In this document: positions 1-56,912 of the stretch, one piece after another | Numbering within the stretch: the stretch's first letter is position 1 | Layout: the number at the start of each line of letters is the position of its first letter | Source: Parapedobacter soli | Lineage (GTDB): Bacteria > Bacteroidota > Bacteroidia > Sphingobacteriales > Sphingobacteriaceae | NCBI RefSeq assembly: GCF_025460835.1 | Contig: NZ_JAMXAY010000034.1 | Span: 1 to 56,912 of the forward strand | DNA: 56,912 nt | Direction of reading: 5' to 3' | The notes under the pieces: model-generated | Databases searched by the model: none | Told to the model about the DNA's origin: nothing | The model's input: the letters and a program-made list of their open reading frames with translations, nothing else | Translations under genes and position numbers: made by a program

Positions 1-41
1 AAATACCGTGAAAAGGTGCTAAAACTTTAAAAGCGAAATCC

Positions 42-98
42 CTGAAAAGCATTACTTTTGGTGAATACAATCACTGAAAAACATTACTTTTGGTGAAT
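42..98 (+). repeat. 25-bp direct repeat pair carrying two -7 boxes
   Basis: Two 25-base copies at 42-66 and 74-98 differ at one base and are offset by 32 bp. Each contains TACTTTTG (53-60 and 85-92), a perfect match to the Bacteroidota -7 consensus TAnnTTTG. No clear TTTG -33 element sits 19-21 bp upstream of either. They could be tandem promoters for the antitoxin gene downstream, or simply a recent small duplication. Confidence 0.5.
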
Positions 99-157
99 TG
101 ACCCATAGTATGATAAAACGAATTATTGAAAAATCAGGCAACGCGGCCGTGGTGACA

Positions 158-171
158 TAATAACGTTATTA
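158..171. promoter_or_regulatory. 14-bp palindrome upstream of antitoxin gene
   Basis: The perfect palindrome TAATAACGTTATTA ends 18 bp before the antitoxin ATG at 190. Type II antitoxins commonly bind palindromes over their own promoter, so an autoregulatory operator is the natural reading. This is inference from position and symmetry. Confidence 0.4.
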
Positions 172-189
172 ACAGATTAGGGATTTAAC

Positions 190-441
190 ATGGATATTCA
201 AGCTGAAAAACTAGGTATTATCCGTTGGCTGAGTACTCTCGATGACAGAAAATTGATTAGCCAACTAGTATCTTTAAAAAACTCCACTACAAAACAAGTT
301 AAATTGAACTTAAGTACGGAGGAAAAGGAGGCCGTCGATGCCGCCTTGAAATCTGCCGAAGAAGGACGTGTCATATCGCACGAAGATGTAATGGCCAATA
401 CAAGAAACAAATACCCGAATCTGTATCATAATAAACGGTAA
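190..441 (+). CDS. Addiction-module antitoxin (RelB/ParD-like, PF09720 type)
   Basis: A small 83-residue protein. The C-terminal half, with the run LSTEEKEAVDAALKSAEEGR and then VISHEDVMANTR, resembles the unstable addiction-module component family (PF09720) that pairs with RelE/ParE/YoeB-type toxins. In that family the N-terminal half binds DNA and the C-terminal half neutralises the toxin. The start of a toxin-like frame follows five bases after the stop codon, which is normal antitoxin-toxin spacing, but that toxin is broken. The gene is therefore probably an orphan antitoxin. A 14-bp palindrome lies just upstream. The family call rests on remembered similarity, not on a search. Confidence 0.65.
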   Translation: MDIQAEKLGIIRWLSTLDDRKLISQLVSLKNSTTKQVKLNLSTEEKEAVDAALKSAEEGRVISHEDVMANTRNKYPNLYHNKR

Positions 442-446
442 TTTCG

Positions 447-500
447 ATGAGGCTCACCTGGACTCAAGATGCCGTAAGTGACTATCACCACAATAAACCC
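447..500 (+). pseudogene. 5' remnant of a YoeB/ParE-like toxin gene
   Basis: The frame beginning at 447 encodes MRLTWTQDAVSDYHHN, which matches the typical start of YoeB/ParE-fold toxins (a Trp in the first strand, then an acidic stretch ending in Asp-Tyr). After about 16 residues the similarity stops. The rest of the frame has no toxin features and runs antisense into the 3' end of the next gene. The catalytic C-terminal half is absent, so the toxin is inactive. Confidence 0.5.
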
Positions 501-538
501 CAAAAGACTCAAATTTTAATTAGCTGTTCCCACCTCTG

Positions 539-1846
539 CTATTTCCGCAGTCTCGAAAAAAGCCATTCCCGAATCTTTACCTGTTGTTCGGGATATGTCC
601 AATGCCCGGTCTCCTGCACCAAATACAATTCTTTCGGTGCCTGTATCTTATTATAAGCCGAATAGTATGACGTGGGCGGACAGGTTTCATCGTTATAACC
701 CCAGGTATAAAAACCCGGTACGTTGACCGACCGCGCGAAATTGACAACATCATAATACGCGGAAGTCTTGATTTTTTCTTCCTTCGCCATGAACGGCGCA
801 TTGGATGCATTGAACATATGCGGCCAGCCACCCGCACGGCCGTGGAGGTAGCCTGTCAAATCACAAAGGGCCGGATATAGCGACACGAGGTACTTTATCC
901 GGTTGTCCAATGCCGCAGTCACAATCGATAACGCTCCACCTTGGCTACCACCCCAAACCGCTAAGTTACTGCCGTCGAATTCAGAAAGTGAAACAAGGTA
1001 ATCCACGGCCCGCACACAGCCGAGGTACACCCTTTTATAATAATATTCATCGCGGTCATCGAGGTTGAAAAACTGGTAATTCTTCAACGATGCGGCCCGC
1101 AGATCATTATACAGACCCGTCTCATAAACAACCGGAATACCGTGGATACCGATTTGCAGGGTGATGATACCCTCTTCTGCCAAATCCACAATACCGTAGT
1201 ACGGCCGTATTCCCGCACCCGGCACTTGCAACACCGCGGGATACTTGCCAGGGGCTTTAGGCTTAGCAAGGATACCGTAAAGACGGCTACCGGTCTCGTA
1301 GTTCTGGATATTCACCTGATACACATCCACCTTCTCCGTACAGCGATCGGGCAGCAAGGTCAGCTTCGCATCCATGGGGACTTTAGCTGCCTCAGCTTTC
1401 GCGTTGTTCCAAAAGTCCCAGAAGTCATCCGGCAGCTGCTGCGTGGGCTGGATATTTTCCGGTGCGTAGCCGGCAGTAGCTAATCCCCGGTAGGTGGTAC
1501 CATCAACCGAGATACGCGCTTCGCAGCGCAAGAACCCGGGATCGCTCAGCTTGCCTTTCACTTGCGCCTTACCGTTTTTCAATATGACCGTGCCCTGGTC
1601 GGTCGGCGGCATCTTTTCGAGACCCAAGGTGTATGATACTTCCACGTCAGCCATCGGCACCTGATGCTTCAATAGCTGTATCGTGAATGTTGCCTCTTCC
1701 CCGGGTGTATACGTCCAATCCGGTTTATCCGGCGACACCAGCACCTGTATGGGGTGCGGCGGCCGGGATTGAGCGGAAGCAACCGGCGAAAGGCAGCAAA
1801 GCGCGCAGGCAAGTGCGATGACGCGGATGAAAGAAAGTCTGTTCAT
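539..1846 (-). CDS. Acetyl xylan esterase / cephalosporin-C deacetylase family esterase
   Basis: A secreted alpha/beta hydrolase of 435 residues that probably removes acetyl groups from a glycan. Residues 1-25 are a signal peptide ending in ASA. About 110 residues with an immunoglobulin-like look follow, then the AXE1 domain from about residue 137, opening with PDDFWDFWNNA. The catalytic triad is visible: Ser301 in GGSQGG, Asp386 in YNDETCP and His415 in ETGHWTYP. An upstream in-frame ATG would add 30 residues before the signal peptide, so the ATG at 1846 is chosen. It is the last gene of the minus-strand locus, 126 bp after the susD stop. An esterase next to a NagX-type acetyltransferase and SusC/D fits removal of acetyl decorations; the substrate is not known. 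Confidence 0.85.
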   Translation of the reverse strand: MNRLSFIRVIALACALCCLSPVASAQSRPPHPIQVLVSPDKPDWTYTPGEEATFTIQLLKHQVPMADVEVSYTLGLEKMPPTDQGTVILKNGKAQVKGKLSDPGFLRCEARISVDGTTYRGLATAGYAPENIQPTQQLPDDFWDFWNNAKAEAAKVPMDAKLTLLPDRCTEKVDVYQVNIQNYETGSRLYGILAKPKAPGKYPAVLQVPGAGIRPYYGIVDLAEEGIITLQIGIHGIPVVYETGLYNDLRAASLKNYQFFNLDDRDEYYYKRVYLGCVRAVDYLVSLSEFDGSNLAVWGGSQGGALSIVTAALDNRIKYLVSLYPALCDLTGYLHGRAGGWPHMFNASNAPFMAKEEKIKTSAYYDVVNFARSVNVPGFYTWGYNDETCPPTSYYSAYNKIQAPKELYLVQETGHWTYPEQQVKIREWLFSRLRK

Positions 1847-1972
1847 GATAGCTGAAAAATAATCGTATGTAAATTTATCTTGGTAGACGAAAATACAATT
1901 TTCCACACCATTGCCATACAATTTCTTCAAAAACACGTGCGCGCTATCCTTTTATCGACGAAAACACTTCGA

Positions 1973-3643
1973 TTACCAAGGTTTACCCGTTCCTTGAATC
2001 ACCCATGGTTTAGACCAAGCACTGTTCTTATTGTCAGCCTGCGAATGCGAGGTTACTTCCAATCGTTCCAATGCTGCTTCAGCGTTTTGGCGATTAACAG
2101 ATAATTCGTCCTGCATATAATAAAACCTAACAGGAAGCACATCCCTTAAAGCTACCGGGCCTGCTACCAACTCGGGGTATCCCGTGCGGCGGAAATCAAA
2201 CCAAGCCTCAGTAGCCGCTGTCCAGCTGGCGATCCACTTTTGTTCGATAATTTGCTTTACGGTTCCTTCATAAGCTACCCCCTCATTTTCTATATAATCA
2301 CCATAAGAGCCACCTACTGTCCAAGCTTCCAATGATTGCTTGATCCCTTCGTTATAATAATCCTCCCCATTTCCTACAGACCAACCCTTCACTGCGGCTT
2401 CGGCCAAAATAAAGTTCACTTCAGCAGCAGATAGCAGACGAACTTTCAAAAGTGGGCCAGAGGCGTCCTTATAGATGTCGTTCAGGAAAGATACATGGGG
2501 GTTGTACGACAATTGCCCTGGTGTAGGATTTAGGTTGTAGGCCGAGGGCAGTGCAGACCAACTGGGTGGTATGCCTACGTAATCCGCATCCTGATCGATT
2601 GCAACTGCCCCTACCTTATCCGGCGATAGGTATCGTACACCATCCCTGATTTCGTCCGTACCCGCCGGCAAGCTCGCATCCATCTTCAATGGGACCTCCA
2701 CTTTATTCGCCCACTTGAAAAGTCGGGGATCATTCAATGCCTGCATGTAGTCAACCAACGTTGAACACATCTTCAATCGCCTATAATTACTGCCGGCGTC
2801 AACATCAAATTGTATGTTATGCGGCCAGGAATCCGAGGCCGAGTTACCTAGGAAGGGCATCGTTGCATCGTCGGCGGCAACAGTGATAATGGGGTATTGA
2901 CCCGGATTACCCACTATTTTCTCAATCCCCGCTTTTGCGACCTCAGGCATTTTTTCGGCGATGCGCATATAATACCGCAGCAACAACGAATTAGCAAATT
3001 TGCGCCACTGCTCAGGCTTACCGCGGTAGTATACATCGGCGTTTGCGACAATCCCGGTGTAATCGGAAGCCGACTTAGACAACAACCCGTTCGCCTGCTC
3101 TAGTTCGCCGATGATCCCCGTATAAATCGTTTCCTGGGTATCAAATTTGGGCAACATGTATTCTACCCCACCCTCATCTCCTTTTAGCGCATCCGTATAT
3201 GGCGCATCGCCCCATAAATCCGTAATCAAACCAAACATAAATGCACGCATCACCAAGGCCACTCCTTGGTGGAATTCCATCCCCTCTTCAGACGCACGTT
3301 TGTATAACAGCGTATTGTTCCGAAGCACGTCATAATACCCGTTCCAACTTTGGTTGCCACCCCAGTCATAGTCATTATGGCCACTTGCCCAAGCGTCCTT
3401 TTGTGTGTGCTGTACCACACCCGCAATGTCCTGGTATCCTAGATTAAGATATATTTTGGCACTCTCCGTTAATACGGTCGGCAGCACCAGATTAGGGTTT
3501 ACATTCTCTTCACTGGCACCATTGGGGTTGATATTCAATTCCGTCAGGTCTTTACACGCCCCAAAAAACAGGAACGCGAAACCCATTCCTAACACGCGAA
3601 ATGTCCCAAAAACCCATTGTCTATTTATTTTAATCGATTTCAT
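1973..3643 (-). CDS. SusD/RagB-like nutrient-binding lipoprotein (SusD-like_2 type)
   Basis: A surface lipoprotein of 556 residues that would cap the SusC channel and capture the oligosaccharide. The N-terminus is a lipoprotein signal with lipobox FGAC, followed by the KDLTELNINPNGASEENVNP stretch typical of the SusD-like_2 family. Internal features include LWGDAPYTDAL and the C-terminal AATEAWFDFRRTGYPEL, the usual signature of the helical TPR part. The start lies 12 bp after the susC stop, so the two genes are translationally linked. The family call is firm; the ligand cannot be read from the sequence. Confidence 0.92.
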   Translation of the reverse strand: MKSIKINRQWVFGTFRVLGMGFAFLFFGACKDLTELNINPNGASEENVNPNLVLPTVLTESAKIYLNLGYQDIAGVVQHTQKDAWASGHNDYDWGGNQSWNGYYDVLRNNTLLYKRASEEGMEFHQGVALVMRAFMFGLITDLWGDAPYTDALKGDEGGVEYMLPKFDTQETIYTGIIGELEQANGLLSKSASDYTGIVANADVYYRGKPEQWRKFANSLLLRYYMRIAEKMPEVAKAGIEKIVGNPGQYPIITVAADDATMPFLGNSASDSWPHNIQFDVDAGSNYRRLKMCSTLVDYMQALNDPRLFKWANKVEVPLKMDASLPAGTDEIRDGVRYLSPDKVGAVAIDQDADYVGIPPSWSALPSAYNLNPTPGQLSYNPHVSFLNDIYKDASGPLLKVRLLSAAEVNFILAEAAVKGWSVGNGEDYYNEGIKQSLEAWTVGGSYGDYIENEGVAYEGTVKQIIEQKWIASWTAATEAWFDFRRTGYPELVAGPVALRDVLPVRFYYMQDELSVNRQNAEAALERLEVTSHSQADNKNSAWSKPWVIQGTGKPW

Positions 3644-3655
3644 CGCTTTTATCCT

Positions 3656-6600
3656 TTAGAAGTTAACACCTAATTTAAAACCGATCGGCATAACCCAGGG
3701 GGTTACGTTATAACGTTCGATTCCTTGTTTGAACTGGGTCCCGGCTTGTGCGCCGCTCTCCTGTTGGAAGGCCATTTCAGGATCGATACCGATCTTTGAT
3801 TTGGTCCATAAAATGATGTTCCTACTATATACGGCAATATTGGCGTTGCTTATACCCAAGCGGCGCACAAAGTTGGTGGGTAGGTCGTAGCCCAGCGAAA
3901 TTTCCCGTAATTTAATATACGATGCATCGAACAAGGCCGCCCGCATAAAGTTCCAGGGATAGTTATCACTATACGGGATATATTGGGTTCCTTCACCGCC
4001 CAGATTTTCGGTATAGCCTACGATATTACCGTCGCCATCGTACTGGGCAATCACACCGGGATTAAATACACCACCGTAGGGGTACGCCTGCCCCTCGTAA
4101 TTGAAAGGGAAACCGCCCATCTCCGCGGTAGGCCCGCCAACAATGTTGAACCGGTTCCCACGGACCACGATCAGATCATTATCAATCAGGTAGTTGGCAA
4201 GCTCGGTGCCTGTCATGCCTTTCGGGTCAATCAAATTGTCCAAGAATCGCTGGGTCATTAAATCCGATTCTGAGTACCGATACGTTTGCGAAACAAAATC
4301 CCCCCCAAAACGCATATCCAATGAGAAGTTCAACGAAAAGCGTTTGTAACTTAACGAAGACATCATTCCCATCGAGAAATCGGGGTTGAAATTCCCAACT
4401 TTATTGGTTGCGTTGTTCATCCCCACATCTTGCCATGAGCCCTCGTCGTCAAGTATCGGCCAACCATAATATTTCGAATTCGGATCGGTAACCGTTACCA
4501 GCTCTGCGTCATACAGATCACCGATTTCTTGTCCTACATAGGTCCGCGCACCGCCTTTAGCATCGCCCCATAAATCATAGAATTCCAGCCCCTCACTCAG
4601 TTCCATAATCCGTGTTCTATTGCGGTACCAATTTAAGCCGACATCCCACCGCCAATCGTTTGTTAGCACGGGCGTGCCACTCAGTGCCAGCTCAAAACCA
4701 CGGCTACGCAACAGCCCCGCATTGATATTCTTTGACGTGAAACCGCTAGACCCCGGTAACTTGGCTGGAATAATCTGGTTCTCATTATCCAATTGATAAT
4801 AGGTGCCCTCAAAGCGCAGGCGATTGTCCCACAGTGCCAAATCCAAACCATATTCATAAGAAGTAGCAATCTCGGGTTTGAGATCGGGCAGCAGCATATT
4901 TCCTGGCTTCGTAAGCCGTGTCACATCACCCCAGGCTCCTGCGTTGGCCAGCACATTAATGAGGTTATACGGTCCTGTATCGTTTCCAGCTCGCGCCACC
5001 CCGCCACGTAATTTCAAAAGGTTTACTTGTTGCGGCAAACGGAATATTTCGTCTACCAATACGCTGAGGGATGCCGACGGGTAGAAATAGGATCGATTGT
5101 TTTCCGGCAACGTACTGGACCAGTCATTACGGGCTGTCAAATCGAGATAAACCATGTCATTGAACCCAAAATTCACCAGTCCATAGACGCTGTTCACCGC
5201 CTTCTCAGCTAGGTAGCTACCGTAGTTCAAGCCCGATGGACTGATATTCGACAACGTATATAGGCCCGGCACCACCAAACCCGATCCTCCTTTGCTGGAA
5301 TTGCTTTCATCCCGGTTTCGTACATAAAGGGTATTACCACCGGCCGAAACCGATAGGTCAAGCCAATTCACGCGCCGTTTATAGGTAGCTAAGAAATCGA
5401 TATTCTGTTCCTGCCGGTGTAAATTCATTATTCCATAAACACCTTTGGCGTCATTGGTATAACTGTACGGGATTTTAGACTCCCGTTGTTCCTGGTAAGT
5501 ATCGAGTGCGTACCTCACCATCAAATCTAAGTTGGAAGTAATCTGCCAATCCGCCCGGACATTTCCAAACACCCGATCGCGGACGAATGAATTATTCACG
5601 CCGTATGCCAGAAAGTAGGGATTATTCTTTTCACCAAGCGCTGTGGTAAACTGCTCAATATTCTCCTTCCCTTCTACCCAATAATTTTGAAGGTCGAGGA
5701 TATTAACATGCGGTGATACTTTATAAGCCCATTCCAACGGATTTGCCCCCCTATTGTTTGCCGGCCGGTTATCCGACCCGTTTCTGCTGAAGTCTATATT
5801 GGACGAAATGGAAAAATTAGGATGCAGCTTCAACGTCGAGCTCATGTTAATCGAATTGCGCGAAAGGTCTGTGTTCGGAATGATACCGCGATTGGCCATA
5901 TTTGAATACGAAATCCGATAATTCATCTTTTCGGAGTTATTGGCAATCGACACGCCATTGGTCGAAGTAATACCCGTTTGCACAAAATTCTTAACGTTAT
6001 CCGGGTATGATTTCAATTCTGTGGGTATTCTATTCCCGTTTTCATCCAGCGGACTGTTCCATTGTATGGCTTTATACCCTTTGTCCAACTCGGGGCCTAC
6101 GCCTCCGGCAGATCCCTCTTCAATCTGCAAGATACCACCCGGATAAGGACTGAACTCAGGGGTAAACGGAAAGATGCCCGTGGCAAACTGGCTATGCATG
6201 TCCAAATAGCGGTACGGCATATCAAACACCGTATTGCTGGTTACCGATATCGTCATTTTATTGACGCCGGCTCCTGATTTCGTGGTGATAAGGACTACCC
6301 CGTTGCCCGCTCTGGAACCGTATAACGCAGCAGCACTCGGACCTTTCAAAATGGATACACTTTCGATGTCGTCCGGATTCAAGCTGGAAATAGCGTTCCC
6401 ATAATCCACCTTGTTGTCATTACCCATCTGCGATACATTATTCAGTGTATTCGCTATTGGTACGCCGTCTACGACAAACAAGGGCTGGTTGTCGTTAACC
6501 AGCGACGTAGCTCCCCTTATCACCATACTGACAGAAGAGCCTGTGCCGCCTGTGGAACTGATCGCCACCCCGGGCACCTTCCCAGCCATACCGCTCAACA

Positions 6601-7048
6601 CGTTCTCATTAGCTACACGCGATAGCTCCGCGCCATCCACCTTACCCACGGAATAACCCAGCGACCGCTCTTCCCGTTTGATGCCCAACGCCGTAACCAC
6701 CACTTCTTCCAAGGCTTCCTCACTAGGCTTCAATTCCACATTGACCACTGATCTGCCGCCGACCGCAATGGTCATGGTTTCATAACCCAACGCGTTAAAT
6801 ACCAACGACGCTCCCGCAGGCAGGTTATTAAGTACATAACGCCCTGAACCGTCCGTGGATACAGCCTGCTCCGTGCCTTGGACATTAACGGTTACCCCCG
6901 CGACCGGACTCCCATCGGGACCTGTAACAACCCCCGATACATTCGTTTGGCTCTGCGCCTGCACGTCTACACCGAACAACAAGACGATGACGACGCAAAA
7001 CAAGACTCCAAACCACTTTTTCCTAATTGTAAATTTTCCTATTTCCAT
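3656..7048 (-). CDS. SusC/RagA-family TonB-linked outer membrane transporter
   Basis: A TonB-dependent oligosaccharide importer of 1130 residues. It has a signal peptide ending near residue 31, a carboxypeptidase-D-regulatory-like beta-sandwich (about 35-115, VSGVVTGPDGSPVAGVTVNV), a TonB-box-like EEVVVTALGIKREERSLGY around 112-130, a plug domain with GVPIANTLN and SVSILKGPSAAALYGSRAGN, then a beta-barrel ending in aromatic F. No STN signalling domain precedes the plug, and no ECF sigma/anti-sigma pair is in the window, so regulation must come from elsewhere. It lies between nagX (91 bp upstream) and susD and is predicted to be transcribed from the operator-promoter near 8312-8377. Confidence 0.95.
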   Translation of the reverse strand: MEIGKFTIRKKWFGVLFCVVIVLLFGVDVQAQSQTNVSGVVTGPDGSPVAGVTVNVQGTEQAVSTDGSGRYVLNNLPAGASLVFNALGYETMTIAVGGRSVVNVELKPSEEALEEVVVTALGIKREERSLGYSVGKVDGAELSRVANENVLSGMAGKVPGVAISSTGGTGSSVSMVIRGATSLVNDNQPLFVVDGVPIANTLNNVSQMGNDNKVDYGNAISSLNPDDIESVSILKGPSAAALYGSRAGNGVVLITTKSGAGVNKMTISVTSNTVFDMPYRYLDMHSQFATGIFPFTPEFSPYPGGILQIEEGSAGGVGPELDKGYKAIQWNSPLDENGNRIPTELKSYPDNVKNFVQTGITSTNGVSIANNSEKMNYRISYSNMANRGIIPNTDLSRNSINMSSTLKLHPNFSISSNIDFSRNGSDNRPANNRGANPLEWAYKVSPHVNILDLQNYWVEGKENIEQFTTALGEKNNPYFLAYGVNNSFVRDRVFGNVRADWQITSNLDLMVRYALDTYQEQRESKIPYSYTNDAKGVYGIMNLHRQEQNIDFLATYKRRVNWLDLSVSAGGNTLYVRNRDESNSSKGGSGLVVPGLYTLSNISPSGLNYGSYLAEKAVNSVYGLVNFGFNDMVYLDLTARNDWSSTLPENNRSYFYPSASLSVLVDEIFRLPQQVNLLKLRGGVARAGNDTGPYNLINVLANAGAWGDVTRLTKPGNMLLPDLKPEIATSYEYGLDLALWDNRLRFEGTYYQLDNENQIIPAKLPGSSGFTSKNINAGLLRSRGFELALSGTPVLTNDWRWDVGLNWYRNRTRIMELSEGLEFYDLWGDAKGGARTYVGQEIGDLYDAELVTVTDPNSKYYGWPILDDEGSWQDVGMNNATNKVGNFNPDFSMGMMSSLSYKRFSLNFSLDMRFGGDFVSQTYRYSESDLMTQRFLDNLIDPKGMTGTELANYLIDNDLIVVRGNRFNIVGGPTAEMGGFPFNYEGQAYPYGGVFNPGVIAQYDGDGNIVGYTENLGGEGTQYIPYSDNYPWNFMRAALFDASYIKLREISLGYDLPTNFVRRLGISNANIAVYSRNIILWTKSKIGIDPEMAFQQESGAQAGTQFKQGIERYNVTPWVMPIGFKLGVNF

Positions 7049-7139
7049 AACGATTCACTTTGGTTTATTCGATTATCCATACTTGATGCTTTGATGAGTT
7101 TCGACGTCGCAAAAAAAGTTGTTGCTTATTAAGTTGCCA

Positions 7140-8222
7140 TTAGATTTTGATAAAGATTTGCCTTTTATAAAGCACGTAAATGGGGATGTAGCATAAGGCG
7201 CAAATACCGATTGCCCAAAGCAGGGAAGCGACCTCAGCCCCACCCCCGTTGATGAAATGATGGCCATACCACGTGTTGACTGGTTCCAAGAGCTCAGGGA
7301 GCACCCCACCGATGACGTATGCCGTTATCGCGTTAGCCCCGAATACGACCCCAACCTTCGCCCAAGCGCTTAACTTCAATACCTCGATAACGAAAAAAAG
7401 CGACCCGAACACCATGGCGGCCAAGCCGGCGGTATATAACACATAGGAACTTGTCCACAGATTCTTATTGATGGGAAACACCCATCCCCATGCCGAGCCA
7501 ACGATGAAAGCCGACAATCCCCCCAAATACAACCAGATTACTTTCCGCTCGTATGACATACCATCAATTGCTAAAAGCTTTCCGGCCAACATCCCGGAGA
7601 TCCCGGTAGCAATTGCTGGAAAAGTACTGAGTATACCTTCCGGATCCCACGTGCCCTGCCACATCGTGCCCGGTATGAGCAAGCCATCAACCCAGGCGGC
7701 AAGATTTTTGCCCGGTTCCAATACGCCTATACCTACGCCCGGCACAGGCACCAGTAGCATCGCAGCCCAATACAGGAGTAGTAGGGCACTGCCAATGATG
7801 GCCTGCTGTTTCCAGGTAGTATACAAGTAAAGCAATGCACATACTAAAAACACGACCGCGATCCGTTGCAGCACGCCTGGAATGCGTATATCCTCGAAAG
7901 CGAAGTCTGGAAATAATCCCAAGAAAATCCCAATAAGAAAGATAAGGGCTGCGCGTTTCAGGGTCTTTCCCACCAGCCCCGCTTTCGACCGGCCGGCGTC
8001 GAGCATCTTACGGTAGGAAAGCGTAATGGAAATACCGACGATAAAAACAAAAAAGGGAAAAATACAATCAGTAGGTGTAATACCATGCCAAGATGCATGC
8101 CGCAACGGCGCATACACATACTCCCACGAGCCCGGTGTGTTCACGATAATCATTGCTGCTATCGTAAATCCCCGGAACGCATCCAAGGAAACCAAACGCC
8201 CAACTCCCGTATTTTTTGTCAT
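7140..8222 (-). CDS. nagX: NagX/HGSNAT-like transmembrane acyltransferase
   Basis: A polytopic inner-membrane protein of 360 residues with about ten hydrophobic segments. The opening VSLDAFRGFTIAAMIIVN and the conserved ASWHGITPTDCIFPFFVF with its single histidine (His46) match bacterial relatives of heparan-alpha-glucosaminide N-acetyltransferase (DUF5009/NagX). In the lysosomal enzyme the equivalent histidine carries the acetyl group across the membrane to an amino sugar. In bacteria these genes recur in amino-sugar or glycosaminoglycan loci, where they are thought to acetylate a periplasmic sugar. The gene has its own upstream region of 262 bp containing a member of the shared operator family. 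The family call is good; the acceptor is unknown. Confidence 0.85.
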   Translation of the reverse strand: MTKNTGVGRLVSLDAFRGFTIAAMIIVNTPGSWEYVYAPLRHASWHGITPTDCIFPFFVFIVGISITLSYRKMLDAGRSKAGLVGKTLKRAALIFLIGIFLGLFPDFAFEDIRIPGVLQRIAVVFLVCALLYLYTTWKQQAIIGSALLLLYWAAMLLVPVPGVGIGVLEPGKNLAAWVDGLLIPGTMWQGTWDPEGILSTFPAIATGISGMLAGKLLAIDGMSYERKVIWLYLGGLSAFIVGSAWGWVFPINKNLWTSSYVLYTAGLAAMVFGSLFFVIEVLKLSAWAKVGVVFGANAITAYVIGGVLPELLEPVNTWYGHHFINGGGAEVASLLWAIGICALCYIPIYVLYKRQIFIKI

Positions 8223-8311
8223 TGCTATTGTATTGCTAATGATTGGTTAGAATCCGAATATACTTGTCGCCCGTTCTTATCGCTGAAAGCGATTACCTTG
8301 TTTTAACTACC

Positions 8312-8377
8312 CAAAAATAGATGGAGTATGCCTATTTTCTTTATACAATATTATCATTTGCATGGCGCATTTTATCA
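8312..8377 (-). promoter_or_regulatory. Promoter with AraC-type operator (site E), upstream of nagX-susC-susD
   Basis: The plus strand at 8312-8319 is CAAAAATA, which reads TATTTTTG on the minus strand, a perfect -7 box. Exactly 21 bases further begins TTATACAATATTATCA (8341-8356), 12 of 16 matching the shared half-site TTATAGGATGTTAGCG. A second, weaker half-site starts 21 bp later at 8362; the string TTATCAT recurs at 8351 and 8372. The operator position was predicted from the spacing in sites A-C and then found. The leader to the nagX ATG is long, about 85 bases. Confidence 0.6.
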
Positions 8378-8484
8378 TGTTACCCAACTAACAACACATT
8401 GATTTACAGAATGTAAAAAAGATTAATAACAGGTAACCACTACATTAATAAACAATGAATTTACCCATAGTCATTGGCCAACGA

Positions 8485-10731
8485 TTATTCTTTTATCGGG
8501 GCTTCGATAACCCCTAGGTATCTACCCATCCAATACGGAAACAGCCAGATGTCGCCAGCGCTGTTTTCAGCTGCGCCATGGGTACCCCCATCCAGTGTGA
8601 ACCGATTAGCATTATGGCGGGATATCTTCAATTCATCTGGAGGTAATACCTCCGCGGTGGTCTGACCCCGGAAATTGGGCGCCACGTGTTCAATGTCTTT
8701 CCGATGGCTATTCGTAACAGTCCATTGGATCAGGTCGAGCGGATATTCCTTCAGATACCATACGGCCTCTTTCAGATCAATGGAGTCTGTGCCGGTAATC
8801 GCAGTGAAAATATTCCACGCGCCTTCCTTTTCGGGTCTTTCCGCTTCCCAATGATCGCGGATGGCCTCGCCATATTTCGATTTGAGCGTATCATTGAACG
8901 CATACCGGTACAACCCCCAGTAGCCTGCAAAATACATTTCGTCATCCGAATGGTTCCACGCACTCGAAAGCATCTGGCTCCAATCGTCGGCGCCATCCGG
9001 CGCCGTTCCGATTTCTGCCATCGGGCGCAAGAGATTCTCCAGGTACCCATGGTTGTCCATCAGATCGAAAGCGGTTTCGCGATATATGGGCTTACCCGTG
9101 AAGTGATAAGCGGTCTGGAGCATACCGATGATATTGGACGAATTCAGTTTCCGGTCGCCCACGTTCGTGGGGAATGCATTGACGTACTCGGGGTTCCACC
9201 GACCCCAGGTGGTGGGCTGTCCGTCATAGTCTACCAGATAAAGGTCGTGCTGTACAATATGCCCCATCAAGGTATCGATAAGACGAATGGCCTTCTGCCG
9301 CGTTTCCTCGTGATCTACCAATTCGGCGATTACACCGAATGCAAAGATATGACCGATCGCCTCATCACTACTGGTCGTGGCCTTCCAGTACCAGTCGGGG
9401 TGGTCTACCAGCTGCCAGCGCTCGGGGTCGGAAAGTATATCGCGGGTATCCCCTGTTCCGCGCCGCTCAAAGGAACGCGCCGGAAAACCTGGAACGGGGT
9501 TGATATCATATAACCGGCTCATGGCATCCAACGACTCCACGCAATAGTCCAGTGCCTCTTGCTCACCCGTGGTTGCATAGCGGAACGCTTCCGCAGCTAG
9601 GTAAAGCGACGTCCATAGTCCGTCATTGTCGGAATCCCCTAGATAGCCGGTACTCAGATCACCTTCCTGCATGCCTACGAGTGTGGCATTGAAACCATTC
9701 CGGATGTGCCTCTCCCGTACCTGTTGTTCATAATACATGGCCTTTTCATGCAGGGTCATTTCTTTGAAATGGATAACACCGAGCCCACCATCGGTCAATA
9801 ACAACACCGAAGCGTCCGGTCCAGCGGCGATGTCCACCACGTGGTCGCTCGGCAACCAACGCTTGCTCGCATAATATGCGATATCATCTCCTTCCCGCAC
9901 CACGAAAGCTCCTTTGGAAGTACCGAACCAAGAATTCCCATCAATCAGTTTCACCACGGTGATATCCGTCCACGGAAGTATCCGCTGGATATCCGCAGCT
10001 ACTTCACCACGTTCCAAATCATAGCGAAAATAGCCATCGGACGTACCCACAACCAGCTCATTACGGTAATCGTCAACATCGAAAGCCGTCAGGTTCGCGC
10101 CGTCATATATTTTCTCCAATGAACGCGTCGGGGTAGTAAACCGGTACACGCCATCTTCCACAAGTAAAAAAAACAGTGAATGATCTTTGGGGTGGGCTAC
10201 CATGTCGACAACATCACTACCCGAAACCTGGCCTTTCCAGGCAACGACCCCATCCTGAATGAAGTGTACAGCACGCCCGTCGGTCGCCAAAAACTCCTGC
10301 GCATCGTTGGCGGCGAAGACAGTCGGTTCTTCCAATTGATGCTCCACAAACAATCGCCCGGACCAAGCATTGCTGAAAACCGCCTGTTTATCGAGATAAA
10401 CGAACTCGTCCTTGCAAAGCACCATATCCACGATTGCCTTTGCCGACATAAACCGGTACGTATTGTCTGTTACTACGCTACCCGGGTACAGGAACCGTCC
10501 GTCACGCAGGTGTTTGAGCCCATCCGATGCGAGCATTTGCACTTTCCCGTCGCGGTCAGCATGTACCCGTTGCAATTGCACGCCCTCCTCACTGAAAAGG
10601 TATTTCACACTGTAATCCTGCATAAATACAGTATCGGAATAGGCCGTGCCCTGCCGAGGTCCTGGTTTACCACAGGCATAAGTCCCAAACGCAATCAATA
10701 ATAGTAATCGTATATTACGTGTCATGTTCAT
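8485..10731 (-). CDS. Unrecognised lipoprotein: N-terminal beta-propeller plus C-terminal alpha/alpha-toroid-like domain
   Basis: I do not recognise this 748-residue protein as a named family. It starts with a lipoprotein signal (lipobox TYAC at about residue 20). Residues about 50-330 show short repeated strands such as FRYDLERGEV, SWFGTSKGAFVV and DASVLLLTDGGLGVI, consistent with a beta-propeller. Residues about 340-740 are mostly helical with LWTSLYLAAEAFRYATTGEQ and GMLQTAYHFTGKPIYRETAF, the pattern of six-hairpin (alpha/alpha) glycosidases or epimerases. It could be an uncharacterised hydrolase or lyase anchored at the cell surface. It starts 39 bp after the stop of the BNR gene and probably belongs to the same operon. 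Either of two ATGs two codons apart may be used. Confidence 0.75.
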   Translation of the reverse strand: MNMTRNIRLLLLIAFGTYACGKPGPRQGTAYSDTVFMQDYSVKYLFSEEGVQLQRVHADRDGKVQMLASDGLKHLRDGRFLYPGSVVTDNTYRFMSAKAIVDMVLCKDEFVYLDKQAVFSNAWSGRLFVEHQLEEPTVFAANDAQEFLATDGRAVHFIQDGVVAWKGQVSGSDVVDMVAHPKDHSLFFLLVEDGVYRFTTPTRSLEKIYDGANLTAFDVDDYRNELVVGTSDGYFRYDLERGEVAADIQRILPWTDITVVKLIDGNSWFGTSKGAFVVREGDDIAYYASKRWLPSDHVVDIAAGPDASVLLLTDGGLGVIHFKEMTLHEKAMYYEQQVRERHIRNGFNATLVGMQEGDLSTGYLGDSDNDGLWTSLYLAAEAFRYATTGEQEALDYCVESLDAMSRLYDINPVPGFPARSFERRGTGDTRDILSDPERWQLVDHPDWYWKATTSSDEAIGHIFAFGVIAELVDHEETRQKAIRLIDTLMGHIVQHDLYLVDYDGQPTTWGRWNPEYVNAFPTNVGDRKLNSSNIIGMLQTAYHFTGKPIYRETAFDLMDNHGYLENLLRPMAEIGTAPDGADDWSQMLSSAWNHSDDEMYFAGYWGLYRYAFNDTLKSKYGEAIRDHWEAERPEKEGAWNIFTAITGTDSIDLKEAVWYLKEYPLDLIQWTVTNSHRKDIEHVAPNFRGQTTAEVLPPDELKISRHNANRFTLDGGTHGAAENSAGDIWLFPYWMGRYLGVIEAPIKE

Positions 10732-10770
10732 CTATTGAGTGATAAAAAATTACGGCGGCCGCGACAACCC

Positions 10771-11946
10771 CTACGGTCTTACCGCCACATATTTGATTGT
10801 CTTCCGGCCATTGTCCGGATGGAAGGAATAGGTCATATGGAGCACTCCATCTTGTCCTTGGATCAGCGACGGATACGAATACCTTCCTGATTTGGAGGCA
10901 TCGTATTCGATGGGGAATTTCACCGGCCACGTCTTTCCTTCATCGGTTGATAAGTATAGGCTCAACCGGTACCGGCCGTCGTCGACATCGTTGCCCAGCA
11001 TGGCCCATCTGCCATCTGCCAGAACCACCACATCTACACTGGCACCGTTGGGGATTTCCGTTTTGCGCGCAACGGTCCAGCTCCTCCCGCCGTCGAATGA
11101 CTCGCTCACCTGCACACGTGTGGGTGCATCTCCGCTATCCCGCATGTAGGCAATTATACGGCCATCCTCTCGCTGCGCCAATGTGGGTTGGATAGGTCCC
11201 CTCCCCACTATGGGTAGGCTTGGCAACCAAGACACGCCCCCATTATCGGAAATTGCGACCATTGAAAAATTGAACCCATCGGAATACAGTGGTAACAAGA
11301 TCCGGCCATCGGCGGTGATAAGCGGCTTGATACGGGTCATCCACCCCGTGCTCCGCTTGGTGACATCCGTACTGGCATCGATGATCATCTCGTCGTATCG
11401 TGGCGCGTATTCCGACCAGCCATGGTGGGTAGGTGGGAGTTCCTTGAACCCCTGCACAACCGCTTCCGCGAAATCCTCGCCGGGCTTGAGGAGTATGTTA
11501 TCCTGCCATTCCCACACAGGCGCCCCCATGTCACCATATTGAATGGTGGACCGTACACGCAAAACCGAGTTCTCCCATTTATTGGCCTGTACGGCAATCC
11601 ATACCAGAAACAACTTATCTCCCGCCATGAAGAGCACCGGATTGCAATCGGGCAGGTGGGGCGTATCCGCTAGCTCGAAAGGCTCGCTCCAATACCGGCC
11701 TCCGTTTTTCTTTCGTGCTCCCATGATCCGCACATCGTCTGCAGTACGTTCCCCACTGCCCTGGAACCACGCGAGCAACAGATCTCCATTCGGCAACTCC
11801 ACCACGCTGCTTCCGTGCACATGCTGCGCCTGCAAGGGAAACACCAATACCGAATCAGTAACGGTTACTTTTGAGGTACCTCCTTGCGCATTAGCAAGCA
11901 CAAAACCGGTAAAGAAGTAAAAAAATGTCAATATCAGTCTTTTCAT
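10771..11946 (-). CDS. Secreted BNR-repeat sialidase-fold protein (first copy)
   Basis: A 391-residue exported protein of the BNR_2 (PF13088) sialidase superfamily, normally annotated exo-alpha-sialidase. A signal peptide ends at about residue 20 (ANAQ). Asp-box-like loops of the six-bladed propeller are visible: SDNGGVSWLP, SFDGGRSWTV and STDEGKTWPV. The opening HGSSVVELPNGDLLLAWFQGSGE is typical of the environmental branch of the family. I cannot confirm the arginine triad of true neuraminidases, so activity on sialic acid should not be assumed; relatives with this fold act on other sugars. It sits 29 bp after the upstream phosphoesterase gene, in the same operon. Confidence 0.8.
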   Translation of the reverse strand: MKRLILTFFYFFTGFVLANAQGGTSKVTVTDSVLVFPLQAQHVHGSSVVELPNGDLLLAWFQGSGERTADDVRIMGARKKNGGRYWSEPFELADTPHLPDCNPVLFMAGDKLFLVWIAVQANKWENSVLRVRSTIQYGDMGAPVWEWQDNILLKPGEDFAEAVVQGFKELPPTHHGWSEYAPRYDEMIIDASTDVTKRSTGWMTRIKPLITADGRILLPLYSDGFNFSMVAISDNGGVSWLPSLPIVGRGPIQPTLAQREDGRIIAYMRDSGDAPTRVQVSESFDGGRSWTVARKTEIPNGASVDVVVLADGRWAMLGNDVDDGRYRLSLYLSTDEGKTWPVKFPIEYDASKSGRYSYPSLIQGQDGVLHMTYSFHPDNGRKTIKYVAVRP

Positions 11947-11975
11947 GGTTAATCATTATCCAGCGTTGCCATCGG

Positions 11976-13757
11976 TTATTTATGGATACGAAAGGTATCC
12001 CGCACGTTCCCTGTCGAATCCATGCACACGTAGTCCAGCTTCCGCCCGTCGATTCGGAGGTGCTGATACAGGTATCCTTCGTTTAAACGTTTTGCCGCGT
12101 AGGGTTCTATAGTGCCCGACTCGTTCTTACCCTTCGTACCCACGGACATAATATACGTTGTGCCTGCGGTCATTTCTGGCTGAGATTCCCCTCTCTTCAG
12201 CGGGTTTGTACGCAGGTAGTAATGGAAGTGCCCGTTCATCACCATATCCACCCCATATTGATCAAACAGCGGCACCCAGTCCGCAACGATGTCTGGATAG
12301 GGCTCCTCGGATGTATAAGGGGGGAAGTGGAAGACCACAAATTTCCAAACAGCATCGGTGGCCTGCAGTTGGTGGGCAATCCAATCCTTCTGCTCCGCAA
12401 CGGAAAAACTAACCACATCAAGCATAAGGAATAACGCGTTTTCATACCGGAAGGCGTACGTAAGCCCGGATGGCAGACCTGCCGGGCCATTCTGGGGATA
12501 GGCCAGTGTGCTTTGGTAACGCGCCGCGCCCAGCCCGTCCTGGCTGTCGTGGTTTCCAGGTACCGCCATCAGCGGCGTCCGACCAAATACACCGTTGGAA
12601 TATCCAAATAAGGTATCCCAGTCGTCACCGTGCAGACCTGTATTGACCAAATCACCCGCTAGGACGTAGAAGGCAGTTTCGGGGTAACGCACGGCGGCGC
12701 GCTGCAATAGCGCTCCCCATTTTGGATCGTTGTGTACATCCCCGAACCAGGTAAACGCAAACCGGTTGTCCGCATCGGCCGTTTTGAAATGCAACGTGTC
12801 CGATATGGCACCGTCATGTCCTACCATATAAAAGTAGGTTGCCCCCGGCGCCAGCCCATCCAGCGCTGCGGTGAACCGGCTGGTATACCGATCATTCCGT
12901 AGCTGCCGATCCTCCAATAACTGGCGTTTAGCCTCGATAAAAGCCGTATCTGTGGCATTTTCCTGCCAGTATTTTATCCACGAGCCGGCCACCGTCCGGT
13001 CGCAACGCCACTGTACCACCATGCCCGTCGACGGGTCTTCGGGCAATGTTAATGTAATCTGGTCCGGCACAACACCCGAAGGGAAGTCGGTATACCGAAA
13101 GCCTTCCACTACATGGGCCTCCCGCGCACGGCCACGTATGGTCGGCAACAATCGTTGGCCCCGCAACTCATGGGGAACGTCCGTCAAGACTAATCCATCC
13201 CAATCCAGGTAAGTGAATGCGCCGGTGTCCAATTCGGTAATCCGTTGATCACGTGGGAAGATTGGGGCGATTTCCAGGTTATCGCTCGGATTTATGGATG
13301 CGACACTGACGAAGTAGACTGGCCGATGCTTGTCGAATCCATTAATGCCGAGACCCACCTCACCCGCTGCATACTCCTTTTGCCATACTTCATAGGTATA
13401 CAGCCCGTTAGACACCATTAGCTCCGTCTTCCGGAACCCTTGGCCGGTCAACCAAAACGGGATCTCCCGTTGTGCGGTATCCCGCATCACGGACACGACG
13501 GCTGGCACATTCACCTCGAACTTCCAATAGGCGGTTGCCAGCGTGTTTTTTTCCTGTGGCAAGATAACCCCTAGTACAAAAGCATGGCTGATGGTATCCA
13601 GTTCGGCCGATGTCAGCTGCTCATACAGCCGGGTAACCACATCGCCCATTACGCCCGCCACGGAATCCCGGCGGGTATCCTGCACGGGCGCGCACACCGA
13701 CATACCCATGGTTAACGATATAGCTAATAAACTAAAAAGGCGAAAAATCGTATTCAT
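11976..13757 (-). CDS. Secreted metallophosphoesterase with N-terminal Fn3-like domain (purple-acid-phosphatase type)
   Basis: A 593-residue periplasmic or secreted calcineurin-fold phosphoesterase. After a signal peptide (about 1-22) come about 180 residues without a recognised domain, then an Fn3-like region around 210-310 with MVVQWRCDRTV and GLAPGATYFYMVG, then the catalytic domain. The metal-binding motifs are present in order: FGDVHND, AGDLVN, PGNHDSQDG, VFHFPPYTSEE and NGHFHYY. This domain order is that of bacterial purple-acid-phosphatase-like enzymes that release phosphate from organic esters. It lies 18 bp after the glycerophosphodiesterase gene, suggesting sequential diester then monoester cleavage. 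The substrate is inferred only from context. Confidence 0.88.
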   Translation of the reverse strand: MNTIFRLFSLLAISLTMGMSVCAPVQDTRRDSVAGVMGDVVTRLYEQLTSAELDTISHAFVLGVILPQEKNTLATAYWKFEVNVPAVVSVMRDTAQREIPFWLTGQGFRKTELMVSNGLYTYEVWQKEYAAGEVGLGINGFDKHRPVYFVSVASINPSDNLEIAPIFPRDQRITELDTGAFTYLDWDGLVLTDVPHELRGQRLLPTIRGRAREAHVVEGFRYTDFPSGVVPDQITLTLPEDPSTGMVVQWRCDRTVAGSWIKYWQENATDTAFIEAKRQLLEDRQLRNDRYTSRFTAALDGLAPGATYFYMVGHDGAISDTLHFKTADADNRFAFTWFGDVHNDPKWGALLQRAAVRYPETAFYVLAGDLVNTGLHGDDWDTLFGYSNGVFGRTPLMAVPGNHDSQDGLGAARYQSTLAYPQNGPAGLPSGLTYAFRYENALFLMLDVVSFSVAEQKDWIAHQLQATDAVWKFVVFHFPPYTSEEPYPDIVADWVPLFDQYGVDMVMNGHFHYYLRTNPLKRGESQPEMTAGTTYIMSVGTKGKNESGTIEPYAAKRLNEGYLYQHLRIDGRKLDYVCMDSTGNVRDTFRIHK

Positions 13758-13775
13758 ACCTGGCTTATTTGGTTG

Positions 13776-14645
13776 TCATGGTTGTGATTCAGACCTTCCT
13801 CGTATAAACACAACCATTTTCTCCGGGAAGTCCGTTTGTACAACATTGATATATTTCATCTGTTCGAACAGCTTCGCATACCCCCCGTGGCCGGCGGCTT
13901 CCTCCTGATCCGGTGTCCCCAATGCATTTGCCCAAATACGTATCGGACTACGTTGGGTAATGGCATGGAATAAGCTATCGTTATAATAAGAAGCGTCAAT
14001 ATGAACGATATCGGTGAGACCCGATTTTATGATTTCATCCAATTGTTCGGTATCGTACGCGCGGGGCATGATTTTGATACGCGGATCGTATGCGTGCAGC
14101 GTGGCCATTTCCGTATAGTCATAGAGGAAAAAAATCACATGGTCCGTCACGTCCAAATCAGCAATCTGCCGATAGGCATCAAATCGCGCCTGCATACCAT
14201 CTGCCTTGAAATCGATATCCACGAGTATCTTGCCTTTCGCCCGCAATAGTGCTTCCTCCATGGTAGGTATATGATATGCGGTAACTTCGCCATGATTGGT
14301 CAACCGGATTTGCTTCAGCTCTTCATAAGTCTTTTCTTTAACCTCGCCCGTCCCGGTTGTGGTGCGGTCCAAGGTCTTGTCATGCATCAAGACGAAGACA
14401 CCATCCTTGGTTTGCCTGACATCCAACTCGACGATGTGTGCCCCTGCTTTGATAGCTTCATCGATTGATGGCAACGAATTTTCCGGAACCGATAGGTGGG
14501 CACCCCGATGCGCAGCCACCAATACGGTATTGGGCTCGTGATGGTATCGATGCCAAATATGGTCTACCTGTGTTCGTTGTACCGTGCAGGAAACTGCCGT
14601 GATCAGCAACAGTAGATAACTAAACAACCTATTTCTCGATTTCAT
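13776..14645 (-). CDS. Glycerophosphodiester phosphodiesterase family lipoprotein
   Basis: A lipoprotein of 289 residues with the GDPD TIM-barrel. The lipobox is TAVSC near residue 22. The catalytic signature is intact: AAHRGAHLSVPENSLPS, then IVELDVRQTKDGVFVLMHD and the downstream HD loop TLDRTTTGTG. Members hydrolyse glycerophosphodiesters such as glycerophosphoinositol or glycerophosphocholine to glycerol-3-phosphate and an alcohol; some act on diester-linked polymers. The ATG at 14645 is chosen because it gives a clean lipoprotein signal. An ATG 11 codons earlier is possible. It lies 42 bp after the PhoPQ-related gene, in the same operon. Confidence 0.9.
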   Translation of the reverse strand: MKSRNRLFSYLLLLITAVSCTVQRTQVDHIWHRYHHEPNTVLVAAHRGAHLSVPENSLPSIDEAIKAGAHIVELDVRQTKDGVFVLMHDKTLDRTTTGTGEVKEKTYEELKQIRLTNHGEVTAYHIPTMEEALLRAKGKILVDIDFKADGMQARFDAYRQIADLDVTDHVIFFLYDYTEMATLHAYDPRIKIMPRAYDTEQLDEIIKSGLTDIVHIDASYYNDSLFHAITQRSPIRIWANALGTPDQEEAAGHGGYAKLFEQMKYINVVQTDFPEKMVVFIRGRSESQP

Positions 14646-14687
14646 TGACTTCAAATTTACACTATAGACAAGGTGCAAAGAGATTAA

Positions 14688-16103
14688 CTAGTTAACGAAA
14701 AAGGAGTTACTATCACCTACGAAAACCCGGGTACTTTGGGTGTAAAGTGCTCCATTGGCATCGCGGTATTTCAAGTCCACGTAAAACGCTTTGTAACCCG
14801 ATTCGGGCAAGGTAGCGGTGACCTTCACTTTCCGTTTGTGTGCCAGATGCAAATCCTCCTTCACCCACGTTTCATCCCTAAAATCCTGGTCTTCCGAAAC
14901 AGCGCTCCAAACCACCGCACCTTCCAACCTCGGTTTTGTCGCCTTAATGTTCAATTTCAATTTATCCTTGCGTTCCGTCACTTTGTAATCAATGACCGGA
15001 TAGGGTTTTCCCTGTAAAGTAAATCCCCAAAAAGATGAAAGTGCTTGGAAAGCCTGCTTCTTGTCGCCAAGGTCATGCCCTTCGTTGGGTACGTAGTGGA
15101 TGTAATCCGGCCCAGGGATGCTGTCGATGTAATGTTTCACAGCATCGATTACCCAATATTGGTCATTCGTACCCATAAAAAGCATTTTTGGCTTATCGAG
15201 TAACCATCGGTAAGCGTATGGATCAATCATCTGAGCTAACGTACGGCCGCGGTCGCTTTCGATATCCTGTACAAGACCAAGGGCGACATAATCCTGTATT
15301 TGCGGGCTATATTCATTCCACACGTCGACTTGGTAATTGAGGTTCACCGGCATATTCAAAACATCGATGACCATCGGTGCGAACGCTTCCACCCGTTCAT
15401 CCTGTGATGCGGTCAGCCAGGTTGTCCAACCACGCTTCGAAAGGCCTGAAACGACGAACCTCGACACCGGTTTGGAAGAACGGCTCGCGGCGATCTCTTG
15501 CATCGCATCCATCGCCCGTACGGCACTTTTTACCATCGGGAAGAGCAAAGGCCATGTATAATCACCATCCTGTTGGAACTGATGCAAGGTGTACGATATT
15601 AGCTCATCTTCCACCAAACCGTTATATAGTGGTTGGTTGGGCACTTGCCGAAGGACAGCCGCAACGGCTCGGTTGGTCACCGCAATTTTGGCCATGTCTT
15701 GGATAAGGCTATTCGTAGCAAGGTCGTGCCATTCGGGCATGGCGGGGTTATCCTTCTGCATACGGCCGCTGCTGACAAACAACAATCCACCGTCGTAGGC
15801 CACTTCCTTGGGTATGATCACATTGAGCTGGTGTGTCCATGTATGCTCCCGCCAACGCTGGGAAGTAAGCAATACCTGGAAAATCGTCCCTTGGTCGGAC
15901 ACCAAACTATCCCTGATTTCCCATTTATAGGACGTATCTCCGTTTCCGAGGTAGCTTTGTAACGCCGTTGCTGGTGTCACCTGCCCATTTCCCTGACCAA
16001 AAACAGCCGTTGGAAATGAGATAGCCCACCAAGCCACCAAGCATAATCCGCCATGGCGTATCTTACCGCTAATCATCTTAAGCACAGTCATTGTCGATTC
16101 CAT
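14688..16103 (-). CDS. PhoPQ-activated pathogenicity-related family alpha/beta hydrolase
   Basis: A secreted protein of 471 residues matching the PhoPQ_related family (PF10142). The signal peptide ends near residue 38 (AVFGQ). Family landmarks are TPATALQSYLGNGDTSYKWEI, PMVKSAVRAMDAMQE, the nucleophile region VVSGLSKRGWTTWLTASQDERV (Ser within SGLSKRG) and the late histidine in PNEGHDLGDKK. The family has an alpha/beta hydrolase fold and no settled substrate, despite the name taken from Salmonella. An 86-bp gap separates it from the upstream BNR gene; I did not find the shared operator there. Confidence 0.87.
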   Translation of the reverse strand: MESTMTVLKMISGKIRHGGLCLVAWWAISFPTAVFGQGNGQVTPATALQSYLGNGDTSYKWEIRDSLVSDQGTIFQVLLTSQRWREHTWTHQLNVIIPKEVAYDGGLLFVSSGRMQKDNPAMPEWHDLATNSLIQDMAKIAVTNRAVAAVLRQVPNQPLYNGLVEDELISYTLHQFQQDGDYTWPLLFPMVKSAVRAMDAMQEIAASRSSKPVSRFVVSGLSKRGWTTWLTASQDERVEAFAPMVIDVLNMPVNLNYQVDVWNEYSPQIQDYVALGLVQDIESDRGRTLAQMIDPYAYRWLLDKPKMLFMGTNDQYWVIDAVKHYIDSIPGPDYIHYVPNEGHDLGDKKQAFQALSSFWGFTLQGKPYPVIDYKVTERKDKLKLNIKATKPRLEGAVVWSAVSEDQDFRDETWVKEDLHLAHKRKVKVTATLPESGYKAFYVDLKYRDANGALYTQSTRVFVGDSNSFFVN

Positions 16104-16189
16104 ATACTATCATTTTCCACCGGACACTAAATAAGCCATCCTTTATTAACCCTTGTTTAATTAGATACGAATATTTTATGCATGTTGTA

Positions 16190-17320
16190 TTAAAGCGCTG
16201 CTGGATCGATGACTACATGTTTAATCGACCGTCTATTGTAGGTATACGTGATATGCACCAAGCCATCCGGCGACTGGATAACGGCAGGATACGCATACCC
16301 GTCTTCGATGGGTTCATTTTCCAGGGTCATCACAGGTTCCCATGTATTTCCATCGACGGATAAGGCGATGTTCAGGATATTCCTTCCCTTGGGTTCTTCA
16401 CCCTCCTTCGTGGAATGGTTGTAAACCAATAACTGCCGGCCATCGTTCAGCGTCACCGCATCGGTGCCCGAATTGGGATTAGGCAATGTCATCGCCGTCA
16501 TTTCACTCCACGTCTGCCCACCATCTTCCGACCAGCTTTGGGCAAGCACATCCTGCCGCGTGCGGCAGATGACCTGCAATTTACCGCCGGGATAGGTTAG
16601 GATGCTGGGTTGTATCGCATCGAACGCCACACCATCGTTGATCGGACCAACGACTTCCCAAGTTTGTCCAAGGTCTTTACTGATTTCAAAGTAAACACGC
16701 CAATCCTGGTCTTCCCCATCGTCTTTGGGGTATTCGATACTCGTCGGATTGATAATTGTTCCATCAGCCAACTGGATCGGCTTGTTTTTGATTGGACCCA
16801 GAAGGTGGCCCACTTTTGGGTCTTCCCCTAATTTATGGGGCTCCGACCATGTTTTGCCATGGTCTTTCGATGTGATTACCATGCCCCACCAGGTTTGCGG
16901 ACTAGGGCCCACTTTGTAGAACAGCATCAGGTCGCCGCCTTCGGGCTGGAAAAGCACAGGATTCCAACAGGGATACCGCAACGTGTCGTTCTGCACACCG
17001 TTTGCCACCTCTTCAGGCCAAGCCCATCGGCCATCCACCATACGAGACACCCAAATACCGACATCGGGATGGCGTTCGTACGTACCCGCAAAAAAGGCGA
17101 CGAGCAACCCATCGGGCGTTTCGACCAAGGTCGATGCATGGCACTCCGGGGTAGGTTTGTTATCCAACGGGTAGAGGAGTTCACTGCTCACATACCCAGC
17201 GGTAGTTGCCTCTGCTTTTGGCGGCAAGTCAAATCGTTGTTCTTCTGCCCCGTTGGGTGGAGAGCATTTCAGGCAAAATATGGCGAGAATGGACAATAAT
17301 ATCCTTGCTTGTTTCTTCAT
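16190..17320 (-). CDS. BNR-repeat sialidase-fold lipoprotein (second copy)
   Basis: A 376-residue lipoprotein (lipobox LKCS near residue 20) of the BNR_2 sialidase superfamily. Visible features are CHASTLVETPDGLLVAFFAG, the Asp-box SKDHGKTWSEP, DLGQTWEV and EDGGQTWSEM. It differs clearly from the other BNR protein at 10771 and resembles the sialidase-like proteins often adjacent to DHDPS/NAL-type aldolases. The next gene upstream is such an aldolase, 52 bp away, so the pair may release and then process a keto-acid sugar. True sialidase activity is not shown by the sequence. The ATG at 17320 is preferred because an earlier ATG would precede the signal peptide by nine residues. Confidence 0.82.
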   Translation of the reverse strand: MKKQARILLSILAIFCLKCSPPNGAEEQRFDLPPKAEATTAGYVSSELLYPLDNKPTPECHASTLVETPDGLLVAFFAGTYERHPDVGIWVSRMVDGRWAWPEEVANGVQNDTLRYPCWNPVLFQPEGGDLMLFYKVGPSPQTWWGMVITSKDHGKTWSEPHKLGEDPKVGHLLGPIKNKPIQLADGTIINPTSIEYPKDDGEDQDWRVYFEISKDLGQTWEVVGPINDGVAFDAIQPSILTYPGGKLQVICRTRQDVLAQSWSEDGGQTWSEMTAMTLPNPNSGTDAVTLNDGRQLLVYNHSTKEGEEPKGRNILNIALSVDGNTWEPVMTLENEPIEDGYAYPAVIQSPDGLVHITYTYNRRSIKHVVIDPAAL

Positions 17321-17372
17321 GGTTATCTGTTTGTTTGACATGATCATGTGCTTCGTCCGAAATATACTAATA

Positions 17373-18317
17373 CTACGGCGTTACGCCATTGGGAACTAAC
17401 TCGATCTGCTCCAACAGTTGGCTAAATTCCAGATAAAATGCATCGATCCCCTTTCGGGTGGGTGCATCGAATAGACCGACATCTTTCCGCGTGAACGTCG
17501 AAATCGGCAACCCTCTTTTTTGGAGAAAATATTTGGATACGACTGGATAGACATCATGCATGATATCCATGTGCTCGATAAAGAACCGCTGTACCATCCC
17601 CACCTGATCGGCCATCCGTTCGTCATCGTAATGGTTACATAACCAAACGATCAACTCGGGATAGTAATTACCCTGTATGCAGGAAAGACCCGCCGAACCG
17701 GCTTTCAGCGACTCCACGGCATGCGCCATGTAAGCATCGTACAAGCCGAAATCAGACACCCCTTTTGTCGCTTCCAACTTTGCCCTGACCTGTTGGATAT
17801 CCAAACAGGTGTCTTTGTGGTAAATTACCCGGCCTGTGCCGACAAAACGTTTCAGCTGTTCGGCGGTCAATACCCGCTTAAAAGGCTCGGGGCATTCGTA
17901 CAACCCGAGCGGAATACCCAGCGTGGCATCCAGCAATTGTTCAAATCGCTCATCAAACAACGCAGTGCTTTCCGATTCCCCGGCCAGCATATTGGTAATC
18001 ACAATCACCGCTTCCACCCCGGTTTCATATAACCGTTTCACAAAATCAGCTTGTTTTTCTACCGGTCCGCCGAACGTACCGGTAGCGACCACGGGCACGG
18101 CACCATCCGCTACGCGCACCACATGCTTAGTGACCGCGAGCTGCTCCTCGCCCGACAGGTTGAACATCTCGCTCGATTGGCAGTTGGCAAACAGGCCCGC
18201 GGCACCCGCTCGGAGATAAAGCGTTGTGAGCTTCGTGAGCCCGTCAAAATCAACCACTCCGTCGTCCTTGAAAGGCGTTAACATGACGGGAATATATCCT
18301 TTACGTTTTTTACCCAT
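17373..18317 (-). CDS. DHDPS / N-acetylneuraminate lyase family aldolase
   Basis: A cytoplasmic TIM-barrel class I aldolase of 314 residues. The Schiff-base lysine is Lys168 in RVIYHKDTCLD and the catalytic tyrosine is Tyr140 in GLYECPEPF. Where classical DHDPS has a Thr-Thr pair this protein has SSEMF (about 48-52), which argues against lysine biosynthesis and for a sugar-acid aldolase such as an N-acetylneuraminate lyase-like or keto-deoxy-acid aldolase. It would split a 2-keto acid into pyruvate and an aldehyde. Its promoter carries the shared operator (site B), and it heads the run aldolase, BNR, PhoPQ-related, GDPD, phosphoesterase, BNR. Confidence 0.85.
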   Translation of the reverse strand: MGKKRKGYIPVMLTPFKDDGVVDFDGLTKLTTLYLRAGAAGLFANCQSSEMFNLSGEEQLAVTKHVVRVADGAVPVVATGTFGGPVEKQADFVKRLYETGVEAVIVITNMLAGESESTALFDERFEQLLDATLGIPLGLYECPEPFKRVLTAEQLKRFVGTGRVIYHKDTCLDIQQVRAKLEATKGVSDFGLYDAYMAHAVESLKAGSAGLSCIQGNYYPELIVWLCNHYDDERMADQVGMVQRFFIEHMDIMHDVYPVVSKYFLQKRGLPISTFTRKDVGLFDAPTRKGIDAFYLEFSQLLEQIELVPNGVTP

Positions 18318-18350
18318 TGATATCTTTGTAAATCCTAAATTGATCAGAAA

Positions 18351-18416
18351 CAAAGATAGATGATGGTCATATTGCCGTTCTATATCAAATTAACGGGATG
18401 TTATAGGATGTTACCA
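18351..18416 (-). promoter_or_regulatory. Promoter with AraC-type operator (site B), upstream of the aldolase gene
   Basis: CAAAGATA at 18351-18358 reads TATCTTTG on the minus strand, a perfect -7 box. After 21 bases come two half-sites, CTATATCAAATTAACG (18380) and TTATAGGATGTTACCA (18401), 21 bp apart. The 13 bases TTATAGGATGTTA are identical to site A near the phosphoesterase at 21955. The second half-site overlaps the stop codon of the upstream isomerase gene. Confidence 0.7.
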
Positions 18417-19292
18417 ATATTGTTTGACCTTCCGGTTTACAAAACTCACACTCCTGGCCAATTGATCCATTCCGTCCACACCGTCTTCAATACTGATCCA
18501 GCCATCGAAACCGACAGCGCGCAAGGTAGTGAAGATCGCATCATAATCGTTAAGGCCTTTGCCAATTTCGCCATGCCGCAGCACAGCGGCATACCCTTCG
18601 CTGTTATCTTCCATCTTCCGTAGGTCTTCAAGGGTTCCACCCACGAGGTACCGGTCGCTGGCATGCATGGTTTTGACACGGTATTTCACTTTCTCCAGGA
18701 GCTCCAGCGGATCCTCGCCGGCGAGAAAGGCATTACTGGGATCGTAGTTTACGCCGAAATGGGGGTCTTCGATGGCCTCGACCAGCTGGCAGAACACCTC
18801 GGCTTTCTGTGCGAACTCCGGAAATTTCCAGAAATCATCTTTATAGTGGTTTTCCAGGATTAGGGTGATATCGAGCGTCCGGGCATAGTCGAGGCATTCG
18901 TGGATCGCTTCAACCGCCAGCTTCACACCTTCGTCGACGGAAAGTTCCGGTCGGCGCTGGCCCGACAGCACCCGGCAATAGCGGCCGCCCAGTGCGGCGG
19001 TCATATCGATCCATTTTTTCTGTTGCCCGATCTGTCCGTTCCGGAATGCCGGGTCTGGATGGGTGAAATCCGGCGAACAGCACATCATCGGTATCTCGAG
19101 TCCGGTATCATGTACCCGGTTTCGGTAACGGGCCCAGTTCTTTGGGTCTGCCATCTCCAGGAAGCTTGCATACCATTCCAGTCCGTCGATTTCCAATCCC
19201 GAAGCTAGGTCGATCCATTCATCGAGCGTCATTTCACCCGTCACGCAAAGCGCTTTCATGAATGCTTTCGGGAATACAGCTAATTTGGGCAT
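18411..19292 (-). CDS. Sugar phosphate isomerase/epimerase (xylose-isomerase-like TIM barrel)
   Basis: A 293-residue cytoplasmic protein of the AP-endonuclease-2/xylose-isomerase-like family, which includes inosose dehydratases, tagatose epimerases and hydroxypyruvate isomerases. Landmarks are GLEIDGLEWYASFLE, LILENHYKDDFWKFPE (metal Glu), FGVNYDPSNAFLAGEDP (metal Asp), TMHASDR (metal His) and the late WISIEDG (metal Glu). These are the ligands of a divalent-metal enediol isomerase. The gene is 10 bp after the SDR gene and belongs to the dehydrogenase-isomerase group, so it likely works on the keto-sugar those enzymes make. The exact substrate is open. Confidence 0.85.
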   Translation of the reverse strand: MPKLAVFPKAFMKALCVTGEMTLDEWIDLASGLEIDGLEWYASFLEMADPKNWARYRNRVHDTGLEIPMMCCSPDFTHPDPAFRNGQIGQQKKWIDMTAALGGRYCRVLSGQRRPELSVDEGVKLAVEAIHECLDYARTLDITLILENHYKDDFWKFPEFAQKAEVFCQLVEAIEDPHFGVNYDPSNAFLAGEDPLELLEKVKYRVKTMHASDRYLVGGTLEDLRKMEDNSEGYAAVLRHGEIGKGLNDYDAIFTTLRAVGFDGWISIEDGVDGMDQLARSVSFVNRKVKQYW

Positions 19293-19302
19293 ATGTCAAT
19301 AG

Positions 19303-20112
19303 CTAATCGGTATCTAGCACATCTAAGTTTTTCTCCGGGTTCCTGCCGATGATGGGATGCTGCTCAAGCTCGATTGCCTGGCCGCTGACGGGCCCCAACG
19401 CATCGGAAAGCCACAGCACCGCGGAATTCGCCACTTCCATCGGATCCAGTAACCTCCGCGCAGGCGCATACATCGGCGAAATAAGTTTATACCAATCAGG
19501 TGGCAAACCGTGGCTTACCTTCCGTTCCTGCTCTTTTTCGGTCAGCACCCAGCCTACATTCAACTGGTTCACCCGGATGCCGAAATCCCGATGCAGGCTA
19601 TCCCCCAAATTACGGGTAAGCGTCATCAGCGCGCCTTTTGAGACGCTGTACGCCAGAAGCCCTGGTTCCCCAGCATAGGCATTGACCGATCCGATATTAA
19701 CCACCGCTCCCTTGGTTTCCGCCAGGTAGGGCAACGCCGCCTGGATGATGGCAAACGGAGCCAATGTATTCACTTCCAACACCTCACGAAACAAAGGGAG
19801 TGTCGTATCATTCACACGGGATGAAACCACGTAGGCTGCGTTGTTGACAATGCCATTGATTTTGCCGAAACGGCGTATAGCGGCCTCCACCAAATCCGCC
19901 GCAAAGTCAGCACGCGTTACGTTGCCGACGAACGTTTCAACCCGGTCACCACCGGCTAGGTAGCCAAGCGCATCGGCTAGGTTCCGTTCGCTCCGCCCGT
20001 GGAGGAGCACCTGCGCACCGGCACCCAAGCAAGCTTTGGCAATTGCGAGCCCGATACCGCCGAATGCCCCGGTTACGATAATCACCTTATTTTTCAACAG
20101 ATTGTTTTGCAT
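19303..20112 (-). CDS. Short-chain dehydrogenase/reductase
   Basis: A classical SDR of 269 residues. The NAD(P)-binding motif is VTGAFGGIG near residue 14; the structural motif is NNAAYV (Ala in place of the usual Gly). The catalytic Ser lies in NIGSVNAY and the Tyr and Lys in AYSVSKGAL. The residue following the second strand (HGRSERN) suggests NADP use, though this is weak evidence. It sits between the isomerase and the zinc-type dehydrogenase with gaps of 10 and 20 bp, so it is part of a cytoplasmic sugar oxidoreduction module. Confidence 0.88.
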   Translation of the reverse strand: MQNNLLKNKVIIVTGAFGGIGLAIAKACLGAGAQVLLHGRSERNLADALGYLAGGDRVETFVGNVTRADFAADLVEAAIRRFGKINGIVNNAAYVVSSRVNDTTLPLFREVLEVNTLAPFAIIQAALPYLAETKGAVVNIGSVNAYAGEPGLLAYSVSKGALMTLTRNLGDSLHRDFGIRVNQLNVGWVLTEKEQERKVSHGLPPDWYKLISPMYAPARRLLDPMEVANSAVLWLSDALGPVSGQAIELEQHPIIGRNPEKNLDVLDTD

Positions 20113-20132
20113 GGTATCCCCCCTTTAGTGGT

Positions 20133-21158
20133 TTATTTCGGTATCAGTACGCTTTTGATGACTTCGCCGTCTTTCATCTTCCGGAAAGCCACTTCCCAGT
20201 CCTCCAGTGGCCACATCCCACCGACGATCCTGCTGATGTCCAGACGTCCGGTAGCCAATAGGCGGATCACTTTCTCCCATACCGGCCAGTTGTGGCTGAA
20301 GCTGCCCTGTATGCGTACATTTTTCTGCACGATAGGGTCCAGCGAAAAGCCGATGGGCTGTGGCCCCCAACCTACTTTGACCACCTGTCCGTTGGGCCGC
20401 ACCCAGTCGATGGCAAGCTGCAGGGTATGGCTAATCCCCGCAGAATCGATTACGCAGTCGGCGCCCAGTCCGTCCACCGCCCTCACCCACGCCCCGGCAT
20501 CTGCGGTGAAGGGTTGGATGCCATAGGACGCCGCAATGTCCAGCCGCACCCGGTCGGTTTCCAGTCCCACGATAGCCACCTCGGCACCGCTGAGCTGGGC
20601 CATCAACGCGCAAAGCATCCCGATGGTGCCCGGGCCGATGACCAGTACCCGATCGCCGGGCTTGATATCGGCATTGTTCACCACCGCATTATAGGCTACA
20701 CTGCACGGCTCGGTGAGACAGGCTTTCTCGAACGCCAGGTCATCCGGTATGCGGTGCAGGCAGCGGGCCGGCACCGCAACGTATTTGGTCATCGCACCAT
20801 TGACGCCGTAACCGAATCCCTTCCGTGTAGGGTCGAGGTTATACAACCCTACTTTTGACAGCGGGTTTTCAAGATCGATTACGGCAGCGGTTTCACTCAC
20901 CACCCGGTCGCCGACCTCCCAGGTTGTTACATCCTTACCGGTTTCGTGGATTATCCCAGCGAATTCATGGCCAAGGATAACCGGATAATTCACCGGCCAG
21001 CTATGGCTCGAGGTCCATTGGTGTAGGTCGCTCCCGCATACCCCTACCGCCTTCACTTCGAGGATGACCTCGCCGCGCTGCGGCACAGGTTTGGGCACTT
21101 TCCGCAGTTCTACGGAGCCCTTTTGGTTATCAAAATTTACGACTGATAAAAATCCCAT
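20133..21158 (-). CDS. Medium-chain alcohol/polyol dehydrogenase lacking structural-zinc cysteines
   Basis: A 341-residue MDR-family dehydrogenase related to sorbitol and threonine dehydrogenases. Catalytic zinc ligands Cys41 (VCGSDLHQW) and His64-Glu65 (LGHEFAG) and the Rossmann motif VIGPGTIGMLCA are present. The lobe at about 88-110, which normally carries four cysteines for a structural zinc, has none and reads NLD where relatives have NLC. Loss of this zinc is known in several MDR members. The long open frame reaches to 21413, but the ATG at 21158 begins the conserved domain and leaves a 22-bp overlap with the upstream HUMPS gene, indicating coupled translation. It probably oxidises a sugar alcohol or sugar. 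Confidence 0.85.
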   Translation of the reverse strand: MGFLSVVNFDNQKGSVELRKVPKPVPQRGEVILEVKAVGVCGSDLHQWTSSHSWPVNYPVILGHEFAGIIHETGKDVTTWEVGDRVVSETAAVIDLENPLSKVGLYNLDPTRKGFGYGVNGAMTKYVAVPARCLHRIPDDLAFEKACLTEPCSVAYNAVVNNADIKPGDRVLVIGPGTIGMLCALMAQLSGAEVAIVGLETDRVRLDIAASYGIQPFTADAGAWVRAVDGLGADCVIDSAGISHTLQLAIDWVRPNGQVVKVGWGPQPIGFSLDPIVQKNVRIQGSFSHNWPVWEKVIRLLATGRLDISRIVGGMWPLEDWEVAFRKMKDGEVIKSVLIPK

Positions 21159-21877
21159 GGTTGTTTGTATGTCTTCTTGATTTGCTGCGAATGGATATTT
21201 TCGCATATAGTCCGCAATATACTTGGGAGATCGGTGGCGCTCGACGTTTTGAATGCATCGGAATCGATGGTGAGGGGAGCTCCAAGTACGACCAATGGTG
21301 CACCGAGCGAAGGACATGAAATAGCTTGGTCGACAGATAGCCCCCCAACGGCCTGAACAGGTACATTCACCGCTTCCACCACCTCCGTGAGCTGATCCAG
21401 CGGACTGGGACACGCAAAACCCTTTGCAACCAATCCCCGCCGCTCGTCATAACCGATGTGGTGGATGACGTAGTCACATCCCAGATCTTCCAGAAACTTA
21501 GCGCTATCTACCATGGACTCGCAGGCTAGATTATCCCCCATTACCTTAATGCCGAAATCATGCCCAGCTTGCACCACACATTTGATGGTCTCCGCATGGG
21601 CTCTCCCCATCACCACCACGTGCGTTGCCCCCGCCCTGGCCATCATCTCAGCTTCCAGGTAACCGCCGTCCATGGTCTTCAGGTCGACCACCAATGGCGT
21701 ATCCGGGAACTCGCTCCTCAACCGGCGCACACCGTGCAAGCCTTCCGCCAAGACCAGCGGGGTACCTACCTCCAACCAGTCGACACCCGCCTCCAAAGCG
21801 AGGTGGGCGGTACGCACCGCCTCTTCAATATTTGTAAGATCCAACGAAATCTGAACAATTGGTCTCATAACATCCAT
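21137..21877 (-). CDS. HUMPS/OMPDC-superfamily enzyme (hexulose-6-phosphate synthase / ketogulonate-6-phosphate decarboxylase-like)
   Basis: A 246-residue (beta/alpha)8 protein. The superfamily motif DxKxxD is intact as Asp65-Lys67-Asp70 in VVDLKTMDGGYLEAE, and Glu36 in WLEVGTP and Asp13 in ISLDL fit the other phosphate-sugar contacts. The pattern matches hexulose-6-phosphate synthases and 3-keto-L-gulonate-6-phosphate decarboxylases better than orotidine decarboxylase. Such enzymes make or break a C-C bond next to a ketose phosphate. The gene overlaps the dehydrogenase start by 22 bp. Finding it among glycan-degradation genes is unusual. It could decarboxylate a 3-keto sugar acid made by the neighbouring dehydrogenases. 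That role is inference. Confidence 0.8.
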   Translation of the reverse strand: MDVMRPIVQISLDLTNIEEAVRTAHLALEAGVDWLEVGTPLVLAEGLHGVRRLRSEFPDTPLVVDLKTMDGGYLEAEMMARAGATHVVVMGRAHAETIKCVVQAGHDFGIKVMGDNLACESMVDSAKFLEDLGCDYVIHHIGYDERRGLVAKGFACPSPLDQLTEVVEAVNVPVQAVGGLSVDQAISCPSLGAPLVVLGAPLTIDSDAFKTSSATDLPSILRTICENIHSQQIKKTYKQPWDFYQS

Positions 21878-21954
21878 TTAAAATCCGACGTGATCGCCCG
21901 TACGGTTACCGATCACAGGACTAATTTATTTTGGTAAGATAAAGATGCAAATTT

Positions 21955-23256
21955 TTACTGGCGCTCCGGCATACCTGCCGGCACCCTGTCAACCAGTTTA
22001 TTGATCGCTCCTTCCTGCTTGATCAAATCAAATGCATCATAAAGTTCTCCGGTGGCCAAATAAGCCTTAAAAGATAATTTCTGGGGACATACATCAACGA
22101 TTTGAAATAACTGGGTGTAGATTGCCGACCGGTCCATCCAAGATTTTTTCTCTACATGGTTACCGGTCATCTTCGGACCGCTTACCGAAACCACATACAT
22201 GGTCCCCGACACTTCGTCCTTGCCACCCATCGGGATTTTGCCCATGCCACGTGCATATGTATGGTCATGGCCCTGTAGTACGAGATCGACCCCATAACGA
22301 TCGAAAAGCGGCTTGAAGGTCTCCCGCATCCGCTTATTATCCCGTGTTCCTTTAGGCGAATAAATCGGATGATGGAAGGTCACCACCGTCCAGGTGTTGG
22401 GGTTCTGCTCCAAAATGCGCTCCAGCCATATCCGCTGGATTTCCAGGTAATGGTCTGATTCTTCCGCTTGGTCCGAATTGAGCGATATGAACCGTACTCC
22501 CTGCACATCGACAAAATAACAGGTTTCCTCCAGCCCTTCGGGACCGTTCAATGGCAGATTAAACTGCGGTCTCCAAAGAACGGCCGCCGCCCGCTCCCCA
22601 TTCGGCAGGTCAAAATGGTCGTGATTACCGGGCGAGGGAAGTCCGGGTATCATGCTGTGAATGAATCCTCCCGCCGCAAACCAATCGGCCCATTCCCCAT
22701 CCCGATTTGCACGGTTTATGAGATCACCGGCATACAGCTGTAACCGGGCGTTCGGCGCCTTCGCGAAGGCCTCCCGCACAACGCGCGACCAAAGCGACCG
22801 GATGTTTACCTGTACGTCGCCGAAATAGATAAACTGGAATGGATCTGTCGGCTTATCGCTGGCGGTAACGAAGTGAAACCATTCGCTCCAATTGTTCCCC
22901 CCGCCGACCCGGTACGCATATTTGGTGTTGGGAATAAGGTCGTCGAAAATCAATGAATGGTAGTTGGACGAAACGGTATCACCCAAGTTCACCCGTTCGG
23001 TTGCTGCTTTTTTCCTGATGGCTTTCTCTACAAAACGGGGATCCGCATCGGCGACGGCGAGTTCTGCAAAACTCGCTTTCACTTGACCCGCCGTTTGCCA
23101 GTTAATCGCGACCGAGGATGCTAGGTTCTCTGTCACATTCAAAATGATTCGCCGCGGCAGGGAATCGGTCAGCTCCTGACCAGCGGCCGGTGACCAATTG
23201 CAGGCAGCTACAAAGAATAGAAGGCCGACGATGCGTTGTTTGCTTTTGGCACTCAT
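21955..23256 (-). CDS. Secreted metallophosphoesterase with Fn3-like domain (second copy)
   Basis: A 433-residue exported calcineurin-fold phosphoesterase. A signal peptide (cleavage around AAGQE) leads to an Fn3-like part with ASSVAINWQTAGQ and DLIPNTKYAYRVGGG, then the metal motifs YFGDVQVN, AGDLINRANRDGEWADWF, PGNHDHFD, VTFHHPIYS and LQGHDHTYARG. It is closer to typical purple-acid-phosphatase-like bacterial proteins than the longer copy at 11976. It heads the cluster phosphoesterase, HUMPS, dehydrogenase, SDR, isomerase and has operator site A just upstream. It probably removes phosphate outside the cytoplasm before sugar uptake. The ATG at 23256 is chosen since an earlier one extends the signal peptide with polar residues. 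Confidence 0.88.
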   Translation of the reverse strand: MSAKSKQRIVGLLFFVAACNWSPAAGQELTDSLPRRIILNVTENLASSVAINWQTAGQVKASFAELAVADADPRFVEKAIRKKAATERVNLGDTVSSNYHSLIFDDLIPNTKYAYRVGGGNNWSEWFHFVTASDKPTDPFQFIYFGDVQVNIRSLWSRVVREAFAKAPNARLQLYAGDLINRANRDGEWADWFAAGGFIHSMIPGLPSPGNHDHFDLPNGERAAAVLWRPQFNLPLNGPEGLEETCYFVDVQGVRFISLNSDQAEESDHYLEIQRIWLERILEQNPNTWTVVTFHHPIYSPKGTRDNKRMRETFKPLFDRYGVDLVLQGHDHTYARGMGKIPMGGKDEVSGTMYVVSVSGPKMTGNHVEKKSWMDRSAIYTQLFQIVDVCPQKLSFKAYLATGELYDAFDLIKQEGAINKLVDRVPAGMPERQ

Positions 23257-23296
23257 TGTATACGAAAGTAAACGTTGAACTTGTAATTGATACACT

Positions 23297-23362
23297 CAAA
23301 GGTATTCCATTAAAGCATCCAGCCTTTATACCAAATTGGCGGAGTATTATAGGATGTTAGCG
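23297..23362 (-). promoter_or_regulatory. Promoter with AraC-type operator (site A), upstream of the phosphoesterase operon
   Basis: CAAAGGTA at 23297-23304 reads TACCTTTG on the minus strand, a perfect -7 box. After 21 bases lie TTATACCAAATTGGCG (23326) and TTATAGGATGTTAGCG (23347), 21 bp apart. No TTTG -33 element is present where the operator sits, which fits an activator-dependent promoter. This is one of the two clearest members of the family. Confidence 0.72.
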
Positions 23363-23485
23363 AAGTGAGTGGGAAAGCTGTAGAACTCGTAGATCGATAG
23401 CCAACTGGGTTTAGACAACTATAAAAGCGGAATCCGGCCTGACAAAGAATGCGGTCTGGCAAAAGGTTGATAGGAATAGGGATTC

Positions 23486-24523
23486 TTACTTCCCTGCCAC
23501 CCGTTCAAATTTATACGGATATACTTTCCCTGATGCCCACTGTGCTACATATAAATTCTCATCCCGGTCCACACATACATCATGCGGATGCACGAATAAC
23601 GGCACTTCCTGACGCATGGGTTGGAGTTTGCCGTCGATGTAATGGGGCTCGGAACCGCCAATATTGGAAATGACCCGACCCGTCTCATCCAGTATGGTCA
23701 CAAACCCGGAATTCACATGACCCATATCCGGCGACCGGAGTACCGCCGCATAAATCCGGTTGCCATGTATGACGGGCCGACAGACACATGCGCCGGGTAG
23801 ATCGATAATTCCAAGCAGCTCTCCCTCCATACTGAAGCGCTTGAAGCAGTTGCGGGTACGGTCGGTCACCAAGAGTGTTGGCTCACCGATCCGTCCGTCG
23901 ATACATACGCCATGCGCATTGTCCAGAAAGCGGTCGCCTTCTCCCCTGCCACCGAACCAACGCTTCAGCTTGCCGTTGGCATCATAATGCAGGATATATT
24001 GTTGGCCATATCCATCGGCCACATAGATATCCCCATTGGGTGCGACCGCGGTCTCCGTGGGGACGAACCCTTCGGCCGACTGATATAATCCGGTTTCAAC
24101 AGGGTAATCGATTGTCATGAGTACACGGCCTTCCAATGTGGTTTTGTAGACTTGGTGTCTTGCGGTGTCTGTAATGAGCAAAAACTGGTCACTCCCCTCC
24201 CCAGCGATGGTCAATCCATGTGCACCGGGGTATTCCGTGCCCCAAACGGTCACCAGTCGTCCGTCCGTATCGTATACTACCACATTGTTACGGGTTTCAT
24301 TGGTCAACAATAAAATGTTACCCCGGTGGTCTTGTACCATCTCGTGGCAATCATTCACTGGAAACCGACCTGCATCCAATACGCCCCATCTAGGTACTTG
24401 GCGATAAAATAGTCCGCCGTGTCCGTAAACAGGTTGGTCTTTACCATAACCAAATGCCATCCGCGACGATGCGGCCACGGCCATTCCCCCAACTACACTT
24501 CCAATAAAATTTCTTCTTTTCAT
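23486..24523 (-). CDS. NHL-repeat six-bladed beta-propeller protein with Tat-like signal
   Basis: A 345-residue exported protein. The start MKRRNFIGSVVGG at 24523 carries a twin-arginine-like motif (RRNFI) followed by a hydrophobic stretch ending near residue 25. The mature part shows repeats of the NHL/peptidylglycine-lyase type: GNILLLTNETRNNVVVYD, GDIYVADGYGQQYILHYD, AHGVCIDGRIG and HPHDVCVDRDENLYVAQW. Such propellers bind ligands or act as hydrolases or lyases; no active site can be assigned. It lies 72 bp after the small barrel gene, probably on the same transcript from the promoter at 25175-25240. The 229-bp gap before the next gene holds site A. Confidence 0.78.
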   Translation of the reverse strand: MKRRNFIGSVVGGMAVAASSRMAFGYGKDQPVYGHGGLFYRQVPRWGVLDAGRFPVNDCHEMVQDHRGNILLLTNETRNNVVVYDTDGRLVTVWGTEYPGAHGLTIAGEGSDQFLLITDTARHQVYKTTLEGRVLMTIDYPVETGLYQSAEGFVPTETAVAPNGDIYVADGYGQQYILHYDANGKLKRWFGGRGEGDRFLDNAHGVCIDGRIGEPTLLVTDRTRNCFKRFSMEGELLGIIDLPGACVCRPVIHGNRIYAAVLRSPDMGHVNSGFVTILDETGRVISNIGGSEPHYIDGKLQPMRQEVPLFVHPHDVCVDRDENLYVAQWASGKVYPYKFERVAGK

Positions 24524-24595
24524 ATATCGCTCAACAGACTCTTTAAAATATGAGTACGCCCAAACCACCATGGCTGGGAATAAAGGTCGTCCACT

Positions 24596-25132
24596 CTAAA
24601 AGGAATAGCCAAACGACATATAAGGTAGGTAGGGAATGAAATTGCCGTCAATTAAGATCGGCGAAAGTCCAGCCCTGAATGTGAACCCTCCGTCCCGTGG
24701 CTGCCGGCGATAACCGAAAATGAGAGAACCCATCACCTGGTTTTCCGTTACATGTTTCACTTGTTCTGTTTCGCCACCCAACCAAGAATAGTCATCGTAC
24801 GCATAGCGCACATATGAGGCCCCGATACCCATTTCGAAATAATTCCCGTCCTTGCCCAATAGATAGTTGAGCTGTACCGGAACGGTTAGGTAAGATTCGT
24901 CGTCCATTGAGAAATACCCGATACCAAAGCGCGCGCCGATCCCGTTACGTGTTTCACCGAACCGGAAATCGTAATTCGCTGATATAAAACCCGGCCCACC
25001 TAGCTCAACATAAAACGACGTGGCCCGTTTACCGGGTTCATAGAAATCCACTTTCCTTTCTTGGGCTATTACCGCAACACTAAACAACCCTAATAGCGTA
25101 GTTAACCAAATACTTCGATTGAATAAAACCAT
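24596..25132 (-). CDS. Small outer-membrane beta-barrel-like protein
   Basis: A 178-residue hypothetical protein with a signal peptide (about 1-23, ending VIAQ) and alternating strands rich in Gly and aromatics: FYVELGGPGFISANYDFRF, GIGARFGIGYFS, YFEMGIGASYVRYAYDD, and a final SFGYSF with terminal Phe. These are the marks of an eight-to-ten-stranded outer-membrane barrel, often seen as uncharacterised membrane proteins in Bacteroidota. I do not recognise a specific function. It is the first gene of the large minus-strand locus and has its own member of the shared operator family upstream, so its expression should follow that locus. Confidence 0.72.
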   Translation of the reverse strand: MVLFNRSIWLTTLLGLFSVAVIAQERKVDFYEPGKRATSFYVELGGPGFISANYDFRFGETRNGIGARFGIGYFSMDDESYLTVPVQLNYLLGKDGNYFEMGIGASYVRYAYDDYSWLGGETEQVKHVTENQVMGSLIFGYRRQPRDGGFTFRAGLSPILIDGNFIPYLPYMSFGYSF

Positions 25133-25174
25133 AATACCAGCTTATAATCTTGGTGAAACCGGATTAAACCTACC

Positions 25175-25240
25175 CAAAAACCGTTCCAATTCGCTGCACC
25201 CGCCTCTACGATATTTTTAAGGCATAATGGTTTTTATTCC
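25175..25240 (-). promoter_or_regulatory. Candidate promoter with AraC-type operator (site F), upstream of the barrel gene
   Basis: CAAAAACC at 25175-25182 is a 6-of-8 match to the reversed -7 box. Exactly 21 bases on, CTCTACGATATTTTTA (25204) matches the first half-site of site C at 13 of 16 positions. The second half-site, 21 bp further at 25225, is poor. This is the weakest of the six; it is included because spacing and position agree. Confidence 0.4.
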
Positions 25241-25285
25241 ACGCGCTTATAGCTACATATTAAAGTAACTTTTTCTAAGTTTGGA

Positions 25286-25302
25286 TGACTAATTTTTAGT
25301 CA
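25286..25302. repeat. Perfect inverted repeat in the gap after the GH31 gene
   Basis: TGACTAA, three T residues, then TTAGTCA form a perfect 7-bp stem 55 bp beyond the GH31 stop. No U-tract follows on the minus strand, so it is not a clear intrinsic terminator. It lies between the dextran-type operon and the operator of the next unit and may be a weak terminator or a binding site. Confidence 0.3.
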
Positions 25303-25356
25303 GCCATTCCCTTGAAAACATGAACAAGGTAATATTCCTATTGTACCGGCCTTGCA

Positions 25357-27882
25357 CTATCGAATCGAAACCATCCGTTCCTCTCCAGTGTCGGGCAGAC
25401 AGATTAGGATGGCTTTGGCGGCTTCATCCCAAGCCCATTGCACAGCGTCGGTCGCGCTGGCCAAATTGCTATTAACCTTCGCTGCCTTTACCTGCTTTAT
25501 TTTCTTGCTGCTCAAAAGTACCGTCTTCGGCTTTTCCGATAAATGGATCCGAAACAGGAAGTTCCGCTCCCCGGTGATACGATAGCCTTGTTGTTCCCGC
25601 TTTCCGATCTGCAACAAATACCCATCGCGCTCGGTCCGGCAACTGATTTCGGTCTTGGCATACACATCTTCGAGGTAATCCGTAGTCTCTCCGTCATCTT
25701 CATAGAGCTCGAATGTGGCTTCCTGATTCACCCGTGCCGGGAAAACATCCCAGGTAATGGGGTAAACCGGCACCTCATGGATGTACTGCATCACGGGCAT
25801 GGTGGGGATGATGGATCCTTTTTTGGCAAACAGTGGGATAACATGCAGCGGGGCATCAACGGTGATCCATTGGCCACCTTTATGCACCGTCTGCTTGTCG
25901 TTGTAATCCACCCATTCGCCTTCGGGCAGGTACACATCCTTCGTCACCGCGTCTTTTTCAACCACTGGCGCGACCAGTAGCTCCTCACCCATGAAAAACT
26001 GGCCGTCAGCTTTGGTGGCTTCCCGATCGTTGGGGTATTCCAGTAGGGTGGCGCGCATCATCGGCACACCCGTATCGTGAGCTTTTCTCGCATAGGTGTA
26101 GTTGTACGGAAACAAGCGGTATTTCAGTTCGATGGCTTCGCGGGAAAGCCGTTCGGCTTCCTCGCCGAATGCCCAGGGCTCCGACACGTTGCTGCCTTCG
26201 TGGTGGGCGCGGCTCAATGGATTAAACACGCCGAACTGCATCCAGCGGATGTAAAGCTGCGACATCACCAGGGGATCGGTAATATCCCCGCAATAGCCTG
26301 AAATATCGCACGACCAAAACGGGATTAATCCCATCCCCGCTGATACGCCCACAGGAATCTGGTTAGCCAAATGGGCCCATCCGTCCAGCACGTTATTGCC
26401 ATTCCCCGCGTCGCCCGACCAGCCAAACGTATAACGCTGCATGCCGGCATAGGCCGACCGGGTCATCTGAAACACCCGCTTGCCGGGGTTACGCTTATTG
26501 AACTGCTCGGTGACCACACGATCCCACGTTTGGCCGTATACGTTATGGATTTCGTCATGCATCCCCGCATGGTGTTTCATAAACAGCCGGTCGGTCTCCT
26601 CCTCGTTGCTCCAGGCAGGTTCGCCCATGTCGGTCCAAAACCCGCGTACGCCGATAGCTAATGGCTTTTGCTGATACGCGCCCCACCAATCTGCAACTGC
26701 AGGGTTGGTAAAATCAACCACGCCGCAATTGCCACCCCAGGGCCATGGCATGTCATAGGTTTTTCCTGTACGGATGTCTGCTGCGAAGTATCCCAATGAA
26801 TCCGCTTCCTGCCACTGTCTTACATTGCTTTGCGAGATGATCGGATCTTGCGACAGGATCATTTTATAGCCCATACCTGCCAGATCGCTCACCATCGTCG
26901 CCGGATTGTCGTAGCGCTCCGGGTTCCAGTTGAAATCCTGCAGGTGTTCCACCCAGCCGATATCCTGGTAAATGATATCGCAGGGGATTTGCCGGTTCCG
27001 GAACTCATCGGCCACGTCACGGGCCAGGTGTTCAAACGTATAGTCGCCGCGGCACTGCGAAAACCCGAATGCCCATTTCGGCGGCATGATGGGTTTGCCC
27101 GTCAGCGCCGTGTAATGACCAATTAGCTGCTTATAGTCCTGCCCCCATAGGAAGTAGTACAGCATTTCCCCGTCGGGTGCCTCAAACGAAAAATAATCCG
27201 GCGATTCCGTCCCGAATTTGAATTCGGTTTTGTACGTATTATCGAAAAACACCCCGTAGCGGTAGCTGCTCATGAAAAAGGGGATGCTTTTGTACAATGG
27301 ATCCTCGTCCACGCCGTAGCACGGTTTGTCGCTGTTCCACATCTTATACGCCCGGCCGCGCCTGTCCACCGGTCCGGCTTTCTCGCCCAGCCCGAAAAAC
27401 TGTTCATCGGCACGCAGCACTTTGTAAGCAGCTACCCGTTCGCCTTCCTCCACAAACCCACGCTGCTGGTAATCCCCGAAAAGCAATTTCTGGAACTTGT
27501 CGAACACCTGTAGGCCAAAGGGCGATTTCTGCACCCGGATGCGCAGGCGGTCGGTAAAGATTTCATACTGCTGCCCGGCATCGTGCACGTTTACTTCCCC
27601 TTGAAAGCCCAGGTCTTCGTTGACCACGGCAAAGGAAGGGTTGTTCCGCTCGAATTTCCCGTCCGGGGCAATCCATATCTTCAGCACCTCCGCATGCAGC
27701 ACCTGTACCAGCACCTTACCCTGTTCGCCTACACTGAAAACCACGCGGTTTCCGTCCACGTCATAGCCCTGGCAGTCGCCCAGGCTTCCGGTCTGCTGGC
27801 CGTAAGTGCGTAAAACACCGGTCATCAACAGCAGGGCCATCCCAATCGTCCATCGCCTATTATCACTTATCAGTTTCTTCAT
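25357..27882 (-). CDS. GH31 alpha-glucosidase family enzyme
   Basis: An 841-residue exported glycoside hydrolase of family 31. A signal peptide (about 1-28) is followed by the N-terminal galactose-mutarotase-like domain (about 45-250), the TIM barrel (about 260-600) and C-terminal beta domains with a DUF5110-like end. The catalytic nucleophile is Asp418 in GFWTDMGEP and the acid/base is Asp491 in FGWSGDAGN; QFFGLGEKAG is the usual N-terminal signature. In this operon it would cut the isomaltooligosaccharides released by the GH66 enzyme to glucose. It is the last gene, 13 bp after the alpha/alpha-barrel gene. The ATG at 27882 is chosen over one seven codons earlier. Confidence 0.92.
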   Translation of the reverse strand: MKKLISDNRRWTIGMALLLMTGVLRTYGQQTGSLGDCQGYDVDGNRVVFSVGEQGKVLVQVLHAEVLKIWIAPDGKFERNNPSFAVVNEDLGFQGEVNVHDAGQQYEIFTDRLRIRVQKSPFGLQVFDKFQKLLFGDYQQRGFVEEGERVAAYKVLRADEQFFGLGEKAGPVDRRGRAYKMWNSDKPCYGVDEDPLYKSIPFFMSSYRYGVFFDNTYKTEFKFGTESPDYFSFEAPDGEMLYYFLWGQDYKQLIGHYTALTGKPIMPPKWAFGFSQCRGDYTFEHLARDVADEFRNRQIPCDIIYQDIGWVEHLQDFNWNPERYDNPATMVSDLAGMGYKMILSQDPIISQSNVRQWQEADSLGYFAADIRTGKTYDMPWPWGGNCGVVDFTNPAVADWWGAYQQKPLAIGVRGFWTDMGEPAWSNEEETDRLFMKHHAGMHDEIHNVYGQTWDRVVTEQFNKRNPGKRVFQMTRSAYAGMQRYTFGWSGDAGNGNNVLDGWAHLANQIPVGVSAGMGLIPFWSCDISGYCGDITDPLVMSQLYIRWMQFGVFNPLSRAHHEGSNVSEPWAFGEEAERLSREAIELKYRLFPYNYTYARKAHDTGVPMMRATLLEYPNDREATKADGQFFMGEELLVAPVVEKDAVTKDVYLPEGEWVDYNDKQTVHKGGQWITVDAPLHVIPLFAKKGSIIPTMPVMQYIHEVPVYPITWDVFPARVNQEATFELYEDDGETTDYLEDVYAKTEISCRTERDGYLLQIGKREQQGYRITGERNFLFRIHLSEKPKTVLLSSKKIKQVKAAKVNSNLASATDAVQWAWDEAAKAILICLPDTGEERMVSIR

Positions 27883-27895
27883 TACGCTATACTTG

Positions 27896-30553
27896 CTAAT
27901 CATTGATTTTCTGTATGCGGATGCCGGCTACGAGCGCTTCGTCCACCTGTCCATCCATGTTCTTGTTCTGCGGTTCGAAGGCAATCGACCATTGCTGCCT
28001 TCCCGGTTCCAAATCGACCACCAAGGTATTGGAAAATCCGTAATCCGCCCAATTTCCGCTCCCCCGCTGCGGGAATACCAATGTCCCCGTCCATTTGCCG
28101 TTCACTTTCAGCGTACGGGTGGCGCATTTGCTATCCGTCTTTATCGAGCCGTTGCCATTGGCGTAGCGCACGGTGATGGCGTAACGGCCTTTCGATGGCA
28201 CGACGAGTTCACCGGCAATAGGTCTGCCGCCCGGCGTGGTGCGGATAGGTTCATCGAACGTCACCCAACTGGTTCCCTGTTCGTTGTATACAGCTATCGG
28301 TTCGCTACCGAAGGATTCCAGCCCTTGGGCATCGATGGCCACCACACTGTATTCACCGGCCTGTTCTTCGGTAAGGCTGACCTCCGTGTCGGTGGTCTCC
28401 AGCCATTTTGCGCCATTGCGGTACACCGTATAAGTTGCCGCACCGGGTACCGGATTCCATATCAATTTCCCCTTTTCAACCGCCGTTTCCGGTGTTTCGG
28501 GCGAAAAAGCATGGTCCATCAAATGGAACCCGCCATCTCCCCTACCTCCGTTTTCCAGCACGATATGTATCCGGCACGGACCTTTTGTTCCTGCCGGGAT
28601 AAACGCCTCCGCCATCGGCTCGCCGTTCATCGTCATGGAAGCAATGCGGTTGCCACTGCCTTCAAGGGAAATGTCCAGCACCGCCTCCCGGTAGGCATAG
28701 TTTTCCAACCGATGACTGCCCGCCAGCGGCTCCGGCACGAAGGGGCGCAGCCACAGCCCTTCCGGGGTGTTTTCCATGCCGAATACCGCCTTGTGTACGG
28801 TGCCGATGTTGCCTGCAAGGCTCCACAGCATGTTGTCCGAATTAATCTGCGTACCCACGAAATCGCCCGTGGATGCCACGAAATTTTCCTTGTTGGTGAG
28901 GAAGAGTGCTGCGGGACGGTAGACGGAGGCCATGCTTTGCACCAGGGCATCGCCGTTCCCGGCACGGGCGGCGGCCAATGACCAGAAGGCCTGCACAAAC
29001 GGCCATATCCCGTTGTTGTGATACGGCGGTATCCCCGGTATCTGCGGATAGATGCAGGGGATGCCGTATTCGGTCACCGGCATTCCGCGCACCGCCTGTT
29101 TGCTGCGGACATCGTCTGCGATGCCAAACAGGACGGCCAGCGCGTTTCCGAGCGCTTCCGCCCTCGGCGAAAGGAGCGGATAGGTGCGGCCGTACCGATA
29201 TTGTGCGTAATAGCCTTTTTCCGCCATCCAAAGCTGGGCATTGATGCCGTCCCTGACGCGCTGGGCCATCCGGTGGTAATGTACCTGTTCCCCTTTCCTG
29301 CCGAGCATACCGGCCATCGCTGCCATGATTTCATACGCCCTGAAAAACACGGCATTGGTTCCCAGGCATTCCGAACCGTAGATATCCGCCGGTTCCATCC
29401 AGCGGGGATAGGTCTGCTCGCGCCAGTCCAGAAACGAAGATTCGCCCCGGAATAGCCCGGTTGCTTCATTGAAAGCGTTCTTTTCGTCATCCGCCAATGT
29501 ATTGGCAATGATTTCATAGCAATCGGCCATCCATTCCCCGTCGCCCGTATGGAGGTAAACCTCCCAAGCTGCCAATGCCCATACAATCCGGTCGGTGGAC
29601 ACGGGATAGGAGCCGCCCGTACCCGTATCCTGCACGATCTTCCCGTCCTTTACTTTCCGCAGCAAGCTGTATTTGGCCACCTGCGGTTGCAGGGATGCCA
29701 GGGAAAGCAAGATGCTGTAGCTGATGTCGCGCGTCCACACGCCTGCCCACTCTTTCCCGGTACGGAAGGTACTGTCCGGCTCGATGGCATGCAGCAGCTC
29801 TTCAAGGGCGAGGTTGTACAGGGCCACTGGCATCAGGTAATCCGAATGGTACCGCGGGAAGGCCGACAAATCGGCCCGGAGCTTCCACCGTGCCGGTGCT
29901 TCCGGCTTATCGAATATACGGTTCATCTGCAACGTCACTTCATGGATGCCGTCACCGTCTTCATCCTGGAGCCGCAGGTCATCGTGCATACGCAACGATG
30001 CAAAATCCCACGTCAGCGGCTTTGCGCTTCCCGCCACGTACAATCCCGAAAAGTCGGCTTTCCGCAGCGTGTCCCCGGCAAAGTTGATCCAGTAGCCCGC
30101 GGTATCCCATGCGCGGTGGATGTGCCGCAGGTCTACCCGGAGCTTGATGCCGCTGTCAGGCGGCAGGTATAACCCGCTGGCATCGCTGCTGTCCACGTGG
30201 TGCATGCCGAACACCAGCAGCGGACTGATGTAACTGCCATCCGTGGGACGGACGACCAAGCGGTGGTCCATGCCCGAGGGCAGTTCATTGTCCTCACCAT
30301 TGATGGCAAATTTGAAGGTAATTTCGGCAGTGTGGAAAGGATTTTCGGGGCTATGGTAATCCGAAACAATTTCATCCGGTCCAAGCGCCCGTGCGGTAAA
30401 GCCGTTCTGAGTCACCGCAACGTCCGTAAGCGTATAATGCTTTCCTTTATAAATGAGCTTGTTGCCGTGGTTAGTAGCCGTACAGGCCACACAAGCCGCC
30501 ATGACAGCCGTTACCCATCCTTGTTTCCGTATGTATTTCAATAGTATACGCAT
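27896..30553 (-). CDS. Lipoprotein glycoside hydrolase with (alpha/alpha)6 barrel, GH63/GH15-like
   Basis: An 885-residue lipoprotein (lipobox VACT near residue 22). An N-terminal beta domain (about 30-210) resembles family-9-type carbohydrate-binding modules. A central helical barrel (about 230-620) carries VWTRDISYSILLSLASLQP, SSFLDWREQTYPRWM, AEALGNALAVLFG and PYHNNGIWPFVQAFW, the pattern of GH63/GH37/GH15-like inverting enzymes. A C-terminal Fn3-like part (AATYTVYRNGAKWLE) and a CBM6-like end follow. The exact family is uncertain; context suggests an alpha-glucan side-activity. Its ATG overlaps the GH66 stop (TGATG), so translation is coupled. The codon before it is TTG and is not taken as start. 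Confidence 0.75.
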   Translation of the reverse strand: MRILLKYIRKQGWVTAVMAACVACTATNHGNKLIYKGKHYTLTDVAVTQNGFTARALGPDEIVSDYHSPENPFHTAEITFKFAINGEDNELPSGMDHRLVVRPTDGSYISPLLVFGMHHVDSSDASGLYLPPDSGIKLRVDLRHIHRAWDTAGYWINFAGDTLRKADFSGLYVAGSAKPLTWDFASLRMHDDLRLQDEDGDGIHEVTLQMNRIFDKPEAPARWKLRADLSAFPRYHSDYLMPVALYNLALEELLHAIEPDSTFRTGKEWAGVWTRDISYSILLSLASLQPQVAKYSLLRKVKDGKIVQDTGTGGSYPVSTDRIVWALAAWEVYLHTGDGEWMADCYEIIANTLADDEKNAFNEATGLFRGESSFLDWREQTYPRWMEPADIYGSECLGTNAVFFRAYEIMAAMAGMLGRKGEQVHYHRMAQRVRDGINAQLWMAEKGYYAQYRYGRTYPLLSPRAEALGNALAVLFGIADDVRSKQAVRGMPVTEYGIPCIYPQIPGIPPYHNNGIWPFVQAFWSLAAARAGNGDALVQSMASVYRPAALFLTNKENFVASTGDFVGTQINSDNMLWSLAGNIGTVHKAVFGMENTPEGLWLRPFVPEPLAGSHRLENYAYREAVLDISLEGSGNRIASMTMNGEPMAEAFIPAGTKGPCRIHIVLENGGRGDGGFHLMDHAFSPETPETAVEKGKLIWNPVPGAATYTVYRNGAKWLETTDTEVSLTEEQAGEYSVVAIDAQGLESFGSEPIAVYNEQGTSWVTFDEPIRTTPGGRPIAGELVVPSKGRYAITVRYANGNGSIKTDSKCATRTLKVNGKWTGTLVFPQRGSGNWADYGFSNTLVVDLEPGRQQWSIAFEPQNKNMDGQVDEALVAGIRIQKIND

Positions 30554-32307
30554 CAATCGTTAAATTCCAGTATGACCATATTCCAATAAAGCAATTCCGG
30601 CATCCGGAAGGATATTCCGGTCGGGGTGGTATCAAAGGACAGCGGCTCGGCTTTGCCGAACGCACGGTCCGGTGAAGCCATCCACACCCGCTTGACCGGC
30701 CGGGCCGTATCGAGGCGGTACGTACGGCCTTGCAGTTCCGTTGGCGTGGCCTGCGTGCCGTTGGCATCACGCCAATGGAGATGCGTGGCTTGCGTGAAAT
30801 TGAGGAAGTGCAGCACGTGCCTTGTACCCCAATTCATGCCGCTTACCGCCACCTTGCCCTGCTCGATGCTGCCGATGCTCAGCGTTCCCGTGCCTCCCAT
30901 TTCCTCCACATCGGGGCGATAGGGCGCTGCCGCGCCGCGCAGGATGTTTTGATAGGCCACCATGAAATCGTAGTAAGTCAGCATCGCCTTTTTCAGCGAC
31001 TCCGGCATTTGCAGGTTGTTGTTGGGAAAATACTCCTTACCCAGCATGTGTTCGCCGAGTTCGATGTGGGCGCCGCCGCTCGAAAAGATGACCGCATTGG
31101 TAAGCAGTACCGCCGGGGTATTGAATTGGCCGGGAGACCCAGCTTTGTCGTAGTTCATATAGGCGGCAAGCACTGTCGGCAGCCGATGGTTCCCGTAGCC
31201 GTCGTTCATACGGATGATATCCACGAGGTGATTGTAGGATTCGTTGGGCCCCCACACCTCGGTATAAAGCATGTCCACCGGTGATCCGGCTATGCCCTGC
31301 TGCCCATACTGGTTCACGGCGTTCATCACCAGCCTTTTCCCCGGAGCGGCTGCTTTCAGGCTGGCCAGCAGGGGGGGATACGTACCGGCCAACGATACGG
31401 GCATGCCGCTGCCATCGTACAGCATGCCGCGGTCGCCCAGTTGGTCCACGTGGAAACCGTCAAAATCAAATACCTCGTACACCTCCCCCATCTGCTCCGA
31501 AAGGTATCGCTGCCATTCGGTATTCGCTGGGTTCAGCAGGTAGATATCGCTCACGAAAGGCGGCTTGGGCAGTTCATGCCGGTCTTTTTCCGTCCGTTGG
31601 TTGTCCCTGTAAAGGTACCACGTGTCGCTTACTCCCGATGAAGCGGCATCGGCCAGCGCCCCGAACCCCAGGTTGTAGGACATCGTGACCATGTTGTACG
31701 ACTTGGCCAGCTGGATATACCCTTTCACGGTCTGGAGGCGGTTTTCCCGTCCGATGATGTCCTGCCAGCTGTGCAACGGCGCATCCGGCGTGCCTGCAAG
31801 CGGCTTGTGGTGCTTGTAGTGCCAGTCGTAAAATTGGATGCCGTTGATGTGGTGCCGGTTGAGGTTTTCCATCACGGCTGCCATTGATTCCGCAGGCAGG
31901 TCCCCGAAATGGGACAGGAACCCGTATCTCGGGAACCTGCTCCAGTCGGACGAAACGTCCACGCCGATACTGGCGTGGACCTCTTCGCCTTCCCCCGCTA
32001 CTGCCGAATACAGTTCGACCAAGTAGCCTTGGTAATCGGCCGACGGCGGTACCCATGACCAATCTTTACTGGCCAGTGGATGCTCGTTAAGGACTTCCCC
32101 CAAGTGGCTGTACCGTACAGTCATTGCTTCATCCGGCATCCTGTCCGCAGCAAGTTGCACGGTCTCCCCCGGCGCGTAGCGGGCTTTGTCGGTATACAGC
32201 ATCACGCGGTAGCCGTCGCCCACCGTAATGGGATCGTTGGTGGACGACCCTTTCTTGCAGGCCATCCACCCCACCACCAGCATGCTCCACAGGATATATT
32301 TGTTCAT
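30553..32307 (-). CDS. GH66 dextranase-type endo-alpha-1,6-glucanase lipoprotein
   Basis: A 584-residue lipoprotein (lipobox GWMAC) of glycoside hydrolase family 66, whose members are dextranases and cycloisomaltooligosaccharide glucanotransferases. The catalytic nucleophile is Asp288 in DFDGFHVDQLG and the acid/base is Glu350 in YTEVWG. The start is the N-terminal Ig-like domain (about 30-115), then the barrel RYGFLSHFGDL through about 460, and a C-terminal beta domain. The long insert that marks the cyclising enzymes is not obvious, so a dextranase is more likely. It overlaps susE by 4 bp (ATGA). Together with GH31 and SusC/D/E this defines a dextran-type locus similar in gene content to those of Bacteroides. 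Confidence 0.92.
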   Translation of the reverse strand: MNKYILWSMLVVGWMACKKGSSTNDPITVGDGYRVMLYTDKARYAPGETVQLAADRMPDEAMTVRYSHLGEVLNEHPLASKDWSWVPPSADYQGYLVELYSAVAGEGEEVHASIGVDVSSDWSRFPRYGFLSHFGDLPAESMAAVMENLNRHHINGIQFYDWHYKHHKPLAGTPDAPLHSWQDIIGRENRLQTVKGYIQLAKSYNMVTMSYNLGFGALADAASSGVSDTWYLYRDNQRTEKDRHELPKPPFVSDIYLLNPANTEWQRYLSEQMGEVYEVFDFDGFHVDQLGDRGMLYDGSGMPVSLAGTYPPLLASLKAAAPGKRLVMNAVNQYGQQGIAGSPVDMLYTEVWGPNESYNHLVDIIRMNDGYGNHRLPTVLAAYMNYDKAGSPGQFNTPAVLLTNAVIFSSGGAHIELGEHMLGKEYFPNNNLQMPESLKKAMLTYYDFMVAYQNILRGAAAPYRPDVEEMGGTGTLSIGSIEQGKVAVSGMNWGTRHVLHFLNFTQATHLHWRDANGTQATPTELQGRTYRLDTARPVKRVWMASPDRAFGKAEPLSFDTTPTGISFRMPELLYWNMVILEFND

Positions 32308-33755
32308 CGCCGTTCGATGCTTATTGTTTCAAGCAATTGGTTGATGACGATCCGGTAAGTGCCTGCCCGTTCGATTTTCCATTTGAAATCCGGTTCGCCC
32401 TTCGGCACAAATTTCATCCGTGTGCTACCCGGACCCGCACCGTTCACTTCGGGCATGAAGAAATCTGCTCCCCAATTGCCCGTGGCCAATGGAAATTTAA
32501 ATTCGCCTGCGTTCATCGGCCCTTCGTAAGTAAACACATACGGGTCGGTCGGATCTGGCGTCATCGGGTGCGGGTTGTCTATATTCCAGCCCACTGGGGA
32601 TGCATCGCCCACCATCCAGATCTCGGTGTAAGGTACGAATGGCCGGATGGCAATGGTCAGCTGCTCCATATCCAGCGTCACCTTATAAGGTCCGGCTTGG
32701 TCAATCTTCCATTTATAATCCGGATTCCCGCCCGGCACGAGCTGCATGCCATCCAGGCTGATGTCCTGATGGTTTTCCAATGGCATAAAATAATCGGTAT
32801 TGAAGTCGCCCGTTGCCGTAGGGATTTTAAACTCACCGGCATTCATCATGCCGTAGTAATTGAATACGAAAAGGTTGGACGAATCCACCCGCATGGGGGT
32901 GGGCGCCTGGATATCCCAACCCGTCGGCACGGCATCGCCCAATAGCCACAACTGGTCATACAGCGGTTCACTGCCCGGCGCAATGGTGATCGTCAGTTCT
33001 AGCAAATCGACCGTTACGATATAATTGCCTGTGCTTTCAATAACGAACTTATCGTCCGGCTGGTCATCGGCCGTACGCAGTACCAGCATTTCCGCAGATG
33101 CTCCACGGTTGTATGACGGGGAAAACTGGCCCAGCGTGGTGAGGAGTTTAAATTCGCCAGCCGTCAGCGTGCCCTGCCAGGTGAATAAACCAGGCGTCTC
33201 GTTGCTGGCTACCAGCGGTGTAGCGGCATCGGCACTCCAGCCATTAGGCGCCGCATCACCGACGAGGTATAACGTTTCGCTCACCGGTTCGTAAGGCGTG
33301 GCACGAAGCTCGAAAACCGCCGAATCCCGGGTACCATCCATCGTCACCTCGGCAATAACTTTTGCGACAAGTTCGATTTCTTCGCCCGGTGCACCCTGCA
33401 ATTGGCCGATCAGCAAGGCATTCAGTTCACCGGTCGTATAACTCCGGGCTAACACGGCTTTTCCCAGCGGCTCTACCACCGGATTGGCCGAAGGGTTGCT
33501 TTTGCGGGCCACCGATAGCGTATACTCCAGTGCCGAATTGGTGCCTTGGTTCGAGCCGGTGGTCCAGGTTAGTTCCAGTGCCGTTTCAAACGCCTTTCGC
33601 TGGTCAAGCATCAACTGTTCGGCGGAGGCGCTAAGTGCCAACGGCCCCGTTTCTTTGTTCAGTTCGCGCATGTCTGTCTTCTGGCATGACAGCATACACG
33701 CTGCCAGCACGAACAACATAACTATGTTGGGTATAAAGGATGAAATTCTTTTCAT
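32304..33755 (-). CDS. SusE/SusF-like surface glycan-binding lipoprotein with three repeated domains
   Basis: A 483-residue lipoprotein (lipobox MLSC). An N-terminal SusE domain (about 30-150) precedes three tandem starch-binding-like repeats that each begin with a near-identical phrase: LYLVGDAAPNGW, LWLLGDAVPTGW and IWMVGDASPVGW, with AGEFK in the middle of each. In SusE/SusF proteins such modules bind glycan at the cell surface without enzymatic activity. Repeats two and three resemble each other most (NAGEFK, then DYKWKI and DFKWKI), suggesting a late duplication. It is 23 bp after susD and overlaps the GH66 gene by 4 bp. The ATG at 33755 gives the proper lipoprotein signal. Confidence 0.87.
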   Translation of the reverse strand: MKRISSFIPNIVMLFVLAACMLSCQKTDMRELNKETGPLALSASAEQLMLDQRKAFETALELTWTTGSNQGTNSALEYTLSVARKSNPSANPVVEPLGKAVLARSYTTGELNALLIGQLQGAPGEEIELVAKVIAEVTMDGTRDSAVFELRATPYEPVSETLYLVGDAAPNGWSADAATPLVASNETPGLFTWQGTLTAGEFKLLTTLGQFSPSYNRGASAEMLVLRTADDQPDDKFVIESTGNYIVTVDLLELTITIAPGSEPLYDQLWLLGDAVPTGWDIQAPTPMRVDSSNLFVFNYYGMMNAGEFKIPTATGDFNTDYFMPLENHQDISLDGMQLVPGGNPDYKWKIDQAGPYKVTLDMEQLTIAIRPFVPYTEIWMVGDASPVGWNIDNPHPMTPDPTDPYVFTYEGPMNAGEFKFPLATGNWGADFFMPEVNGAGPGSTRMKFVPKGEPDFKWKIERAGTYRIVINQLLETISIERR

Positions 33756-33778
33756 GATCGATTCATTTAATGATGCCA

Positions 33779-35296
33779 TCAATAGCCCGTATTTTGGGTC
33801 AGGTTCGGATTTGCCTCGATTTCCCGAAGCGGGATAGGCAACAGCAGATGCTTGGCCGTGGCGTTTGTCCGGCCGATACCTTGGAAAAACGCCAAGCCAT
33901 ATTGCCCTTGGTCAATCCGGATGAGGTCAAACCAACGGTGCCCCTCAAAGGCCAACTCCATGCGCCGCTCGTGCAGAATCCGCTCCCGCAGCTGCGCTTT
34001 ATCCAACCCCGATACATTGGGGAGCCCGGCACGCCGCCGTACGCGGTTCAACGGACCGCCGGTAGCGATATCCGTGGCAGGCGCCTGTGCTTCATCGCTG
34101 CGGTTCAATTCGTTGAGTGCTTCTGCTTGCATCAGCAACACGTCTGCATAACGCAGTACCGGGAAATTGGCCGGATTGGTATCGTAATCGGGTGATATCG
34201 ATTTGGACACCAAAAACTTCCGAACGTTATATCCCGTCTGTGAATAGCTGCTTTGGTAGGCCATGCCGTCGAAATCCGGACCGCCCTCGTAGAGGATGGT
34301 CTGATCTTTACGGTTGTCCCCCGTTTCATACGCACTGACAAACTCCGCCGTGGGCTGGTTCCAGCCGTATCCACCGGCCACCATATCCGAGTTGCGGGGC
34401 CCGGTAAACGTGCTCACCCATGAGGCCTGGTTTTCATCGTTCCAGAAACCATGGTTAGTCTTGCCGAGGTACTGCACTTCAAACAGGGATTCAGCCGAGT
34501 TTTTGGAAAGCGGATTGAAGTTATCAGCATAGTTGGCATTGAGGGAATAGCCCAACGTGCCAACCAGCTGGCAGTATTCCAACGCCTTCTCATAATTGCC
34601 GATAGTCAGGTATACCTTTGCCAGCAATCCCGCTGCCGTGCCCTTTGATACCCGCCCGATATCGCCTCCGCCGTAGGTTTCGCGCTGGGGCAGCAAATCG
34701 ACAGCAAGCGTCAGGTCTTCAAGGATCTGGTCATAGACCTCGGCTTTTGGTGTGCGCAACGGCCGCAGGTCATCTACAGGGGTCTGGGGTATGGTCAGCA
34801 AGGGTACGTCGCCAAAGAATTGCACCAGCAGGAAATAATAGAGTGCACGAAGCGTCCGCGCTTCGCCAAGTATCCGGTCTTTCACCGCGCCATCGATGTG
34901 CTCCATGCCCGGTACGTTTTGAAGTACCAGGTTACACCGTAAGATACCCGGTGCTGGCCCGCGCCAGATGTCCAATGCCGCTGCATTGTCTGTGGTGGTT
35001 ACAAAGTTGGCGATGTCCTGCGTTTCGATACCATCCGTTCCGCCGCCCGCACCAACGATGCTGTTGCCGGCCCATATATCGGTGGTCCACATCCGCATGT
35101 TGTACAGCTTCGGCCATTGCAGGGGCTGGTAAGCACCGTTTATCGCCGATTCCGCATCCGCCTGTGTCTTCCAGAAATTGGACGAATTTACCGAATCGAA
35201 CGGCTCTTTATCGAGGAATTTTTCGCAACCCGAGGCAGCAACCACGAACAGGGCTACGGCCGCATATCTTATGATCATTAACGTTGATGATTTCAT
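33779..35296 (-). CDS. SusD/RagB-like nutrient-binding lipoprotein of the dextran-type locus
   Basis: A 505-residue surface lipoprotein (lipobox ASGC near residue 22, then EKFLDKEPFDSVNSSNFWKT, the standard SusD opening). Other landmarks are AINGAYQPLQWP, RTLRALYYFLLVQFFGDVPL, KGTAAGLLAKVYLTIGNYEKAL and the C-terminal ELAFEGHRWFDLIRI. It is the partner of the SusC protein whose stop lies 5 bp upstream. The open frame extends 40 codons further into susC, but the ATG at 35296 gives the signal peptide and is chosen. An ATG six codons later (MIIRY) is also possible. Confidence 0.93.
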   Translation of the reverse strand: MKSSTLMIIRYAAVALFVVAASGCEKFLDKEPFDSVNSSNFWKTQADAESAINGAYQPLQWPKLYNMRMWTTDIWAGNSIVGAGGGTDGIETQDIANFVTTTDNAAALDIWRGPAPGILRCNLVLQNVPGMEHIDGAVKDRILGEARTLRALYYFLLVQFFGDVPLLTIPQTPVDDLRPLRTPKAEVYDQILEDLTLAVDLLPQRETYGGGDIGRVSKGTAAGLLAKVYLTIGNYEKALEYCQLVGTLGYSLNANYADNFNPLSKNSAESLFEVQYLGKTNHGFWNDENQASWVSTFTGPRNSDMVAGGYGWNQPTAEFVSAYETGDNRKDQTILYEGGPDFDGMAYQSSYSQTGYNVRKFLVSKSISPDYDTNPANFPVLRYADVLLMQAEALNELNRSDEAQAPATDIATGGPLNRVRRRAGLPNVSGLDKAQLRERILHERRMELAFEGHRWFDLIRIDQGQYGLAFFQGIGRTNATAKHLLLPIPLREIEANPNLTQNTGY

Positions 35297-35301
35297 AACA
35301 A

Positions 35302-38300
35302 TTAAAATGAAAGGTTTATACCAGCACTCAATGTCCGCATAACCGGATACACATTCAGGTCGATGCCGTTTGCCGGCACCTCCGGATCGAAGCCGGAATA
35401 CGTGGTGATGGTCCATAAGTTATGTGCCGATACATAGAGCCGCACAGCTGATATCCGCGCTTTATGGCTCAGCGCGTTGGGGAGGGTATAGCCCAGCGTG
35501 ACATTCTTTACACGCAGGTAAGACCCATCTTCCAGAAACCGGTCGGAAACACGGGTGTTTTTATTGGGGTCATTGAACACCGCCCGCGGCATGACCGTAC
35601 TGCTGCCTTCTCCGTTCCACCTATCCAGCACGGCCGTGGTCTGGTTTTGGGCCACCGCCATGCCCTCCTGGTAAATCCGGTTGGCATTGAAGATGTCATT
35701 ACCCACCACCCCTTGCAGGAACACCGTGGCATCAAAGCCCTTGTAAGAAAGCGAATTATTCATTGCCCAGATGAACGACGGGTTGGGGTTGCCGATAAAT
35801 GTCCGGTCGTTGTCATCGATGATCCCATTGTTATCCAGGTCGAGGAACCGGATGTCGCCCGGCGATGTCCGGTTAAAGGTGTCATCCCCCGGCACCTGCA
35901 CGGCATATTCGCTAACCTCCGCTTCCGTTTGGAAAACCCCATTGGTCACGAACCCATAAAATGCATTGGCTGGATAACCTTCGTGATGGATGGCGAGGTT
36001 TTGGTTGAGGCCGATGCTGCCCGTATACATCGGCACGTCGGAATTGAGGCTCAACACCTTATTGCGGTTGAGGGAAAAGTTGAGCATGGTATTCCATTGG
36101 AATTCACCCGTAAAGTTCTGCGACTGGACGGCCAATTCGACACCCTTGTTCTGGATTTTACCCGCATTGATTTCGGGCACTACGATGTCCGAATATCCGG
36201 TTGATATCGGTACCGCCATAGGTACGAGCATGCCATTCGTATTTTTGATGTACGCATCCAGGGTCATCGTAATCCGGTTGTCGAACAAGCCCAGGTCTAC
36301 GCCCACGTTTGTCTGAGCCACTTCTTCCCAATGGATAACCGGGTTCGGGATGCGCTGGGGAACGATGGCCGATACCGGCTGTCCGTTGAAGGCATACTGC
36401 ACCGTTTGCAGTACGGAAGCAAAGGGATAGTTTCCGATGTTCTGGTTTCCGGTGACGCCATAGCCTACACGGAGCTTCAGATCGCTGACCGCTGTAGGGG
36501 CATTTTTCATAAAATCCTCTTCAGAAAGCCGCCAGGCCACCGATGCCGAGGGAAATGTACCCCACCGGTTATCTGGCCCAAACCGCGATGAGCCGTCCTG
36601 GCGTAGGGTAGCGGTAACCAGGTAACGGTCTTTGAAGCTGTAATTGGCTCTTGCCATGAAGGAGAGCAACGCCCACTCATTGCCGCTCCCGCCTACGGTA
36701 GGCTGGGAAGTACCATTGTTTAGCTGGCTCGTATTTTCGCTCGCAAATTCCTGTATCGCACCGTTTATGTAATCATACCGGTTGTTCTGGGCGCTGCTGC
36801 CGGCCAGTACCGTGAGGCGGTGGTCATCGGCGATGGTACGCTCGAAGGTAAAATAGTTATCCCACAACCAGGTCAGGTTTTTATTGTATTGCTGGGAGAG
36901 GTAAGAATTAGGCTGGGGTATGGGCTGCCAATCATACTTCGGCGCCCAGTTGCGGCTATCCCAAAACATAGCCTGTGCACCGCCCGTGGTGCGGAAGGTG
37001 AAGCCGTCTATAATCTTTACCTCCGCATACACATTCGCCAGTATATTGTAGCCTTTGGTGGTATTGCTATTCAAGGTAGCCTTGCCGATGGGATTAGCCA
37101 CATCGCCAACCCACGAGGGTTGCCCCACCGGGCCGGCGTAGCTGCCGTCCGCATTGAAGATGGGCTGTGTAGGCAGCGCCGCCATGGCATTTCGGATATC
37201 GTAGGAGCCACTCTGTTTGACATCGTGGTTGAACGTAAGGTTATTTCCGATTTTCAACCACGGCAGCGCCTTGGACTCCATGTTCAGCTGGGCCGTATAC
37301 CTGCGGTAACCGGTGTGGATGACAATGCCCTGCTGGTCCATAACCGTACCCGATACGTAATAATTGGACTCGTCTGTCCCACCGGCATAAGAGAGGCCGT
37401 AGTGCTGCATGGGTGCAGTGGCGAATAGCTCGCCGAGCCAGTCCGTGCCGGCACCAAGTGCCGAAGGGTCGGCAAATGCCGGATTCTGGCCCTGCCCGTT
37501 ATTGGCCATCATTTCGTTGTGCATGGCCGCGAATTGGGCAGCACTGAGCAGTTCCACCATGCCCGTGGCACGTTGTATACCGCTGTAGGCGTTCAGTTCG
37601 AGTTTCGCCCGGCCGGCCACACCCCTGCGGGTCGTGATCAATACGACACCATTCGCGCCCCGCGAACCGTATATCGCGGCTGCCGACGCGTCCTTGAGCA
37701 CTTCCATGGAAGCAATATCATTTGGGTTCAGCGTGTTTAAGGGCACATCTGTGGGTATCCCATCGATAACCAGCAACGGATCAGCGTTGTTGATGGTGCC
37801 CATACCACGTATCCGTAGCGTCACGTTGCTCCCCGGTGCCCCCGGCGACACCACTTGGACCCCTGCTGCCCGTCCCTGCAGTGCCTGCCCGGCATCCGGA
37901 ACGGGGAGCGAACGGATATCCTCGCCGCTTACGGAAGCGATGGATCCGGTCACATCGCCTTTGCGTTGGGTACCGTAACCGACCACCACCACCTCATCCA
38001 GCACGTCCTGTTTCATATACAGCATAACCTGCATCTGTGGCAGTGCCACGAGTTCGATGGGATCAAACCCCACCATGGAGAATTCCAGAAACGGCCGGGT
38101 GCCGGCGGTCGCTAGGCTAAAGGTGCCGTTGCTATCCGTGCTTACGGCGTTGGAAGTCCCCACCTCCTTCACCGTTACCCCTGCCAGCGGTGCCCCATCG
38201 GACGAGCTGACCGTACCCTGCACGGTAGTGCGGTCCTGGCCAAATGCCAAGTGTACCGCCAGCACGCTGAAATAAATCAGACCGACACCCGCTTTTCGGG

Positions 38301-38325
38301 CAAGCCGCATTAGGAAGTGGCGCAT
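35302..38325 (-). CDS. SusC-family TonB-dependent transporter of the dextran-type locus
   Basis: A TonB-linked importer of about 1007 residues. The signal peptide ends in AFGQ, then a carboxypeptidase-like sandwich (VQGTVSSSDGAPLAGVTVKE), TonB-box region LDEVVVVGYGTQRKGDVTGS, plug landmarks PLLVIDGIPTD and ASMEVLKDASAAAIYGSRGANG, and a barrel ending in NLSF. An in-frame ATG at 38364 would add 13 polar residues; I prefer 38325 because it starts a normal signal peptide, but this is undecided. On the minus strand 38394-38387 reads TTCCTTTG, one mismatch from the -7 consensus. The upstream region carries one copy of the 45-bp block shared with the regulator gene. Confidence 0.93.
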   Translation of the reverse strand: MRHFLMRLARKAGVGLIYFSVLAVHLAFGQDRTTVQGTVSSSDGAPLAGVTVKEVGTSNAVSTDSNGTFSLATAGTRPFLEFSMVGFDPIELVALPQMQVMLYMKQDVLDEVVVVGYGTQRKGDVTGSIASVSGEDIRSLPVPDAGQALQGRAAGVQVVSPGAPGSNVTLRIRGMGTINNADPLLVIDGIPTDVPLNTLNPNDIASMEVLKDASAAAIYGSRGANGVVLITTRRGVAGRAKLELNAYSGIQRATGMVELLSAAQFAAMHNEMMANNGQGQNPAFADPSALGAGTDWLGELFATAPMQHYGLSYAGGTDESNYYVSGTVMDQQGIVIHTGYRRYTAQLNMESKALPWLKIGNNLTFNHDVKQSGSYDIRNAMAALPTQPIFNADGSYAGPVGQPSWVGDVANPIGKATLNSNTTKGYNILANVYAEVKIIDGFTFRTTGGAQAMFWDSRNWAPKYDWQPIPQPNSYLSQQYNKNLTWLWDNYFTFERTIADDHRLTVLAGSSAQNNRYDYINGAIQEFASENTSQLNNGTSQPTVGGSGNEWALLSFMARANYSFKDRYLVTATLRQDGSSRFGPDNRWGTFPSASVAWRLSEEDFMKNAPTAVSDLKLRVGYGVTGNQNIGNYPFASVLQTVQYAFNGQPVSAIVPQRIPNPVIHWEEVAQTNVGVDLGLFDNRITMTLDAYIKNTNGMLVPMAVPISTGYSDIVVPEINAGKIQNKGVELAVQSQNFTGEFQWNTMLNFSLNRNKVLSLNSDVPMYTGSIGLNQNLAIHHEGYPANAFYGFVTNGVFQTEAEVSEYAVQVPGDDTFNRTSPGDIRFLDLDNNGIIDDNDRTFIGNPNPSFIWAMNNSLSYKGFDATVFLQGVVGNDIFNANRIYQEGMAVAQNQTTAVLDRWNGEGSSTVMPRAVFNDPNKNTRVSDRFLEDGSYLRVKNVTLGYTLPNALSHKARISAVRLYVSAHNLWTITTYSGFDPEVPANGIDLNVYPVMRTLSAGINLSF

Positions 38326-38457
38326 ACTAAGCCAATCATTTTTATCACCGTCTAAGTTTACCATAACATATAGGAATAATAATTACCAAAGGAACCATCC
38401 CCTGGTGATTTGATTATAATTGTTTAACGGTACGAAATAACGACTATCCGCCTGAAT

Positions 38458-38502
38458 TCACCTATCTGATGTTATCAATTTGCATTCAAAACGTATCAAT
38501 TT
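38458..38502. promoter_or_regulatory. Copy 1 of a 45-bp direct repeat with two TATCAATTT half-sites (hybrid-regulator operator candidate)
   Basis: This block matches 39313-39357 at 43 of 45 positions, including 32 uninterrupted identical bases (38471-38502). Inside it TATCAATTT occurs at 38473 and 38494, 21 bp apart, the spacing of AraC-family half-sites. It lies about 95 bp upstream of the first susC ATG. The hybrid regulator's AraC domain is the natural ligand. The alternative is that the blocks are duplicated ends of an inserted cassette. Confidence 0.6.
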
Positions 38503-38607
38503 TGGTAAATGCAGATAACGAGAATAAAATTTTCATTTGTGAATACCCGGTAAGGGAAAGATCCGGTTTAGGGCCAAAGCCTGGTTAGCGGCAGAGGTTT
38601 CGTCTAA

Positions 38608-38965
38608 TCATCGCAAAAACTGCAACAAGTCATCAAGCCTGATTTTATTTACTTCAATAAACGCGTCATTCAAATGATCAAAATCAGCATCAGTTGTGAC
38701 CAGTTTGAGACCCAAGAATGAAGCCAGCGCAGATTACGTACTCATGGCTGATATCGACGATAAAAACCTGGTCTAAAAATAAGTCCAATTTTTTTCGCCT
38801 TTTATCGCTCCAGTTGCTACGAAGGGCAATTGATTTGATTTCGGCTTCAGACACAATGGAAACGTAAATCAAACGGTTTTCCGGGTTTAGGTAGTCCATC
38901 ATCCCTTTATAATCTTTCGAACGAACTAAGGTAAGTATGATGTTCGTATCAAACAATAGGTTCAT
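38608..38965 (-). pseudogene. Broken PIN-domain toxin gene (vapC-like)
   Basis: The frame from 38965 encodes a PIN-domain start (NLLFDTNIILTLVR, with the metal-binding Asp) through VFIVDISHEYVI and stops after 91 residues at 38690. In the next frame the missing end continues as LASFLGLKLVTTDADFDHLN and ends IRLDDLLQFLR at 38608. VTTDADFDHLN is the conserved C-terminal PIN motif. Compared with normal PIN toxins of about 130 residues, roughly 30 residues in the middle, including the usual NDLWIAA-type helix, are absent at the junction, so this looks like an internal out-of-frame deletion rather than a sequencing slip. The toxin should be inactive. Its partner lies 49 bp upstream. Confidence 0.75.
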
Positions 38966-39014
38966 GTCGATAAAGGTTGATGCAAATTAAAAAATAGTCG
39001 CTTTTAAGGGGTCC

Positions 39015-39239
39015 TTATTTGCTATCCCGTAACAATTTCAGCGTTTGTTGCCACTCCTTTTCAGTAAATGGGTCAATCTCCGGGCTTTTTTCGAGCGCCG
39101 CAATGATTTTTTCATTGCTTTGTCCCATTTTCTTTCCGAAAGCAGTAGTGCCTCCCGCAGCAAGGATTTCTGCCGGCGAATATGATTTATGGATTTTGAA
39201 ACCTGCCGCCGAATCCCGCTTTTTTGATTTCACATTCAT
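39015..39239 (-). CDS. Putative antitoxin paired with the broken PIN toxin
   Basis: A 74-residue basic-then-acidic protein: the first 20 residues are Lys-rich (MNVKSKKRDSAAGFKIHKSY) and the rest is mostly helical with SPAEILAAGGTTAFGKKMG. I do not recognise the family with certainty. Its size, charge split and position directly upstream of a PIN-domain gene in the same direction fit a VapB-type antitoxin that would bind DNA and block the toxin. Because the toxin is broken, it is probably an orphan kept by chance or by cross-regulation. Confidence 0.55.
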   Translation of the reverse strand: MNVKSKKRDSAAGFKIHKSYSPAEILAAGGTTAFGKKMGQSNEKIIAALEKSPEIDPFTEKEWQQTLKLLRDSK

Positions 39240-39312
39240 GTTTACCTTCTTTCTTTACCCAAAGCTCAAAAATAATAAAAAACAAGGAGCAATGCAACGT
39301 CTATCACGAAAC

Positions 39313-39357
39313 TCACCTATCTCACGTTATCAATTTGCATTCAAAACGTATCAATTT
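39313..39357. promoter_or_regulatory. Copy 2 of the 45-bp direct repeat, upstream of the hybrid regulator gene
   Basis: Same orientation and nearly the same sequence as 38458-38502. TATCAATTT occurs at 39328 and 39349, again 21 bp apart. The block ends 76 bp before the regulator ATG at 39434, so the regulator may control itself as well as susC. Because both copies point the same way while the genes diverge, the site faces the two promoters in opposite orientations. Confidence 0.6.
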
Positions 39358-39433
39358 GCGCAAATACATTGGATGATAGCGCTAATACTCCTATTTTTAC
39401 CCAAATACGCTAACCGTATAATGATACAAGCCG

Positions 39434-42400
39434 ATGCTCAAGCAGCTGTTTTTGGTTCTATTCATTTTGATTGCAGCTACATGCTATGGTCAGGCTCCTC
39501 TGGATTTCAGAAATTACCAGGTTACCGATGGACTATCCAGCAATACCATCACCTCTGTATACCAGGACCGGATGGGGTTTATGTGGTTTGGGAGCCGGAA
39601 CGGACTGAACCGCTTCGATGGGCAGCGGTTCCACACATTCAAGCACGACCCGAAAGATAGTACCAGCATCGGAAGCAACTCGATCTTCAGTTTACACGAA
39701 GATTCCCAAGGCCAGCTTTGGGTAGGCACCTATCAGGGTATCTACCGCTTTGACCCGCAATACGAAACTTTCCAGCTATTTCCTGAAATCCCGGCTGGGG
39801 AAATCCGTTACATCCATGGGGACCAACAGGGCAATAGCTGGATTGTCAGCAACCTGAACCTGTATCAATACGATCCAGCAACGGGAAAGGTGACGCAGCA
39901 CCATTTTTCGGGCGATCAAACGATTAGCTTACATGCTTCGGAAACCGGTTCGATTTGGTTGGCTACCAGCAAAGGAATCGTCAAACGGTTTGATGAAAAA
40001 GAACAACGCTTTATCGAATATCCCATCCAGGCACTTTATGGGAAGCCTACATCTTCCATCAAAGCCCTCTGCGCATTGGGAGATACAGCATTGCTCGTGG
40101 GAACGATGAATGAACTGCTGTACATGGATATCCGCGCATCAACCGTAGTAAGCGCACTAACAGGTCCAAACCCGCTTAATATCCATGTACACACCATTTT
40201 CAAGGAGAACGAACGGATCTATTGGATTGGCTCCGAGTCAGGATTACTACGTTACGATGCCGCTTTGCAAACTGGCGAACTCATTAGCAGGCAACCCACA
40301 AATCCCTATTCGCTCAGCAATAACATTGTGTCGGCGATATGCAAAGATATGGAGGGCGGTATATGGCTTGGCACTTATTTTGGCGGTGTCAATTATTTCT
40401 CGCCCCACTACAACCGGTTCCGGAAGTATTTTCCCGAACCGGGCCAGCCGAGCCTAAGCGGTGAAATTGTCCATGAAATCACGAAAGACCGGTATGGAAA
40501 TCTTTGGATAGGCACGGAAGATGCCGGATTAAACCGCCTGAATCCAGCAACCGGCGAGATCACCGCTTTCCTTCCTGCGTCTTCGCCAGGCCACCTTACC
40601 TATCACAACATCCATGGACTGCTGGCGGATGGTGATGAGCTGTGGGTAGGCACTTATGAGCATGGGATTGACGTGCTGGACGTGCGGACGGGAAAGGTAA
40701 TCCGGCATTACCGGGCTGCTTTTGACGGAAAGTCGTTCACCAGTGACTTCATCATCACCCTTTATAGGCGTAGTAATGGGGACATCCTCGTAGGTACCTG
40801 GAATGGGCTTTTCAAGTACCTACCCGTAACGGACACCTTCTCTCCGCTACCGTTCTTCGATGGGCATATCCAAAGTATTCATGAAGATGGGGCAGGTACA
40901 CTGTGGGTGGGCACCTATGGCTCGGGGGTATTTTACCAAAATACGCAGACGGGCAAGGAGGGACATTTTCAGCATCAAATTAATCATCATGGCATACTGG
41001 TAAACAACTACGTAAACCATGTGTATGGCGACCGGCACGGGCAGCTTTGGTTTTGTACGGAAGGTGGGCTCACCCGCTTCGACCCGATTACCGAAAGTTT
41101 CCAACACTATACCGTGGCGGATGGCTTGCCCGACAACCAGGTCTTCCGTGTCCTCGAAGATGACACGGGTAGTTACTGGGTGTCTACAGGCAAGGGGCTG
41201 TGCCGCTATGATGCATCACAAGATGCGTACGAGCGGTTCCATATCGACCACGGATTGCCTACCGAACAGTTCAACTACAATTCCTCATTCAAAGATACTA
41301 ATGGCACGCTTTATTTCGGAACGTTGAAGGGACTGGTCAGTTTCCGGCCACGGGATTTCAGCAAATCCCAGCATATTCCGCAGATCTATATTACGGGTTT
41401 GCAGATCGATCACCGTACGGTCGGCTTGCGTGATCCCGAGAGCCCGTTGAAAAAGGCCATGACCTACACGGATGCGCTGACGCTGCCGTTCAATAGTACC
41501 AACATCAGTATTGATGCGGCGGTAATCAGTTATGTGATTCCCTCCATGAACAGGTATCAATATAAAATGGATGGCATTGATAAGGAATGGGTAACGGCCC
41601 AGCAAGGGCATCCGATCAATTACAGCAGGCTTTCTCCCGGCCAGTACACGTTTCACCTACGGGGGGCCAACCATGAAGGCCTGTGGGGCGACCACGAGCG
41701 GATACTCCATATTACCGTCACACCACCCTTTTGGCTTTCGGGATGGGCGTACTTCCTGTACCTGGTTGTCGTTGGTGGCATTGTAGCCGTCGTACTCCGC
41801 TACTATTTCCTAGCACTCAACGAAAAAAACAAGCGTAAACTGGAACAAGTGAACAGCAATAAAGAACGCGAACTTTACCATGCGAAAATCGAATTTTTCA
41901 CCAACGTAGCACATGAAATAAGAACCCCCTTGACGTTGATCAAGATGCCGTTGGACAAACTGTTGGCCACTTCCCACCGCCATGAGGATGACCAGGAGCA
42001 GCTCACCCTCATTGAGCGAAACACCAATACGCTAATCAGCCTCACCAATGAACTGCTGGACTTCAGGAAAGCGGAGGCCAATAAGCTCAACCTCAACTTG
42101 GTCAAAGCCAATGTCAATGAGCTGGTAACCGAGATATATCAATCTTTCATACCATTTGCCGAAAAAAGAGGCCTTGATTACCAGTTGCTCCTTCCGGCAA
42201 CCGCCATTACCATCGCGTTGGATAGGGAGGCGGTGAAAAAAATCCTGAATAACCTAATCGGTAATGCGCTGAAGTACGCTGCCTCAACCGTAACGGTAAA
42301 CCTATTATCCGTGAAGGAGACAGAAAGCTTGCTACGAATCGAATGCTACAACGATGGGCCACCAATACCTGCGTTATATCACGAAAAAATTTTCGAACCC

Positions 42401-43426
42401 TTCTTCCGTGTTCCAAACCGCTCGAAAGAAACCGGAACGGGCATCGGTTTATCGCTCGCCCGCTTCCTGGCCGAGTTGCATCAGGGCAATTTGGTGCTTG
42501 ACCGCCAAACAGATCCGGGTGCATTATTTGTTTTGTCACTACCGACCAACTTGGAAGAAGATATCCGAACACTCCAGGATTTTGCACCGGTAACGAACGA
42601 GGAATCCGGTGATTTAGCTGATGATGTGAAACGCAATGACCAGCGGCCTTCGCTCCTGATCGTGGAAGACAACTGGGATATTATCCACTACCTGCAACGT
42701 GAACTCGCCGGCAACTATAAAGTACTGAAGGCTTCACACGGGCAGGAGGCACTGAACTTATTGGCCCAGCACGAGGTCCACCTAATCGTTACCGATATCA
42801 TGATGCCCGTAATGGATGGGATTACTTTGTCCAAAACCGTAAAAAACGATCTGCGGTTCAGCCATATCCCCATCATCCTGTTGACTGCCCAGGACACCTT
42901 GAACACCAAAATAGAAGGGCTTGAAGTGGGGGCTGATGCCTACCTATCCAAACCATTCTCCATGCAGCATCTGGTCGCCCAGATCGAAAACCTATTGGCC
43001 AACAGGCGTATCATCAAAGAACATTTCTCGAGCTCACCGCTGGGCCATCTCCGGTCCATTTCGACATCAAAAGCCGATCAGACCTTTCTGAAAAGTCTCA
43101 ATGAGGTAATTGACGCTCACATGGTTGAAGAAGCCTTTGACGTCGACAAACTCGCGGCGCTGATGAACATGAGTAAGCCTACGCTGTACCGGAAAATCAA
43201 GGGATTATCCGACCTGACACCAAACGAGTTGATCAACCTATCCAAATTGAAGAAAGCGGCCGAACTGTTGGCAACGGGAGACTATAAGGTCAACGAGGTG
43301 GCGCATCAGATGGGTTATACGACGCCAAGTAACTTCTCCCGGGATTTCCAGAAGCAATTCGGCATGAGCCCCTCCGCGTTTATGCAAAACGTTAAGCCGA
43401 CGGTCAATTCATCCGATACCCGATAA
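39434..43426 (+). CDS. Hybrid two-component system sensor-regulator (HTCS)
   Basis: A single 1330-residue protein combining sensor, kinase, receiver and DNA-binding parts, as in Bacteroidota polysaccharide regulators. In order: signal peptide (1-20); a periplasmic double propeller of Reg_prop repeats (about 21-680, many WFGS, LWVGTY and IWLGTY phrases); Y_Y_Y domain (about 690-760); a membrane helix (about 766-795); HisKA with His827 in VAHEIRTPL; HATPase with N-box NNLIGNALKYA and GTGIGLSLA; receiver with Asp near 1120 in VTDIMMPVMDG and LSKPFS; AraC-type HTH (about 1225-1328, VAHQMGYTTPSNFSRDF). It diverges from the dextran-type operon and is expected to sense its oligosaccharide. All catalytic motifs are intact. 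Confidence 0.95.
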   Translation: MLKQLFLVLFILIAATCYGQAPLDFRNYQVTDGLSSNTITSVYQDRMGFMWFGSRNGLNRFDGQRFHTFKHDPKDSTSIGSNSIFSLHEDSQGQLWVGTYQGIYRFDPQYETFQLFPEIPAGEIRYIHGDQQGNSWIVSNLNLYQYDPATGKVTQHHFSGDQTISLHASETGSIWLATSKGIVKRFDEKEQRFIEYPIQALYGKPTSSIKALCALGDTALLVGTMNELLYMDIRASTVVSALTGPNPLNIHVHTIFKENERIYWIGSESGLLRYDAALQTGELISRQPTNPYSLSNNIVSAICKDMEGGIWLGTYFGGVNYFSPHYNRFRKYFPEPGQPSLSGEIVHEITKDRYGNLWIGTEDAGLNRLNPATGEITAFLPASSPGHLTYHNIHGLLADGDELWVGTYEHGIDVLDVRTGKVIRHYRAAFDGKSFTSDFIITLYRRSNGDILVGTWNGLFKYLPVTDTFSPLPFFDGHIQSIHEDGAGTLWVGTYGSGVFYQNTQTGKEGHFQHQINHHGILVNNYVNHVYGDRHGQLWFCTEGGLTRFDPITESFQHYTVADGLPDNQVFRVLEDDTGSYWVSTGKGLCRYDASQDAYERFHIDHGLPTEQFNYNSSFKDTNGTLYFGTLKGLVSFRPRDFSKSQHIPQIYITGLQIDHRTVGLRDPESPLKKAMTYTDALTLPFNSTNISIDAAVISYVIPSMNRYQYKMDGIDKEWVTAQQGHPINYSRLSPGQYTFHLRGANHEGLWGDHERILHITVTPPFWLSGWAYFLYLVVVGGIVAVVLRYYFLALNEKNKRKLEQVNSNKERELYHAKIEFFTNVAHEIRTPLTLIKMPLDKLLATSHRHEDDQEQLTLIERNTNTLISLTNELLDFRKAEANKLNLNLVKANVNELVTEIYQSFIPFAEKRGLDYQLLLPATAITIALDREAVKKILNNLIGNALKYAASTVTVNLLSVKETESLLRIECYNDGPPIPALYHEKIFEPFFRVPNRSKETGTGIGLSLARFLAELHQGNLVLDRQTDPGALFVLSLPTNLEEDIRTLQDFAPVTNEESGDLADDVKRNDQRPSLLIVEDNWDIIHYLQRELAGNYKVLKASHGQEALNLLAQHEVHLIVTDIMMPVMDGITLSKTVKNDLRFSHIPIILLTAQDTLNTKIEGLEVGADAYLSKPFSMQHLVAQIENLLANRRIIKEHFSSSPLGHLRSISTSKADQTFLKSLNEVIDAHMVEEAFDVDKLAALMNMSKPTLYRKIKGLSDLTPNELINLSKLKKAAELLATGDYKVNEVAHQMGYTTPSNFSRDFQKQFGMSPSAFMQNVKPTVNSSDTR

Positions 43427-43514
43427 AAAATTTTTAAGAAATTTGGAAGGATTCCAATAATCGTTTTATTTGCAAATCGTACCGGCACGCGTACGGCAAA
43501 CCGATGCCACTTTG

Positions 43515-43550
43515 GGCCAATTTTCCGACGGACGAGTCGGAATTCTGGCC
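43515..43550. repeat. Two-tier inverted repeat in the gap after the regulator gene
   Basis: GGCCA (43515) and TGGCC (43546) enclose TTCCGAC (43523) and GTCGGAA (43536) with a GGACGA loop, so 12 base pairs form in two stems with a 3-by-3 internal loop. No T-run follows, so it is not a standard terminator. The stretch 43427-43658 holds no gene that I can support; besides this there is a smaller palindrome (TTGGAA, GGA, TTCCAA at 43443-43457). Confidence 0.4.
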
Positions 43551-43658
43551 TGAAATTACACCTCGCTACCGCTATGGCAACATAAACCGATGTCTCCAAT
43601 TTTGTTAACATGCTAAATTATAGTTATTTACGCAAAAAACCCATCACTGATGAGTTCC

Positions 43659-43942
43659 AAACTACATGTAGTTTTCTCTTAACTACATGTTGTTTGCCGC
43701 TAACTACATGTAGTTTATCTCCATTTACATGTAATCTGTTTGCAACAACATGTATAAAGCCACGGATTACGTGTCTTTAGACACGATGACATGGTAGTTA
43801 TCAAAAAAAGCAATGTTGTTTACCCTGCATTACATGTATTTATGCCGGAACTACGTGTCTTTGGAGATAAACGACATGGATGCAGGCACAGAATACATGT
43901 CATTGCGCTCGCTTTTCATGTCTTCCTTTCCGATTTACGTGT
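43659..43942. repeat. Array of 14 ACATGT-centred units with 21-bp period
   Basis: ACATGT or a one- or two-base variant starts at 43664, 43685, 43706, 43727, 43748, 43769, 43789, 43811, 43832, 43853, 43874, 43895, 43916 and 43937. Eleven of thirteen steps are exactly 21 bp; the other two are 20 and 22 and cancel. Units 1-3 carry the palindrome ACTACATGTAGT or a close variant; between cores the 7-8 bases vary freely. Stops interrupt the frames I read through units 1-6, so this is DNA-level repetition. It lies between convergent genes, and the last two units form the end of the symporter gene. Confidence 0.85.
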
Positions 43943-45487
43943 ACATCCCAACCGGGCCATCCCCGAGCCCACCAGCGAAATCACCAACGTACCCACCACG
44001 ATGATCATATTCGCATGCAGCGGATACCGTAGGTAACTGTATTGCTCGGGTATCAAATACGAGAACGTCATCCATAGGATTACCAAAACACCCACAATCA
44101 CCGCAACGGCCGCATCGTTATTGTTAGCCTTCTTGCTGATAAGGCCCAATAAAAACAGGCCAAGCATGCCGCCGGCAAATATGCCCGACAATTCCCACCA
44201 GACATCAAGGATGCTCTTTACCCCGATCATGCTTATCCCAGTAACGATGCCAAGTACTCCAAATACCCCCGTAGCGATGAATAACATCCGCAACGCTTGC
44301 TTATTGGTACTCTTACGGTTAAAATAGCGTTTATAGATATCTTCGGTGAATACGGTGGCCGATGCATTCATCCCGGAACTGATGGTGCTCATTGCCGCTG
44401 CCATAATTGCGGATATGACCAAGCCCAGTAAACCGACGGGCACCATGTTTACCATAAAATGGGGCATCACCTTATCGGCATAGTCTTCGGCTTGCAACGT
44501 CGCGGCAAGGGTGCTGATTTCGCTTTCCGTGGCACTTCCGGGCAACCGTTCAGCAGCAGCTTGCAGCCGGATGGTCTCGGTCAGGTCGGGATTTTGCGCA
44601 TAGTATGCATAAAGCGCGGTTCCGATAATAAAAAACAATAAAGAAATGGGGATATATAACTTTACACATAGCCATACAGACCTCGCTGCTTCCTTAGCAG
44701 AGGTAGCGGTGTGGTACCGTTGCACGTAATTCTGGTCCATACCGAAGTTATTGAGGTTGATAAAAAAGCCGTATAGCAGAATCACCCAAAACGACGAACC
44801 GACAAAATCCATATCAAAACTACCTAAACTGAATTTGTGGTCGGCCATCCCAACGTCTATGATACTGGAAACACCCCCATCCACGTTCATCACCACCAAA
44901 TACAAAATCAACAGACCGCCGAAGGTCAGCAGGATACCCTGTACCACCTCGGTCCAGATAACGGCTTCAATACCGCCCATCACCGTATAGATAACGATAC
45001 AGAAACCGGTGACGACCATAATGGTTGTCATGTCATATCCGGTGAGTGCCTGCAAGCTTAGCGCGATCCCGAAAAAGATGGATCCCATGCGCGCCAACTG
45101 GGTCAGCAAAAAGCAAACCACAGCATAGGTGCGGGCCCATGCACCAAACCGGTGTTCCAAATGCGTATAAGCAGAAACATCGCCTGAGGTACGGTAAAAC
45201 GGAACGAAGTACTTCACCGCCGCCCACGCGGCAAGCGGCATGGAAAGGCTGAATACCAACGCATTCCAGTTAGTTCCAAACGCCTTTCCGGGTACCCCGA
45301 GAAAGGTATTGCTGCTGAGGAAGGTGGCATACAACGAGATACCTACCGCCCAACCGGGTATCATGCCGGAGGCTTTTGTGAATTGTTCTGAACTTTTGTT
45401 TTTCCGCGAAAACCATACACCCACTAATAGCATGGCCAGTAGGTAGATGATGATGACGGTAATATCAATAACGGGAAGATTGTTCAT
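43916..45487 (-). CDS. Sodium:solute symporter (SSS family), probable sugar importer
   Basis: A 523-residue inner-membrane protein with about 13-14 hydrophobic helices. It follows the SSS pattern: LLVGVWFSRKNKSSEQF in the first loop, GWAVGISLYATFLSSNTFLGVPG in helix 2, AHLEHRF-like YTHLEHRFGAWARTYA, and GGIEAVIWTEVVQ. Closest to the SGLT/NIS-like sugar group seen beside kinase and isomerase genes. It is 82 bp after the kinase gene and has its own promoter with the shared operator (site C). Its last nine residues (CTRKSERKT) and stop codon are encoded by repeat units 13 and 14 of the adjacent array, so the C-terminus has probably been rewritten by the repeat. Confidence 0.9.
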   Translation of the reverse strand: MNNLPVIDITVIIIYLLAMLLVGVWFSRKNKSSEQFTKASGMIPGWAVGISLYATFLSSNTFLGVPGKAFGTNWNALVFSLSMPLAAWAAVKYFVPFYRTSGDVSAYTHLEHRFGAWARTYAVVCFLLTQLARMGSIFFGIALSLQALTGYDMTTIMVVTGFCIVIYTVMGGIEAVIWTEVVQGILLTFGGLLILYLVVMNVDGGVSSIIDVGMADHKFSLGSFDMDFVGSSFWVILLYGFFINLNNFGMDQNYVQRYHTATSAKEAARSVWLCVKLYIPISLLFFIIGTALYAYYAQNPDLTETIRLQAAAERLPGSATESEISTLAATLQAEDYADKVMPHFMVNMVPVGLLGLVISAIMAAAMSTISSGMNASATVFTEDIYKRYFNRKSTNKQALRMLFIATGVFGVLGIVTGISMIGVKSILDVWWELSGIFAGGMLGLFLLGLISKKANNNDAAVAVIVGVLVILWMTFSYLIPEQYSYLRYPLHANMIIVVGTLVISLVGSGMARLGCTRKSERKT

Positions 45488-45519
45488 CAGGGGTCTATTT
45501 TGCTATCGTAATCAAGGAG

Positions 45520-45585
45520 TAAAGATAATGGCTTCATTTGATAACTGGCTCTACGATGTTTGCGCCTATTTATAGGATATTTGCG
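45520..45585 (-). promoter_or_regulatory. Promoter with AraC-type operator (site C), upstream of the symporter
   Basis: TAAAGATA at 45520-45527 reads TATCTTTA on the minus strand, 7 of 8 to the -7 consensus. After 21 bases lie CTCTACGATGTTTGCG (45549) and TTATAGGATATTTGCG (45570), 21 bp apart; GATGTTTGCGCC and GATATTTGCGCC differ at one base. The second half-site starts at the kinase stop codon. The symporter thus has promoter control separate from the kinase gene. Confidence 0.7.
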
Positions 45586-47234
45586 CCCGCCTGGGCATCT
45601 GCCAGCTGCTGGTAACGATGATACAGTTGGCGGTACACCGCAACGCGGTCTGGCCTCGGGAGGTATTCTTGCTCAAACCCGGGCGACATCGCTACCTGCG
45701 CTTCGGCGATATCGGTGTAGATACCTGCCACCACCGCGGCATACATGGCCGACCCCAACGCACAGGCCTGTTCAGTTTTCACCGTCTTTATCGGCCGTTC
45801 GAGCACATCTGCCAATACTTGCATCACATAGGGAGATTTTTTGCTGATACCACCGGTAGCGATGATTTCCTTCACAGGAACACCTTCCGCTTCAAAGCGG
45901 TCCACGATGGCTTTGGAGCCAAAGGCCGTCGCCTCTACCAACGCTTTGAACAGCCGTGGCGCGTCGGTACCAAGTCGGATACCGGTGAGCCAGCCGCTGA
46001 GTGTAGGGTCGACATCAGGCGTACGCCTGCCATTCACCCAGTCCAGTGCCACCTCGTCTGTAACGGCTACCGGAAGTTCCGCTGCTTCCCGGCTCAATCC
46101 CGCCAGTATACGGTTGGTCAGGGTATGTTGTTCAAGTTGGTTGAAGCTACCATCCAACAAGTCAGTAATCGGATAGGATAACAACCGGGCAAACCATTGA
46201 TACAGGTCGCCGAAAGCCGACTGCCCGGCTTCCATACCCAACATTCCCGGGATGATAGATCCGTCGACCTGACCGCATATCCCGTTGACCAATTGGCTAC
46301 CATATTGGTCGTTTGGTGCGATCAACATATCGCAGGTGGATGTACCGATAACCTTCACCAAGCTATAGGGACTGATCACAGCGCCCACGGCCCCCATGTG
46401 TGCATCCAGCGCACCTACCCCTATTTTCGTATGCCTGGGCAGTCCGGTACGGTCGGCCCACTCGGGCGCGATGATGCCCGCGGCTACATCTGATGTATAC
46501 GTTTGGTGGAACAACCGATCCCGGATACCTTCCAACCGCGGGTCGAGGGCGGTCAGGAAATCCTGCGACGGGAGTCCACCGAATTCGTCGTGCCACATGG
46601 CTTTATGGCCTGCAGCACAACGGCTGCGCTTGTTAGCGTGGACGTCATCACAGCCACAGAGCAATGCGGGTATCCAATCGCAATGTTCCATCCAGGAATA
46701 GGCCCCTGCCGCTACAGCATGGTCGGTGCGGATAATATGAAGCAACTTTGCCCAAAACCACTCGGATGAATAACTACCGCCGGAATACTTCGTATAGTCC
46801 ACTTCCCAACGACGAGCCAGCTGATTGATTTCTTCGGCTTCGGCAATGGCGGTGTGGTCTTTCCACAGCACAAACATGGCATTGGGGTTATCGGCAAATT
46901 CGGGAAGCAAGGCAAGGGGTGTACCCTGGCGGTCGACAGCCACCGGGGTAGAGCCCGTTGTGTCTACTGATAGCCCCTGGATGCTGTTCACCGTATCATC
47001 GGAAAGACCCGAAAGGACATCCCGGATGCAGGCTTCCATGGCTTCGATATGGTCTAGGGGGTGCTGGCGGAACTGCGAACGCCCATCGTCGCAATACAAT
47101 CCTTCGCCCCATCGACGGTAGTGCGTTATGGCATCATTGATTTCCGAACCGGTCTCCGCATCCAATAATAGGGCACGTACGGAGTCTGTTCCGAAATCCA
47201 GCCCTATCACGTAGTTCTCACCTGCTTTGCTCAT
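45570..47234 (-). CDS. Ribulokinase-like FGGY carbohydrate kinase
   Basis: A 554-residue cytoplasmic sugar kinase close in length and motifs to ribulokinase (AraB). Visible are the phosphate loop [34 protein letters not shown] typical of the AraB group, [12 protein letters not shown], the catalytic Asp region [13 protein letters not shown], and the ATP-site [20 protein letters not shown]. It would phosphorylate a ketopentose or ketohexose made by the isomerase whose stop codon overlaps its start by 4 bp. No ribulose-phosphate epimerase or aldolase gene is nearby, so whether the substrate is L-ribulose, D-ribulose or another ketose is open. Confidence 0.87.
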
Positions 47235-48856
47235 TCGCCTGAAATATTTACGTCGCCACAGAAATGTACGGTTATACCCAGCTCATCCAATGCCGCTGCC
47301 TTGATACGGCAGGCCCGGTGCGCCAATGACTCATCATCCGCATACACCACGTGGATGTGGTTGGCTTGGTGGCGGGCCATCAACTGGTCGCGCCCTACCC
47401 CATCCAGCACCGCGTGCATGATGGGCCATTCGGGCGAAGTGGATTGCCAGCGGCGCTGTGTTTCTGCTTCGGGCAGACTTACGGCTTTGCCCACGCCCAA
47501 ATCGGCTTGCAGCCGGCCATTCCGAACGTAAATGCGGCTCCAAACGATAGGGCCGGGCTTGCTTACCCCGCGCAGGGTGCCACCGCCCAGCCTGAAGTAC
47601 ATGGGCGACTGCCGCCAGCTGCTTGCCGAAGCATAACCACCATCGAAATGGGCTGCGGGCACCGCACCGGAGATGAGGAACACCCATACAAAATCATCGA
47701 TGCCCTCACCTGTGTAATGTTCGCCCCACCGGATATCGTGCAGTGTATTTTCACCGCCCATACCCAGTTCGTTCCAAAGCCGGTAGGTAACCAATGCATC
47801 GATACCGGCACACTCATCCACCTCATTGAAATGTGGAATGGCCGTTCCGGCAAATAGTTCTTGTCCGGTTTCGGAATAGACCGGTGGCCGTTCCGTGTTA
47901 TTGAGCAAACCTTCCACTAGGTCGCTGGCCACGGTAAGGTCCTTCAATCCCTGTTGGTATTGGATGCCGATGGTATCGCAGCCGAATTCGGCCGCGATAC
48001 GCACCGCCGCGATATACATTTTGCACTGTTCAAGCGTTTGCCTACGGGTGAGCTCGGTGTGTTCATCGTCGCCCCACTTAAAGGCCATCCCCCGTTCCAA
48101 CAGCCATGCCAGTACGGCCTCCGCATCATCATCTTCCACCGAGCGCATACGGGCATACAATGCCGACTGGCTAAGCCGCTCCTTAAATATGCCCGTTGCA
48201 TGGAGTAACTCGTCCGGCACGATGGCGTTGTACATGCCCATGCAACCTTCGTCAAAAACCCCCATGATTGCCTTCGCATCGCGGAGCCGACGTGCAAACG
48301 ATCGGCCGGCATCTTCATCGGCCGTAGGGATTTTAGCCAGTGCGAAGGGGGTCACATGCCTGACGTCATGTTTTACAGTGCCTTTTTGCAACCATTCGTT
48401 GAGGCCACTGCTGAAAAAATCGTCGGTGAAATCCGCACTCCACAGGGTACTGTAAGCAACCCCCGCCTTGGTAAGCGACCCGTTGAGGTTGAGCATGCCC
48501 ACCAGGCCGGGCCACTGGCCGCTCCAATTGGCTACCGTAAGGATAGGTCCACGATGGGTGGTCAGCCCGGCCAATACGTGATGGGTGTACTGCCATACAC
48601 TCTCCGCAACAATCAGCGGTGCATTGGCAGGTATACCTTTGAATACCTCAATACCCATGCGTTGGGAGTCGATAAACCCATGCTGCTTTACCGGATCGTA
48701 GGCGTGTGCCCGCCTCACGGTCCTACCCAATTTTTCGATGGCAGCAATTAGTTTCGTTTCCATCGCTTCCTGCGCTTGCCAACAAAGTTGATTAGCGGCG
48801 AGTCGCAAGTCGCCGCTCGCAACCAGCCAAATTTCTTGATGTGGATGATTATTCAT
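47231..48856 (-). CDS. L-fucose/L-arabinose-isomerase-fold sugar isomerase
   Basis: A 541-residue cytoplasmic protein of the fucose isomerase family. Features are [40 protein letters not shown] (substrate-groove region of this fold), [19 protein letters not shown] with a candidate metal Glu and Asp, and a late histidine-rich [15 protein letters not shown]. These aldose-ketose isomerases use manganese. It differs from standard AraA in length and sequence, so it should not be called arabinose isomerase. The ATG at 48856 is chosen; the open frame reaches 18 codons further with no family similarity. It heads the isomerase-kinase-symporter operon under operator site D. Confidence 0.82.
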
Positions 48857-48883
48857 ATATAAGATTATAAAAAAGGGACGCAA

Positions 48884-48949
48884 CAAAGGTGGGGGTATTG
48901 CCTTTGGCATTGTTGGTGGTTATTGCCTACTTATTGTACGATTTTAGCA
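48884..48949 (-). promoter_or_regulatory. Promoter with AraC-type operator (site D), upstream of the isomerase
   Basis: CAAAGGTG at 48884-48891 reads CACCTTTG on the minus strand, 7 of 8 to the -7 consensus. After 21 bases come TTGGTGGTTATTGCCT (48913, weak) and TTGTACGATTTTAGCA (48934, 12 of 16), 21 bp apart. The -7 box was found at the place predicted from sites A-C. The site lies in the divergent gap with the AraC gene (229 bp), which also holds a perfect ATCGGA-T-TCCGAT palindrome at 48961-48973. Confidence 0.5.
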
Positions 48950-49085
48950 TTCCCTTGCATATCGGATTCCGATTGCATACCTTAGTACTCATGATGTAAA
49001 ACCGGGCACTTGGCTTCCCGTTACACCGGCAGATTAGAAACCATTTTTCGTTCGGAAACGGAGGGAGAAACAACGATTATGAATT

Positions 49086-49973
49086 ATGAAACCACTCTTC
49101 CACAAGGTACCCACCCAAATCCAGGCGTCGTTCAGTGCGCGCCATGATGTGCAGCCCAACTTCGGATCACTTTGGCATTACCACCCCGAACTAGAACTCC
49201 ATCATGTTATCCGGGGCAAGGGCGTCCGCTTTATCGGTGATAATATCGGCAACTTTTCAGCTGGGGAGGTCGTGTTATTGGGCAGCAACTTACCGCACAT
49301 GTGGCAGTGCAACGAAGAGTACTATCAAAGCCATCCTACGCGGAAGGTAGAAGCCATTGTCATCCAATTTCTTCCCGACTGCATGGGCAGGGATTTCATT
49401 AATCTACCTGAGATGTACTTGATGCCAAAACTTTTCGAGAATGCGCGGAAAGGAATGAAGTTTACCGGAAGAAGCCGCTCGCGGCTGATCGAACTGATGT
49501 ATAAAGCTACGCAAGCCACCGATATGGAACGATTGATTGTACTGCTCTCAATCCTCAAAACAATGGCTGAAACCGACGAATACATATCGATTGCCTCGGC
49601 ACACGCGTTTTATAAATCAAACGAAATGGATGCTGTGCGTATCAATAAGGTCTGTACCTATACGCTGAGCAATTATAAAAAAGACATCAGTTTGGAAGAA
49701 ATAGCGAACATTGCCAACCTGAGTGTTACGTCGTTCTGCCGGTATTTCAAACTGATGACCAAGAAAACGTTCTACGATTTCCTGATTGAAATACGTATCA
49801 GCCACGCATGCCGGCTGCTCGTCGAAGATATACTTCCCACGGAAGTTATCTGCTTCGAGTGCGGCTTCAACAACGTTTCCAACTTCTACCGGCACTTCAA
49901 GAAAGTAACCGACATGACACCCTTGGAGTACAAGAAAAAGTACTTATACAGCAAGGTAGCAGTAGGTTTTTAA
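49086..49973 (+). CDS. AraC-family transcriptional regulator with N-terminal cupin
   Basis: A 295-residue regulator. The N-terminal sugar-sensing cupin spans about 10-110 (SLWHYHPELELHHVIRGKG and GNFSAGEVVLLGSNLPHMW); the C-terminal double helix-turn-helix spans about 190-290 with ISLEEIANIANLSVTSFCRYFKL and the second HTH ICFECGFNNVSNFYRHFKKVTDMTPLEY. This cupin type is common next to sugar isomerase and kinase genes. It diverges from the isomerase operon. It is the only free-standing AraC-type gene in the window, so it is the leading candidate to bind the 21-bp-spaced half-sites at sites A-F. Its stop is 2 bp from the convergent gyrB stop. Confidence 0.92.
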   Translation: MKPLFHKVPTQIQASFSARHDVQPNFGSLWHYHPELELHHVIRGKGVRFIGDNIGNFSAGEVVLLGSNLPHMWQCNEEYYQSHPTRKVEAIVIQFLPDCMGRDFINLPEMYLMPKLFENARKGMKFTGRSRSRLIELMYKATQATDMERLIVLLSILKTMAETDEYISIASAHAFYKSNEMDAVRINKVCTYTLSNYKKDISLEEIANIANLSVTSFCRYFKLMTKKTFYDFLIEIRISHACRLLVEDILPTEVICFECGFNNVSNFYRHFKKVTDMTPLEYKKKYLYSKVAVGF

Positions 49974-49975
49974 CC

Positions 49976-51988
<2,013 letters not shown>

Positions 51989-52019
51989 TCACCAGTACTG
52001 AAATATCGGATTTTTATAT

Positions 52020-52027
52020 TAGGTTTG
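52020..52027 (+). promoter_or_regulatory. -7 box upstream of the OmpH-like gene
   Basis: TAGGTTTG is a perfect TAnnTTTG, 31 bases before the ATG at 52059 and divergent from the gyrB -7 box. A weak ACTG lies 19 bp upstream in place of TTTG. Confidence 0.4.
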
Positions 52028-52058
52028 CGCTTTGATTTGAAAAGAAAACTAGAAAACT

Positions 52059-52655
52059 ATGAACAAAGCATTCGCATGGATTGCAAAAGTTGGTATAGGG
52101 ATGTTAGTGGTAACGGGGATGTCGTGCAACCAGCAGGGAACAAGTCCGGCCTCGGTTTCAACCACAGGTGATTCTACACAGGCAAATACGGAAACAATTG
52201 TATACGTAAACGTGGATACGCTGCTCGAGAAATATGAATATTTCAAGGATGTGCGCACCAAGCTGGAGGAAAAGGCTAAAAAAGCACAGGCCGACCTCCA
52301 ATCGCGCGGCACCGCTTTCCAGCGGGAGGTGGCAGACTACCAACAAAAGGCAGCAACGATGAGCGCGTCCGACCGGCAGAGTACGGAAGAGCGCCTTGCA
52401 CGTAAACAAGATGAGCTCGCCCGCCATAACCAAAATGCCAGCACCTCTTTCGCGCAGGAAGAAGCTTCTGAAAATGAAAAACTCTATGCCCGGATCACCG
52501 ATTACCTAAAGAAGCATGCAAAGGAAAATGGCTACAAGTTTGTCCTCACCTATTCTGCTGCCAGCCCCGGTGTGCTATACGCCGACGAGAGCCTCGAGAT
52601 TACCGATGCCGTACTGACCGCGCTGAATGCGGAGTATGCCAAGGAGAAAAAGTAG
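52059..52655 (+). CDS. OmpH/Skp-family periplasmic chaperone-like lipoprotein
   Basis: A 198-residue lipoprotein (lipobox GMSC near residue 23) of the OmpH/Skp family. After a Ser/Thr-rich linker comes IVYVNVDTLLEKYEYFKDV, the family opening, then a long charged coiled coil (about 65-145: KLEEKAKKAQADLQSRG and onward) and the closing YADESLEITDAVLTALNAEY. Skp-type proteins form trimers that hold unfolded outer-membrane proteins; lipoprotein forms occur in Bacteroidota with unclear function. It is a single-gene unit with a terminator 25 bp after the stop. Confidence 0.87.
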   Translation: MNKAFAWIAKVGIGMLVVTGMSCNQQGTSPASVSTTGDSTQANTETIVYVNVDTLLEKYEYFKDVRTKLEEKAKKAQADLQSRGTAFQREVADYQQKAATMSASDRQSTEERLARKQDELARHNQNASTSFAQEEASENEKLYARITDYLKKHAKENGYKFVLTYSAASPGVLYADESLEITDAVLTALNAEYAKEKK

Positions 52656-52679
52656 TGAAAAACATATCATTTAGGTAAG

Positions 52680-52705
52680 AAGCTGCCCTTGGGCGGCTTT
52701 TTTTA
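52680..52705 (+). terminator. Intrinsic terminator after the OmpH-like gene
   Basis: AAGCTGCCC and GGGCGGCTT pair as a 9-bp stem with one T-G wobble and a very tight loop (in practice 4 bases with the closing pair open), followed by seven T residues. It ends transcription of the plus-strand gene that stops at 52655 before the convergent tsaB end. Confidence 0.8.
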
Positions 52706-52764
52706 TGGTATATAACCCGTCACACTGCCTGCGGCCTCCCGACGTGCGGCACGAGCAAAAAACG

Positions 52765-53472
52765 TTATCGTCGTTTTTTCGGCGTAGTCGCCACGAAATC
52801 TTTCAGGTAATACGGTTCGAAATAAGCCACGTCGGCAAACTGGCCTGTCCCAAATGCCTTGTACGCCAATAGGCTCATGTGCTTAGCCGAATTCTTAAAG
52901 CCTGCTACCACCTCAACTTGCTGATGATTGGCAAAAAGCTCACCGAATTTATCTGCGCCGTTCCCAAATAAAACGATCCGCCGGTTTAGATCAATCCCAT
53001 CGAATGAGTGCGCGTCGATGATGGAGGCCTGCGGGGGTGTTATCGGCTGCGCATCGCTGCCGAACGTCGCGGTATACACTTCCATGCGGCGGGCGTCCAC
53101 CATCGGGCATAGCGCCGTATCTCCATCGATGGGACTATCGTTTACACTGACGAAACCTGCGGCCATTCCATCCAATGTCCCTACGCCAAGGAGTGGTAAA
53201 TCGGCAGCATAACATAAGCCTTTGGCGGTGGAAACACCGATGCGTAGCCCAGTGTACGACCCGGGGCCCATACTTACTGCAACAGCAGACAGGTCATTAA
53301 TCGTAAGTCCTGTTTTCTGAAGGATTTCTTCCACCAGAAGGGTCAGCCGCGAGGCATGTACATTCGGCTCGTCGATATCGATGGCAGCTACCGTTTCCCC
53401 ATTGCCCGATAGGGCTACGGAACATACCTGGGTTGCGGTTTCAATCTGTAAAATGTATTGGGTGGACATCAT
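52765..53472 (-). CDS. tsaB: tRNA threonylcarbamoyladenosine biosynthesis protein TsaB
   Basis: A 235-residue ASKHA-fold protein. Motifs are YILQIETATQVCSVALS at the N-terminus, the VHASRLTLLVEEIL stretch, and VSMGPGSYTGLRIGVSTAKGL, all diagnostic of TsaB. It acts with TsaD and TsaE in making the t6A modification of tRNAs that read ANN codons; TsaB itself is a scaffold. Two ATGs one codon apart (53472, 53469) are possible; a TTG four codons upstream is not taken. It follows yidD by 50 bp on the same strand. Confidence 0.93.
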   Translation of the reverse strand: MMSTQYILQIETATQVCSVALSGNGETVAAIDIDEPNVHASRLTLLVEEILQKTGLTINDLSAVAVSMGPGSYTGLRIGVSTAKGLCYAADLPLLGVGTLDGMAAGFVSVNDSPIDGDTALCPMVDARRMEVYTATFGSDAQPITPPQASIIDAHSFDGIDLNRRIVLFGNGADKFGELFANHQQVEVVAGFKNSAKHMSLLAYKAFGTGQFADVAYFEPYYLKDFVATTPKKRR

Positions 53473-53522
53473 TGAAGGCAAAGTTAGCGATTTTCATCGA
53501 TGGCTATATTTAGCAGCAATTT

Positions 53523-53777
53523 TCATGGCACAGGGTCGTGGCCATGCCCACCCCACGGATGGCAGCGTGCAATCCGCTTGACGGCGAGCCAGCCGCCTTT
53601 GAACGGTCCATGTTTACGTATGGCCTCCACAGCATATTGCGAGCATGTGGGTGTGTAACGGCACGACGCGCCGAGCATAGGCGAAAGTAGCAGCTGATAC
53701 GCACGTATCAACAGGATAAACAGGTTTTTTATCGTGCCACCGATAATGCGAACCCAGATGTCATGCAGTACCTTCAT
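53523..53777 (-). CDS. yidD: Membrane protein insertion efficiency factor YidD
   Basis: An 84-residue protein with an amphipathic N-terminus and the family signature [29 protein letters not shown], then [24 protein letters not shown], with three of the usual cysteines. It helps YidC insert inner-membrane proteins. The start overlaps the rnpA stop by 4 bp, the common arrangement rpmH-rnpA-yidD. Confidence 0.95.
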
Positions 53778-54154
53778 AACGCTTCATCATGCATCCGCTT
53801 CAAAACGGCAGCCATCTTTTGGTACATCAATGGGAAATCCAGTAGTTTGTCGGCAACATATTGGATAGCAACAACCAAACCGTATGGCTTGCCTTCAATA
53901 ACCGGATATAACAGCTCGTTTTTCTGAAGCCGATAGGCCTCGCGCATACGGCGTTTCAGCAAGTTGCGATCCACAGCGCGGGAGAAACGACGTTTGGATA
54001 CGGAGAGCAGCACTTGTGCCGTAGGCACGCCCTCCATGCGCATGAACACTACCCGGTAGGGATAAATAAAAAAAGAAGAACCATCACGGAAAAGGCCGTC
54101 AATCAACCTTTTACTACATAACCGTTCTTCTTTTGAGAATGTATTCCTTTTCAT
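53774..54154 (-). CDS. rnpA: Ribonuclease P protein component
   Basis: A 126-residue basic protein that assists the RNase P RNA in removing 5' leaders from pre-tRNAs. It begins [18 protein letters not shown] and contains the RNR motif region [25 protein letters not shown]. An ATG four codons upstream exists, but the start at 54154 matches the family. It is 68 bp after rpmH in the usual order and overlaps yidD by 4 bp. Confidence 0.95.
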
Positions 54155-54222
54155 TATCGATGACATACTCCCGAATCCGGCAGAGGGCCCCGGGCACGAG
54201 CGGTCACCGGCAACGTTGAAAT

Positions 54223-54381
54223 TTAGGCTTTATGGCGGCCTTCGTCGGATACCGAAAGGCGCTTCCGCCCTTTCGCCCGTCTAGCGGCCAATACACGGCG
54301 GCCATTGGCGGTACTCATGCGCTCCCTAAACCCGTGCTTATTCCTTCTTTTCCGTCGTGACGGCTGAAATGTTCTCTTCAT
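54223..54381 (-). CDS. rpmH: 50S ribosomal protein L34
   Basis: A 52-residue protein translated directly from the minus strand: [20 protein letters not shown], then [20 protein letters not shown], ending [12 protein letters not shown]. The first 40 residues are the universal L34 sequence. The length is normal for Bacteroidota, slightly longer than the 44-46 residues of proteobacteria. It is the first gene of the rpmH-rnpA-yidD-tsaB run and has a clear Bacteroidota promoter 46 bp upstream. Confidence 0.97.
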
Positions 54382-54426
54382 GACGCTTGATATCTTTTTT
54401 TGTTATAACCCCAAAATGAGAGCGCA

Positions 54427-54458
54427 AATGTACGGGTAAATCGTATAAATATCAAATA
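54427..54458 (-). promoter_or_regulatory. Bacteroidota-type promoter of the rpmH operon
   Basis: On the minus strand TTTG (54458-54455) is followed after exactly 20 bases by TACATTTG (54434-54427), a full -33/-7 match to the TTTG-n(19-21)-TAnnTTTG consensus. The -33 lies inside a second perfect -7 box, TATATTTG (54462-54455). The leader to the rpmH ATG is about 40 bases. It is the most complete constitutive promoter in the window. Confidence 0.7.
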
Positions 54459-54469
54459 TATGTGGCTAA

Positions 54470-55261
54470 TTATTTTAAATCGATCACGGCTTTGACGGGC
54501 AAATGGTCGGAAAGCTCCACACGCATGGTGGTCGATGTTACAACGTGCCACCTATCTTTCGGATAACAGAAAATATAATCGATGGTATTACGGGGGTTAT
54601 CGGCCGGCGCGGTTGGCTCCAGATCGGATACGGTTTTCCAGGAAGCCATGCCTTCCCTGATTTCCTTGGCATCGGGCTTCGCGTTGAAATCGCCGGCCAC
54701 GATAACCGGATAAGCGCTCTTCAATAACACGTCATTCAGCTTCGCCACCTGCACTTGCCGCTCTTCGGCATTGGTATAGTCTAGGTGTGTACTGGCAAAC
54801 GTGACATATTCACCCTCCCGGTATTCCACATCGGCAACCAATACGGCCCGCTGCTCTTTCCCGTTTTCGGTTTTCGGCAGGTAGATACGTTCTACTTTCG
54901 CCAAAGGGTATTTCGACAAGATGGCGATTCCATAATATCCGCCTGCATGGGGTATCGTTTTTCCATAAGCCGGAATCATGCCCGTACGGAAAGCCAGCTC
55001 CGTAGCAAAATCTTTGCCGTGTTGTTGTGGTGTCCGGTCGCGATACGTGCGGCAATCAACTTCCTGCAAGGCCACGATATCGGGGCTTTCCGCCGAAATA
55101 AAAGCGGCTAACTCTTCCAATGACGCCAGTTCTCCGAAACGCAAATTGTACGATAGGACTTTCAGCCGAACGGTTGATTCACCCCGGGTAGCAGCCTGGC
55201 CGTATGCGTGGGCACAGATTGCCACCAATAAAAACAAACAGATAGTTTGGATGCACTTCAT
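54470..55261 (-). CDS. Secreted endonuclease/exonuclease/phosphatase-family protein
   Basis: A 263-residue exported protein of the EEP fold. A signal peptide (about 1-21, AYGQ) leads to LKVLSYNLRFGE (metal Asn), IVALQEVDCRTYRDRTPQQHG (metal Glu), THLDYTNAEERQVQVAKL, VIVAGDFNAKPDAKE (catalytic Asp and Asn), NTIDYIFCYPKD and the closing ELSDHLPVKAVI (catalytic His). All EEP residues are present. Members cleave phosphodiesters or phosphomonoesters in nucleic acids, sphingomyelin or inositol phosphates; the exported form here more likely acts on a lipid or small phosphate ester. It stands alone between rpmH and a divergent gene. Confidence 0.87.
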   Translation of the reverse strand: MKCIQTICLFLLVAICAHAYGQAATRGESTVRLKVLSYNLRFGELASLEELAAFISAESPDIVALQEVDCRTYRDRTPQQHGKDFATELAFRTGMIPAYGKTIPHAGGYYGIAILSKYPLAKVERIYLPKTENGKEQRAVLVADVEYREGEYVTFASTHLDYTNAEERQVQVAKLNDVLLKSAYPVIVAGDFNAKPDAKEIREGMASWKTVSDLEPTAPADNPRNTIDYIFCYPKDRWHVVTSTTMRVELSDHLPVKAVIDLK

Positions 55262-55346
55262 TTCTTATTTCGTTTACGCCCTAAACTTAAGTAAATTTCC
55301 GTTATAAAAATATTTCCACCGGCAATTAAGACACCGAGAATTTATC

Positions 55347-55354
55347 TAAGTTTG
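55347..55354 (+). promoter_or_regulatory. -7 box that bears on the ChaN-like start
   Basis: TAAGTTTG is a perfect TAnnTTTG. It ends only 4 bases before the first ATG (55359), which would leave almost no leader, so the ATG at 55368 is the likelier start. The -33 element is weak. Confidence 0.4.
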
Positions 55355-55367
55355 CAGGATGAGAATA

Positions 55368-56246
55368 ATGAAAATTGCAGCGCTCTGTGCCACGTTATTC
55401 ATTCAGCAAGCCGCATTACATGCCCAGAATGATCGTTCGCTCTATGTGATATACGATACGCAGAAAAAAGCAGAGATTACATTAGATGAATTGGCGGCCT
55501 CTCTTGACGGTGTAGACATCGTATTCTTCGGTGAAGAGCATAACGACTCGATTGCTCACGTTTTGCAACACGGGCTTTTAAAAGCTATGGATAAGTTATA
55601 CGACGGCGTAGCCCTCTCCATGGAAATGTTCGTAAGCGACGACCAGCTGGTGTTGGATGAATACCTTGCCGGTATCATCACAGAACGTAACCTCAACAAG
55701 GATGCAGTATTGTGGAACAACTATAAGGATTACCGCCCAATGGTGGAATATGCCAAGGAAAATGGGCTATCTGTGCTGGCCGCCAACGCACCGAGCCGAT
55801 ACACCAACCGGGTGACGCGTGCCGGGCTCGAAAGCCTGGACCAACTGGACAAATCAGCCAAGCGATTACTTGCCCCATTACCTATAGATACCTTGACTGG
55901 CAGGTATTATGAGAAGTTCGCCGGGCTGATGGGCGGCCACGAGGGCATGGGCAACATGAAGATATACCAAAGCCAGAACCTCTGGGACGCCACCATGGCT
56001 TACCGCATCGGGAGGTTCATTAAAAGGAAGAATGTACGGAAAGTCCTGCACCTCAACGGCCGGTTCCACAGTGATGAACGGCTGGGCACGGTAGCACAGC
56101 TCCGCAACTATGTGCCAAGACGTACTTCTATCGCCAATATTTCGTGTTTTCCCGATGAGAATTTCAACCGGCCGGACTGGGCCTCTTTCACCCACCTTGG
56201 CGATTTCATCATCCTCACGAATCCGGAAACACCTAAAACATTTTAG
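55368..56246 (+). CDS. ChaN-family (PF04187) exported protein
   Basis: A 292-residue exported protein. After a signal peptide (about 1-20) the family core opens with IVFFGEEHNDSIAHVLQHGLL, which carries the conserved Glu-Glu-His, followed by VALSMEMFVSDDQLVLDEYL, YRPMVEYAKENGLSVLAANAP and LHLNGRFHSDERLGT. ChaN and relatives bind haem in iron-regulated proteins of other bacteria; other members of the fold are tiki-type metalloproteases. No iron genes are adjacent, so the role is unclear. A T-rich terminator follows the stop. The start at 55368 is chosen from the -7 box position; 55359 would add three residues. Confidence 0.85.
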   Translation: MKIAALCATLFIQQAALHAQNDRSLYVIYDTQKKAEITLDELAASLDGVDIVFFGEEHNDSIAHVLQHGLLKAMDKLYDGVALSMEMFVSDDQLVLDEYLAGIITERNLNKDAVLWNNYKDYRPMVEYAKENGLSVLAANAPSRYTNRVTRAGLESLDQLDKSAKRLLAPLPIDTLTGRYYEKFAGLMGGHEGMGNMKIYQSQNLWDATMAYRIGRFIKRKNVRKVLHLNGRFHSDERLGTVAQLRNYVPRRTSIANISCFPDENFNRPDWASFTHLGDFIILTNPETPKTF

Positions 56247-56256
56247 AAGACACTGT

Positions 56257-56283
56257 AAAGGGGGCATAGACACCCCCTTTTTT
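56257..56283. terminator. Intrinsic terminator between chaN-like and mscL
   Basis: AAAGGGGG (56257-56264) pairs perfectly with CCCCCTTT (56273-56280) over an 8-base loop, followed by a run of T residues to 56283. It ends the plus-strand gene; with A residues on the other side it may also serve mscL, whose stop is at 56291. Confidence 0.85.
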
Positions 56284-56290
56284 ATTTTTG

Positions 56291-56701
56291 CTATTGCTTC
56301 GCCTTCAAGAGATCCCTGATCTCCGTGAGGAGCACTTCCTCTTTCGAAGGTTCGGGTGGAGCTGCCGGCGGTTCCTCCTCCTTCCGTTTGAGGGAATTGA
56401 GACCTTTGATAACAAGGAAAATACAGAACGCGATAATTAGGAATTCGATGATTACGTTGATGAAGTTACCATAATTGATAGCCGTTTCGGCGATCTCATT
56501 GGCCTCATCTCCCGGTTTGATGACATATTTCATCTCCGAGAAGTCTATCCCCCCTGTGAGGAAGCCGATAGGAGGCATGATGACGTCATTGACTAGCGAG
56601 GTGACGATTTTGCCAAAGGCCCCGCCAATGACCACACCGACAGCAAGGTCTACCACGCTTCCGCGCATGGCAAATTCCTTGAATTCTTTCATAAATCCCA
56701 T
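56291..56701 (-). CDS. mscL: Large-conductance mechanosensitive channel
   Basis: A 136-residue inner-membrane channel with two transmembrane helices. The N-terminus [27 protein letters not shown] and [20 protein letters not shown] are the family hallmarks (TM1 with the pore glycines), TM2 is about 78-100, and the C-terminal charged helix ([24 protein letters not shown]) forms the cytoplasmic bundle. It opens as a pentamer under hypo-osmotic stress. The ATG at 56701 is chosen; a TTG two codons upstream is ignored and an ATG three codons later (MKEF) is also possible. Confidence 0.96.
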
Positions 56702-56912
56702 AAACAATAAGGTTAATCCGTAAATAAAATATTTATCAATGCCTAATTTGAGTATTTTCAGTGGCTAAACAAATTTTTTTTTCATTAAGTTTAAGATGAG
56801 AGTAGGTGCCGAGCCTCAAAAAATTAACTCAACAGCATATTGTTTCTACTCACTTGTTATTAATTTTACTGATTCTCCGCAAACGCACCTAATATTTTTA
56901 GTATATTAGCGG
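56702..56912. other. AT-rich window end without a supported gene
   Basis: I see no coding region here. The stretch is AT-rich with several TAnnTTTn-like boxes and probably carries promoters for mscL and for a gene outside the window. Confidence 0.4.

Follow-up and report, generated by a model that had tools for sequence, protein, structure and literature searches.

A predicted local AraC-family regulon in Parapedobacter soli with an operator at a fixed distance from the -7 box

We report that five minus-strand promoters (sites A-E) in the soil bacterium Parapedobacter soli (genome 5.17 Mb) share an operator of fixed geometry and probably form one local regulon, which would be read by the AraC-family activator encoded at 49086, with the promoter-proximal half-site in the place of the -33 element and with a dextran locus inserted later between its two parts; from comparison of sequences we put the probability of this reading at roughly 0.88. 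The window, i.e. the whole stretch of DNA that was analysed, comprises positions 1-56,912 of contig NZ_JAMXAY010000034.1. An earlier note on this DNA had proposed six promoters with a common operator; its coordinates are exact for all six boxes and all 12 half-sites, as are the 21-base gap and the 21-bp period, and matrix rank and conservation uphold sites A-E but not the sixth, site F (Table 1).

Table 1. Coordinates of the operator sites, the regulator and the units discussed
Feature	Positions	Strand	Parts or product	Basis
Site A	23297-23362	-	box 23297-23304; half-sites 23326-23341 and 23347-23362	matrix rank 1
Site B	18351-18416	-	box 18351-18358; half-sites 18380-18395 and 18401-18416	matrix rank 2
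Site C	45520-45585	-	box 45520-45527; half-sites 45549-45564 and 45570-45585	matrix rank 3
Site D	48884-48949	-	isomerase-kinase unit promoter; box 48884-48891; half-sites 48913-48928 and 48934-48949	matrix rank 4
Site E	8312-8377	-	box 8312-8319; half-sites 8341-8356 and 8362-8377	matrix rank 5
Site F	25175-25240	-	as claimed earlier; rejected	score -9.4, rank 26, 10 expected per shuffle
AraC-family regulator	49086-49973	+	295 aa; putative reader of A-E	Pfam HTH_18, weak cupin match
Probable AraC gene promoter	48955-48985	+	TTG, 20 bases, TACCTTAG	pattern
Isomerase	47231-48856	-	L-fucose/D-arabinose isomerase-like protein, ATG 48856	Pfam Fucose_iso_C
FGGY kinase	45570-47234	-	ribulokinase	NCBIfam ribulokinase 721.5 bits, cut-off 428
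Symporter	43916-45487	-	sodium:solute symporter (SSF)	Pfam SSF; TIGR00813 above cut-off
Unit behind A	18411-23256	-	metallophosphoesterase ATG 23256	Pfam
Unit behind B	8485-18317	-	DHDPS-family aldolase ATG 18317	Pfam
Unit behind E	539-8222	-	NagX-like acyltransferase, SusC, SusD, AXE1 esterase	Pfam
Interposed segment	23486-43426		outside the regulon	Pfam

The -7 box follows the consensus TAnnTTTG at A, B and E and is near-consensus at C and D; the box of D reads CACCTTTG on the transcribed strand and thereby departs from TAnnTTTG. Half-sites were spaced by 21 bp in 36 cases, and any other spacing between 17 and 32 was seen at most twice. In B and C the distal half-site overlaps a stop codon, in B that of the preceding gene and in C that of the kinase.

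For the window scan, a matrix of box plus half-sites was built only from 14 related-genome sites, chosen out of 25 matches to a matrix of A-C; as the training sites came by way of that matrix, this makes for some circularity in the scores of A-C and for none in those of D-F. The scores were 62.3 (A), 48.5 (B), 48.2 (C), 18.6 (D), 10.6 (E) and -9.4 (F), so that, with every position of the window ranked on either strand, A-E came first to fifth and F 26th, and the number expected per first-order shuffle (20 shuffles) was 0 for A-D, 0.05 for E and 10 for F. On the half-sites alone A, C, B and D came first to fourth in that order, E 16th and F 103rd, with 0.4, 4.6 and 78 expected per shuffle for D, E and F, respectively; E is not significant by this measure, so that D and E hold up only with the box or by their conservation. 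The weight-matrix check proposed in the earlier note thus puts A-E, but not F, above chance. Site F, which lies at an NHL gene, is ruled out by its rank together with the orthologs of that gene, which lie elsewhere in the congeners and lack such a site at 8/8 loci scanned.

Specificity resides in the full geometry and not in the single half-site word. In the 5.17-Mb genome the full pattern with at most three mismatches matched four times, at A, B, C and E, and across 38 genomes it gave 80 matches compared with 7 for the reversed control. All 26 Parapedobacter matches with at most two mismatches share the same orientation and sit within 47 kb on the contig that carries the regulator gene; a further 15 have three mismatches, and four of these fall on different contigs or at distances above 60 kb (G006 C11, G006 C18, G007 C3 and G007 C12:128898). 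The half-site word by itself matched the genome four times and its reversed control six times, and the fourth match to TTATAGGATNTT (C35:40496), at a locus without a full site, was discarded. Outside the genus, 75 loci gave 70 halves-only matches above 16 bits compared with none in shuffles, and 67 of these 70 have a box at 21 bases. At the same loci 99 of 332 half-sites had a box at exactly the predicted distance, and each of 59 other distances gave at most five. Among 80 loci with a regulator ortholog, 20 have no site above 13 bits within 10 kb, and a look behind the 99 sites of this survey found no gene start at 13. Some site-less ortholog loci still carry aldolase and symporter genes (L154, L184 and L187).

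Conservation in related genomes, the absence of which the earlier note had named as a refutation, was evident for each of A-E, which recur upstream of the same gene in congeners (seven mapped, G002-G008). Site A precedes metphosB in 4/4 congeners with the gene in the mapped stretch (G004, G005, G006 and G007), and site B precedes dhdps in all seven. Site C is found upstream of ssf in five of the seven (G004-G008), with no site found at the ssf of G002 and G003. The block of site D from box to distal half-site is ungapped in 10 loci from 9 genomes, and fuciso carries the site in 4/4 congeners where it was found. Site E aligns with the nagX promoters of G004, G005, G006 and G007, i.e. four out of five; no site was listed for the nagX of G003.

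The protein encoded at 49086 has a C-terminal AraC-type DNA-binding domain of the double helix-turn-helix kind (Pfam HTH_18 71.6 bits, cut-off 33.6; HTH_AraC 47.5, cut-off 26.6). Sugar regulators of the AraC family have an N-terminal cupin-type effector domain, and here Cupin_2 scores 24.6 bits, a weak match under the cut-off of 27.2. Orthologs are 82-90% identical in seven congeners and 63-71% in other genera, and the regulator group is found in many environmental Bacteroidota. The earlier note had assigned the control of all six units to this protein; for A-E this is strongly supported by co-occurrence, congener gene order and the operator letters of paralogs, and for the barrel unit assigned to F it is not supported. 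The operator is present in 13/13 family genomes with a regulator ortholog compared with 2/11 without (Fisher p 4e-5), and in G002-G008 the target genes follow the AraC gene. Moreover, six of the seven congeners show no change in the presumed recognition helices and the other shows two, and two paralogous regulators, 54 and 56% identical (one paralog group in two genomes), go with the same geometry and different letters. Together these comparisons make it most likely that A-E are read by one nearby regulator, the 49086 protein. The pattern of the AraC gene's own probable promoter was read by eye in 5/5 aligned Parapedobacter sequences, and five bases separate it from the end of site D.

Between the two parts of the regulon lies the interposed segment, which encodes an NHL protein, a 178-aa protein, a dextran locus (GH31, GH family protein, GH66, SusE/D/C) and a hybrid two-component regulator (HTCS). 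The earlier note had put forward a split over about 20 kb; what it lacked is that this split is probably secondary, the dextran locus adding about 20 kb here. No dextran locus was found at this place in the seven mapped congeners, where none lies between the AraC gene and the target genes, and GH66 was found in 1/36 relatives, there on another contig. The segment has no site like A-E (best operator score 7.2 in 23400-43640), and two 59-nt repeats, inside which is a different 21-bp repeat, TATCAATTT, precede its SusC and HTCS genes. We infer that the split is secondary and that the dextran locus, which brings its own HTCS, would be the later insertion.

For the target units, the transcription starts are predicted just downstream of the boxes, with start codons 22-84 nt beyond them, 22 nt in the case of the isomerase. 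A PDB sequence search with the isomerase found no relative at E up to 0.001; the best fold matches of its model are L-fucose and D-arabinose isomerases, at 14-17% identity and a TM of about 0.5. The unit behind A, probably one transcript to judge from gene order, encodes a metallophosphoesterase, a hexulose-6-phosphate-synthase-like protein, a zinc dehydrogenase, an SDR and an AP-endonuclease-2-like barrel. The unit behind B, for which we give a presumed operon extent, encodes the DHDPS-family aldolase, a BNR_2 protein, a PhoPQ-related hydrolase, a GDPD, a metallophosphoesterase, a second BNR_2 protein and a 748-aa protein. In the unit behind E the NagX-like acyltransferase matches NCBIfam NagX below the cut-off. 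With a SusC/SusD pair and esterase, BNR_2 and phosphoesterase genes the locus is a polysaccharide utilization locus. Out of 20 window proteins only the ribulokinase, the symporter superfamily and SusC passed an NCBIfam cut-off, and this search gave no name for the aldolase, the isomerase, the BNR_2 proteins, the phosphoesterase and the 748-aa protein; Rfam gave no family at gathering score in the window.

As to the mechanism, two copies of the regulator's DNA-binding domain would bind the two directly repeated 16-base half-sites, the starts of which, 21 bp apart, would lie two helical turns apart on the same face of the DNA. Between the end of the proximal half-site and the -7 box lie 21 bases, which puts this half-site where a Bacteroidota -33 element would sit; TTG at 15-25 bases before the box was seen in 0/16 sites, an absence with a chance of about 6% by our own arithmetic. 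As the promoters carry no TTG there, the bound protein probably substitutes for the -33 contact, and loss of the -33 element is suggested, and only suggested, by this absence. With its fixed distance to the -7 box and its overlap with the place of the upstream element the operator would be of the class II type at a Bacteroidota promoter. Binding of an inducing sugar by the sensor domain would then switch on transcription of the five units as one catabolic program: uptake across the outer membrane and trimming of a decorated glycan by SusC/D, the esterase, the BNR_2 proteins and the phosphoesterases, and, at later steps, inner-membrane symport, aldolase, isomerase and ribulokinase. Site D, between the regulator and isomerase genes, may also tune the regulator's own promoter.

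AraC-family proteins can both repress and activate, and site D adjoins the regulator's own promoter, so that the 49086 protein might instead repress the five units, or repress as well as activate. We regard this as unlikely, since an operator upstream of the box, at a fixed gap and at the -33 place, is in the position of an activator, and a repressor should need no fixed gap. It is considerably less probable that another AraC-family paralog in the genome, and not the neighbour at 49086, reads the sites: relatives of the regulator are many (27 matches in its own genome at E up to 0.001), but the next best is only 42% identical, paralogs at 54 and 56% already go with other letters, and the sites track the 49086 ortholog over 24 family genomes. 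Less probable still is the HTCS of the dextran locus as the reader. It does lie in the window, and Bacteroides hybrid regulators likewise go with direct repeats spaced by about 21 bp (PMC3878776), but A-E-type sites are kept in seven congeners whose mapped loci show no HTCS, the GH66 gene, for which whole genomes were searched, was found in 1/36 relatives, the dextran locus has no such site, and its HTCS and SusC genes are preceded by a different repeat. In the mapped loci the sites do not accompany the HTCS; we rejected it as their reader and do not class A-E as an HTCS regulon. Finally, that the similarities arose by chance or by searching until something fitted is true of F, and D-F were indeed found by prediction with weak half-sites, E being weak on halves alone, but for A-E it is refuted by the persistence of the sites at orthologous promoters, by their specificity across the genome and by the offset test, which leave it a negligible probability there.

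The activator reading finds parallels in known systems, and what we describe is a new regulon, not a new kind of regulation. AraC-type RhaR regulons for L-rhamnose catabolism in Bacteroides, Bacillales and Enterococcus also have a local AraC-family sugar regulator and were likewise described by genome comparison, with other genes and probably another sugar than here, and a fixed distance to the -7 box, a feature of A-E, is not part of the RhaR description in the sections of that paper concerned (PMC3870299). In B. thetaiotaomicron the RhaR regulon is given as a single operon (PMC3878776), compared with five units here. The Bacteroides hybrid two-component regulators share the AraC-type DNA-binding domain, direct repeats averaging 21 bp and control of SusC/D, but are described as a membrane sensor kinase fused to a regulator (PMC3878776), whereas the present protein has 295 aa and no kinase domain that Pfam finds. 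CgrA of the Zobellia galactanivorans carrageenan regulon is likewise an AraC-family positive regulator beside catabolic genes, and its regulon takes in SusC/D genes located outside the main cluster, as here; substrate and genes differ, and that study, as reported, used a deletion strain and RNA-seq where we used comparison only (PMC5698469). Primary sigma promoters of Flavobacterium are reported to have a TAnnTTTG -7 box (PMC9723704), the consensus shared by A, B and E, in contrast to the upstream TTG, which our sites lack. No published operator for this regulator group was among the matches listed from the open-licence literature.

With regard to the sugar, catabolism of a 2-keto-3-deoxy sugar acid such as Kdo is a doubtful proposal, considered because symport, an aldolase yielding pyruvate and D-arabinose, an isomerase and a ribulokinase would fit such a route. 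Against it, the kinase lies within 10 kb in only 7/80 loci, and at the single Pedobacter locus in the scan the neighbours are GH2 and GH95; among the matches listed from the open-licence literature on Kdo catabolism and Kdo hydrolases there was nothing on this locus.

The predicted regulon offers an operator, a regulator and a set of targets that can be tested, and it brings genes of unknown role together in a single program. Its operators have persisted on either side of the 20-kb insertion. A fixed distance with changing letters may offer a route to the specificity of many uncharacterised AraC proteins. We tentatively suggest, at somewhat less than even odds, that soluble AraC-type sugar regulators of Bacteroidota follow one rigid grammar (half-site, 5 bases, half-site, 21 bases, -7 box), in which the proximal half-site replaces the -33 element and the letters vary with the recognition helices; a single ortholog group across many genera and a single paralog group from two genomes support this. 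If the grammar is general, the regulon of any such protein would be readable from sequence.

Each of the six -7 boxes and twelve half-sites described in the earlier note was found, letter by letter, at its stated coordinates in the window; in this layout the -7 box is separated by 21 bases from the first 16-base half-site, and the second one begins after 5 more bases. That all six promoters share this operator was upheld for sites A to E, which take the first five ranks in the window with the second matrix described below and recur in congeners (genomes of the same genus), and not for site F, with its lower rank and no recurrence. Specifically, a first matrix, which took its half-sites from A, B and C and left out the box, was scanned on 20 neighbourhoods of orthologs and paralogs of the AraC-family protein gene at 49086..49973 (plus strand; 49086), and gave 25 matches above the cut outside the window. 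The box itself was unscored, and CAAANNT was present exactly 21 bases off in 21 of the 25. The second matrix was trained on the 14 matches upstream of dhdps (aldolase), ssf (symporter) and metphosB (metallophosphoesterase) orthologs, every one with CAAANNTA; the 11 dropped were ten at other genes or without a gene and one weaker second match at ssf (L030:16691). Because the training sites came from the search with A-C, the scores of A-C are partly circular, while those of D, E and F are not. When only the halves are scored, the numbers expected per shuffle rise to 0.4 (D), 4.6 (E) and 78 (F), and D and E therefore need the box and conservation as further support. A 13-site matrix of congener sites only keeps the order A, B, C, D, E, F.

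Sites A to F, predicted start codons and other features of the window
Feature	Position	Gene or content	Second-matrix score	Window rank	Expected per shuffle	Predicted ATG
Site A (minus strand)		metphosB	62.3	1	0	23256
Site B (minus strand)		dhdps	48.5	2	0	18317
Site C (minus strand)		ssf	48.2	3	0	45487
Site D (minus strand)		isomerase	18.6	4	0	48856
Site E (minus strand)		nagX	10.6	5	0.05	8222
Site F (minus strand)		NHL gene	-9.4	26	10	
Interposed segment	23486-43426	NHL and 178-aa genes, dextran locus (GH66, GH31, others), HTCS				
59-nt direct repeat (88%), first copy	38455-38513	TATCAATTT twice, 21 bp apart; before dextran SusC				
59-nt direct repeat (88%), second copy	39310-39368	TATCAATTT twice, 21 bp apart; before HTCS				

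Site B recurs upstream of dhdps in all seven congeners G002-G008 and site C upstream of ssf in five of them (G004-G008); neither G002 nor G003 showed a site at ssf, and the symporter gene of G003 lies close behind the aldolase gene. Site A recurs at metphosB in all four congeners whose mapped stretch includes this gene (G004-G007), and site E aligns with the nagX promoters of G004, G005, G006 and G007; in G003, where nagX is part of a longer run of genes, none of the genome-pattern matches lies at this gene. From box to distal half-site, D aligns without gaps in 10 of 10 loci of nine genomes (that of the window, those of four congeners and five from other genera), and its box is CAAANNTG, not CAAANNTA, in nine of the ten. 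The distal halves of B (18401-18416) and C (45570-45585) each overlap with the stop codon of the gene before, and the overlapping bases are therefore common to operator and coding sequence. Orthologs of the NHL gene behind F lie on other contigs in G004, G006 and G007; F was rejected as an operator, as none of the eight NHL ortholog loci scanned had any score above zero.

A scan of named genomes kept 80 relative loci, of which the five 82-90% identical to regulator 49086 are all Parapedobacter. After their removal, the geometry was tested on 75 loci, including Pedobacter, Hymenobacter, Flavobacterium, Spirosoma, Mucilaginibacter and Olivibacter, with a matrix that combined A, B and C with 13 sites of congeners. 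In this weight-matrix scan of relatives, as proposed in the earlier note, halves-only matches above 16 bits numbered 70 versus none in one shuffle per strand, and in 67 of the 70 the box stood 21 bases away; in the range from 10 to 16 bits the count was 55 versus 8 shuffled, and 43 of the 55 had the box. With 332 distal half-sites above 9 bits in the same 75 loci as anchors, the box had the predicted offset in 99 cases and each of 59 other offsets in at most five, and the second half-site was at 21 bp 36 times and at most twice at any other spacing between 17 and 32; the other offsets serve as a control independent of base composition. A site above 13 bits was present in 60 of the 80 loci and missing in 20. 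The genes behind the 99 sites in these 80 loci are ssf (40), the isomerase (15), the aldolase (7), metphosB (3), SusC (1) and other genes (20); the search for a gene start gave nothing behind the remaining 13.

In 38 whole genomes, a search for a pattern in which 22 letters are fixed, with up to three mismatches allowed, gave 80 matches versus seven for the reversed control. The four in the genome of the window (5.17 Mb, of which the window is one entire contig) are A, B, C and E. Within the genus, all 26 matches with at most two mismatches lie on the regulator's contig, within 47 kb, and are oriented away from the regulator gene; with three mismatches, 4 of 15 lie elsewhere than in its neighbourhood. 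Class-level genomes had four matches in total, in 3 of 14 genomes, each with three mismatches. Taking at least 65% identity to 49086 as the ortholog threshold in 24 family genomes, the full pattern is present in 13/13 with an ortholog and 2/11 without (Fisher p 4e-5); these two have one match each, with three mismatches, and one of the matches adjoins a paralog of 38% identity. G001, a congener without the ortholog, has zero full-pattern matches. This co-occurrence in the family points to the 49086 protein as the likely reader of A-E. Its putative recognition helices (residues 214-228 and 262-276) are identical in six of seven congeners, with two changes in the seventh.

Paralogs of 56% (G002) and 54% (G005) identity each lie beside a SusC gene, and four predicted sites at these loci (L042:13846, L042:15589, L043:15046 and L043:16745), placed in front of SusC and of the gene that diverges from the paralog, have the same geometry and different letters: a CAAATATC box is followed by halves of the GTTCAA and GTATACT types. 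The paralog motif, built from three of the four sites and run on five loci, had zero matches in the other three loci. These sites are a probable operator of the paralogous AraC protein, and the same geometry with other letters would follow if every regulator had half-sites of its own within a common frame. G004 has a further paralog, of 50% identity. That A-E are instead read by the HTCS, the hybrid two-component regulator of the dextran locus at 39434, is unlikely: the 59-nt repeat with its paired TATCAATTT precedes the HTCS and its SusC gene and is the probable HTCS operator, the matrix scan found no A-E-like site in the dextran locus, and A-E occur in congeners without an HTCS at the corresponding place.

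With the 49086 protein as reader, the proximal half-site, which on the transcribed strand stops 21 bases before TAnnTTTG, would take the place of the -33 element, and the protein may activate by direct contact at this position. TTG was found 15-25 bases before the box in 0 of 16 sites, which is a hint, since chance alone gives such sets ~6% of the time by our own arithmetic. For every one of A-E an in-frame ATG lies 22-84 nt past the predicted start, which shifts the aldolase, isomerase and phosphoesterase starts downstream of their longest frames. For the regulator gene, TTG-20-TACCTTAG begins five bases past site D and is kept, by eye, in five aligned Parapedobacter sequences; the regulator may control its own gene from D. 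Upstream of E there is a perfect palindrome, TTTACA-TTC-TGTAAA (8403-8417), identical in G004 and partly kept in others, which may be the site of a second regulator.

Concerning the sugar, the core within 10 kb comprises the aldolase (at least 50% identity) in 58, the symporter in 56 and the isomerase in 38 of the 80 loci. The aldolase retains, in the five sequences compared, a lysine and a tyrosine that we take to be typical of class I enzymes. L-fucose and D-arabinose isomerases are the best matches of the isomerase model (mean pLDDT 87; TM ~0.5), and the kinase scores above the ribulokinase cut-off. A keto-deoxy sugar acid, Kdo for example, would be compatible with the order aldolase, D-arabinose-type isomerase, ribulokinase. 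The kinase, though, is close by in just 7 of the 80 loci, and the neighbours of the Pedobacter locus that was scanned include GH2 and GH95, so that Kdo is a tentative candidate for the sugar of the regulon. The longest frame of the zinc dehydrogenase (20133-21413) extends back into the hexulose-6-phosphate-synthase-like gene (21137-21877); by comparison with G004 its true start is probably near 21158. Near the contig end, a 32-base repeat is present in two imperfect copies (37-98).

The genes and sites of G004 run in the order regulator, isomerase, kinase, site C, symporter, one gene, site A, metphosB, further genes, site B and aldolase, followed by one gene, BNR_2, PhoPQ-related, GDPD, phosphoesterase, BNR_2, a 748-aa gene, site E, nagX, susC and susD. 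The dextran genes are absent from this regulon stretch in the gene-order map, and symporter and metphosB are 1.4 kb apart in G004 versus ~20.6 kb in the window. In G005 ten target genes lie within 19 kb from the regulator; the isomerase, kinase and others are missing there. A GH66 gene turned up in just one of the 36 other genomes, where it is 47% identical and lies on another contig. Given the congener gene order without dextran genes and the rarity of GH66, the regulon is most likely the older arrangement and the gap the newer. An array of ACATGT-centred near-palindromes with a 21-bp period (43656-43922) lies at the right edge of the interposed segment, in the gap that separates the HTCS gene from the symporter gene. 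Three more copies (72, 84 and 89%) are present in the same genome (contigs C145, C114 and C131), and a search of six congeners and three other genomes gave none; the array is perhaps a mobile repeat or one end of the insertion.

Published papers describe direct repeats with 21-bp periodicity for the AraC-type RhaR of Bacteroides and others (PMC3870299) and for HTCS (PMC3878776), as for the 21-bp direct repeats here, a carrageenan locus whose AraC regulator also has distant targets (PMC5698469), and the -7 box consensus (PMC9723704). Among the matches listed, in open-licence papers, there is no account of this regulator group or its operator. The 49086 operator and its regulator group are a further case of an already published type of regulation.
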